Source: Malachius bipustulatus
Lineage: Eukaryota; Arthropoda; Insecta; Coleoptera; Melyridae
Reading direction: 5' to 3'
NCBI GenBank assembly: GCA_910589415.1
Contig: CAJUUM010000032.1
Location: forward strand, 248,001 to 312,000
Length of the DNA: 64,000 nt
Shown here: positions 1 through 64,000 of the stretch, piece after piece
How the letters are laid out: each line of letters opens with the position of its first letter
Numbering within the stretch: position 1 is the stretch's first letter
The notes under the pieces: model-generated
The model's input: only the letters and a program-made list of their open reading frames with translations
The model's database searches: none
What the model was told of the DNA's origin: nothing
Made by a program: the position numbers and the translations under genes

Positions 1-286
1 GTAACTATGACTCTCTTAATAGTGTGCTGTCAAATGCGTCCTCTGCAAACCGGTGACGCGCATGAACGGACTGACGGGATTCCCACTGTCCCTACCCACT
101 AATCTCAAAGTCGTGGACATTTGTTCGAGATGAAGCGGGTAAACGACGGGAGTAACTATGACTCTCTTAATAGTGTGCTGTCAAATGCGTCCTCTGCAAA
201 ACTGGTGACGCGCATGAGCGGACTGACGGAATCCCCACTGTCCCTACTCACACATCTCAAAGTCGTGGACCATTGTTCGAGCTGGT

Positions 287-318
<32 letters not shown>

Positions 319-322
<4 letters not shown>

Positions 323-333
323 TAGTGCGCTGT
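319..333 (+). other. Rewritten R2 / I-PpoI target site (representative)
   Basis: In 28S as I remember it, ctctcttaaggtagccaaa is the I-PpoI site and contains the R2 cleavage position just after TTAA. Here ctctcttaa is kept, but the next six bases (ggtagc) are replaced by eleven (tagtgcgctgt or tagtgtgctgt) before caaatgc resumes. The change begins exactly at the TTAA and adds a net 5 bp. It is present in A, B, V, I and short types, so it predates their divergence. A few copies also alter the TTAA itself (ctctctaaat at about 23,155 and 53,885). Confidence 0.7.
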
Positions 334-380
334 CAAATGCGTCCTCTGCAAACCGGTGACGCGCATGAACGGACTGACGG

Positions 381-397
381 GATTCCCACTGTCCCTA
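381..397 (+). other. Conserved R1-type target core (representative)
   Basis: The string gattcccactgtcccta is identical to the 28S segment into which R1 retrotransposons insert, as I remember it, and is preserved in most long monomers. Variants are gattctt (common) and gaatttccactatcc (I-type). The 100-bp units lack this segment. No retrotransposon sequence is attached to any copy in the window. Confidence 0.6.
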
Positions 398-588
398 CCC
401 ACACATCTCAAAGTCGTGGACCATTGTTCGAGCTGGTGCGGGTAAACGGCGGGTATAACTATGACTCTCTTAATAGTGTGCTGTCAAATGCGTCCTCTGC
501 AAACCGGTGACGCGCATGAGCGAACTGACGGGATTCTTACTGTCCCTACCCACACATCTCAAAGTCGTGGACCATTGTTCGAGCTGGT

Positions 589-611
<23 letters not shown>

Positions 612-621
<10 letters not shown>

Positions 622-711
622 CAATAGTGCGCTGTCAAATGCCTCGTCATCCAAGTAGTGACGCGCCAAGGTAACGAAGTTGGAAGGCGCGGGCGAACGG
701 CGGGAGTAACT
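612..711 (+). pseudogene. SQ-type 100-bp short monomer
   Basis: This short unit keeps a 28S-like aaatgcctcgtcatccaag/tagtgacgcgc, closer to the remembered 28S (cctcgtcatctaattagtga) than any long unit. It then jumps to ccaaggtaacgaagttgg and rejoins at gcgcgggcgaacggcggg. It is usually followed by atgagtctcttagtagtg. The 33 copies I count begin at 612, 4637, 9114, 11579, 13591, 16206, 18671, 20381, 24153, 25259, 25963, 27672, 29131, 30237, 30941, 31947, 33204, 35467, 37177, 39591, 42056, 42307, 48394, 50406, 52871, 54883, 55587, 57296, 58553, 59257, 60263, 61520 and 62979. About half have ccaagtag and half ccaagtgg at the junction. Confidence 0.85.
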
Positions 712-1141
712 ATGAGTCTCTTAGTAGTGTGCTGTCAAATGCGTCCTCTACAAAACGGTGACGCGCATGAACGGACTGACGGGATTCCCACTGTCCCTAC
801 CCACACATCTCAAAGTCGTGGACCATTGTTCGAGCTGGTGCGGGTAAACGGCGGGAGTAACAATGACTCTCTTAATAGTGCGCTGTCAAATGCGTCCTCT
901 GCAAACCGGTGACGCGCATGAACGGACTGACGGGATTCCCACTGTCCCTACCCACACATCTCAAAGTCGTGGACCATTGTTCGAGCTGGTGCGGGTAAAC
1001 GGCGGGAGTAACTATGACCCTCTTAATAGTGTGCTGTCAAATGCGTCCTCTGCAAACCGGTGACGCGCATGAGCGGACTGACGGGATTCTTACTGTCCCT
1101 ACCCACACATCTCAGAGTCGTGGACCATTGTTCGAGCTGGT

Positions 1142-1177
<36 letters not shown>

Positions 1178-1443
1178 TAGTGTGCTGTCAAATGCGTCCT
1201 CTGCAAACCGGTGACGTGCATGAACGGACTGACGGGATTCCCACTGTCCCTACCCACCCATCTGAAAGTCGTGGACCATTTTTCGAGCTGGTGCGGGTAA
1301 ACAGCGGGAGTAACTATGACTCTCTTAATAGTGTGCTGTCAAATGCGTCCTCTGCAAACCGGTGACGCGCATGAACGGACTGACGGGAATCCCACTGTCC
1401 CTACCCACTAATCTCAAAGTCGTGGACCATTGTTTGAGCTGGT

Positions 1444-1479
<36 letters not shown>

Positions 1480-1524
1480 TAGTGCGCTGTCAAATGTGTC
1501 CTCTGCAAACCGGTGACGCGCATG

Positions 1525-1594
1525 AACGGACTGACGTTATTCCCACTGTCCCTACCCACTAATCTCAAAGTCGTGGACATTTGTTCGAGATGAA

Positions 1595-1630
<36 letters not shown>

Positions 1631-1745
1631 TAGTGTGCTGTCAAATGCGTCCTCTGCAAACCGGTGACGCGCATGAGCGGACTGACGGGATTCTTACTGT
1701 CCCTACCCACACATCTCAAAGTCGTGGACCATTGTTCGAGCTGGT

Positions 1746-1781
<36 letters not shown>

Positions 1782-1896
1782 TAGTGCGCTGTCAAATGTG
1801 TCCTCTACAAACCGGTGACGCGCATGAACGGACTGACGGGATTCCCACTGTCCCTACCCACCCATCTCAAAGTCGTGGACCATTTTTCGAGCTGGT

Positions 1897-1928
<32 letters not shown>

Positions 1929-2349
1929 CTAATAGTGTGCCGTCAAATGCGTCCTCTGCAAACCGGTGACGTGCATGAACGGACTGACGGGATTCCCACT
2001 GTCCCTACCCACCCATCTGAAAGTCGTGGACCATTGTTCGAGCTGGTGCGGGTAAACGGCGGGAGTAACTATGATTCTTTTAATAGTGTGCTGTCAAATG
2101 CGTCCTCTGGAAACCGGTGACGCGCATGAACGGACTGACGGAATTTCCACTATCCCTACCCACACATCTCAAAGTCGTGGACCATTGATCGAGCTGGCGT
2201 GGGTGAACGGCGGGAGTGACTATGACTCTCTTAATAATGTGCTGTCAAATGCGTCCTTTGCAAACCGGTGACGCGCATGAGCGGACTGACGGGACTCCCA
2301 CTGTCCCTACCCACACATCTCAAAGTTGTGGACCATTGTTCGAGCTGGT

Positions 2350-2385
<36 letters not shown>

Positions 2386-3153
2386 TAGTGTGCTGTCAAA
2401 TGCGTCCTATGCAAACCGATGACGCGCATGAAAGGACTGGCGGGATTCTCACTGTCCCTACCCACACATCTCAAAGTCGTGGACCATTGTTCGAGTTGGC
2501 GTGGGTGAACGGCGGGAGTGACTATGACTCTCTTAATAGTGTGCTGTCAAATGCGTCGTCATCCAACTGGTGACGCGCCGAGGTAACGGGCTTGGAAGGC
2601 GCGGGCGAACGGCGGGAGTAACTTCGAGTCTCTTAATAGTGTGCTGTCAAATGCATCCTCTGCAAATCGGTGACGCGCATGAGCGGACTGACGGGACTCC
2701 CACTGTCCCTACCCACACATCTCAAAGTCGTGGACCATTGTTCGAGCTGGCGTGGGTGAACGGCGGGAGTGACTATGACTCTCTTAATAGTGTGCTGTCA
2801 AATGCGTCGTCATCCAACTGGTGACGCGCCGAGGTAACGGGCTTGGAAGGCGCGAGCGAACGGCGGGAGTAACTTCGAGTCTCTTAATAGTGTGCTGTCA
2901 AATGCATCCTCTGCAAATCGGTGACGCGCATGAGCGGACTGACGGGACTCCCACTGTCCCTACCCACACATCTCAAAGTCGTGGACCATTGATCGAGCTG
3001 GCGTGGGTGAACGGCGGGAGTGACTATGACTCTCTTAATAATGTGCTGTCAAATGCGTCCTTTGCAAACCGGTGACGCGCATGAGCGGACTGACGGGACT
3101 CCCACTGTCCCTACCCACACATCTCAAAGTTGTGGACCATTGTTCGAGCTGGT

Positions 3154-3189
<36 letters not shown>

Positions 3190-3304
3190 TAGTGTGCTGT
3201 CAAATGCGTCCTATGCAAACCGATGACGCGCATGAACGGACTGACGTTATTCCCACTGTCCCTACCCACTAATCTCAAAGTCGTGGACATTTGTTCGAGA
3301 TGAA

Positions 3305-3340
<36 letters not shown>

Positions 3341-3455
3341 TAGTGTGCTGTCAAATGCGTCCTCTGCAAACCGGTGACGCGCATGAGCGGACTGACGGGA
3401 TTCTTACTGTCCCTACCCACACATCTCAAAGTCGTGGACCATTGTTCGAGCTGGT

Positions 3456-3491
<36 letters not shown>

Positions 3492-3805
3492 TAGTGCGCT
3501 GTCAAATGTGTCCTCTACAAACCGGTGACGCGCATGAACGGACTGACGGGATTCCCACTGTCCCTACCCACCCATCTCAAAGTCGTGGACCATTTTTCGA
3601 GCTGGTGCGGGTAAACGGCGGGAGTAACTATGATTCTCCTAATAGTGTGCCGTCAAATGCGTCCTCTGCAAACCGGTGACGTGCATGAACGGACTGACGG
3701 GATTCCCACTGTCCCTACCCACCCATCTGAAAGTCGTGGACCATTGTTCGAGCTGGTGCGGGTAAACGGCGGGAGTAACTATGATACTTTTAATAGTGTG
3801 CTGTC
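1525..3805 (+). repeat. 1710-bp internal tandem duplication in A1
   Basis: Units beginning at 1618, 1769 and 1920 recur at 3328, 3479 and 3630, an offset of 1710 (10x151 + 2x100). The rare variant gacgttatt marks both starts, at 1533 and 3243. The second copy is truncated at about 3805. The same duplication is present in A2, so it predates the 4025-bp duplication. Confidence 0.8.
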
Positions 3806-4008
3806 AAATGCGTCGTCATCCAACTGGTGACGCGCCGAGGTAACGAGCTTGGAAGGCGCGGGCGAACGGCAGGAGTAACTTCGAGTCTCTTAATAGTGTG
3901 CTGTCAAATGCATCCTCTGCAAACCGGTGACGCGCATGAGCGGACTGACGGGATTCCCACTGTCCCTACCCACACATCTCAAAGTCGTGGACCATTGTTC
4001 GAGCTGGT

Positions 4009-4025
<17 letters not shown>

Positions 4026-4044
<19 letters not shown>

Positions 4045-4311
4045 TAGTGTGCTGTCAAATGCGTCCTCTGCAAACCGGTGACGCGCATGAACGGACTGAC
4101 GGGATTCCCACTGTCCCTACCCACTAATCTCAAAGTCGTGGACATTTGTTCGAGATGAAGCGGGTAAACGACGGGAGTAACTATGACTCTCTTAATAGTG
4201 TGCTGTCAAATGCGTCCTCTGCAAAACTGGTGACGCGCATGAGCGGACTGACGGAATCCCCACTGTCCCTACTCACACATCTCAAAGTCGTGGACCATTG
4301 TTCGAGCTGGT

Positions 4312-4347
<36 letters not shown>

Positions 4348-4613
4348 TAGTGCGCTGTCAAATGCGTCCTCTGCAAACCGGTGACGCGCATGAACGGACT
4401 GACGGGATTCCCACTGTCCCTACCCACACATCTCAAAGTCGTGGACCATTGTTCGAGCTGGTGCGGGTAAACGGCGGGTATAACTATGACTCTCTTAATA
4501 GTGTGCTGTCAAATGCGTCCTCTGCAAACCGGTGACGCGCATGAGCGAACTGACGGGATTCTTACTGTCCCTACCCACACATCTCAAAGTCGTGGACCAT
4601 TGTTCGAGCTGGT

Positions 4614-4646
<33 letters not shown>

Positions 4647-5166
4647 CAATAGTGCGCTGTCAAATGCCTCGTCATCCAAGTAGTGACGCGCCAAGGTAAC
4701 GAAGTTGGAAGGCGCGGGCGAACGGCGGGAGTAACTATGAGTCTCTTAGTAGTGTGCTGTCAAATGCGTCCTCTACAAAACGGTGACGCGCATGAACGGA
4801 CTGACGGGATTCCCACTGTCCCTACCCACACATCTCAAAGTCGTGGACCATTGTTCGAGCTGGTGCGGGTAAACGGCGGGAGTAACAATGACTCTCTTAA
4901 TAGTGCGCTGTCAAATGCGTCCTCTGCAAACCGGTGACGCGCATGAACGGACTGACGGGATTCCCACTGTCCCTACCCACACATCTCAAAGTCGTGGACC
5001 ATTGTTCGAGCTGGTGCGGGTAAACGGCGGGAGTAACTATGACCCTCTTAATAGTGTGCTGTCAAATGCGTCCTCTGCAAACCGGTGACGCGCATGAGCG
5101 GACTGACGGGATTCTTACTGTCCCTACCCACACATCTCAGAGTCGTGGACCATTGTTCGAGCTGGT

Positions 5167-5202
<36 letters not shown>

Positions 5203-5468
5203 TAGTGTGCTGTCAAATGCGTCCTCTGCAAACCGGTGACGTGCATGAACGGACTGACGGGATTCCCACTGTCCCTACCCACCCATCTGAAAGTCGTGGA
5301 CCATTTTTCGAGCTGGTGCGGGTAAACAGCGGGAGTAACTATGACTCTCTTAATAGTGTGCTGTCAAATGCGTCCTCTGCAAACCGGTGACGCGCATGAA
5401 CGGACTGACGGGAATCCCACTGTCCCTACCCACTAATCTCAAAGTCGTGGACCATTGTTTGAGCTGGT

Positions 5469-5504
<36 letters not shown>

Positions 5505-5619
5505 TAGTGCGCTGTCAAATGTGTCCTCTGCAAACCGGTGACGCGCATGAACGGACTGACGTGATTCCCACTGTCCCTACCCACTAATCTCAAAGTCGTG
5601 GACATTTGTTCGAGATGAA

Positions 5620-5655
<36 letters not shown>

Positions 5656-5770
5656 TAGTGTGCTGTCAAATGCGTCCTCTGCAAACCGGTGACGCGCATG
5701 AGCGGACTGACGGGATTCTTACTGTCCCTACCCACACATCTCAAAGTCGTGGACCATTGTTCGAGCTGGT

Positions 5771-5806
<36 letters not shown>

Positions 5807-5921
5807 TAGTGCGCTGTCAAATGTGTCCTCTACAAACCGGTGACGCGCATGAACGGACTGACGGGATTCCCACTGTCCCTACCCACCCATCTCAAAGTCG
5901 TGGACCATTTTTCGAGCTGGT

Positions 5922-5953
<32 letters not shown>

Positions 5954-6374
5954 CTAATAGTGTGCCGTCAAATGCGTCCTCTGCAAACCGGTGACGTGCA
6001 TGAACGGACTGACGGGATTCCCACTGTCCCTACCCACCCATCTGAAAGTCGTGGACCATTGTTCGAGCTGGTGCGGGTAAACGGCGGGAGTAACTATGAT
6101 TCTTTTAATAGTGTGCTGTCAAATGCGTCCTCTGGAAACCGGTGACGCGCATGAACGGACTGACGGAATTTCCACTATCCCTACCCACACATCTCAAAGT
6201 CGTGGACCATTGATCGAGCTGGCGTGGGTGAACGGCGGGAGTGACTATGACTCTCTTAATAATGTGCTGTCAAATGCGTCCTTTGCAAACCGGTGACGCG
6301 CATGAGCGGACTGACGGGACTCCCACTGTCCCTACCCACACATCTCAAAGTTGTGGACCATTGTTCGAGCTGGT

Positions 6375-6410
<36 letters not shown>

Positions 6411-7178
6411 TAGTGTGCTGTCAAATGCGTCCTATGCAAACCGATGACGCGCATGAAAGGACTGGCGGGATTCTCACTGTCCCTACCCACACATCTCAAA
6501 GTCGTGGACCATTGTTCGAGTTGGCGTGGGTGAACGGCGGGAGTGACTATGACTCTCTTAATAGTGTGCTGTCAAATGCGTCGTCATCCAACTGGTGACG
6601 CGCCGAGGTAACGGGCTTGGAAGGCGCGGGCGAACGGCGGGAGTAACTTCGAGTCTCTTAATAGTGTGCTGTCAAATGCATCCTCTGCAAATCGGTGACG
6701 CGCATGAGCGGACTGACGGGACTCCCACTGTCCCTACCCACACATCTCAAAGTCGTGGACCATTGTTCGAGCTGGCGTGGGTGAACGGCGGGAGTGACTA
6801 TGACTCTCTTAATAGTGTGCTGTCAAATGCGTCGTCATCCAACTGGTGACGCGCCGAGGTAACGGGCTTGGAAGGCGCGAGCGAACGGCGGGAGTAACTT
6901 CGAGTCTCTTAATAGTGTGCTGTCAAATGCATCCTCTGCAAATCGGTGACGCGCATGAGCGGACTGACGGGACTCCCACTGTCCCTACCCACACATCTCA
7001 AAGTCGTGGACCATTGATCGAGCTGGCGTGGGTGAACGGCGGGAGTGACTATGACTCTCTTAATAATGTGCTGTCAAATGCGTCCTTTGCAAACCGGTGA
7101 CGCGCATGAGCGGACTGACGGGACTCCCACTGTCCCTACCCACACATCTCAAAGTTGTGGACCATTGTTCGAGCTGGT

Positions 7179-7214
<36 letters not shown>

Positions 7215-7329
7215 TAGTGTGCTGTCAAATGCGTCCTATGCAAACCGATGACGCGCATGAACGGACTGACGTTATTCCCACTGTCCCTACCCACTAATCT
7301 CAAAGTCGTGGACATTTGTTCGAGATGAA

Positions 7330-7365
<36 letters not shown>

Positions 7366-7480
7366 TAGTGTGCTGTCAAATGCGTCCTCTGCAAACCGGT
7401 GACGCGCATGAGCGGACTGACGGGATTCTTACTGTCCCTACCCACACATCTCAAAGTCGTGGACCATTGTTCGAGCTGGT

Positions 7481-7516
<36 letters not shown>

Positions 7517-7631
7517 TAGTGCGCTGTCAAATGTGTCCTCTACAAACCGGTGACGCGCATGAACGGACTGACGGGATTCCCACTGTCCCTACCCACCCAT
7601 CTCAAAGTCGTGGACCATTTTTCGAGCTGGT

Positions 7632-7663
<32 letters not shown>

Positions 7664-7805
7664 CTAATAGTGTGCCGTCAAATGCGTCCTCTGCAAACCG
7701 GTGACGTGCATGAACGGACTGACGGGATTCCCACTGTCCCTACCCACCCATCTGAAAGTCGTGGACCATTGTTCGAGCTGGTGCGGGTAAACGGCGGGAG
7801 TAACT
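4026..7805 (+). repeat. 4025-bp higher-order repeat, copy A2
   Basis: This matches 1-3780 at an offset of 4025 with only isolated differences, for example gacgttatt in A1 (1533) against gacgtgatt in A2 (5558), and gattctccta in A1 (3632) against gactctccta in A2 (7657). Identity breaks at about 7806-7825, where A1 goes into a 100-bp SR unit and A2 continues with a 151-bp unit. Confidence 0.88.
4032..4182 (+). pseudogene. A-type 151-bp monomer (most 28S-like left arm)
   Basis: This representative monomer is phased from the ATG inside the helix 69 loop. A-type units link cactaatctcaaagtcg to gacatttgttcgagatgaag. This left arm is closest to the 28S text I remember (ctactatc, then attcaatgaagcgcggg), so I infer A is the ancestral long type. 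The unit joins the end of the R1-target segment directly to the tcaaagtg-like segment that lies upstream in 28S; that junction is the original tandem-duplication breakpoint. Other A units begin near 9969, 13038, 19828, 26615, 31192, 36422 and 49802. A-type carries an in-frame TAA (actaatc) and TGA (gatgaag) that interrupt frames left open in B-type. Confidence 0.8.
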
Positions 7806-8084
7806 ATGATTCTTTTAATAGTGTGCTGTCAAATGCGTCCTCTGCAAACCGGTGACGCGCATGAACGGACTGACGGAATTTCCACTATCCCTACCCACAC
7901 ATCTCAAAGTCGTGGACCATTGATCGAGCTGGCGTGGGTGAACGGCGGGAGTGACTATGACTCTCTTAATAATGTGCTGTCAAATGCGTCCTTTGCAAAC
8001 CGGTGACGCGCATGAGCGGACTGACGGGACTCCCACTGTCCCTACCCACACATCTCAAAGTTGTGGACCATTGTTCGAGCTGGT

Positions 8085-8120
<36 letters not shown>

Positions 8121-8410
8121 TAGTGTGCTGTCAAATGCGTCCTATGCAAACCGATGACGCGCATGAAAGGACTGGCGGGATTCTCACTGTCCCTACCCAC
8201 ACATCTCAAAGTCGTGGACCATTGTTCGAGCTGGCGTGGGTGAACGGCGGGAGTGACTATGACTCTCTTAATAGTGTGCTGTCAAATGCGTCGTCATCCA
8301 ACTGGTGACGCGCCGAGGTAACGGGCTTGGAAGGCGCGGGCGAACGGCGGGAGTAACTTCGAGTCTCTTAATAGTGTGCTGTCAAATGCATCCTCTGCAA
8401 ATCGGTGACG
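5550..8410 (+). repeat. 1710-bp internal tandem duplication in A2
   Basis: Units at 5794, 5945, 6096, 6241, 6398 and 6595 recur at 7504, 7655, 7806, 7951, 8108 and 8305, again at an offset of 1710. This second copy runs further than its counterpart in A1, to about 8410, where gactccc/gattccc differences begin. The longer retention suggests A1 lost part of it by a later exchange. Confidence 0.78.
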
Positions 8411-8486
8411 CGCATGAGCGGACTGACGGGATTCCCACTGTCCCTACCCACACATCTCAAAGTCGTGGACATTTGTTCGAGATGAA

Positions 8487-8522
<36 letters not shown>

Positions 8523-8788
8523 TAGTGTGCTGTCAAATGCGTCCTCTGCAAACCGGTGACGCGCATGAACGGACTGACGGGATTCCCACTGTCCCTACCC
8601 ACTAATCTCAAAGTCGTGGACATTTGTTCGAGATGAAGCGGGTAAACGGCGTGAGTAACTATGACTCTCTTAATAGTGTGCTGTCAAATGCGTCCTCTGC
8701 AAACCGGTTACGCGCATGAGCGGACTGACGGAATCCCCACTGTCCCTACCCACACATCTCAAAGTCGTGGACCATTGTTCGAGCTGGT

Positions 8789-8824
<36 letters not shown>

Positions 8825-8939
8825 TAGTGCGCTGTCAAATGCGTCCTCTGCAAACCGGTGACGCGCATGAACGGACTGACGGGATTCCCACTGTCCCTAC
8901 CCACACATTTCAAAGTCGTGGACCATTGTTCGAGCTGGT

Positions 8940-8975
<36 letters not shown>

Positions 8976-9090
8976 TAGTGTGCTGTCAAATGCGTCCTCT
9001 GCAAACCGGTGACGCGCATGAGCGGACTGACGGGATTCTTACTGTCCCTACCCACACATCTCAAAGTCGTGGACCATTGTTCGAGCTGGT

Positions 9091-9126
<36 letters not shown>

Positions 9127-9346
9127 TAGTGCGCTGTCAAATGCCTCGTCATCCAAGTGGTGACGCGCCAAGGTAACGAAGTTGGAAGGCGCGGGCGAAC
9201 GGCGGGAGTAACTATGAGTCTCTTAGTAGTGTGCTGTCAAATGCGTCCTCTACAAACCGGTGACGCGCATGAACGGACTGACGGGATTCCCACTGTCCCT
9301 ACCCACACATCTCAAAGTCGTGGACCATTGTTCGAGCTGGTGCGCT

Positions 9347-9377
<31 letters not shown>

Positions 9378-9492
9378 TAGTGTGCTGTCAAATGCGTCCT
9401 CTGCAAACCGGTGAGGCGCATGAGCGGACTGACGGGATTCTTACTGTCCCTACCCACACATCTCAGAGTCGTGGACCATTGTTCGAGCTGGT

Positions 9493-9528
<36 letters not shown>

Positions 9529-9643
9529 TAGTGTGCTGTCAAATGCGTCCTCTGCAAACCGGTGACGTGCATGAACGGACTGACGGGATTCCCACTGTCC
9601 CTACCCACCCATCTGAAAGTCGTGGACCATTTTTCGAGCTGGT

Positions 9644-9679
<36 letters not shown>

Positions 9680-9796
9680 TAGTGTGCTGTCAAATGCGTC
9701 CTCTGCAAACCGGTGACGCGCATGAACGGACTGACGGAATTTCCACTATCCCTACCCACACATCTCAAAGTCGTGGACCATTGTTCGAGCTGGCGT

Positions 9797-9830
<34 letters not shown>

Positions 9831-10096
9831 TAGTGCGCTGTCAAATGCGTCCTCTGCAAACCGGTGACGCGCATGAACGGACTGACGGGATTCTTACTGT
9901 CCCTACCAACACATCTCAAAGTCGTGGACCATTGTTCGAGCTGGTGCGGGTAAACGGCGGGGGTAACTATGACTCTCTTAATAGTGTGCTGTCAAATGCG
10001 TCCTCTGCAAACCGGTGACGCGCATGAACGGACTGACGGGATTCCCACTGTCCCTACCCACTAATCTCAAAGTCGTGGACATTTGTTCGAGATGAA

Positions 10097-10132
<36 letters not shown>

Positions 10133-10549
10133 TAGTGTGCTGTCAAATGCGTCCTCTGCAAATCGGTGACGCGCATGAGCGGACTGACGGGATTCTTACT
10201 GTCCCTACCCACACATCTCAAAGTCGTGGACCATTGTTCGAGCTGGTGCGGGTAAACGGCGGGAGTAACTATGACTGTCTTAATAGTGCGCTGTCAAATG
10301 CGTCCTCTACAAACCGGTGACGCGCATGAACGGACTGACGGGATTCCCACTGTCCCTACCCACACATCTCAAAGTCGTGGACCATTGTTCGAGCTGGTGC
10401 GGGTAAACGGCGGGAGTAGCTATGACTCTCTTAATAGTGTGCTGTCAAATGCGTCCTCTGCAAACCGGTGACGTGCATGAACGGACTGACGGGATTCCCA
10501 CTGTCCCTACCCACCCATCTGAAAGTCGTGGACCATTTTTCGAGCTGGT

Positions 10550-10585
<36 letters not shown>

Positions 10586-10951
10586 TAGTGTGCTGTCAAA
10601 TGCGTCCTCTGCAAACCGGTGACGCGCATGAACGGACTGACGGAATTTCCACTATCCCTACCCACACATCTCAAAGTCGTGGACCATTGTTCGAGCTGGC
10701 GTGAGTGAACGGCGGGAGTGACTATGACTCTCTTAATAGTGTGCTGTCAAATGCGTCGTCATCCAACTGGTGACGCGCCGAGGTAACGGGCTTGGAAGGC
10801 GCGGGCGAACGGCGGGAGTAACTTCGAGTTTCTTAATAGTGTGCTGTCAAATGCATCCTCTGCAAACCGGTGACGCGCATGAGCGGACTGACGGGATTCC
10901 CACTGTCCCTACCCACACATCTCAAAGTCGTGGACCATTGTTCGAGCTGGT

Positions 10952-10987
<36 letters not shown>

Positions 10988-11253
10988 TAGTGTGCTGTCA
11001 AATGCGTCCTCTGCAAACCGGTGACGCGCATGAACGTACTGACGGGATTCCCACTGTCCCTACCCACCAATCTCAAAGTCGTGGACATTTGTTCGAGATG
11101 AAGCGGGTAAACGACGGGAGTAACTATGACTCTCTTAATAGTGTGCTGTCAAATGCGTCCTCTGCAAACCGGTGACGCGCATGAGCGGACTGACGGAATC
11201 CCCACCGTCCCTACTCACACATCTCAAAGTCGTGGACCATTGTTCGAGCTGGT

Positions 11254-11289
<36 letters not shown>

Positions 11290-11555
11290 TAGTGCGCTGT
11301 CAAACGCGTCCTCTGCAAACCGGTGACGCGCATAAACGGACTGACGGGATTCCCACTGTCCCTACCCACACATCTCAAAGTCGTGGACCATTGTTCGAGC
11401 TGGTGCGGGTAATCGGCGGGAGTAACTATGACTCTCTTAATAGTGTGCTGTCAAATGCGTCCTCTGCAAACCGGTGACGCGCATGAGCGAACTGACGGGA
11501 TTCTTACTGTCCCTACCCACACATCTCAAAGTCGTGGACCATTGTTCGAGCTGGT

Positions 11556-11591
<36 letters not shown>

Positions 11592-12108
11592 TAGTGCGCT
11601 GTCAAATGCCTCGTCATCCAAGTAGTGACGCGCCAAGGTAACGAAGTTGGAAGGCGCGGGCGAACGGCGGGAGTAACTATGAGTCTCTTAGTAGTGTGCT
11701 GTCAAATGCGTCCTCTACAAACCGGTGACGCGCATGAACGGACTGACGGGATTCCCACTGTCCCTACCCACACATCTCAAAGTCGTGGACCATTGTTCGA
11801 GCTGGTGCGGGTAAACGGCGGGAGTAACAATGACTCTCTTAATAGTGCGCTGTCAAATGCGTCCTCTACAATCCGGTGACGCGCATGAACGGACTGACGG
11901 GATTCCCACTGTCCCTACCCACACATCTCAAAGTCGTGGACCATTGTTCGAGCTGGTGCGGGTAAACGGCGGGAGTAGCTATGACTCTCTTAATAGTGTG
12001 CTGTCAAATGCGTCCTCTGCAAATCGGTGACGCGCATGAACGGACTGACGGGATTCCCACTGTCCCTACCCACACATCTCAAAGTCGTGGACATTTTTTC
12101 GAGATGAA

Positions 12109-12144
<36 letters not shown>

Positions 12145-12259
12145 TAGTAAGCTGTCAAATGCGTCCTCTGCAAATCGGTGACGCGCATGAGTGGACTGAC
12201 GGGATTCTTACTGTCCCTACCCACACATCTCAAAGTCGTGGACCATTGTTCGAGCTGGT

Positions 12260-12295
<36 letters not shown>

Positions 12296-12433
12296 AAGTG
12301 CGCTGTCAAATGCGTCCTCTACAAACCGGTGACGCGCATGAACGGACTGACGGGATTCCCACTGTCCCTACCCACACATCTCAAAGTCGTGGACCATTGT
12401 TCGAGCTGGTGCGGGTAAACGGCGGGAGTAGCT

Positions 12434-12561
12434 ATGACTCTCTTAATAGTGTGCTGTCAAATGCGTCCTCTGCAAACCGGTGACGTGCATGAACGGACTG
12501 ACGGGATTCCCACTGTCCCTACCCACCCATCTGAAAGTCGTGGACCATTTTTCGAGCTGGT

Positions 12562-12584
<23 letters not shown>
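12434..12584 (+). pseudogene. V-type 151-bp monomer
   Basis: This variant is defined by linked changes: gacgtgcatgaacgg instead of gacgcgcatg, cccatctgaaagtcg instead of cacatctcaaagtcg, and usually gaccatttttcgag instead of gaccattgttcgag. In most blocks it is followed by an I-type monomer and then a short SR unit. A sub-lineage with gaaaatcgtgg is found near 34,260, 40,550, 42,510, 42,660 and 42,810; three of these are consecutive at about 42.5-42.8 kb, a local expansion. Confidence 0.75.
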
Positions 12585-12597
<13 letters not shown>

Positions 12598-12735
12598 TAG
12601 TGTGCTGTCAAATGCGTCCTCTGCAAACCGGTGACGCGCATGAACGGACTGACGGAATTTCCACTATCCCTACCCACACATCTCAAAGTCGTGGACCATT
12701 GTTCGAGCTGGCGTGGGTGAACGGCGGGAGTGACT
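12585..12735 (+). pseudogene. I-type 151-bp monomer
   Basis: I-type carries gacggaatttccactatcc where other types read gacgggattcccactgtcc, so the R1-target-like core is altered in this type only. It also carries gagctggcgtgggtgaac and gagtgactatg in the right arm. It almost always sits between a V-type monomer and an SR short unit. Its arm differs from both A and B. Some copies read ggcgtgagtgaac (10,700; 15,030; 17,790; 21,820; 51,990; 54,010), marking a sub-lineage. Confidence 0.75.
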
Positions 12736-12835
12736 ATGACTCTCTTAATAGTGTGCTGTCAAATGCGTCGTCATCCAACTGGTGACGCGCCGAGGTAACG
12801 GGCTTGGAAGGCGCGGGCGAACGGCGGGAGTAACT
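12736..12835 (+). pseudogene. SR-type 100-bp short monomer
   Basis: SR has the architecture of SQ but reads gccgaggtaacgggcttgg, which matches 28S gccaagggaacgggcttgg (remembered) at 17 of 19 positions. That 28S piece lies beyond the right end of the long monomer. It is followed by aacttcgagtctcttaat and usually by aaatgcatcctc. The 34 copies begin at 2524, 2775, 3781, 6549, 6800, 8259, 10724, 12736, 15049, 17816, 19526, 21839, 23298, 24857, 26364, 29835, 32651, 33757, 34461, 36171, 37881, 38887, 40748, 43011, 43413, 45174, 47388, 49551, 52016, 54028, 55988, 58151, 60967 and 63834. The copy at 23298 has an SQ-like gccaagg and looks recombinant. Confidence 0.85.
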
Positions 12836-12963
12836 TCGAGTTTCTTAATAGTGTGCTGTCAAATGCATCCTCTGCAAATCGGTGACGCGCATGAGCGGAC
12901 TGACGGGATTCCCACTGTCCCTACCCACACATCTCAAAGTCGTGGACATTTGTTCGAGATGAA

Positions 12964-12999
<36 letters not shown>

Positions 13000-13114
13000 T
13001 AGTGTGCTGTCAAATGCGTCCTCTGCAAACCGGTGACGCGCATGAACGGACTGACGGGATTCCCACTGTCCCTACCCACTAATCTCAAAGTCGTGGACAT
13101 TTGTTCGAGATGAA

Positions 13115-13150
<36 letters not shown>

Positions 13151-13265
13151 CAGTGTGCTGTCAAATGCGTCCTCTGCAAACCGGTTACGCGCATGAGCGG
13201 ACTGACGGAATCCCCACTGTCCCTACCCACACATCTCAAAGTCGTGGACCATTGTTCGAGCTGGT

Positions 13266-13301
<36 letters not shown>

Positions 13302-13416
13302 TAGTGCGCTGTCAAATGCGTCCTCTGCAAACCGGTGACGCGCATGAACGGACTGACGGGATTCCCACTGTCCCTACCCACACATTTCAAAGTCGTGGAC
13401 CATTGTTCGAGCTGGT

Positions 13417-13452
<36 letters not shown>

Positions 13453-13567
13453 TAGTGTGCTGTCAAATGCGTCCTCTGCAAACCGGTGACGCGCATGAGC
13501 GGACTGACGGGATTCTTACTGTCCCTACCCACACATCTCAAAGTCGTGGACCATTGTTCGAGCTGGT

Positions 13568-13603
<36 letters not shown>

Positions 13604-13823
13604 TAGTGCGCTGTCAAATGCCTCGTCATCCAAGTGGTGACGCGCCAAGGTAACGAAGTTGGAAGGCGCGGGCGAACGGCGGGAGTAACTATGAGTCTCT
13701 TAGTAGTGTGCTGTCAAATGCGTCCTCTGCAAACCGGTGACGCGCATGAGCGGACTGACGGGATTCCCACTGTCCCTACCCACACATCTCAAAGTCGTGG
13801 ACCATTGTTCGAGCTGGTGCGCT

Positions 13824-13854
<31 letters not shown>

Positions 13855-13969
13855 TAGTGTGCTGTCAAATGCGTCCTCTGCAAACCGGTGAGGCGCATGA
13901 GCGGACTGACGGGATTCTTACTGTCCCTACCCACACATCTCAGAGTCGTGGACCATTGTTCGAGCTGGT

Positions 13970-14005
<36 letters not shown>

Positions 14006-14120
14006 TAGTGTGCTGTCAAATGCGTCCTCTGCAAACCGGTGACGTGCATGAACGGACTGACGGGATTCCCACTGTCCCTACCCACCCATCTGAAAGTCGT
14101 GGACCATTTTTCGAGCTGGT

Positions 14121-14156
<36 letters not shown>

Positions 14157-14272
14157 TAGTGTGCTGTCAAATGCGTCCTCTGCAAACCGGTGACGCGCAT
14201 GAACGGACTGACGGAATTTCCACTATCCCTACCCAACATCTCAAAGTCGTGGACCATTGTTCGAGCTGGCGT

Positions 14273-14306
<34 letters not shown>

Positions 14307-14421
14307 TAGTGCGCTGTCAAATGCGTCCTCTGCAAACCGGTGACGCGCATGAACGGACTGACGGGATTCCCACTGTCCCTACCCACACATCTCAAAGTCG
14401 TGGACCATTGTTCGAGCTGGT

Positions 14422-14457
<36 letters not shown>

Positions 14458-14874
14458 TAGTGTGCTGTCAAATGCGTCCTCTGCAAACCGGTGACGCGCA
14501 TGAGCGGACTGACGGGATTCCCACTGTCCCTACCCACACATCTCAAAGTCGTGGACCATTGTTCGAGCTGGTGCGGGTAAACGGCGGGAGTAACTATGAC
14601 TGTCTTAATAGTGCGCTGTCAAATGCGTCCTCTACAAACCGGTGACGCGCATGAACGGACTGACGGGATTCCCACTGTCCCTACCCACACATCTCAAAGT
14701 CGTGGACCATTGTTCGAGCTGGTGCGGGTAAACGGCGGGAGTAGCTATGACTCTCTTAATAGTGTGCTGTCAAATGCGTCCTCTGCAAACCGGTGACGTG
14801 CATGAACGGACTGACGGGATTCCCACTGTCCCTACCCACCCATCTGAAAGTCGTGGACCATTTTTCGAGCTGGT

Positions 14875-14910
<36 letters not shown>

Positions 14911-15276
14911 TAGTGTGCTGTCAAATGCGTCCTCTGCAAACCGGTGACGCGCATGAACGGACTGACGGAATTTCCACTATCCCTACCCACACATTTCAAA
15001 GTCGTAGACCATTGTTCGAGCTGGCGTGAGTGAACGGCGGGAGTGACTATGACTCTCTTAATAGTGTGCTGTCAAATGCGTCGTCATCCAACTGGTGACG
15101 CGCCGAGGTAACAAGCTTGGAAGGCGCGGGCGAACGGCGGGAGTAACTTCGAGTCTCTTAATAGTGTGCTGTCAAATGCATCCTCTGCAAACCGGTGACG
15201 CGCATGAGCGGACTGACGGGATTCCCACTGTCCCTACCCACACATCTCAAAGTCGTGGACCATTGTTCGAGCTGGT

Positions 15277-15307
<31 letters not shown>

Positions 15308-15427
15308 ATTAATAGTGTGCTGTCAAATGCGTCCTCTGCAAACCGGTGACGCGCATGAACGGACTGACGGGATTCCCAGTGTCCCTACCCACCAATCTCA
15401 AAGTCGTGGACATTTGTTCGAGATGAA

Positions 15428-15463
<36 letters not shown>

Positions 15464-15752
15464 TAGTGCGCTGTCAAATGCGTCCTCTGCAAACCGGTGA
15501 CGCGCATGAACGGACTGACGGGATTCCCACTGTCCCTACCCACACATCTCAAAGTCGTGGACCATTGTTCGAGCTGGTGCGGGTAAACGGCGGGAGTAGC
15601 TATGACTCTCTTAATAGTGTGCTGTCAAATGCGTCCTCTGCAAATCGGTGACGCGCATGAACGGACTGACGGGATTCCCACTGTCCCTACCCACACATCT
15701 CAAAGTCGTGGACATTTTTTCGAGATGAAGCGGGTAAACGGCGTGAGTAACT
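12736..15752 (+). repeat. Truncated 4477-family copy, B1b
   Basis: Units at 12736-14140 match 8259-9663 at an offset of 4477, then 14596-15300 match 10271-10975 at an offset of 4325. One monomer is therefore missing in between, and copy B1b ends early at about 15.75 kb. A 1-bp deletion (acccaacatc, 14231-14240) is private to this copy and its duplicate at 21021-21030. Confidence 0.8.
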
Positions 15753-15880
15753 ATGACTCTCTTAATAGTGTGCTGTCAAATGCGTCCTCTGCAAACCGGT
15801 TACGCGCATGAGTGGACTGACGGAATCCCCACTGTCCCTACCCACACATCTCAAAGTCGTGGACCATTGTTCGAGCTGGT

Positions 15881-15916
<36 letters not shown>

Positions 15917-16031
15917 TAGTGCGCTGTCAAATGCGTCCTCTGCAAACCGGTGACGCGCATGAACGGACTGACGGGATTCCCACTGTCCCTACCCACACAT
16001 TTCAAAGTCGTGGACCATTGTTCGAGCTGGT

Positions 16032-16067
<36 letters not shown>

Positions 16068-16182
16068 TAGTGTGCTGTCAAATGCGTCCTCTGCAAACCG
16101 GTGACGCGCATGAGCGGACTGACGGGATTCTTACTGTCCCTACCCACACATCTCAAAGTCGTGGACCATTGTTCGAGCTGGT

Positions 16183-16218
<36 letters not shown>

Positions 16219-16438
16219 TAGTGCGCTGTCAAATGCCTCGTCATCCAAGTGGTGACGCGCCAAGGTAACGAAGTTGGAAGGCCCGGGCGAACGGCGGGAG
16301 TAACTATGAGTCTCTTAGTAGTGTGCTGTCAAATGCGTCCTCTACAAACCGGTGACGCGCATGAACGGACTGACGGGATTCCCACTGTCCCTACCCACAC
16401 ATCTCAAAGTCGTGGACCATTGTTCGAGCTGGTGCGCT

Positions 16439-16469
<31 letters not shown>

Positions 16470-16584
16470 TAGTGTGCTGTCAAATGCGTCCTCTGCAAAC
16501 CGGTGAGGCGCATGAGCGGACTGACGGGATTCTTACTGTCCCTACCCACACATCTCAGAGTCGTGGACCATTGTTCGAGCTGGT

Positions 16585-16620
<36 letters not shown>

Positions 16621-16735
16621 TAGTGTGCTGTCAAATGCGTCCTCTGCAAACCGGTGACGTGCATGAACGGACTGACGGGATTCCCACTGTCCCTACCCAC
16701 CCATCTGAAAGTCGTGGACCATTTTTCGAGCTGGT

Positions 16736-16771
<36 letters not shown>

Positions 16772-16888
16772 TAGTGTGCTGTCAAATGCGTCCTCTGCAA
16801 ACCGGTGACGCGCATGAACGGACTGACGGAATTTCCACTATCCCTACCCACACATCTCAAAGTCGTGGACCATTGTTCGAGCTGGCGT

Positions 16889-16922
<34 letters not shown>

Positions 16923-17188
16923 TAGTGCGCTGTCAAATGCGTCCTCTGCAAACCGGTGACGCGCATGAACGGACTGACGGGATTCTTACTGTCCCTACCA
17001 ACACATCTCAAAGTCGTGGACCATTGTTCGAGCTGGTGCGGGTAAACGGCGGGGGTAACTATGACTCTCTTAATAGTGTGCTGTCAAATGCGTCCTCTGC
17101 AAACCGGTGACGCGCATGAACGGACTGACGGGATTCCCACTGTCCCTACCCACTAATCTCAAAGTCGTGGACATTTGTTCGAGATGAA

Positions 17189-17224
<36 letters not shown>

Positions 17225-17641
17225 TAGTGTGCTGTCAAATGCGTCCTCTGCAAATCGGTGACGCGCATGAGCGGACTGACGGGATTCTTACTGTCCCTAC
17301 CCACACATCTCAAAGTCGTGGACCATTGTTCGAGCTGGTGCGGGTAAACGGCGGGAGTAACTATGACTGTCTTAATAGTGCGCTGTCAAATGCGTCCTCT
17401 ACAAACCGGTGACGCGCATGAACGGACTGACGGGATTCCCACTGTCCCTACCCACACATCTCAAAGTCGTGGACCATTGTTCGAGCTGGTGCGGGTAAAC
17501 GGCGGGAGTAGCTATGACTCTCTTAATAGTGTGCTGTCAAATGCGTCCTCTGCAAACCGGTGACGTGCATGAACGGACTGACGGGATTCCCACTGTCCCT
17601 ACCCACCCATCTGAAAGTCGTGGACCATTTTTCGAGCTGGT

Positions 17642-17677
<36 letters not shown>

Positions 17678-18043
17678 TAGTGTGCTGTCAAATGCGTCCT
17701 CTGCAAACCGGTGACGCGCATGAACGGATTGACGGAATTTCCACTATCCCTACCCACACATCTCAAAGTCGTGGACCATTGTTCGAGCTGGCGTGAGTGA
17801 ACGGCGGGAGTGACTATGACTCTCTTAATAGTGTGCTGTCAAATGCGTCGTCATCCAACTGGTGACGCGCCGAGGTAACGGGCTTGGAAGGCGCGGGCGA
17901 ACGGCGGGAGTAACTTCGAGTTTCTTAATAGTGTGCTGTCAAATGCATCCTCTGCAAACCGGTGACGCGCATGAGCGGACTGACGGGATTCCCACTGTCC
18001 CTACCCACACATCTCAAAGTCGTGGACCATTGTTCGAGCTGGT

Positions 18044-18079
<36 letters not shown>

Positions 18080-18345
18080 TAGTGTGCTGTCAAATGCGTC
18101 CTCTGCAAACCGGTGACGCGCATGAACGTACTGACGGGATTCCCACTGTCCCTACCCACCAATCTCAAAGTCGTGGACATTTGTTCGAGATGAAGCGGGT
18201 AAACGACGGGAGTAACTATGACTCTCTTAATAGTGTGCTGTCAAATGCGTCCTCTGCAAACCGGTGACGCGCATGAGCGGACTGACGGAATCCCCACCGT
18301 CCCTACTCACACATCTCAAAGTCGTGGACCATTGTTCGAGCTGGT

Positions 18346-18381
<36 letters not shown>

Positions 18382-18496
18382 TAGTGCGCTGTCAAACGCG
18401 TCCTCTGCAAACCGGTGACGCGCATAAACGGACTGACGGGATTCCCACTGTCCCTACCCACACATCTCAAAGTCGTGGACCATTGTTCGAGCTGGT

Positions 18497-18532
<36 letters not shown>

Positions 18533-18647
18533 TAGTGTGCTGTCAAATGCGTCCTCTGCAAACCGGTGACGCGCATGAGCGAACTGACGGGATTCTTACT
18601 GTCCCTACCCACACATCTCAAAGTCGTGGACCATTGTTCGAGCTGGT

Positions 18648-18683
<36 letters not shown>

Positions 18684-19351
18684 TAGTGCGCTGTCAAATG
18701 CCTCGTCATCCAAGTAGTGACGCGCCAAGGTAACGAAGTTGGAAGGCGCGGGCGAACGGCGGGAGTAACTATGAGTCTCTTAGTAGTGTGCTGTCAAATG
18801 CGTCCTCTACAAACCGGTGACGCGCATGAACGGACTGACGGGATTCCCACTGTCCCTACCCACACATCTCAAAGTCGTGGACCATTGTTCGAGCTGGTGC
18901 GGGTAAACGGCGGGAGTAACAATGACTCTCTTAATAGTGCGCTGTCAAATGCGTCCTCTACAATCCGGTGACGCGCATGAACGGACTGACGGGATTCCCA
19001 CTGTCCCTACCCACACATCTCAAAGTCGTGGACCATTGTTCGAGCTGGTGCGGGTAAACGGCGGGAGTAGCTATGACTCTCTTAATAGTGTGCTGTCAAA
19101 TGCGTCCTCTGCAAATCGGTGACGCGCATGAACGGACTGACGGGATTCCCACTGTCCCTACCCACACATCTCAAAGTCGTGGACCATTGTTCGAGCTGGT
19201 GCGGGTAAACGGCGGGAGTAGCTATGACTCTCTTAATAGTGTGCTGTCAAATGCGTCCTCTGCAAACCGGTGACGTGCATGAACGGACTGACGGGATTCC
19301 CACTGTCCCTACCCACCCATCTGAAAGTCGTGGACCATTTTTCGAGCTGGT

Positions 19352-19387
<36 letters not shown>

Positions 19388-19753
19388 TAGTGTGCTGTCA
19401 AATGCGTCCTCTGCAAACCGGTGACGCGCATGAACGGACTGACGGAATTTCCACTATCCCTACCCACACATCTCAAAGTCGTGGACCATTGTTCGAGCTG
19501 GCGTGGGTGAACGGCGGGAGTGACTATGACTCTCTTAATAGTGTGCTGTCAAATGCGTCGTCATCCAACTGGTGACGCGCCGAGGTAACGGGCTTGGAAG
19601 GCGCGGGCGAACGGCGGGAGTAACTTCGAGTTTCTTAATAGTGTGCTGTCAAATGCATCCTCTGCAAATCGGTGACGCGCATGAGCGGACTGACGGGATT
19701 CCCACTGTCCCTACCCACACATCTCAAAGTCGTGGACATTTGTTCGAGATGAA

Positions 19754-19789
<36 letters not shown>

Positions 19790-19904
19790 TAGTGTGCTGT
19801 CAAATGCGTCCTCTGCAAACCGGTGACGCGCATGAACGGACTGACGGGATTCCCACTGTCCCTACCCACTAATCTCAAAGTCGTGGACATTTGTTCGAGA
19901 TGAA

Positions 19905-19940
<36 letters not shown>

Positions 19941-20055
19941 TAGTGTGCTGTCAAATGCGTCCTCTGCAAACCGGTTACGCGCATGAGCGGACTGACGGAA
20001 TCCCCACTGTCCCTACCCACACATCTCAAAGTCGTGGACCATTGTTCGAGCTGGT

Positions 20056-20091
<36 letters not shown>

Positions 20092-20206
20092 TAGTGCGCT
20101 GTCAAATGCGTCCTCTGCAAACCGGTGACGCGCATGAACGGACTGACGGGATTCCCACTGTCCCTACCCACACATTTCAAAGTCGTGGACCATTGTTCGA
20201 GCTGGT

Positions 20207-20242
<36 letters not shown>

Positions 20243-20357
20243 TAGTGTGCTGTCAAATGCGTCCTCTGCAAACCGGTGACGCGCATGAGCGGACTGACGG
20301 GATTCTTACTGTCCCTACCCACACATCTCAAAGTCGTGGACCATTGTTCGAGCTGGT

Positions 20358-20393
<36 letters not shown>

Positions 20394-20613
20394 TAGTGCG
20401 CTGTCAAATGCCTCGTCATCCAAGTGGTGACGCGCCAAGGTAACGAAGTTGGAAGGCGCGGGCGAACGGCGGGAGTAACTATGAGTCTCTTAGTAGTGTG
20501 CTGTCAAATGCGTCCTCTACAAACCGGTGACGCGCATGAACGGACTGACGGGATTCCCACTGTCCCTACCCACACATCTCAAAGTCGTGGACCATTGTTC
20601 GAGCTGGTGCGCT

Positions 20614-20644
<31 letters not shown>

Positions 20645-20759
20645 TAGTGTGCTGTCAAATGCGTCCTCTGCAAACCGGTGAGGCGCATGAGCGGACTGAC
20701 GGGATTCTTACTGTCCCTACCCACACATCTCAGAGTCGTGGACCATTGTTCGAGCTGGT

Positions 20760-20795
<36 letters not shown>

Positions 20796-20910
20796 TAGTG
20801 TGCTGTCAAATGCGTCCTCTGCAAACCGGTGACGTGCATGAACGGACTGACGGGATTCCCACTGTCCCTACCCACCCATCTGAAAGTCGTGGACCATTTT
20901 TCGAGCTGGT

Positions 20911-20946
<36 letters not shown>

Positions 20947-21062
20947 TAGTGTGCTGTCAAATGCGTCCTCTGCAAACCGGTGACGCGCATGAACGGACTG
21001 ACGGAATTTCCACTATCCCTACCCAACATCTCAAAGTCGTGGACCATTGTTCGAGCTGGCGT

Positions 21063-21096
<34 letters not shown>

Positions 21097-21211
21097 TAGT
21101 GCGCTGTCAAATGCGTCCTCTGCAAACCGGTGACGCGCATGAACGGACTGACGGGATTCCCACTGTCCCTACCCACACATCTCAAAGTCGTGGACCATTG
21201 TTCGAGCTGGT

Positions 21212-21247
<36 letters not shown>

Positions 21248-22066
21248 TAGTGTGCTGTCAAATGCGTCCTCTGCAAACCGGTGACGCGCATGAGCGGACT
21301 GACGGGATTCCCACTGTCCCTACCCACACATCTCAAAGTCGTGGACCATTGTTCGAGCTGGTGCGGGTAAACAACGGGAGTAACTATGACTGTCTTAATA
21401 GTGCGCTGTCAAATGCGTCCTCTACAAACCGGTGACGCGCATGAACGGACTGACGGGATTCCCACTGTCCCTACCCACACATCTCAAAGTCGTGGACCAT
21501 TGTTCGAGCTGGTGCGGGTAAACGGCGGGAGTAGCTATGACTCTCTTAATAGTGTGCTGTCAAATGCGTCCTCTGCAAACCGGTGACGTGCATGAACGGA
21601 CTGACGGGATTCCCACTGTCCCTACCCACCCATCTGAAAGTCGTGGACCATTTTTCGAGCTGGTGCGGGTAAACGGCGGAAGTAACTATGACTCTCTTAA
21701 TAGTGTGCTGTCAAATGCGTCCTCTGCAAACCGGTGACGCGCATGAACGGACTGACGGAATTTCCACTATCCCTACCCACACATTTCAAAGTCGTAGACC
21801 ATTGTTCGAGCTGGCGTGAGTGAACGGCGGGAGTGACTATGACTCTCTTAATAGTGTGCTGTCAAATGCGTCGTCATCCAACTGGTGACGCGCCGAGGTA
21901 ACAAGCTTGGAAGGCGCGGGCGAACGGCGGGAGTAACTTCGAGTCTCTTAATAGTGTGCTGTCAAATGCATCCTCTGCAAACCGGTGACGCGCATGAGCG
22001 GACTGACGGGATTCCCACTGTCCCTACCCACACATCTCAAAGTCGTGGACCATTGTTAGAGCTGGT

Positions 22067-22097
<31 letters not shown>

Positions 22098-22368
22098 ATT
22101 AATAGTGTGCTGTCAAATGCGTCCTCTGCAAACCGGTGACGCGCATGAACGGACTGACGGGATTCCCAGTGTCCCTACCCACCAATCTCAAAGTCGTGGA
22201 CATTTGTTCGAGATGAAGCGGGTAAACGACGGGAGTAACTATGACTCTCTTAATAGTGTGCTGTCAAATGCGTCCTCTGCAAACCGGTGACGCGCATGAG
22301 CGGACTGACGGGATTCCCACTGTCCCTACCCACACATCTCAAAGTCGTGGACCATTGTTCGAGCTGGT

Positions 22369-22404
<36 letters not shown>

Positions 22405-22542
22405 TAGTGCGCTGTCAAATGCGTCCTCTGCAAACCGGTGACGCGCATGAACGGACTGACGGGATTCCCACTGTCCCTACCCACACATCTCAAAGTCGTG
22501 GACCATTGTTCGAGCTGGTGCGGGTAAACGGCGGGAGTAGCT
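15753..22542 (+). repeat. Super-repeat, copy 2 (302 bp shorter)
   Basis: This matches copy 1 at an offset of 7092 as far as about 19,100 and at an offset of 6790 from about 19,224. The 302-bp difference equals two long monomers. Rare variants are shared in both parts, including the 1-bp deletion at 21021-21030 and the HindIII-like aagctt in SR units at 15113 and 21903. Confidence 0.82.
19073..19223 (+). repeat. Fusion monomer marking a two-monomer deletion
   Basis: The left part of this unit (gcaaatcggtgacgcgcatg) matches the unit at 11981. The right part (gtgcgggtaaacggcgggagtagc) matches the unit at 12283. The three monomers 11981-12433 of copy 1 have become one here, in register, as expected from unequal crossover or single-strand annealing between neighbouring monomers. 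Confidence 0.75.
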
Positions 22543-22670
22543 ATGACTCTCTTAATAGTGTGCTGTCAAATGCGTCCTCTGCAAATCGGTGACGCGCATG
22601 AACGGACTGACGGGATTCCCACTGTCCCTACCCACACATCTCAAAGTCGTGGACATTTTTTCGAGATGAA

Positions 22671-22706
<36 letters not shown>

Positions 22707-22821
22707 TAGTAAGCTGTCAAATGCGTCCTCTGCAAATCGGTGACGCGCATGAGCGGACTGACGGGATTCTTACTGTCCCTACCCACACATCTCAAAGTCG
22801 TGGACCATTGTTCGAGCTGGT

Positions 22822-22857
<36 letters not shown>

Positions 22858-23123
22858 TAGTGCGCTGTCAAATGCGTCCTCTACAAACCGGTGACGCGCA
22901 TGAACGGACTGACGGGATTCCCACTGTCCCTACCCACACATCTCAAAGTCGTGGACCATTGTTCGAGCTGGTGCGGGTAAACGGCGGGAGTAGCTATGAC
23001 TCTCTTAATAGTGTGCTGTCAAATGCGTCCTCTGCAAACCGGTGACGTGCATGAACGGACTGACGGGATTCCCACTGTCCCTACCCACCCATCTGAAAGT
23101 CGTGGACCATTTTTCGAGCTGGT

Positions 23124-23156
<33 letters not shown>

Positions 23157-23340
23157 AAATAGTGTGCTGTCAAATGCGTCCTCTGCAAACCGGTGACGCG
23201 CATGAACGGACTGACGGAATTTCCACTATCCCTACCCACACATCTCAAAGTCGTGGACCATTGTTCGAGCTGGCGTGGGTGAACGGCGGGAGTGACTATG
23301 ACTCTCTTAATAGTGTGCTGTCAAATGCGTCGTCATCCAA
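22543..23340 (+). repeat. Copy of 11981-12778 segment
   Basis: Monomers at 22543, 22694, 22845 and 22996 match 11981, 12132, 12283 and 12434 at an offset of 10562. They include the unusual gtaagctgtc (tagtaagctg) at about 22,709 and the gacattttttcgagatg arm. It carries ctctctaaatagtg near 23,155, a change shared only with 53,885. Confidence 0.75.
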
Positions 23341-23525
23341 CTGGTGACGCGCCAAGGTAACGAGCTTGGAAGGCGCGGGCGAACGGCGGGAGTAACTTCG
23401 AGTCTCTTAATAGTGTGCTGTCAAATGCATCCTCTGCAAACCGGTGACGCGCATGAGCGGACTGACGGGATTCCCACTGTCCCTACCCACACATCTCAAA
23501 GTCGTGGACCATTGTTCGAGCTGGT

Positions 23526-23561
<36 letters not shown>

Positions 23562-23978
23562 TAGTGTGCTGTCAAATGCGTCCTCTGCAAACCGGTGACG
23601 CGCATGAACGGACTGACGGGATTCCCACTGTCCCTACCCACTAATCTCAAAGTCGTGGACATTTGTTCGAGATGAAGCGGGTAAACGACGGGAGTAACTA
23701 TGACTCTCTTAATAGTGTGCTGTCAAATGCGTCCTCTGCAAACCGGTGACGCGCATGAGCGGACTGACGGAATCCCCACTGTCCCTACTCACACATCTCA
23801 AAGTCGTGGACCATTGTTCGAGCTGGTGCGGGTAAACGGCTGGAGTAACTATGACTCTCTTAATAGTGCGCTGTCAAATGCGTCCTCTGCAAACCGGTGA
23901 CGCGCATGAACGGACTGACGGGATTCCCACTGTCCCTACCCACACATCTCAAAGTCGTGGACCATTGTTCGAGCTGGT

Positions 23979-24014
<36 letters not shown>

Positions 24015-24129
24015 TAGTGTGCTGTCAAATGCGTCCTCTGCAAACCGGTGACGCGCATGAGCGAACTGACGGGATTCTTACTGTCCCTACCCACACATCT
24101 CAAAGTCGTGGACCATTGTTCGAGCTGGT

Positions 24130-24162
<33 letters not shown>

Positions 24163-24682
24163 CAATAGTGCGCTGTCAAATGCCTCGTCATCCAAGTAGT
24201 GACGCGCCAAGGTAACGAAGTTGGAAGGCGCGGGCGAACGGCGGGAGTAACTATGAGTCTCTTAGTAGTGTGCTGTCAAATGCGTCCTCTACAAACCGGT
24301 GACGCGCATGAACGGACTGACGGGATTCCCACTGTCCCTACCCACACATCTCAAAGTCGTGGACCATTGTTCGAGCTGGTGCGGGTAAACGGCGGGAGTA
24401 ACAATGACTCTCTTAATAGTGCGCTGTCAAATGCGTCCTCTGCAAACCGGTGACGCGCATGAACGGACTGACGGGATTCCCACTGTCCCTACCCACACAT
24501 CTCAAAGTCGTGGACCATTGTTCGAGCTGGTGCGGGTAAACGGCGGGAGTAACTATGACCCTCTTAATAGTGTGCTGTCAAATGCGTCCTCTGCAAACCG
24601 GTGACGCGCATGAGCGGACTGACGGGATTCTTACTGTCCCTACCCACACATCTCAGAGTCGTGGACCATTGTTCGAGCTGGT

Positions 24683-24718
<36 letters not shown>

Positions 24719-25088
24719 TAGTGTGCTGTCAAATGCGTCCTCTGCAAACCGGTGACGTGCATGAACGGACTGACGGAATTTCCACTATCCCTACCCACAC
24801 ATCTCAAAGTCGTGGACCATTGTTCGAGCTGGCGTGGGTGAACGGCGGGAGTGACTATGACTCTCTTAATAGTGTGCTGTCAAATGCGTCGTCATCCAAG
24901 TAGTGACGCGCCGAGGTAACGGGCTTGGAAGGCGCGGGCGAACGGCGGGAGTAACTTCGAGTCTCTTAATAGTGTGCTGTCAAATGCATCCTCTGCAAAC
25001 CGGTGACGCGCATGAGCGGACTGACGGGATTCCCACTGTCCCTACCCACACATCTCAAAGTCGTGGACCATTGTTCGAGCTGGTGCGT

Positions 25089-25120
<32 letters not shown>

Positions 25121-25235
25121 TAGTGTGCTGTCAAATGCGTCCTCTGCAAACCGGTGACGCGCATGAGCGGACTGACGGGATTCTTACTGTCCCTACCCAC
25201 ACATCTCAAAGTCGTGGACCATTGTTCGAGCTGGT

Positions 25236-25271
<36 letters not shown>

Positions 25272-25637
25272 TAGAGCGCTGTCAAATGCCTCGTCATCCA
25301 AGTGGTGACGCGCCAAGGTAACGAAGTTGGAAGGCGCGGGCGAACGGCGGGAGTAACTATGAGTCTCTTAGTAGTGTGCTGTCAAATGCGTCCTCTACAA
25401 ACCGGTGACGCGCATGAACGGACTGACAGGATTCCCACTGTCCCTACCCACACATCTCAAAGTCGTGGACCATTGTTCGAGCTGGCGTGGGTGAACGGCG
25501 GGAGAAACTATGACTCTCTTAATAGTGTGCTGTCAAATGCATCCTCTGCAAACCGGTGACGCGCATGAGCGGACTGACGGAATTCCCACTGTCCCTACCC
25601 ACTAATCTCAAAGTCGTGGACATTTGTTCGAGATGAA

Positions 25638-25673
<36 letters not shown>

Positions 25674-25788
25674 TAGTGTGCTGTCAAATGCGTCCTCTGC
25701 AAACCGGTGACGCGCATGAGCGGACTGACGGAATCCCAACTGTCCCTACCCACACATCTCAAAGTCGTGGACCATTGTTCGAGCTGGT

Positions 25789-25824
<36 letters not shown>

Positions 25825-25939
25825 TAGTGTGCTGTCAAATGCGTCCTCTGCAAACCGGTGACGCGCATGAGCGGACTGACGGGATTCTTACTGTCCCTAC
25901 CCACACATCTCAAAGTCGTGGACCATTGTTCGAGCTGGT

Positions 25940-25975
<36 letters not shown>

Positions 25976-26189
25976 TAGTGCGCTGTCAAATGCCTCGTCA
26001 TCCAAGTGGTGACGCGCCAAGGTAACGAAGTTGGAAGGCGCGGGCGAACGGCGAGAGTAACTATGAGTCTCTTAGTAGTGTGCTGTCAAATGCGTCCTCT
26101 ACAAACCGGTGACGCGCATGAACGGCTGACGGGATTCCCACTGTCCCTACCCACCCATCTCAAAGTCGTGGACCATTGTTCGAGCTGGT

Positions 26190-26225
<36 letters not shown>

Positions 26226-26591
26226 TAGTGTGCTGTCAAATGCGTCCTATGCAAACCGATGACGCGCATGAAAGGACTGACGGGATTCTCACTGTCCCTA
26301 CCCACACATCTCAAAGTCGTGGACCATTGTTCGAGCTGGCGTGGGTGAACGGCGGGAGTGACTATGACTCTCTTAATAGTGTGCTGTCAAATGCGTCGTC
26401 ATCCAACTGGTGACGCGCCGAGGTAACGGGCTTGGAAGGCGCGGGCGAACGGCGAGAATAACTTCGAGTCTCTTAATAGTGTGCTGTCAAATGCATCCTC
26501 TGCAAATCGGTGACGCGCATGAGCGGACTGACGGGATTCCCACTGTCCCTACCCACACATCTCAAAGTCGTGGACATTTGTTCGAGATGAA

Positions 26592-26627
<36 letters not shown>

Positions 26628-26742
26628 TAGTGTGCTGTCAAATGCGTCCTCTGCAAACCGGTGACGCGCATGAACGGACTGACGGGATTCCCACTGTCCC
26701 TACCCACTAATCTCAAAGTCGTGGACATTTGTTCGAGATGAA

Positions 26743-26765
<23 letters not shown>

Positions 26766-26778
<13 letters not shown>

Positions 26779-27044
26779 TAGTGCGCTGTCAAATGCGTCC
26801 TCTGCAAACCGGTGACGCGCATGAACGGACTGACGGGATTCCCACTGTCCCTACCCACTAATCTCAAAGTCGTGGACATTTGTTCGAGATGAAGCGGGTA
26901 AACGACGGGAGTAACTATGACTCTCTTAATAGTGTGCTGTCAAATGCGTCCTCTGCAAACCGGTGACGCGCATGAGCGGACTGACGGAATCCCCACTGTC
27001 CCTACTCACACATCTCAAAGTCGTGGACCATTGTTCGAGCTGGT

Positions 27045-27080
<36 letters not shown>

Positions 27081-27346
27081 TAGTGTGCTGTCAAATGCGT
27101 CCTCTGCAAACCGGTGACGCGCATGAACGGACTGACGGGATTCCCACTGTCCCTACCCACTAATCTCAAAGTCGTGGACATTTGTTCGAGATGAAGCGGG
27201 TAAACGACGGGAGTTACTATGACTCTCTTAATAGTGTGCTGTCAAATGCGTCCTCTGCAAACCGGTGACGCGCATGAGCGGACTGACGGAATCCCCACTG
27301 TCCCTACTCACACATCTCAAAGTCGTGGACCATTGTTCGAGCTGGT

Positions 27347-27382
<36 letters not shown>

Positions 27383-27497
27383 TAGTGCGCTGTCAAATGC
27401 GTCCTCTGCAAACCGGTGACGCGCATGAACGGACTGACGGGATTCCCACTGTCCCTACCCACACATCTCAAAGTCGTGGACCATTGTTCGAGCTGGT

Positions 27498-27533
<36 letters not shown>

Positions 27534-27648
27534 TAGTGTGCTGTCAAATGCGTCCTCTGCAAACCGGTGACGCGCATGAGCGAACTGACGGGATTCTTAC
27601 TGTCCCTACCCACACATCTCAAAGTCGTGGACCATTGTTCGAGCTGGT

Positions 27649-27681
<33 letters not shown>

Positions 27682-28050
27682 CAATAGTGCGCTGTCAAAT
27701 GCCTCGTCATCCAAGTAGTGACGCGCCAAGGTAACGAAGTTGGAAGGCGCGGGCGAACGGCGGGAGTAACTATGAGTCTCTTAGTAGTGTGCTGTCAAAT
27801 GCGTCCTCTACAAACCGGTGACGCGCATGAACGGACTGACGGGATTCCCACTGTCCCTACCCACACATCTCAAAGTCGTGGACCATTGTTCGAGCTGGTG
27901 CGGGTAAACGGCGGGAGTAACTATGACCCTCTTAATAGTGTGCTGTCAAATGCGTCCTCTGCAAACCGGTGACGCGCATGAGCGGACTGACGGGATTCTT
28001 ACTGTCCCTACCCACACATCTCAGAGTCGTGGACCATTGTTCGAGCTGGT

Positions 28051-28086
<36 letters not shown>

Positions 28087-28201
28087 TAGTGTGCTGTCAA
28101 ATGCGTCCTCTGCAAACCGGTGACGTGCATGAACGGACTGACGGGATTCCCACTGTCCCTACCCACCCATCTGAAAGTCGTGGACCATTTTTCGAGCTGG
28201 T

Positions 28202-28224
<23 letters not shown>
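26766..28224 (+). repeat. 1459-bp tandem duplication, copy 1
   Basis: Nine long and one short unit (9x151 + 100). Monomer starts at 26766, 26917, 27219, 27370, 27521, 27718, 27923 and 28074 recur 1459 bp downstream. By eye the two copies are almost identical; the last monomer differs at aacggc against aacagc. It includes the rare gggagttactatg at about 27,212. Confidence 0.88.
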
Positions 28225-28237
<13 letters not shown>

Positions 28238-28503
28238 TAGTGCGCTGTCAAATGCGTCCTCTGCAAACCGGTGACGCGCATGAACGGACTGACGGGATTC
28301 CCACTGTCCCTACCCACTAATCTCAAAGTCGTGGACATTTGTTCGAGATGAAGCGGGTAAACGACGGGAGTAACTATGACTCTCTTAATAGTGTGCTGTC
28401 AAATGCGTCCTCTGCAAACCGGTGACGCGCATGAGCGGACTGACGGAATCCCCACTGTCCCTACTCACACATCTCAAAGTCGTGGACCATTGTTCGAGCT
28501 GGT

Positions 28504-28539
<36 letters not shown>

Positions 28540-28805
28540 TAGTGTGCTGTCAAATGCGTCCTCTGCAAACCGGTGACGCGCATGAACGGACTGACGGGAT
28601 TCCCACTGTCCCTACCCACTAATCTCAAAGTCGTGGACATTTGTTCGAGATGAAGCGGGTAAACGACGGGAGTTACTATGACTCTCTTAATAGTGTGCTG
28701 TCAAATGCGTCCTCTGCAAACCGGTGACGCGCATGAGCGGACTGACGGAATCCCCACTGTCCCTACTCACACATCTCAAAGTCGTGGACCATTGTTCGAG
28801 CTGGT

Positions 28806-28841
<36 letters not shown>

Positions 28842-28956
28842 TAGTGCGCTGTCAAATGCGTCCTCTGCAAACCGGTGACGCGCATGAACGGACTGACGGG
28901 ATTCCCACTGTCCCTACCCACACATCTCAAAGTCGTGGACCATTGTTCGAGCTGGT

Positions 28957-28992
<36 letters not shown>

Positions 28993-29107
28993 TAGTGTGC
29001 TGTCAAATGCGTCCTCTGCAAACCGGTGACGCGCATGAGCGAACTGACGGGATTCTTACTGTCCCTACCCACACATCTCAAAGTCGTGGACCATTGTTCG
29101 AGCTGGT

Positions 29108-29140
<33 letters not shown>

Positions 29141-29509
29141 CAATAGTGCGCTGTCAAATGCCTCGTCATCCAAGTAGTGACGCGCCAAGGTAACGAAGTT
29201 GGAAGGCGCGGGCGAACGGCGGGAGTAACTATGAGTCTCTTAGTAGTGTGCTGTCAAATGCGTCCTCTACAAACCGGTGACGCGCATGAACGGACTGACG
29301 GGATTCCCACTGTCCCTACCCACACATCTCAAAGTCGTGGACCATTGTTCGAGCTGGTGCGGGTAAACGGCGGGAGTAACTATGACCCTCTTAATAGTGT
29401 GCTGTCAAATGCGTCCTCTGCAAACCGGTGACGCGCATGAGCGGACTGACGGGATTCTTACTGTCCCTACCCACACATCTCAGAGTCGTGGACCATTGTT
29501 CGAGCTGGT

Positions 29510-29545
<36 letters not shown>

Positions 29546-29683
29546 TAGTGTGCTGTCAAATGCGTCCTCTGCAAACCGGTGACGTGCATGAACGGACTGA
29601 CGGGATTCCCACTGTCCCTACCCACCCATCTGAAAGTCGTGGACCATTTTTCGAGCTGGTGCGGGTAAACAGCGGGAGTAACT
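28225..29683 (+). repeat. 1459-bp tandem duplication, copy 2
   Basis: This is the adjacent second copy. Block C2 (about 56.4-58.0 kb) holds a single equivalent copy with one extra monomer at about 57,547. The duplication in C1 is therefore younger than the C1/C2 duplication, or it was lost from C2. Confidence 0.88.
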
Positions 29684-30066
29684 ATGACTCTCTTAATAGT
29701 GTGCTGTCAAATGCGTCCTCTGCAAACCGGTGACGCGCATGAACGGACTGACGGAATTTCCACTATCCCTACCCACACATCTCAAAGTCGTGGACCATTG
29801 TTCGAGCTGGCGTGGGTGAACGGCGGGAGTGACTATGACTCTCTTAATAGTGTGCTGTCAAATGCGTCGTCATCCAAGTAGTGACGCGCCGAGGTAACGG
29901 GCTTGGAAGGCGCGGGCGAACGGCGGGAGTAACTTCGAGTCTCTTAATAGTGTGCTGTCAAATGCATCCTCTGCAAACCGGTGACGCGCATGAGCGGACT
30001 GACGGGATTCCCACTGTCCCTACCCACACATCTCAAAGTCGTGGACCATTGTTCGAGCTGGTGCGT

Positions 30067-30098
<32 letters not shown>

Positions 30099-30615
30099 TA
30101 GTGTGCTGTCAAATGCGTCCTCTGCAAACCGGTGACGCGCATGAGCGGACTGACGGGATTTTTACTGTCCCTACCCACACATCTCAAAGTCGTGGACCAT
30201 TGTTCGAGCTGGTGCGGGTAAACGGCGGGAGTAACTATGACCCTCTTAATAGTGCGCTGTCAAATGCCTCGTCATCCAAGTGGTGACGCGCCAAGGTAAC
30301 GAAGTTGGAAGGCGCGGGCGAACGGCGGGAGTAACTATGAGTCTCTTAGTAGTGTGCTGTCAAATGCGTCCTCTACAAACCGGTGACGCGCATGAACGGA
30401 CTGACGGGATTCCCACTGTCCCTACCCACACATCTCAAAGTCGTGGACCATTGTTCGAGCTGGCGTGGGTGAACGGCGGGAGAAACTATGAATCTCTTAA
30501 TAGTGTGCTGTCAAATGCATCCTCTGCAAACCGGTGACGCGCATGAGCGGACTGACGGAATTCCCAATGTCCCTACCCACTAATCTCAAAGTCGTGGACA
30601 TTTGTTCGAGATGAA

Positions 30616-30651
<36 letters not shown>

Positions 30652-30766
30652 TAGTGTGCTGTCAAATGCGTCCTCTGCAAACCGGTGACGCGCATGAGCG
30701 GACTGACGGAATCCCCACTGTCCCTACCCACACATCTCAAAGTCGTGGACCATTGTTCGAGCTGGT

Positions 30767-30802
<36 letters not shown>

Positions 30803-30917
30803 TAGTGTGCTGTCAAATGCGTCCTCTGCAAACCGGTGACGCGCATGAGCGGACTGACAGGATTCTTACTGTCCCTACCCACACATCTCAAAGTCGTGGA
30901 CCATTGTTCGAGCTGGT

Positions 30918-30953
<36 letters not shown>

Positions 30954-31168
30954 TAGTGCGCTGTCAAATGCCTCGTCATCCAAGTGGTGACGCGCCAAGG
31001 TAACGAAGTTGGAAGGCGCGGGCGAACGGCGGGAGTAACTATGAGTCTCTTAGTAGTGTGCTGTCAAATGCGTCCTCTACAAACCGGTGACGCGCATGAA
31101 CGGACTGACGGGATTCCCACTGTCCCTACCCACCCATCTCAAAGTCGTGGACATTTGTTCGAGATGAA

Positions 31169-31204
<36 letters not shown>

Positions 31205-31319
31205 TAGTGTGCTGTCAAATGCGTCCTCTGCAAACCGGTGACGCGCATGAACGGACTGACGGGATTCCCACTGTCCCTACCCACTAATCTTAAAGTCGTG
31301 GACATTTGTTCGAGATGAA

Positions 31320-31355
<36 letters not shown>

Positions 31356-31470
31356 TAGTGTGCTGTCAAATGCGTCCTCTGCAAACCGGTGACGCGCATG
31401 AGCGGACTGACGGAATCCCCACTGTCCCTACCCACACATCTCAAAGTCGTGGACCATTGTTCGAGCTGGT

Positions 31471-31502
<32 letters not shown>

Positions 31503-31621
31503 CTAATAGTGCGCTGTCAAATGCGTCCTCTGCAAACCGGTGACGCGCATGAACGGACTGACGGGATTCCCACTGTCCCTACCCACACATCTCAAAGTCG
31601 TGGACCATTGTTCGAGCTGGT

Positions 31622-31657
<36 letters not shown>

Positions 31658-31923
31658 TAGTGTGCTGTCAAATGCGTCCTCTGCAAACCGGTGACGCGCA
31701 TGAACGGACTGACGGGATTCCCACTGTCCCTACCCACTAATCTCAAAGTCGTGGACATTTGTTCGAGATGAAGCGGGTAAACGGCGGGAGTAATCATGAC
31801 TCTCTTAATAGTGTGCTGTCAAATGCGTCCTCTGCAAACCGGTGACGCGCATGACCGAACTGACGGGATTCTTACTGTCCCTGCCCACACATCTCAAAGT
31901 CGTGGACCATTGTTCGAGCTGGT

Positions 31924-31959
<36 letters not shown>

Positions 31960-32174
31960 TAGTGCGCTGTCAAATGCCTTGTCATCCAAGTAGTGACGCG
32001 CCAAGGTAACGAAGTTGGAAGGCGCGGGCGAACGGCGGGAGTAACTATGAGTCTCTTAGTAGTGTGCTGTCAAATGCGTCCTCTACAAACCGGTGACGCG
32101 CATGAACGGACTGACGGGATTCCCACTGTCCCTACCTACACATCTCAAAGTCGTGGACCATTGTTCGAGCTGGT

Positions 32175-32210
<36 letters not shown>

Positions 32211-32476
32211 TAGTGTGCTGTCAAATGCGTCCTCTGCAAACCGGTGACGCGCATGAGCGGACTGACGGGATTCTTACTGTCCCTACCTACACATCTCAGA
32301 GTCGTGGACCATTGTTCGAGCTGGTGCGGGTGAACGGCGGGAGTAACTATGACTCTCTTAATAGTGTGCTGTCAAATGCCTCCTCTGCAAACCGGTGACG
32401 TGCATGAACGGACTGACGGGATTCCCACTGTCCCTACCCACCCATCTGAAAGTCGTGGACCATTTTTCGAGCTAGT

Positions 32477-32512
<36 letters not shown>

Positions 32513-32882
32513 TAGTGTGCTGTCAAATGCGTCCTCTGCAAACCGGTGACGTGCATGAACGGACTGACGGAATTTCCACTATCCCTACCCACACATCTCA
32601 AAGTCGTGAACCATTGTTCGAGCTGGCGTGGGTGAACGGCGGGAGTGACTATGACTCTCTTAATAGTGTGCGGTCAAATGCGTCGTCATCCAAGTGGTGA
32701 CGCGCCGAGGTAACGGGCTTGGAAGGCGCGGGCGAACGGCGGGAGTAACTTCGAGTCTCTTAATAGTGTGCTGTCAAATGCATCCTCTGCAAACCGGTGA
32801 CGCGCATGAGCGGACTGACGGGATTCCCACTATCCCTACCCACACATCTCAAAGTCGTGGACCATTTTTCGAGCTGGTGCGT

Positions 32883-32914
<32 letters not shown>

Positions 32915-33180
32915 TAGTGTGCTGTCAAATTCGTCCTCTGCAAACCGGTGACGCGCATGAACGGACTGACGGGATTCCCACTGTCCCTACCCACTAATCT
33001 CAAAGTCGTGGACATTTGTTCGAGATGAAGCGGGTAAACGGCGGGAGTAACTGTGACTCTCTTAATAGTGTGCTGTCAATAGCGTCCTCTGCAAATCGGT
33101 GACGCGCATGAGCGGACTGACGGGATTCTTACTGTCCCTACTCACACATCTCAAAGTCGTGGACCATTGTTCGAGCTGGT

Positions 33181-33216
<36 letters not shown>

Positions 33217-33431
33217 TAGTGCGCTGTCAAATGCCTCGTCATCCAAGTGGTGACGCGCCAAGGTAACGAAGTTGGAAGGCGCGGGCGAACGGCGGGAGTA
33301 ACTATGAGTCTCTTAATAGTGTGCTGTCAAATGCGTCCTCTACAAACCGGTGACGCGCATGAATGGACTGACGGGATTCCCACTGTCCCTACCCACCCAT
33401 CTGAAAGTCGTGGACCATTGTTCGAGCTGGT

Positions 33432-33467
<36 letters not shown>

Positions 33468-33582
33468 CAGTGTGCTGTCAAATGCGTCCTCTGCAAACCG
33501 GTGACGCGCATGAGCGGACTGACGGAATCCCCACTGTCCCTACCCACACATCTCAAAGTCGTGGACCATTGTTCGAGCTGGT

Positions 33583-33618
<36 letters not shown>

Positions 33619-33984
33619 TAGTGCGCTGTCAAATGCGTCCTCTGCAAACCGGTGACGCGCATGAACGGACTGACGGGATTCCCACTGTCCCTACCCACAC
33701 ATCTCAAAGTCGTGGACCATTGTTCGAGCTGGCGTGGGTGAACGGCGGGAGTGACTATGACTCTCTTAATAGTGTGCTGTCAAATGCGTCGTCATTCAAC
33801 TGGTGACGCGCCGAGGTAACAAGCTTGGAAGGCGCGGGCGAACGGCGGGAGTAACTTCGACTCTCTTAATAGTGCGCTGTCAAATGCGTCCTCTGCAAAC
33901 CGGTGACGCGCATGAACGGACTGACGGGATTCCCACTGTCCCTACCCACACATCTCAAAGTCGTGGACCATTGTTCGAGCTGGT

Positions 33985-34020
<36 letters not shown>

Positions 34021-34135
34021 TAGTGTGCTGTCAAATGCGTCCTCTGCAAACCGGTGGCGCGCATGAGCGGACTGACGGGATTCCCACTGTCCCTACCCAC
34101 CCATCTGAAAGTCGTGGACCATTGTTCGAGCTGGT

Positions 34136-34171
<36 letters not shown>

Positions 34172-34286
34172 TAGTGTGCTGTCAAATGCGTCCTCTGCAA
34201 ACCGGTGACGTGCATGAACGGACTGACGGGATTCCCACTGTCCCTACCCACCCATCTGAAAATCGTGGACCATTTTTCGAGCTGGT

Positions 34287-34322
<36 letters not shown>

Positions 34323-34839
34323 TAGTGTGCTGTCAAATGCGTCCTCTGCAAACCGGTGACGCGCATGAACGGACTGACGGAATTTCCACTATCCCTACCC
34401 ACACATCTCAAAGTCGTGGACCATTGTTCGAGCTGGCGTGGGTGAACGGCGGGAGTGACTATGGCTCTCTTAATAGTGTGCTGTCAAATGCGTCGTCATC
34501 CAAGTGGTGACGCGCCGAGATAACGGGCTTGGAAGGCGCAGGCGAACGGCGGGAGTAACTTCGAGTCTCTTAATAGTGTTCTATCAAATGCGTACTCCGC
34601 AAACCAGTGACGCGCATGAACGGACTGACGGGATTCCCACTATCCCTACCCACACATCTCAAAGTCGTGGACCATTGTTCGAGCTGGCGTGGGTGAACGG
34701 CGGGAGAAACTATGACTCTCTTAATAGTGTGCTGTCAAATGCATCCTCTGCAAACCGGTGACGCGCATGAGCGGACTGACGGGATTCCCACTGTCCCTAC
34801 CCACACATCTCAAAGTCGTGGACCATTGTTCGAGCTGGT

Positions 34840-34875
<36 letters not shown>

Positions 34876-34990
34876 TAGTGTGCTGTCAAATGCGTCCTCT
34901 GCAAACCGGTGACGCGCATGAACGGACTGACGGGATTCCCACTGTCCCTACCCACTAATCTCAAAGTCGTGGACATTTGTTCGAGATGAA

Positions 34991-35026
<36 letters not shown>

Positions 35027-35141
35027 TAGTGTGCTGTCAAATGCGTCCTCTGCAAACCGGTGACGCGCATGAGCGGACTGACGGAATCCCCACTGTCCCT
35101 ACCCACACATCTCAAAGTCGTGGACCATTGTTCGAGCTGGT

Positions 35142-35164
<23 letters not shown>

Positions 35165-35177
<13 letters not shown>

Positions 35178-35292
35178 TAGTGTGCTGTCAAATGCGTCCT
35201 CTGCAAACCGGTGACGCGCATGAACGGACTGACGGGATTCCCACTGTCCCTACCCACTAATCTCAAAGTCGTGGACATTTGTTCGAGATGAA

Positions 35293-35328
<36 letters not shown>

Positions 35329-35443
35329 TAGTGTGCTGTCAAATGCGTCCTCTGCAAACCGGTGACGCGCATGACCGAACTGACGGGATTCTTACTGTCC
35401 CTGCCCACACATCTCAAAGTCGTGGACCATTGTTCGAGCTGGT

Positions 35444-35479
<36 letters not shown>

Positions 35480-35694
35480 TAGTGCGCTGTCAAATGCCTC
35501 GTCATCCAAGTGGTGACGCGCCAAGGTAACGAAGTTGGAAGGCGCGGGCGAACGGCGGGAGTAACTATGAGTCTCTTAGTAGTGTGCTGTCAAATGCGTC
35601 CTCTACAAACCGGTGACGCGCATGAACGGTTTGACGGGATTTCCACTGTCCCTACCCACACATCTCAAAGTCGTGGACCATTGTTCGAGCTGGT

Positions 35695-35730
<36 letters not shown>

Positions 35731-35996
35731 TAGTGTGCTGTCAAATGCGTCCTCTGCAAACCGGTGACGCGCATGAGCGGACTGACAGGATTCTTACTGT
35801 CCCTACCTACACATCTCAGAGTCGTGGACCATTGTTCGAGCTGGTGCGGGTGAACGGCGGGAGTAACTATGACTCTCTTAATAGTGTGCTGTCAAATGCG
35901 TCCTCTGCAAACCGGTGACGTGCATGAACGGACTGACGGGATTCCCACTGTCCCTACCCACCCATCTGAAAGTCGTGGACCATTTTTCGAGCTGGT

Positions 35997-36032
<36 letters not shown>

Positions 36033-36398
36033 TAGTGTGCTGTCAAATGCGTCCTCTGCAAACCGGTGACGTGCATGAACGGACTGACGGAATTTCCACT
36101 ATCCCTACCCACACATCTCAAAGTCGTGGACCATTGTTCGAGCTGGCGTGGGTGAACGGCGGGAGTGACTATGACTCTCTTAATAGTGTGCTGTCAAATG
36201 CGTCGTCATCCAAGTGGTGACGCGCCGAGGTAACGGGCTTGGAAGGCGCGGGCGAACGGCGGGAGTAACTTCGAGTCTCTTAATAGTGTGCTGTCAAATG
36301 CATCCTCTGCAAACCGGTGACGCGCATGAGCGGACTGACGGGATTCCCACTGTCCCTACCCACACATCTCAAAGTCGTGGACCATTGTTCGAGCTGGT

Positions 36399-36434
<36 letters not shown>

Positions 36435-36549
36435 TAGTGTGCTGTCAAATGCGTCCTCTGCAAACCGGTGACGCGCATGAACGGACTGACGGGATTCCCA
36501 CTGTCCCTACCCACTAATCTCAAAGTCGTGGACATTTGTTCGAGATGAA

Positions 36550-36585
<36 letters not shown>

Positions 36586-36700
36586 TAGTGTGCTGTCAAA
36601 TGCGTCCTCTGCAAACCGGTGACGCGCATGAGCGGACTGACGGAATCCCCACTGTCCCTACCCACACATCTCAAAGTCGTGGACCATTGTTCGAGCTGGT

Positions 36701-36736
<36 letters not shown>

Positions 36737-36851
36737 TAGTGCGCTGTCAAATGCGTCCTCTGCAAACCGGTGATGCGCATGAACGGACTAACGGGATTCC
36801 CACTGTCCCTACCCACACATCTCAAAGTCGTGGACCATTGTTCGAGCTGGT

Positions 36852-36874
<23 letters not shown>
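35165..36874 (+). repeat. 1710-bp tandem repeat, copy F1
   Basis: Units at 35316, 35510, 35718, 35869, 36020 and 36214 recur 1710 bp downstream. Marker variants are gcatgaccgaac with ctgcccacac, and gaacggtttgacgggatttcc. A related segment lies at about 31.8-32.9 kb (offset 3520), so the family has at least three members in C1 and F. Confidence 0.83.
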
Positions 36875-36887
<13 letters not shown>

Positions 36888-37002
36888 TAGTGTGCTGTCA
36901 AATGCGTCCTCTGCAAACCGGTGACGCGCATGAACGGACTGACGGGATTCCCACTGTCCCTACCCACTAATCTCAAAGTCGTGGACATTTGTTCGAGATG
37001 AA

Positions 37003-37038
<36 letters not shown>

Positions 37039-37153
37039 TAGTGTGCTGTCAAATGCGTCCTCTGCAAACCGGTGACGCGCATGACCGAACTGACGGGATT
37101 CTTACTGTCCCTGCCCACACATCTCAAAGTCGTGGACCATTGTTCGAGCTGGT

Positions 37154-37189
<36 letters not shown>

Positions 37190-37404
37190 TAGTGCGCTGT
37201 CAAATGCCTCGTCATCCAAGTGGTGACGCGCCAAGGTAACGAAGTTGGAAGGCGCGGGCGAACGGCGGGAGTAACTATGAGTCTCTTAGTAGTGTGCTGT
37301 CAAATGCGTCCTCTACAAACCGGTGACGCGCATGAACGGTTTGACGGGATTTCCACTGTCCCTACCCACACATCTCAAAGTCGTGGACCATTGTTCGAGC
37401 TGGT

Positions 37405-37440
<36 letters not shown>

Positions 37441-37706
37441 TAGTGTGCTGTCAAATGCGTCCTCTGCAAACCGGTGACGCGCATGAGCGGACTGACGGGA
37501 TTCTTACTGTCCCTACCTACACATCTCAGTGTCGTGGACCATTGTTCGAGCTGGTGCGGGTGAACGGCGGGAGTAACTATGACTCTCTTAATAGTGTGCT
37601 GTCAAATGCGTCCTCTGCAAACCGGTGACGTGCATGAACGGACTGACGGGATTCCCACTGTCCCTACCCACCCATCTGAAAGTCGTGGACCATTTTTCGA
37701 GCTGGT

Positions 37707-37742
<36 letters not shown>

Positions 37743-38112
37743 TAGTGTGCTGTCAAATGCGTCCTCTGCAAACCGGTGACGTGCATGAACGGACTGACGG
37801 AATTTCCACTATCCCTACCCACACATCTCAAAGTCGTGGACCATTGTTCGAGCTGGCGTGGGTGAACGGCGGGAGTGACTATGACTCTCTTAATAGTGTG
37901 CTGTCAAATGCGTCGTCATCCAAGTGGTGACGCGCCGAGGTAACGGGCTTGGAAGGCGCGGGCGAACGGCGGGAGTAACTTCGAGTCTCTTAATAGTGTG
38001 CTGTCAAATGCATCCTCTGCAAACCGGTGACGCGCATGAGCGGACTGACGGGATTCCCACTGTCCCTACCCACACATCTCAAAGTCGTGGACCATTGTTC
38101 GAGCTGGTGCGT

Positions 38113-38144
<32 letters not shown>

Positions 38145-38181
38145 TAGTGTGCTGTCAAATTCGTCCTCTGCAAACCGGTGA
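36875..38181 (+). repeat. 1710-bp tandem repeat, copy F2 (partial)
   Basis: The match to F1 ends at about 38.2 kb, where the array passes into units equivalent to 44.6-45.8 kb. It has private differences such as ctcagtgtcgtgg at about 37,527. The 1710-bp length equals that of the duplication at 1.5-3.8 kb, but the monomer order is different, so the two are unrelated. Confidence 0.8.
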
Positions 38182-38259
38182 CGCGCATGAACGGACTGAC
38201 GGGATTCCCACTGTTCCTACCCACTAATCTCAAAGTCGTGGACATTTGTTCGAGATGAA

Positions 38260-38295
<36 letters not shown>

Positions 38296-38410
38296 TAGTG
38301 TGCTGTCAAATGCGTCCTCTGCAAATCGGTGACGCGCATGAGCGGACTGACGGGATTCTTACTGTCCCTACCCACACATCTCAAAGTCGTGGACCATTGT
38401 TCGAGCTGGT

Positions 38411-38446
<36 letters not shown>

Positions 38447-38712
38447 TAGTGCGCTGTCAAATGCGTCCTCTACAAACCGGTGACGCGCATGAACGGACTG
38501 ACGGGATTCCCACTGTCCCTACCCACACATCTCAAAGTCGTGGACCATTGTTCGAGCTGGTGCGGGTAAACGGCGGGAGTAGCTATGACTCTCTTAATAG
38601 TGTGCTGTCAAATGCGTCCTCTGCAAACCGGTGACGTGCATGAACGGACTGACGGGATTCCCACTGTCCCTACCCACCCATCTGAAATTCGTGGACCATT
38701 TTTCGAGCTGGT

Positions 38713-38748
<36 letters not shown>

Positions 38749-39114
38749 TAGTGTGCTGTCAAATGCGTCCTCTGCAAACCGATGACGCGCATGAACGGAC
38801 TGACGGAATTTCCACTATCCTTACCCACACATCTCAAAGTCGTGGACCATTGTTCGAGCTGGCGTGGGTGAACGGCGGGAGTGACTATGACTCTCTTAAT
38901 ATTGTGCTGTCAAATGCGTCGTCATCCAACTGGTGACGCGCCGAGGTAACGGGCTTGGAAGGCGCGGGCGAACGGCGGGAGTAACTTCGAGTCTCTTAAT
39001 AGTGTGCTGTCAAATGCATCCTCTGCAAACCGGTGACGTCCATGAGCGGACTGACGGTATTCCCACTGTCCCTACCCACACATCTCAAAGTCGTGGACCA
39101 TTGTTCGAGCTGGT

Positions 39115-39150
<36 letters not shown>

Positions 39151-39265
39151 TAGTGTGCTGTCAAATGCGTCCTCTGCAAACCGGTGACGCGCATGAACGG
39201 ACTGACGGGATTCCCACTGTCCCTACCCACTTATCTCAAAGTCGTGGACATTTGTTCGAGATGAA

Positions 39266-39301
<36 letters not shown>

Positions 39302-39416
39302 TAGTGTGCTGTCAAATGCGTCCTCTGCAAACCGGTGACGCGCATGAGCGGACTGACGGAATCCCCACTGTCCCTACCCACACATCTCAAAGTCGTGGAC
39401 CATTGTTCGAGCTGGT

Positions 39417-39452
<36 letters not shown>

Positions 39453-39567
39453 TAGTGCGCTGTCAAATGCGTCCTCTGCAAACCGGTGACGCGCATGAGC
39501 GGACTGACGGGATTCTTACTGTCCCTACCCACACATCTCAAAGTCGTGGACCATTTTTCGAGCTGGT

Positions 39568-39603
<36 letters not shown>

Positions 39604-39818
39604 TAGTGCGCTGTCAAATGCCTCGTCATCCAAGTGGTGACGCGCCAAGGTAACGAAGTTGGAAGGCGCGGGCGAACGGCGGGAGTAACTATGAGTCTCT
39701 TAATAGTGTGCTGTCAAATGCGTCCTCTACAAACCGGTGACGCGCATGAACGGACTGACGGGATTCCCACTGTCCCTACCCACCCATCTGAAAGTCGTGG
39801 ACCATTGTTCGAGCTGGT

Positions 39819-39854
<36 letters not shown>

Positions 39855-39969
39855 TAGTGTGCTGTCAAATGCGTCCTCTGCAAACCGGTGACGCGCATGA
39901 GCGGACTGACGGAATCCCCACTGTCCCTACCCACACATCTCAAAGTCGTGGACCATTGTTCGAGCTGGT

Positions 39970-40005
<36 letters not shown>

Positions 40006-40120
40006 TAGTGCGCTGTCAAATGCGTCCTCTGCAAACCGGTGACGCGCATGAACGGACTGACGGGATTCTCACTGTCCCTACCCACACATCTCAAAGTCGT
40101 GGACCATTGTTCGAGCTGGT

Positions 40121-40156
<36 letters not shown>

Positions 40157-40271
40157 TAGTGCGCTGTCAAATGCGTCCTCTGCAAACCGGTGACGCGCAT
40201 GAACGGACTGACGGGATTCCCACTGTCCCTACCCACACATCTCAAAGTCGTGGACCATTGTTCGAGCTGGT

Positions 40272-40294
<23 letters not shown>

Positions 40295-40307
<13 letters not shown>

Positions 40308-40422
40308 TAGTGTGCTGTCAAATGCGTCCTCTGCAAACCGGTGACGCGCATGAGCGGACTGACGGGATTCCCACTGTCCCTACCCACCCATCTGAAAGTC
40401 GTGGACCATTGTTCGAGCTGGT

Positions 40423-40458
<36 letters not shown>

Positions 40459-40573
40459 TAGTGTGCTGTCAAATGCGTCCTCTGCAAACCGGTGACGTGC
40501 ATGTACGGACTGACGGGATTCCCACTGTCCCTACCCACCCATCTGAAAATCGTGGACCATTTTTCGAGCTGGT

Positions 40574-40609
<36 letters not shown>

Positions 40610-41126
40610 TAGTGTGCTGTCAAATGCGTCCTCTGCAAACCGGTGACGCGCATGAACGGACTGACGGAATTTCCACTATCCCTACCCACACATCTCAAAG
40701 TCGTGGACCATTGTTCGAGCTGGCGTGGGTGAACGGCGGGAGTGACTATGGCTCTCTTAATAGTGTGCTGTCAAATGCGTCGTCATCCAAGTGGTGACGC
40801 GCCGAGATAACGGGCTTGGAAGGCGCAGGCGAACGGCGGGAGTAACTTCGAGTCTCTTAATAGTGTGCTATCAAATGCGTCCTCCGCAAACCAGTGACGC
40901 GCATGAACGGACTGACGGGATTCCCACTATCCCTACCCACACATCTCAAAGTCGTGGACCATTGTTCGAGCTGGCGTGGGTGAACGGCGGGAGAAACTAT
41001 GACTCTCTTAATAGTGTGCTGTCAAATGCATCCTCTGCAAACCGGTGACCCGCATGAGCGGACTGACGGGATTCCCACTGTCCCTACCCACACATCTCAA
41101 AGTCGTGGACCATTGTTCGAGCTGGT

Positions 41127-41162
<36 letters not shown>

Positions 41163-41277
41163 TAGTGTGCTGTCAAATGCGTCCTCTGCAATCCGGTGAC
41201 GCGCATGAACGGACTGACGGGATTCCCACTGTCCCTACCCACTAATCTCAAAGTCGTGGACATTTGTTCGAGATGAA

Positions 41278-41313
<36 letters not shown>

Positions 41314-41428
41314 TAGTGTGCTGTCAAATGCGTCCTCTGCAAACCGGTGACGCGCATGAGCGGACTGACGGAATCCCCACTGTCCCTACCCACACATCTC
41401 AAAGTCGTGGACCATTGTTCGAGCTGGT

Positions 41429-41464
<36 letters not shown>

Positions 41465-41579
41465 TAGTGCGCTGTCAAAAGCGTCCTCTGCAAACCGGTG
41501 ACGCGCATGAACGGACTGACGGGATTCCCATTGTCCCTACCCACACATCTCAAAGTCGTGGACCATTGTTCGAGCTGGT

Positions 41580-41615
<36 letters not shown>

Positions 41616-41730
41616 TAGTGTGCTGTCAAATGCGTCCTCTGCAAATCGGTGACGCGCATGAGCGGACTGACGGGATTCTTACTGTCCCTACCCACACATC
41701 TCAAAGTCGTGGACCATTGTTCGAGCTGGT

Positions 41731-41766
<36 letters not shown>

Positions 41767-41881
41767 TAGTGCGCTGTCAAATGCGTCCTCTACAAACCGG
41801 TGACGCGCATGAACGGACTGACGGGATTCCCACTGTCCCTACCCACACATCTCAAAGTCGTGGACCATTGTTCGAGCTGGT

Positions 41882-41917
<36 letters not shown>

Positions 41918-42032
41918 TAGTGTGCTGTAAAATGCGTTCTCTGCAAACCGGTGACGCGCATGAGCGGACTGACGGGATTCTTACTGTCCCTACCCACACA
42001 TCTCAAAGTCGTGGACCATTGTTCGAGCTGGT

Positions 42033-42068
<36 letters not shown>

Positions 42069-42283
42069 TAGTGCGCTGTCAAATGCCTCGTCATCCAAGT
42101 GGTGACGCGCCAAGGTAACGAAGTTGGAAGGCGCGGGCGAACGGCGGGAGTAACTATGACTCTCTTAATAGTGTGCTGTCAAATGCGTCCTCTGCAAACC
42201 GGTGACGCGCATGAGCGGACTGACGGGATTCTTACTGTCCCTACCCACACATCTCAGAGTCGTGGACCATTGTTCGAGCTGGT

Positions 42284-42319
<36 letters not shown>

Positions 42320-42534
42320 TAGTGCGCTGTCAAATGCCTCGTCATCCAAGTGGTGACGCGCCAAGGTAACGAAATTGGAAGGCACAGGCGAACGGCGGGA
42401 GTAACTATGAGTCTCTTAATAGTGTGCTGTCAAATGCGTCCTCTACAAACCGGTGACGCGCATGAACGGACTGACGGGATTCCCACTGTCCATACCCACC
42501 CATCTGAAAATCGTGGACCATTTTTCGAGCTGGT

Positions 42535-42570
<36 letters not shown>

Positions 42571-42836
42571 TAGTGTGCTGTCAAATGCGTCCTCTGCAAA
42601 CCGGTGACGTGCATGAACGGACTGACGGGATTCCCACTGTCCCTACCCACCCATCTGAAAATCGTGGACCATTGTTCGAGCTGGTGCGGGTAAACGGCGG
42701 GAGTAACTATGTCTCTCTTAATAGTGAGCTGTCAAATGCGTCCTCTGCAAACCGGTGACGTGCATGAACGGACTGACGGGATTCCCACTGTCCCTACCCA
42801 CCCATCTGAAAATCGTGGACCATTTTTCGAGCTGGT

Positions 42837-42872
<36 letters not shown>

Positions 42873-43389
42873 TAGTGTGCTGTCAAATGCGTCCTCTGCA
42901 AACCGGTGACGCGCATGAACGGACTGACGGAATTTCCACTATCCCTACCCACACATCTCAAAGTCGTGGACCATTGTTCGAGCTGGCGTGGGTGAACGGC
43001 GGGAGTGACTATGGCTCTCTTAATAGTGTGCTGTCAAATGCGTCGTCATCCAAGTGGTGACGCGCCGAGATAACGGGCTTGGAAGGCGCAGGCGAACGGC
43101 GGGAGTAACTTCGAGTCTCTTAATAGTGTGCTATCAAATGCGTCCTCCGCAAACCAGTGACGCGCATGAACGGACTGACGGGATTCCCACTATCCCTACC
43201 CACACATCTCAAAGTCGTGGACCATTGTTCGAGCTGGCGTGGGTGAACGGCGGGAGAAACTATGACTCTATTAATAGTGTGCTGTCAAATGCATCCTCTG
43301 CAAACCGGTGACGCGCATGAGCGGACTGACGGGATTCCCACTGTCCCTACCCACACATCTCAAAGTCGTGGACCATTGTTCGAGCTGGT

Positions 43390-43425
<36 letters not shown>

Positions 43426-43641
43426 TAGTGTGCTGTCAAATGCGTCGTCATCCAAGTGGTGACGCGCCGAGATAACGGGCTTGGAAGGCGCAGGCGAACG
43501 GCGGGAGTAACTTCGAGTCTCTTAATAGTGTGCTATCAAATGCGTCCTCCGCAAACCAGTGACGCGCATGAACGGACTGACGGGATTCCCACTATCCCTA
43601 CCCACACATCTCAAAGTTGTGGACCATTTTTCGAGCTGGTA

Positions 43642-43676
<35 letters not shown>

Positions 43677-43791
43677 TAGTGTGCTGTCAAATGCGTCCTC
43701 TGCAAACCGGTGACGCGCATGAACGAACTGACGGGATTCCCACTGTCCCTACCCACTAATCTAAAAGTCGTGGACATTTGTTCGAGATGAA

Positions 43792-43827
<36 letters not shown>

Positions 43828-44093
43828 TAGTGTGCTGTCAAATGCGTCCTCTGCAAACCGGTGACGCGCATGAGCGGACTGACGGAATTCCCACTGTCCC
43901 TACCCACACATCTCAAAGTCGTGGACCATTGTTCGAGCTGGCGTGGGTGAACGGCGGGAGAAACTATGACTCTCTTAATAGTGTGCTGTCAAATGCATCC
44001 TCTGCAAACCGGTGACGCGCATGAGCGGACTGACGGGATTCCCACTGTCCCTACCCACACATCTCAAAGTCGTGGACCATTGTTCGAGCTGGT

Positions 44094-44129
<36 letters not shown>

Positions 44130-44244
44130 TAGTGTGCTGTCAAATGCGTCCTCTGCAAACCGGTGACGCGCATGAACGGACTGACGGGATTCCCACTGTC
44201 CCTACTCACTAATCTCAAAGTCGTGGACATTTGTTCGAGATGAA

Positions 44245-44279
<35 letters not shown>

Positions 44280-44395
44280 TTAGTGTGCTGTCAAATGCGT
44301 CCTCTGCAAACCGGTGACGCGCATGAGCGGACTGACGGAATCCCCACTGTCCCTACCCACACATCTCAAAGTCGTAGACCATTGTTCGAGCTGGT

Positions 44396-44431
<36 letters not shown>

Positions 44432-44546
44432 TAGTGCGCTGTCAAAAGCGTCCTCTGCAAACCGGTGACGCGCATGAACGGACTGACGGGATTCCCATTG
44501 TCCCTACTCACACATCTCAAAGTCGTGGACCATTGTTCGAGCTGGT

Positions 44547-44582
<36 letters not shown>

Positions 44583-44697
44583 TAGTGTGCTGTCAAATGC
44601 GTCCTCTGCAAATCGGTGACGCGCATGAGTGGACTGACGGGATTCTTACTGTCCCTACCCACACATCTCAAAGTCGTGGACCATTGTTCGAGCTGGT

Positions 44698-44733
<36 letters not shown>

Positions 44734-44999
44734 TAGTGCGCTGTCAAATGCGTCCTCTACAAACCGGTGACGCGCATGAACGGACTGACGGGATTCCCAC
44801 TGTCCCTACCCACACATCTCAAAGTCGTGGACCATTGTTCGAGCTGGTGCGGGTAAACGGCGGGAGTAGCTATGACTCTCTTAATAGTGTGCTGTCAAAT
44901 GCGTCCTCTGCAAACCGGTGACGTGCATGAACGGACTGACTGGATTCCCACTGTCCCTACCCACCCATCTGAAAGTCGTGGACCATTTTTCGAGCTGGT

Positions 45000-45035
<36 letters not shown>

Positions 45036-45401
45036 TAGTGTGCTGTCAAATGCGTCCTCTGCAAACCGGTGACGCGCATGAACGGACTGACGGAATTTCC
45101 ACTATCCCTACCCACACATCTCAAAGTCGTGGACCATTGTTCGAGCTGGCGTGGGTGAACGGCGGGAGTGACTATGACTCTCTTAATATTGTGCTGTCAA
45201 ATGCGTCGTCATCCAACTGGTGACGAGCCGAGGTAACGGGCTTGGAAGGCGCGGGCGAACAGCGGGAGTAACTTCGAGTCTCTTAATAGAGTGCTGTCAA
45301 ATGCATCCTCTGCAAACCGGTGACGCGCATGAGCGGACTGACGGGATTCATACTGTCCCTACCCACACATCTCAAAGTCGTGGACCATTGTTCGAGCTGG
45401 T

Positions 45402-45437
<36 letters not shown>

Positions 45438-45552
45438 TTGTGTGCTGTCAAATGCGTCCTCTGCAAACCGGTGACGCGCATGAACGGACTGACGGGATTC
45501 CCACTGTCCCTACCCACTAATCTCAAAGTCGTGGACATTTGTTCGAGATGAA

Positions 45553-45588
<36 letters not shown>

Positions 45589-45703
45589 TAGTGTGCTGTC
45601 AAATGCGTCCTCTGCAAACCGGTGACGCGCATGAGCGGACTGACGGAATCCCCACTGTCCCTACCCACACATCTCAAAGTCGTGGACCATTGTTCGAGCT
45701 GGT

Positions 45704-45739
<36 letters not shown>

Positions 45740-45777
45740 TAGTGCGCTGTCAAATGCGTCCTCTGCAAACCGGTGAC
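40295..45777 (+). repeat. 6287-bp-spaced duplicated segments, right member
   Basis: The segment 40597-41150 also recurs at 42860-43411 (offset 2263, 13 long plus 3 short units). The middle holds a local SQ pair 251 bp apart (42056 and 42307) and three consecutive V-type units, neither of which is in the left member. Confidence 0.75.
43011..43612 (+). repeat. 402-bp local duplication around variant SR units
   Basis: Two SR units with gagataacgggcttgg and ggcgcaggcg start at 43011 and 43413, 402 bp apart, each followed by the gctatcaaatgcg/gcaaaccagtg monomer. Single versions are at 34461 and 40748. This is a young, local amplification of one sub-lineage. Confidence 0.75.
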
Positions 45778-45854
45778 GCGCATGAACAGACTGACGGGAT
45801 TCCCACTGTCCCTACCCACACATCTCAAAGTCGTGGACCATTGTTCGAGCTGGT

Positions 45855-45890
<36 letters not shown>

Positions 45891-46005
45891 TAGTGTGCTG
45901 TCAAATGCGTCCTCTGCAAACCGGTGACGCGCATGAGCGGACTGACGGGATTCTTACTGTCCCTACCCACACATCTCAAAGTCGTGGACCATTGTTCGAG
46001 CTGGT

Positions 46006-46028
<23 letters not shown>
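43815..46028 (+). repeat. 2214-bp tandem repeat, copy E1
   Basis: Fourteen long plus one short unit. Monomers at 43815, 43966, 44268, 44419, 44570, 44721, 44872, 45023, 45220, 45576 and 45727 recur 2214 bp downstream. The marker gctgtcaaaagcgtcc is at about 44,449 and 46,663; it is also at about 41,473, outside the pair. Confidence 0.86.
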
Positions 46029-46041
<13 letters not shown>

Positions 46042-46307
46042 TAGTGTGCTGTCAAATGCGTCCTCTGCAAACCGGTGACGCGCATGAGCGGACTGACGGA
46101 ATTCCCACTGTCCCTACCCACACATCTCAAAGTCGTGGACCATTGTTCGAGCTGGCGTGGGTGAACGGCGGGAGAAACTATGACTCTCTTAATAGTGTGC
46201 TGTCAAATGCATCCTCTGCAAACCGGTGACGCGCATGAGCGGACTGACGGGATTCCCACTGTCCCTACCCACACATCTCAAAGTCGTGGACCATTGTTCG
46301 AGCTGGT

Positions 46308-46343
<36 letters not shown>

Positions 46344-46458
46344 TAGTGTGCTGTCAAATGCGTCCTCTGCAAACCGGTGACGCGCATGAACGGACTGACG
46401 GGATTCCCACTGTCCCTACCCACTAATCTCAAAGTCGTGGACATTTGTTCGAGATGAA

Positions 46459-46494
<36 letters not shown>

Positions 46495-46609
46495 TAGTGT
46501 GCTGTCAAATGCGTCCTCTGCAAACCGGTGACGCGCATGAGCGGACTGAGGGAATCCCCACTGTCCCTACCCACACATCTCAAAGTCGTGGACCATTGTT
46601 CGAGCTGGT

Positions 46610-46643
<34 letters not shown>

Positions 46644-46760
46644 GATAGTGCGCTGTCAAAAGCGTCCTCTGCAAACCGGTGACGCGCATGAACGGACTGA
46701 CGGGATTCCCATTGTCCCTACCCACACATCTCAAAGTCGTGGACCATTGTTCGAGCTGGT

Positions 46761-46795
<35 letters not shown>

Positions 46796-46911
46796 TAAGT
46801 GTGCTGTCAAATGCGTCCTCTGCAAATCGGTGACGCGCATGAGCGGACTGACGGGATTCTTACTGTCCCTACCCACACATCTCAAAGTCGTGGACCATTG
46901 TTCGAGCTGGT

Positions 46912-46947
<36 letters not shown>

Positions 46948-47213
46948 TAGTGCGCTGTCAAATGCGTCCTCTACAAACCGGTGACGCGCATGAACGGACT
47001 GACGGGATTCCCACTGTCCCTACCCACACATCTCAAAGTCGTGGACCATTGTTCGAGCTGGTGCGGGTAAACGGCGGGAGTAGCTATGACTCTCTTAATA
47101 GTGTGCTGTCAAATGCGTCCTCTGCCAACCGGTGACGTGCATGAACGGACTGACGGGATTCCCACTGTCCCTACCCACCCATCTGAAAGTCGTGGACCAT
47201 TTTTCGAGCTGGT

Positions 47214-47249
<36 letters not shown>

Positions 47250-47615
47250 TAGTGTGCTGTCAAATGCGTCCTCTGCAAACCGGTGACGCGCATGAACAGA
47301 CTGACGGAATTTCCACTATCCCTACCCACACATCTCAAAGTCGTGGACCATTGTTCGAGCTGGCGTGGGTGAACGGCGGGAGTGACTATGACTCTCTTAA
47401 TATTGTGCTGTCAAATGCGTCGTCATCCAACTGGTGACGCGCCGAGGTAACGGGCTTGGAAGGCGCGGGCGAACGGCGGGAGTAACTTCGAGTCTCTTAA
47501 TAGTGTGCTGTCAAATGCATCCTCTGCAAACCGGTGACGTGCATGAGCGGACTGACGGGATTCCCACTGTCCCTACCCACACATCTCAAAGTCGTGGACC
47601 ATTGTTCGAGCTGGT

Positions 47616-47651
<36 letters not shown>

Positions 47652-47917
47652 TAGTGTGCTGTCAAATGCGTCCTCTGCAAACTGGTGACGCGCATGAACG
47701 GACTGACGGGATTCCCACTGTCCCTACCCACTAATCTCAAAGTCGTGGACATTTGTTCGAGATGAAGCGGGTAAACGGCGAAAGTAACTATGACTCTCTT
47801 AATAGTGTGCTGTCAAATGCGTCCTCTGCAAACCGGTGACGCGCATGAGCGGACTGATGGAATCCCCACTGTCCCTACCCACACATCTCAAAGTCGTGGA
47901 CCATTGTTCGAGCTGGT

Positions 47918-47953
<36 letters not shown>

Positions 47954-48068
47954 TAGTGCGCTGTCAAATGCGTCCTCTGCAAACCGGTGACGCGCATGAA
48001 CGGACTGACGGGATTCCCACTGTCCCTACCCACACATCTCAAAGTCGTGGACCATTGTTCGAGCTGGT

Positions 48069-48104
<36 letters not shown>

Positions 48105-48219
48105 TCGTGTGCTGTCAAATGCGTCCTCTGCAAACCGGTGACGCGCATGAACGGACTGACGGGATTCCCACTGTCCCTACCCACACATCTCAAAGTCGTG
48201 GACCATTGTTCGAGCTGGT

Positions 48220-48242
<23 letters not shown>
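46029..48242 (+). repeat. 2214-bp tandem repeat, copy E2
   Basis: This is the second copy of E1. It ends where the 4477-bp family resumes at 48243. Private changes include ctcttgatagtg (about 46,641), ctcttataagtg (about 46,793) and gcgaaagtaac (about 47,780). Confidence 0.85.
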
Positions 48243-48255
<13 letters not shown>

Positions 48256-48370
48256 TAGTGTGCTGTCAAATGCGTCCTCTGCAAACCGGTGACGCGCATG
48301 AGCGAACTGACGGGATTCTTACTGTCCCTACCCACACATCTCAAAGTCGTGGACCATTGTTCGAGCTGGT

Positions 48371-48406
<36 letters not shown>

Positions 48407-48923
48407 TAGTGCGCTGTCAAATGCCTCGTCATCCAAGTAGTGACGCGCCAAGGTAACGAAGTTGGAAGGCGCGGGCGAACGGCGGGAGTAACTATGAGTC
48501 TCTTAGTAGTGTGCTGTCAAATGCGTCCTCTACAAACCGGTGACGCGCATGAACGGACTGACGGGATTCCCACTGTCCCTACCCACACATCTCAAAGTCG
48601 TGGACCATTGTTCGAGCTGGTGCGGGTAAACGGCGGGAGTAACAATGACTCTCTTAATAGTGCGCTGTCAAATGCGTCCTCTACAAACCGGTGACGCGCA
48701 TGAACGGACTGACGGGATTCCCACTGTCCCTACCCACACATCTCAAAGTCGTGGACCATTGTTCGAGCTGGTGCGGGTAAACGGCGGGAGTAGCTATGAC
48801 TCTCTTAATAGTGTGCTGTCAAATGCGTCCTCTGCAAATCGGTGACGCGCATGAACAGACTGACGGGATTCCCACTGTCCCTACCCACACATCTCAAAGT
48901 CGTGGACATTTTTTCGAGATGAA

Positions 48924-48959
<36 letters not shown>

Positions 48960-49074
48960 TAGTAAGCTGTCAAATGCGTCCTCTGCAAATCGGTGACGCG
49001 CATGAGCGGACTGACGGGATTCTTACTGTCCCTACCCACACATCTCAAAGTCGTGGACCATTGTTCGAGCTGGT

Positions 49075-49110
<36 letters not shown>

Positions 49111-49376
49111 TAGTGTGCTGTCAAATGCGTCCTCTACAAACCGGTGACGCGCATGAACGGACTGACGGGATTCCCACTGTCCCTACCCACACATCTCAAA
49201 GTCGTGGACCATTGTTCGAGCTGGTGCGGGTAAACGGCGGGAGTAGCTATGACTCTCTTAATAGTGTGCTGTCAAATGCGTCCTCTGCAAACCGGTGACG
49301 TGCATGAACGGACTGACGGGATTCCCACTGTCCCTACCCACCCATCTGAAAGTCGTGGACCATTTTTCGAGCTGGT

Positions 49377-49412
<36 letters not shown>

Positions 49413-49550
49413 TAGTGTGCTGTCAAATGCGTCCTCTGCAAACCGGTGACGCGCATGAACGGACTGACGGAATTTCCACTATCCCTACCCACACATCTCA
49501 AAGTCGTGGACCATTGTTCGAGCTGGCGTGGGTGAACGGCGGGAGTGACT
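48243..49550 (+). repeat. 4477-family, partial copy D0
   Basis: This matches 11428-12735 at an offset of 36815 and 52720-54027 at an offset of 4477. It is the right end of a 4477-bp unit whose left part is missing, cut where the 2214-bp repeats end. Confidence 0.82.
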
Positions 49551-49778
49551 ATGACTCTCTTAATAGTGTGCTGTCAAATGCGTCGTCATCCAACTGGTGA
49601 CGCGCCGAGGTAACGGGCTTGGAAGGCGCGGGCGAACGGCGGGAGTAACTTCGAGTCTCTTAATAGTGTGCTGTCAAATGCATCCTCTGCAAATCGGTGA
49701 CGCGCATGAGCGGACTGACGGGATTCCCACTGTCCCTACCCACACATCTCAAAGTCGTGGACATTTGTTCGAGATGAA

Positions 49779-49814
<36 letters not shown>

Positions 49815-49929
49815 TAGTGTGCTGTCAAATGCGTCCTCTGCAAACCGGTGACGCGCATGAACGGACTGACGGGATTCCCACTGTCCCTACCCACTAATCT
49901 CAAAGTCGTGGACATTTGTTCGAGATGAA

Positions 49930-49965
<36 letters not shown>

Positions 49966-50080
49966 TAGTGTGCTGTCAAATGCGTCCTCTGCAAACCGGT
50001 TACGCGCATGAGCGGACTGACTGAATCCCCACTGTCCCTACCCACACATCTCAAAGTCGTGGACCATTGTTCGAGCTGGT

Positions 50081-50116
<36 letters not shown>

Positions 50117-50231
50117 TAGTGCGCTGTCAAATGCGTCCTCTGCAAACCGGTGACGCGCATGAACGGACTGACGGGATTCCCACTGTCCCTACCCACACAT
50201 TTCAAAGTCGTGGACCATTGTTCGAGCTGGT

Positions 50232-50267
<36 letters not shown>

Positions 50268-50382
50268 TAGTGTGCTGTCAAATGCGTCCTCTGCAAACCG
50301 GTGACGCGCATGAGCGGACTGACGGGATTCTTACTGTCCCTACCCACACATCTCAAAGTCGTGGACCATTGTTCGAGCTTGT

Positions 50383-50418
<36 letters not shown>

Positions 50419-50638
50419 TAGTGCGCTGTCAAATGCCTCGTCATCCAAGTGGTGACGCGCCAAGGTAACGAAGTTGGAAGGCGCGGGCGAACGGCGGGAG
50501 TAACTATGAGTCTCTTAGTAGTGTGCTGTCAAATGCGTCCTCTACAAACCGGTGACGCGCATGAACGGACTGACGGGATTCCCACTGTCCCTACCCACAC
50601 ATCTCAAAATCGTGGACCATTGTTCGAGCTGGTGCGCT

Positions 50639-50669
<31 letters not shown>

Positions 50670-50784
50670 TAGTGTGCTGTCAAATGCGTCCTCTGCAAAC
50701 CGGTGAGGCGCATGAGCGGACTGACGGGATTCTTACTGTCCCTACCCACACATCTCAGAGTCGTGGACCATTGTTCGAGCTGGT

Positions 50785-50820
<36 letters not shown>

Positions 50821-50935
50821 TAGTGTGCTGTCAAATGCGTCCTCTGCAAACCGCTGACGTGCATGAACGGACTGACGGGATTCCCACTGTCCCTACCCAC
50901 CCATCTGAAAGTCGTGGACCATTTTTCGAGCTGGT

Positions 50936-50971
<36 letters not shown>

Positions 50972-51088
50972 TAGTGTGCTGTCAAATGCGTCCTCTGCAA
51001 ACCGGTGACGCGCATGAACGGACTGACGGAATTTCCACTATCCCTACCCACACATCTCAAAGTCGTGGACCATTGTTCGAGCTGGCGT

Positions 51089-51122
<34 letters not shown>

Positions 51123-51237
51123 TAGTGCGCTGTCAAATGCGTCCTCTGCAAACCGGTGACGCGCATGAACGGACTGACGGGATTCCCACTGTCCCTACCC
51201 ACACATCTCAAAGTCGTGGACCATTGTTCGAGCTGGT

Positions 51238-51273
<36 letters not shown>

Positions 51274-51388
51274 TAGTGTGCTGTCAAATGCGTCCTCTGC
51301 AAACCGGTGACGCGCATGAACGGACTGACGGGATTCCCACTGTCCCTACCCACTAATCTCAAAGTCGTGGACATTTGTTCGAGATGAA

Positions 51389-51424
<36 letters not shown>

Positions 51425-51539
51425 TAGTGTGCTGTCAAATGCGTCCTCTGCAAATCGGTGACGCGCATGAGCGGACTGACGGGATTCTTACTGTCCCTAC
51501 CCACACATCTCAAAGTCGTGGACCATTGTTCGAGCTGGT

Positions 51540-51575
<36 letters not shown>

Positions 51576-51841
51576 TAGTGCGCTGTCAAATGCGTCCTCT
51601 ACAAACCGGTGACGCGCATGAACGGACTGACGGAATTCCCACTGTCCCTACCCACACATCTCAAAGTCGTGGACCATTGTTCGAGCTGGTGCGGGTAAAC
51701 GGCGGGAGTAGCTATGACTCTCTTAATAGTGTGCTGTCAAATGCGTCCTCTGCAAACCGGTGACGTGCATGAACGGACTGACGGGATTCCCACTGTCCCT
51801 ACCCACCCATCTGAAAGTCGTGGACCATTTTTCGAGCTGGT

Positions 51842-51877
<36 letters not shown>

Positions 51878-52243
51878 TAGTGTGCTGTCAAATGCGTCCT
51901 CTGCAAACCGGTGACGCGCATGAACGGACTGACGGAATTTCCACTATCCCTACCCACACATCTCAAAGTCGTGGACCATTGTTCGAGCTGGCGTGAGTGA
52001 ACGGCGGGAGTGACTATGACTCTCTTAATAGTGTGCTGTCAAATGCGTCGTCATCCAACTGGTGACGCGCCGAGGTAACAAGCTTGGAAGGCGCGGGCGA
52101 ACGGCGGGAGTAACTTCGAGTCTCTTAATAGTGTGCTGTCAAATGCATCCTCTGCAAACCGGTGACGCGCATGAGCGGACTGACGGGATTCCCACTGTCC
52201 CTACCCACACATCTCAAAGTCGTGGACCATTGTTCGAGCTGGT

Positions 52244-52279
<36 letters not shown>

Positions 52280-52545
52280 TAGTGTGCTGTCAAATGCGTC
52301 CTCTGCAAACCGGTGACGCGCATGAACGGACTGACGGGATTCCCAGTGTCCCTACCCACCAATCTCAAAGTCGTGGACATTTGTTCGAGATGAAGCGGGT
52401 AAACGACGGGAGTAACTATGACTCTCTTAATAGTGTGCTGTCAAATGCGTCCTCTGCAAACCGGTGACGCGCATGAGCGGACTGACGGAATCCCCACCGT
52501 CCCTACTCACACATCTCAAAGTCGTGGACCATTGTTCGAGCTGGT

Positions 52546-52581
<36 letters not shown>

Positions 52582-52696
52582 TAGTGCGCTGTCAAATGCG
52601 TCCTCTGCAAACCGGTGACGCGCATGAACGGACTGACGGGATTCCCACTGTCCCTACCCACACATCTCAAAGTCGTGGACCATTGTTCGAGCTGGT

Positions 52697-52732
<36 letters not shown>

Positions 52733-52847
52733 TAGTGTGCTGTCAAATGCGTCCTCTGCAAACCGGTGACGCGCATGAGCGAACTGACGGGATTCTTACT
52801 GTCCCTACTCACACATCTCAAAGTCGTGGACCATTGTTCGAGCTGGT

Positions 52848-52883
<36 letters not shown>

Positions 52884-53400
52884 TAGTGCGCTGTCAAATG
52901 CCTCGTCATCCAAGTAGTGACGCGCCAAGGTAACGAAGTTGGAAGGCGCGGGCGAACGGCGGGAGTAACTATGAGTCTCTTAGTAGTGTGCTGTCAAATG
53001 CGTCCTCTACAAACCGGTGACGCGCATGAACGGACTGACGGGATTCCCACTGTCCCTACCCACACATCTCGAAGTCGTGGACCATTGTTCGAGCTGGTGC
53101 GGGTAAACGGCGGGAGTAACAATGACTCTCTTAATAGTGCGCTGTCAAATGCGTCCTCTACAAACCGGTGACGCGCATGAACGGACTGACGGGATTCCCA
53201 CTGTCCCTACCCACACATCTAAAAGTCGTGGACCATTGTTCGAGCTGGTGCGGGTAAACGGCGGGAGTAGCTATGACTCTCTTAATAGTGTGCTGTCAAA
53301 TGCGTCCTCTGCAAATCGGTGACGCGCATGAACGGACTGACGGGATTCCCACTGTCCCTACCCACACATCTCAAAGTCGTGGACATTTTTTCGAGATGAA

Positions 53401-53436
<36 letters not shown>

Positions 53437-53551
53437 TAGTAAGCTGTTAAATGCGTCCTCTGCAAATCGGTGACGCGCATGAGCGGACTGACGGGATTCT
53501 TACTGTCCCTACCCACACATCTCAAAGTCGTGGACCATTGTTCGAGCTGGT

Positions 53552-53587
<36 letters not shown>

Positions 53588-53853
53588 TAGTGCGCTGTCA
53601 AATGCGTCCTCTACAAACCGGTGACGCGCATGAACGGACTGACGGGATTCCCACTGTCCCTACCCACACATCTCAAAGTCGTGGACCATTGTTCGAGCTG
53701 GTGCGGGTAAACGGCGGGAGTAGCTATGACTCTCTTAATAGTGTGCTGTCAAATGCGTCCTCTGCAAACCGGTGACGTGCATGAACGGACTGACGGGATT
53801 CCCACTGTCCCTACCCACCCATCTGAAAGTCGTGGACCATTTTTCGAGCTGGT

Positions 53854-53886
<33 letters not shown>

Positions 53887-54027
53887 AAATAGTGTGCTGT
53901 CAAATGCGTCCTCTGCAAACCGGTGACGCGCATGAACGGACTGACGGAATTTCCACTATCCCTACCCACACATCTCAAAGTCGTGGACCATTGTTCGAGC
54001 TGGCGTGAGTGAACGGCGGGAGTGACT
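49551..54027 (+). repeat. 4477-bp higher-order repeat, copy D1
   Basis: This is a complete 4477-bp unit bounded by SR units at 49551 and 54028. It matches 8259-12735 at a constant offset of 41292. Private variants include gactgactgaatcccc at about 50,018 and gctgttaaatgcg at about 53,444. The two homologous blocks are separated by about 25 kb of differently organised array. Confidence 0.86.
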
Positions 54028-54255
54028 ATGACTCTCTTAATAGTGTGCTGTCAAATGCGTCGTCATCCAACTGGTGACGCGCCGAGGTAACGAGCTTGGA
54101 AGGCGCGGGCGAACGGCGGGAGTAACTTCGAGTCTCTTAATAGTGTGCTGTCAAATGCATCCTCTGCAAACCGGTGACGCGCATGAGCGGACTGACGGGA
54201 TTCCCACTGTCCCTACCCACACATCTCAAAGTCGTGGACCATTGTTCGAGCTGGT

Positions 54256-54291
<36 letters not shown>

Positions 54292-54708
54292 TAGTGTGCT
54301 GTCAAATGCGTCCTCTGCAAACCGGTGACGCGCATGAACGGACTGACGGGATTCCCACTGTCCCTACCCACTAATCTCAAAGTCGTGGACATTTGTTCGA
54401 GATGAAGCGGGTAAACGACGGGAGTAACTATGACTCTCTTAATAGTGTGCTGTCAAATGCGTCCTCTGCAAACCGGTGACGCGCATGAGCGGACTGACGG
54501 AATCCCCACTGTCCCTACTCACACATCTCAAAGTCGTGGACCATTGTTCGAGCTGGTGCGGGTAAACGGCTGGAGTAACTATGACTCTCTTAATAGTGCG
54601 CTGTCAAATGCGTCCTCTGCAAACCGGTGACGCGCATGAACGGACTGACGGGATTCTTACTGTCCCTACCCACACATCTCAAAGTCGTGGACCATTGTTC
54701 GAGCTGGT

Positions 54709-54744
<36 letters not shown>

Positions 54745-54859
54745 TAGAGTGCTGTCAAATGCGTCCTCTGCAAACCGGTGACGCGCATGAGCGGACTGAC
54801 GGGATTCTTACTGTCCCTACCCACACATCTCAAAGTCGTGGACCATTGTTCGAGCTGGT

Positions 54860-54895
<36 letters not shown>

Positions 54896-55261
54896 TAGAG
54901 CGCTGTCAAATGCCTCGTCATCCAAGTGGTGACGCGCCAAGGTAACGAAGTTGGAAGGCGCGTGCGAACGGCGGGAGTAACTATGAGTCTCTTAGTAGTG
55001 TGCTGTCAAATGCGTCCTCTACAAACCGGTGACGCGCATGAACGGACTGACAGGATTCCCACTGTCCCTACCCACACATCTCAAAGTCGTGGACCATTGT
55101 TCGAGCTGGCGTGGGTGAACGGCGGGAGAAACTATGACTCTCTTAATAGTGTGCTGTCAAATGCATCCTCTGCAAACCGGTGACGCGCATGAGCGGACTG
55201 ACGGAATTCCCACTGTCCCTACCCACTAATCTCAAAGTCGTGGACATTTGTTCGAGATGAA

Positions 55262-55297
<36 letters not shown>

Positions 55298-55412
55298 TAG
55301 TGTGCTGTCAAATGCGTCCTCTGCAAACCGGTGACGCGCATGAGCGGACTGACGGAATCCCAACTGTCCCTACCCACACATCTCAAAGTCGTGGACCATT
55401 GTTCGAGCTGGT

Positions 55413-55448
<36 letters not shown>

Positions 55449-55563
55449 TAGTGTGCTGTCAAATGCGTCCTCTGCAAACCGGTGACGCGCATGAGCGGAC
55501 TGACGGGATTCTTACTGTCCCTACCCACACATCTCAAAGTCGTGGACCATTGTTCGAGCTGGT

Positions 55564-55599
<36 letters not shown>

Positions 55600-55813
55600 T
55601 AGTGCGCTGTCAAATGCCTCGTCATCCAAGTGGTGACGCGCCAAGGTAACGAAGTTGGAAGGCGCGGGCGAACGGCGAGAGTAACTATGAGTCTCTTAGT
55701 AGTGTGCTGTCAAATGCGTCCTCTAAAACCGGTGACGCGCATGAACGGACTGACGGGATTCCCACTGTCCCTACCCACCCATCTCAAAGTCGTGGACCAT
55801 TGTTCGAGCTGGT

Positions 55814-55849
<36 letters not shown>

Positions 55850-56215
55850 TAATGTGCTGTCAAATGCGTCCTATGCAAACCGATGACGCGCATGAAAGGA
55901 CTGACGGGATTCTCACTGTCCCTACCCACACATCTCAAAGTCGTGGACCATTGTTCGAGCTGGCGTGGGTGAACGGCGGGAGTGACTATGACTCTCTTAA
56001 TAGTGTGCTGTCAAATGCGTCGTCATCCAACTGGTGACGCGCCGAGGTAACGGGCTTGGAAGGCGCGGGCGAACGGCGAGAATAACTTCGAGTCTCTTAA
56101 TAGTGTGCTGTCAAATGCATCCTCTGCAAATCGGTGACGCGCATGAGCGGACTGACGGGATTCCCACTGTCCCTACCCACACATCTCAAAGTCGTGGACA
56201 TTTGTTCGAGATGAA

Positions 56216-56251
<36 letters not shown>

Positions 56252-56366
56252 TAGTGTGCTGTCAAATGCGTCCTCTGCAAACCGGTGACGCGCATGAACG
56301 GACTGACGGGATTCCCACTGTCCCTACCCACTAATCTCAAAGTCGTGGACATTTGTTCGAGATGAA

Positions 56367-56402
<36 letters not shown>

Positions 56403-56668
56403 TAGTGCACTGTCAAATGCGTCCTCTGCAAACTGGTGACGCGCATGAACGGACTGACGGGATTCCCACTGTCCCTACCCACTAATCTCAAAGTCGTGGA
56501 CATTTGTTCGAGATGAAGCGGGTAAACGACGGGAGTAACTATGACTCTCTTAATAGTGTGCTGTCAAATGCGTCCTCTGCAAACCGGTGACGCGCATGAG
56601 CGGACTGACGGAATCCCCACTGTCCCTACTCACACATCTCAAAGTCGTGGACCATTGTTCGAGCTGGT

Positions 56669-56704
<36 letters not shown>

Positions 56705-56970
56705 TAGTGTGCTGTCAAATGCGTCCTCTGCAAACCGGTGACGCGCATGAACGGACTGACGGGATTCCCACTGTCCCTACCCACTAATCTCAAAGTCGTG
56801 GACATTTGTTCGAGATGAAGCGGGTAAACGACGGGAGTTACTATGACTCTCTTAATAGTGTGCTGTCAAATGCGTCCTCTGCAAACCGGTGACGCGCATG
56901 AGCGGACTGACGGAATCCCCACTGTCCCTACTCACACATCTCAAAGTCGTGGACCATTGTTCGAGCTGGT

Positions 56971-57006
<36 letters not shown>

Positions 57007-57121
57007 TAGTGCGCTGTCAAATGCGTCCTCTGCAAACCGGTGACGCGCATGAACGGACTGACGGGATTCCCACTGTCCCTACCCACACATCTCAAAGTCG
57101 TGGACCATTGTTCGAGCTGGT

Positions 57122-57157
<36 letters not shown>

Positions 57158-57272
57158 TAGTGTGCTGTCAAATGCGTCCTCTGCAAACCGGTGACGCGCA
57201 TGAGCGAACTGACGGGATTCTTACTGTCCCTACCCACACATCTCAAAGTCGTGGACCATTGTTCGAGCTGGT

Positions 57273-57305
<33 letters not shown>

Positions 57306-57825
57306 CAATAGTGCGCTGTCAAATGCCTCGTCATCCAAGTAGTGACGCGCCAAGGTAACGAAGTTGGAAGGCGCGGGCGAACGGCGGGAGTAACTATGAG
57401 TCTCTTAGTAGTGTGCTGTCAAATGCGTCCTCTACAAACCGGTGACGCGCATGAACGGACTGACGGGATTCCCACTGTCCCTACCCACACATCTCAAAGT
57501 CGTGGACCATTGTTCGAGCTGGTGCGGGTAAACGGCGGGAGTAACAATGACTCTCTTAATAGTGCGCTGTCAAATGCGTCCTCTGCAAACCGGTGACGCG
57601 CATGAACGGACTGACGAGATTCCCACTGTCCCTACCCACACATCTCAAAGTCGTGGACCATTGTTCGAGCTGGTGCGGGTAAACGGCGGGAGTAACTATG
57701 ACCCTCCTAATAGTGTGCTGTCAAATGCGTCCTCTGCAAACCGGTGACGCGCATGAGCGGACTGACGGGATTCTTACTGTCCCTACCCACACATCTCAGA
57801 GTCGTGGACCATTGTTCGAGCTGGT

Positions 57826-57861
<36 letters not shown>

Positions 57862-58378
57862 TAGTGTGCTGTCAAATGCGTCCTCTGCAAACCGGTGACG
57901 TGCATGAACGGACTGACGGGATTCCCACTGTCCCTACCCACCCATCTGAAAGTCGTGGACCATTTTTCGAGCTGGTGCGGGTAAACAGCGGGAGTAACTA
58001 TGACTCTCTTAATAGTGTGCTGTCAAATGCGTCCTCTGCAAACCGGTGACGCGCATGAACGGACTGACGGAATTTCCACTATCCCTACCCACACATCTCA
58101 AAGTCGTGGACCATTGTTCGAGCTGGCGTGGGTGAACGGCGGGAGTGACTATGACTCTCTTAATAGTGTGCTGTCAAATGCGTCGTCATCCAAGTAGTGA
58201 CGCGCCGAGGTAACGGGCTTGGAAGGCGCGGGCGAACGGCGGGAGTAACTTCGAGTCTCTTAATAGTGTGCTGTCAAATGCATCCTCTGCAAACCGGTGA
58301 CGCGCATGAGCGGACTGACGGGATTCCCACTGTCCCTACCCACACATCTCAAAGTCGTGGACCATTGTTCGAGCTGGT

Positions 58379-58414
<36 letters not shown>

Positions 58415-58931
58415 TAGTGTGCTGTCAAATGCGTCCTCTGCAAACCGGTGACGCGCATGAGCGGACTGACGGGATTTTTACTGTCCCTACCCACACATCT
58501 CAAAGTCGTGGACCATTGTTCGAGCTGGTGCGGGTAAACGGCGGGAGTAACTATGACCCTCTTAATAGTGCGCTGTCAAATGCCTCGTCATCCAAGTGGT
58601 GACGCGCCAAGGTAACGAAGTTGGAAGGCGCGGGCGAACGGCGGGAGTAACTATGAGTCTCTTAGTAGTGTGCTGTCAAATGCGTCCTCTACAAACCGGT
58701 GACGCGCATGAACGGACTGACGGGATTCCCACTGTCCCTACCCACACATCTCAAAGTCGTGGACCATTGTTCGAGCTGGCGTGGGTGAACGGCGGGAGAA
58801 ACTATGAATCTCTTAATAGTGTGCTGTCAAATGCATCCTCTGCAAACCGGTGACGCGCATGAGCGGACTGACGGAATTCCCAATGTCCCTACCCACTAAT
58901 CTCAAAGTCGTGGACATTTGTTCGAGATGAA

Positions 58932-58967
<36 letters not shown>

Positions 58968-59082
58968 TAGTGTGCTGTCAAATGCGTCCTCTGCAAACCG
59001 GTGACGCGCATGAGCGGACTGACGGAATCCCCACTGTCCCTACCCACACATCTCAAAGTCGTGGACCATTGTTCGAGCTGGT

Positions 59083-59118
<36 letters not shown>

Positions 59119-59484
59119 TAGTGTGCTGTCAAATGCGTCCTCTGCAAACCGGTGACGCGCATGAGCGGACTGACAGGATTCTTACTGTCCCTACCCACAC
59201 ATCTCAAAGTCGTGGACCATTGTTCGAGCTGGTGCGGGTAAACGGCGGAAGTAACTATGACTCTCTTAATAGTGCGCTGTCAAATGCCTCGTCATCCAAG
59301 TGGTGACGCGCCAAGGTAACGAAGTTGGAAGGCGCGGGCGAACGGCGGGAGTAACTATGAGTCTCTTAGTAGTGTGCTGTCAAATGCGTCCTCTACAAAC
59401 CGGTGACGCGCATGAACGGACTGACGGGATTCCCACTGTCCCTACCCACCCATCTCAAAGTCGTGGACATTTGTTCGAGATGAA

Positions 59485-59520
<36 letters not shown>

Positions 59521-59635
59521 TAGTGTGCTTTCAAATGCGTCCTCTGCAAACCGGTGACGCGCATGAACGGACTGACGGGATTCCCACTGTCCCTACCCAC
59601 TAATCTCAAAGTCGTGGACATTTGTTCGAGATGAA

Positions 59636-59671
<36 letters not shown>

Positions 59672-59786
59672 TAGTGTGCTGTCAAATGCGTCCTCTGCAA
59701 ACCGGTGACGCGCATGAGCGGACTGACGGAATCCCCACTGTCCCTACCCACACATCTCAAAGTCGTGGACCATTGTTCGAGCTAAT

Positions 59787-59822
<36 letters not shown>

Positions 59823-59937
59823 TAGTGCGCTGTCAAATGCGTCCTCTGCAAACCGGTGACGCGCATGAACGGACTGACGGGATTCCCACTGTCCCTACCC
59901 ACACATCTCAAAGTCGTGGACCATTGTTCGAGCTGGT

Positions 59938-59973
<36 letters not shown>

Positions 59974-60239
59974 TAGTGTGCTGTCAAATGCGTCCTCTGC
60001 AAACCGGTGACGCGCATGAACGGACTGACGGGATTCCCACTGTCCCTACCCACTAATCTCAAAGTCGTGGACATTTGTTCGAGATGAAGCGGGTAAACGG
60101 CGGGAGTAATCATGACTCTCTTAATAGTGTGCTGTCAAATGCGTCCTCTGCAAACCGGTGACGCGCATGACCGAACTGACGGGATTCTTACTGTCCCTAC
60201 CCACACATCTCAAAGTCGTGGACCATTGTTCGAGCTGGT

Positions 60240-60275
<36 letters not shown>

Positions 60276-60490
60276 TAGTGCGCTGTCAAATGCCTTGTCA
60301 TCCAAGTAGTGACGCGCCAAGGTAACGAAGTTGGAAGGCGCGGGCGAACGGCGGGAGTAACTATGAGTCTCTTAGTAGTGTGCTGTCAAATGCGTCCTCT
60401 ACAAACCGGTGACGCGCATGAACGGACTGACGGGATTCCCACTGTCCCTACCTACACATCTCAAAGTCGTGGACCATTGTTCGAGCTGGT

Positions 60491-60526
<36 letters not shown>

Positions 60527-60792
60527 TAGTGTGCTGTCAAATGCGTCCTCTGCAAACCGGTGACGCGCATGAGCGGACTGACGGGATTCTTACTGTCCCT
60601 ACCTACACATCTCAGAGTCGTGGACCATTGTTCGAGCTGGTGCGGGTGAACGGCGGGAGTAACTATGACTCTCTTAATAGTGTGCTGTCAAATGCCTCCT
60701 CTGCAAACCGGTGACGTGCATGAACGGACTGACGGGATTCCCACTGTCCCTACCCACCCATCTGAAAGTCGTGGACCATTTTTCGAGCTAGT

Positions 60793-60828
<36 letters not shown>

Positions 60829-61198
60829 TAGTGTGCTGTCAAATGCGTCCTCTGCAAACCGGTGACGTGCATGAACGTACTGACGGAATTTCCACTATCC
60901 CTACCCACACATCTCAAAGTCGTGAACCATTGTTCGAGCTGGCGTGGGTGAACGGCGGGAGTGACTATGACTCTCTTAATAGTGTGCTGTCAAATGCGTC
61001 GTCATCCAAGTGGTGACGCGCCGAGGTAACGGGCTTGGAAGGCGCGGGCGAACGGCGGGAGTAACTTCGAGTCTCTTAATAGTGTGCTGTCAAATGCATC
61101 CTCTGCAAACCGGTGACGCGCATGAGCGGACTGACGGGATTCTCACTATCCCTACCCACACATCTCAAAGTCGTGGACCATTTTTCGAGCTGGTGCGT

Positions 61199-61230
<32 letters not shown>

Positions 61231-61496
61231 TAGTGTGCTGTCAAATTCGTCCTCTGCAAACCGGTGACGCGCATGAACGGACTGACGGGATTCCCACTGT
61301 CCCTACCCACTAATCTCAAAGTCGTGGACATTTGTTCGAGATGAAGCGGGTAAACGGCGGGAGTAACTGTGACTCTCTTAATAGTGTGCTGTCAATAGCG
61401 TCCTCTGCAAATCGGTGACGCGCATGAGCGGACTGACGGGATTCTTACTGTCCCTACTCACACATCTCAAAGTCGTGGACCATTGTTCGAGCTGGT

Positions 61497-61532
<36 letters not shown>

Positions 61533-61747
61533 TAGTGCGCTGTCAAATGCCTCGTCATCCAAGTGGTGACGCGCCAAGGTAACGAAGTTGGAATGCGCGG
61601 GCGAACGGCGGGAGTAACTATGAGTCTCTTAATAGTGTGCTGTCAAATGCGTCCTCTACAAACCGGTGACGCGCATGAACGGACTGACGGGATTCCCACT
61701 GTCCCTACCCACCCATCTGAAAGTCGTGGACCATTGTTCGAGCTGGT

Positions 61748-61783
<36 letters not shown>

Positions 61784-61870
61784 CAGTGTGCTGTCAAATG
61801 CGTCCTCTGCAAACCGGTGACGCGCATGAGCGGACTGACGGAATCCCCACTGTCCCTACCCACACATCTC
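54028..61870 (+). repeat. Block C2, rearranged copy of C1
   Basis: It follows C1 with stepwise offsets as described under C1. Compared with C1 it lacks 1106 bp, has only one copy of the 1459-bp segment and keeps one monomer at 57547 that C1 lacks there. Rare shared changes, such as gagagtaac in the SQ unit at about 26,052 and 55,676, confirm common descent. Confidence 0.82.
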
Positions 61871-62049
61871 AAAGTCGTGGACCATTGTTCGAGCTGGCGT
61901 GAGTGAACGGCGGGAGTGACTATGACTCTCTTAATAGTGTGCTGTCAAATGCGTCCTCTGCAAACCGGTGACGCGCATGAACGGACTGACGGGATTCCCA
62001 CTGTCCCTACCCACTAATCTCAAAGTCGTGGACATTTGTTCGAGATGAA

Positions 62050-62071
<22 letters not shown>
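56389..62071 (+). repeat. 5683-bp higher-order repeat, copy 1
   Basis: Thirty-three long plus seven short units. The sequence from 56389 recurs from 62072. The rare string agtgcactgtc with gcaaactggtgacg is found at both starts (about 56,405 and 62,088), and gacgagattccc with gaccctcctaat is found in both (about 57,613 and 63,296). Confidence 0.85.
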
Positions 62072-62085
<14 letters not shown>

Positions 62086-62351
62086 TAGTGCACTGTCAAA
62101 TGCGTCCTCTGCAAACTGGTGACGCGCATGAACGGACTGACGGGATTCCCACTGTCCCTACCCACTAATCTCAAAGTCGTGGACATTTGTTCGAGATGAA
62201 GCGGGTAAACGACGGGAGTAACTATGACTCTCTTAATAGTGTGCTGTCAAATGCGTCCTCTGCAAACCGGTGACGCGCATGAGCGGACTGACGGAATCCC
62301 CACTGTCCCTACTCACACATCTCAAAGTCGTGGACCATTGTTCGAGCTGGT

Positions 62352-62387
<36 letters not shown>

Positions 62388-62653
62388 TAGTGTGCTGTCA
62401 AATGCGTCCTCTGCAAACCGGTGACGCGCATGAACGGACTGACGGGATTCCCACTGTCCCTACCCACTAATCTCAAAGTCGTGGACATTTGTTCGAGATG
62501 AAGCGGGTAAACGACGGGAGTTACTATGACTCTCTTAATAGTGTGCTGTCAAATGCGTCCTCTGCAAACCGGTGACGCGCATGAGCGGACTGACGGAATC
62601 CCCACTGTCCCTACTCACACATCTCAAAGTCGTGGACCATTGTTCGAGCTGGT

Positions 62654-62689
<36 letters not shown>

Positions 62690-62804
62690 TAGTGCGCTGT
62701 CAAATGCGTCCTCTGCAAACCGGTGACGCGCATGAACGGACTGACGGGATTCCCACTGTCCCTACCCACACATCTCAAAGTCGTGGACCATTGTTCGAGC
62801 TGGT

Positions 62805-62840
<36 letters not shown>

Positions 62841-63508
62841 TAGTGTGCTGTCAAATGCGTCCTCTGCAAACCGGTGACGCGCATGAGCGAACTGACGGGA
62901 TTCTTACTGTCCCTACCCACACATCTCAAAGTCGTGGACCATTGTTCGAGCTGGTGCGGGTAAACGGCGGGAGGAACTATGACTCTCTCAATAGTGCGCT
63001 GTCAAATGCCTCGTCATCCAAGTAGTGACGCGCCAAGGTAACGAAGTTGGAAGGCGCGGGCGAACGGCGGGAGTAACTATGAGTCTCTTAGTAGTGTGCT
63101 GTCAAATGCGTCCTCTACAAACCGGTGACGCGCATGAACGGACTGACGGGATTCCCACTGTCCCTACCCACACATCTCAAAGTCGTGGACCATTGTTCGA
63201 GCTGGTGCGGGTAAACGGCGGGAGTAACAATGACTCTCTTAATAGTGCGCTGTCAAATGCGTCCTCTGCAAACCGGTGACGCGCATGAACGGACTGACGA
63301 GATTCCCACTGTCCCTACCCACACATCTCAAAGTCGTGGACCATTGTTCGAGCTGGTGCGGGTAAACGGCGGGAGTAACTATGACCCTCCTAATAGTGTG
63401 CTGTCAAATGCGTCCTCTGCAAACCGGTGACGCGCATGAGCGGACTGACGGGATTCTTACTGTCCCTACCCACACATCTCAGAGTCGTGGACCATTGTTC
63501 GAGCTGGT

Positions 63509-63544
<36 letters not shown>

Positions 63545-64000
63545 TAGTGTGCTGTCAAATGCGTCCTCTGCAAACCGGTGACGTGCATGAACGGACTGAC
63601 GGGATTGCCACTGTCCCTACCCACCCATCTGAAAGTCGTGGACCATTTTTCGAGCTGGTGCGGGTAAACAGCGGGAGTAACTATGACTCTCTTAATAGTG
63701 TGCTGTCAAATGCGTCCTCTGCAAACCGGTGACGCGCATGAACGGACTGACGGAATTTCCACTATCCCTACCCACACATCTCAAAGTCGTGGACCATTGT
63801 TCGAGCTGGCGTGGGTGAACGGCGGGAGTGACTATGACTCTCTTAATAGTGTGCTGTCAAATGCGTCGTCATCCAAGTAGTGACGCGCCGAGGTAACGGG
63901 CTTGGAAGGCGCGGGCGAACGGCGGGAGTAACTTCGAGTCTCTTAATAGTGTGCTGTCAAATGCATCCTCTGCAAACCGGTGACGCGCATGAGCGGACTG
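62072..64000 (+). repeat. 5683-bp higher-order repeat, copy 2 (cut by window end)
   Basis: This matches 56389-58317. Private changes include cgggaggaactatg at about 62,969 and gggattgccactg at about 63,601. The array continues past the window end within a monomer. Confidence 0.85.

What the first reader, a model, noticed from the sequence alone, without database searches (positions are those of the whole stretch)
1..64000. Megasatellite built from the R2/R1 insertion region of 28S rRNA
At least 64 kb of tandem DNA derives from about 140 nt of 28S domain IV, the segment where R2 and R1 retrotransposons and several homing endonucleases act. Satellites seeded by tRNA or 5S genes are familiar; one seeded by this hot spot and expanded to this scale is unusual to me, and I know of no described equivalent. 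A mechanistic link is plausible: repeated R2 or R1 cleavage and repair of 28S would create the broken ends that seed short tandem duplications. The link is inference.
Basis: partly seen in the sequence, partly recalled or inferred. Interest (0 to 1): 0.88.

Follow-up and report, generated by a model that had tools for sequence, protein, structure and literature searches.

The report
Satellite DNA made from 28S rRNA
This 64,000-base stretch is one unbroken satellite array built from a short piece of the large ribosomal RNA gene, and almost every repeat carries the same small scar at the place where R2 jumping elements cut that gene, which makes the idea that such cuts can seed new satellite DNA testable.

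Summary
Confirmed, with corrections. All of 1-64000 is tandem array: 446 whole units, 379 of about 151 bp (A) and 67 of 100 bp (b). One A unit matches Rfam LSU_rRNA_eukarya at 53.6 bits, E 2.1e-12. Recognisable 28S is about 110 nt in A; A's last 35 nt are not recognisably 28S. The b units, not described in the finding, skip the R1 region and join a further 19 nt of 28S.

Added here: A and b share one lesion immediately after TTAA, at the R2 cleavage site (GG lost, about 7 nt gained), in 445 of 446 units, with no near-intact R2 site. Elsewhere in the shared stretch, 67 of 71 28S bases survive in at least one unit type, so the lesion is probably as old as the array. This fits a founder scarred by R2-type cleavage, then spread by unequal exchange. 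The R2 step is inferred: host, its 28S and its R2 were not seen (genome search did not complete). Filed as a new variant of rDNA-derived satellites.

The parts
1..64000 (+). Tandem array, 28S-sense on the + strand; 446 whole units between 11 and 63937 plus partial units at both edges; no other DNA
996..1146 (+). Example of an A unit (about 151 bp; 379 of 446 units)
996..1106 (+). 28S-homologous part of that A unit: Rfam RF02543 positions 2247-2352
   Evidence: 53.6 bits, E 2.1e-12
1027..1038 (+). R2-site lesion in that A unit: after TTAA, 28S GGTAGCC is replaced by TAGTGTGCTGTC; lesion present in 445 of 446 units
1107..1141 (+). A tail, 35 nt, not recognisably 28S (tested on the A consensus)
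   Evidence: p 0.34 against shuffles; coordinates
616..715 (+). Example of a b unit (100 bp; 67 of 446 units): 28S up to GTGACGCGC, then a jump to CAAGGTAACG..TTGGAA
11..1470 (+). Ten-unit block repeated identically at 4036 (lag 4025 bp); a second 14-unit block 1622-3633 is repeated at 5647 with the same lag
26921..27775 (+). Six-unit block repeated identically at 56545 (lag 29624); several blocks share lags of 28-30 kb, pointing to a larger duplication

Best explanation
It is a non-coding satellite whose founder was a fragment of domain IV of a 28S rRNA gene. Shown: the 28S origin, the two unit types, one lesion at the R2 cut shared by both types, higher-order repeats and multi-kilobase duplications. 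Inferred: the founder copy was cut at the R2 site (by an R2 element or another endonuclease acting there) and repaired imprecisely, losing the GG between the two nicks and gaining about 7 nt. The damaged fragment was then duplicated head to tail and expanded by unequal exchange. Loss of the cut site would spare the growing array from further R2 insertion; no insertion is seen in 64 kb. Rough confidence by step: 28S origin 0.97; lesion present in the A/b ancestor 0.85 (lowered from 0.93 on rechecking, because gene conversion between unit types could also have spread it); amplification by unequal exchange or segmental duplication 0.9; lesion made by R2-type cleavage 0.45.
For: 28S origin. Lesion: in the A consensus identity to 28S is unbroken for 36 nt up to TTAA and breaks exactly there (Rfam's own alignments put the insertion at the same left edge). 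445 of 446 units begin with CTCTCTTAATAGTG within 2 substitutions; no site within 3 substitutions of CTCTTAAGGTAGCCAAATG or within 2 of the I-PpoI site on either strand. Shared by A, b1 and b2, while 67 of 71 other aligned positions keep the 28S base in at least one of the three consensus sequences. R2 fit: in the stick insect the 28S before the R2 insertion site ends ..CTCTCTTAAGG, and 2 of the 7 junction rows tabulated, both of them of functional (not degenerate) R2, end ..CTCTCTTAA with GG lost (PMC4370867, section read; the other 5 rows lose more); the second nick lies 2 bp upstream of the first (PMC12180492 passage); the cockroach R2 deletes three (PMC7650587 passage). R2-made breaks are reported to drive rDNA expansion by unequal exchange in Drosophila (PMC10266012 passages). 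Array dynamics: 203 distinct units among 446; identical blocks at lags of 1459, 4025, 7092 bp and 28-30 kb, among others.
Against: The host is unknown and no R2 or R1 sequence was recognised in the window. R2 itself is an animal element (recalled), so a non-animal host would exclude it. The gained 7 nt were not traced to any R2 end and are not significantly templated by nearby 28S (p 0.29, 0.50, 0.77, 0.94 for four forms). One indel falling on the R2 site among some 73 possible places (my arithmetic, no call) is suggestive, not decisive, and the inner alignment of it is ambiguous. A's divergence is uneven: 14 substitutions in 109 aligned positions, longest perfect run 39 including the H69 stretch (p 0.019), and an unrecognisable tail; a single decay clock does not explain that. 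Gene conversion could have copied the lesion between A and b after they split.
Confidence: 0.5

Rival explanations
1. A 28S-derived satellite whose R2-site lesion is an ordinary mutation: a fragment of a 28S pseudogene was duplicated by replication slippage or from an extrachromosomal circle, and the indel happened to fall at the R2 site.
For: All the evidence for 28S origin and array dynamics fits equally; the insert has no templated signature and no R2 end was identified.
Against: The only indel of the shared A/b stretch begins at the exact R2 cut and, in the alignment, lacks exactly the two bases between the R2 nicks.
Confidence: 0.37
2. The long target-site duplication of an R2/R9-like element gave the first head-to-tail copy of 28S sequence, and the element was later lost.
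For: [quoted passage not shown] its 126-bp length is recalled). That is near the 149-nt span of the typed 28S reference segment.
Against: No element remnant of any size fits between units of 100-152 bp; the R9 duplication interval was not available to compare; the A tail and the b deletion need extra steps.
Confidence: 0.08
3. The repeats are still functional: a tandemly encoded small RNA or rRNA-like fragment under selection for the H69 sequence.
For: The 36 nt before the lesion are perfectly kept in the A consensus; one b unit folds somewhat better than shuffles (z -1.83, 9 of 200 shuffles as good).
Against: The one A unit tested folds no better than shuffles on either strand (z 0.44 and 1.64). 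The 23-nt H69 element is letter-perfect at 248 of 379 boundaries that follow an A unit and at 1 of 67 that follow a b unit. GGTAGC, part of the Rfam consensus, is destroyed.
Confidence: 0.03
4. Chance or convergent resemblance to 28S, or an assembly artefact.
For: No gathering-level match when the whole window was given to Rfam; no match at E up to 1 in 6 kb.
Against: Local scores 5 times (A) and 3.3 times (b) the best of 500 shuffles; E 2.1e-12 on a single unit. 203 distinct units among 446 argue against a looped or collapsed assembly but do not exclude misassembly.
Confidence: 0.02

Closest known systems
IGS-derived satellites (tomato, Vicia, potato and others)
   Same: A satellite derived from 45S rDNA; in tomato, spread by unequal exchange and segmental duplication (PMC2679016 passages; Vicia and potato as titles in the reference list of review PMC12692304)
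   Different: Those come from the intergenic spacer or its subrepeats; here the source is the conserved core of the 28S coding region
5S rDNA-derived satellites (Hoplias, PcP190 of frogs, Plantago B chromosome)
   Same: A satellite from an RNA-coding gene (titles in the reference list of PMC12692304)
   Different: 5S genes are already short tandem units; here about 110 nt was cut out of a long gene
Germ1 of sea lamprey
   Same: Repeat with truncated 28S bounded by an R2 junction (described in passages of PMC9734144)
   Different: Germ1 carries R2-derived sequence next to truncated 28S; no R2 sequence was recognised here, only a scar, and the unit is about 151 bp
Truncated R2 insertions and R2 5' junctions in Bacillus rossius
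   Same: 28S broken at TTAA with GG lost in some junctions (PMC4370867 section)
   Different: Those are R2 insertions within rDNA, not a satellite

Membership tests
Satellite DNA | Long head-to-tail non-coding array with concerted, higher-order structure | tested here: met
   446 units, mean pairwise identity 0.94 in both types; no stop-to-stop ORF of 140 aa or more; nested duplications
rDNA-derived satellite | Monomer homologous to part of an rRNA gene unit | tested here: met
rDNA-derived satellite, kinds seen described in the papers opened | Source is the IGS or 5S gene | tested here: not met
   Homology is to RF02543 positions 2247-2352, in the 28S coding core
R2 insertion or R2-derived repeat | Contains R2 sequence | tested here: inconclusive
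   No long ORF and no unit longer than 152 bp, so no sizeable R2 piece; a 7-nt remnant cannot be judged
R2-type cleavage scar | Lesion at the two R2 nick positions | tested here: met
   Left edge after TTAA, GG absent (nick spacing and junctions). Position met; agent not shown
Functional 28S gene | Intact conserved core at TTAAGGTAG | tested here: not met
   0 occurrences of TTAAGGTAG in the window's + strand; no near match to the R2 site on either strand
Named satellite in Dfam or RepBase | Sequence match | not testable with these tools
   Neither library was available

The most novel reading that the evidence does not exclude
R2 (or another endonuclease at the same site) made this satellite: its cut both supplied the broken end that seeded a tandem duplication of 28S and, by destroying the cut site, made the new array immune to further R2 insertion, so it could expand freely. 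R2-bearing lineages would then repeatedly produce scar-bearing 28S satellites.
Probability: 0.3. Interest if true: 0.8.

Novelty: new variant of a known kind. Interest (0 to 1): 0.6.

Why it matters
Where new satellites come from is mostly unknown. The 2025 review consulted here (passages) names rDNA spacers as sources and cites 5S-derived cases, and the term 28S occurs 0 times in its held text. R2 breaks are reported to expand rDNA copy number in flies. A satellite made from the R2 target itself, with nearly every copy carrying the cut-site scar, would link a site-specific retrotransposon to the birth of satellite DNA and give a sequence signature that can be looked for in other genomes.

Tried and rejected
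Host genome: the genome search ('own', same query) did not complete, 20 of 20 requests. Relatives: a universal 28S string in viral contigs and the array string in viral contigs and genome contigs gave 0; phages and plasmids by distant blastn with window 905-1357 gave no match. These collections are viral, plasmid or prokaryotic, so the result says little about eukaryotes.

Rejected: templated insert at the lesion, p 0.29 for the b1-like form, 0.77 for the common form, 0.50 and 0.94 for longer versions. Selected RNA fold, on three folds of one A and one b unit (the b unit was weakly better than shuffles, 9 of 200). Coding. tRNA. The promoter-like hits (43 against 4.4 expected, 6 kb only) are two motifs repeated with the units, in a scan built for bacteria. 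The snoRNA rows (15.7 bits against a gathering score of 85; 11.4 against 36) are far below threshold; a likely reason is that snoRNA guides are complementary to rRNA.

Literature: ten answered searches; no 28S-core-derived satellite was found among listed titles and abstracts or in the passages opened. Lists were partial (20 of 37; 20 of 338; 15 of 46; 14 of 15). The library is open-access PMC only. Papers seen only as find-passages: PMC9734144, PMC5035012, PMC12180492, PMC3581529, PMC12203849, PMC10257491, PMC4687646, PMC3500242, PMC7650587, PMC12692304, PMC7598501, PMC2679016, PMC10266012; one section read plus passages: PMC4370867.
Full report
What is there. The window is array from edge to edge. 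A dynamic segmentation on a 26-base anchor gave 446 contiguous whole units from 11 to 63937: 379 A units (373 of 151 bp, 4 of 150, 2 of 152) and 67 b units of exactly 100 bp; the first and last bases read as array too. Mean pairwise identity is 0.94 within each type, and 203 unit sequences are distinct among 446. There is no insertion, no stop-to-stop ORF of 140 aa or more and no tRNA.

28S origin. Given about one unit at a time, Rfam's eukaryotic LSU model matches A (996-1106) at 53.6 bits, E 2.1e-12, positions 2247-2352, and b (605-666) at 31.9 bits, below the gathering score. Given 6 kb or 64 kb it reported nothing, so the model alone is near its limit. Shuffle tests settle the question: A scores 129 against a maximum of 26 in 500 dinucleotide shuffles, and 73 against 28 with the helix-69 core masked; b scores 83 against 25, and 43 against 29 masked. 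Homology in A runs from GCGGGTAAACGG to CCCTACCCAC, about 110 nt, with 14 substitutions in 109 aligned positions. The last 35 nt of A are not distinguishable from chance (p 0.34).

The b unit. It follows 28S to GTGACGCGC, then jumps over the R1 region to CAAGGTAACG..TTGGAA, 19 nt that match 28S further downstream (score 28; 5000 shuffles reached at most 24, reference recalled, in part supported). Two subtypes, b1 (33) and b2 (34), mostly alternate along the array: 47 of 66 successive b pairs are of different subtype.

The lesion. In the A consensus 28S identity is unbroken for 36 nt up to CTCTCTTAA and ends there. Instead of GGTAGCCAAATG the array has TAGTGTGCTGTCAAATG: GG missing and about 7 nt gained in one of several possible alignments, all of those printed with the same left edge. 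It is present in 445 of 446 units; nothing near an intact R2 or I-PpoI site exists on either strand (site strings recalled). In the stretch shared by A and b, 67 of 71 aligned positions keep the 28S base in at least one of the three consensus sequences. So their common ancestor was probably nearly pure 28S plus this lesion, unless gene conversion spread the lesion later.

Why R2 is a candidate. R2 makes its second nick 2 bp upstream of the first (PMC12180492, passage). In Bacillus rossius the 28S before the insertion site ends TTAAGG, and 2 of 7 tabulated R2 junction rows end TTAA; the other five lose more (PMC4370867, section read). In the cockroach three nucleotides are lost (PMC7650587, passage). 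The array lesion has the same left edge and the same missing GG. In Drosophila, R2 breaks are reported to drive rDNA expansion by unequal exchange (PMC10266012, passages). Against this: host unknown, no R2 seen, the 7 nt unexplained and not templated, and one indel on one site is weak statistics. I put R2-type cleavage at 0.45.

Spread. Identical multi-unit blocks recur at lags of 1459, 4025, 7092 bp and around 28-30 kb, among others, and after 151 and 302 bp the strongest self-comparison lags are 855, 1006 and 704 bp, which equal five, six or four A units plus one b. This is ordinary satellite turnover by unequal exchange and segmental duplication.

Not a conserved RNA. The 23-nt H69 element is letter-perfect at 248 of 379 boundaries following an A unit and 1 of 67 following a b unit. 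Folding gave z 0.44 and 1.64 for the two strands of one A unit and -1.83 for one b unit.

Known context. The 2025 satellite review consulted here names IGS as a source and cites 5S-derived cases; the term 28S occurs 0 times in it (PMC12692304, passages). Lamprey Germ1, truncated 28S at an R2 junction, is the nearest precedent seen (PMC9734144, passages). Tribolium CenH3 chromatin is enriched in a 28S-like cluster (PMC7598501, passages), not described as a satellite in the passages I saw. I found no satellite described as derived from the 28S core in ten searches, which cover open-access papers only and were listed in part.

Verdict. The proposed mechanism is strengthened for R2 by the shared scar but not proven, and gains nothing for R1. 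New variant of a known kind.

Noticed in passing
whole window, A units: Of 14 A-consensus substitutions against the Rfam 28S consensus, 9 are A:T to G:C and 1 is G:C to A:T, opposite to the C-to-T decay expected of silent, methylated repeats; biased gene conversion is one possible reason. The polarity assumes that the host 28S equals the consensus.
   Followed up: partly
window 1107-1141 and the matching part of other A units: The 35-nt A tail has no recognisable source although the unit length is close to that of an uninterrupted 28S segment (149 nt in the typed reference); either strongly diverged 28S or foreign filler.
   Followed up: partly
junctions after b units, e.g. 708-724 and 63929-63945: The H69 element is altered after 66 of 67 b units: mostly AACTATGAGTCTCTTAG (26 units) or AACTTCGAGTCTCTTAA (26 units) in place of AACTATGACTCTCTTAA.
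   Followed up: partly
unit start GCGGGTAAACGG: The upstream edge of 28S homology in A coincides with the 38-nt deletion edge of one truncated R2 junction in Bacillus rossius (GAAGC, then R2; PMC4370867 Table 3). May be coincidence.
   Followed up: no
PMC3500242 table: An aphid 'conserved miRNA' (miR-2138, AAGGGAACGGGCTTGGCAGAAT) is contained letter for letter in a plant 26S primer, so it is probably an rRNA fragment.
   Followed up: no
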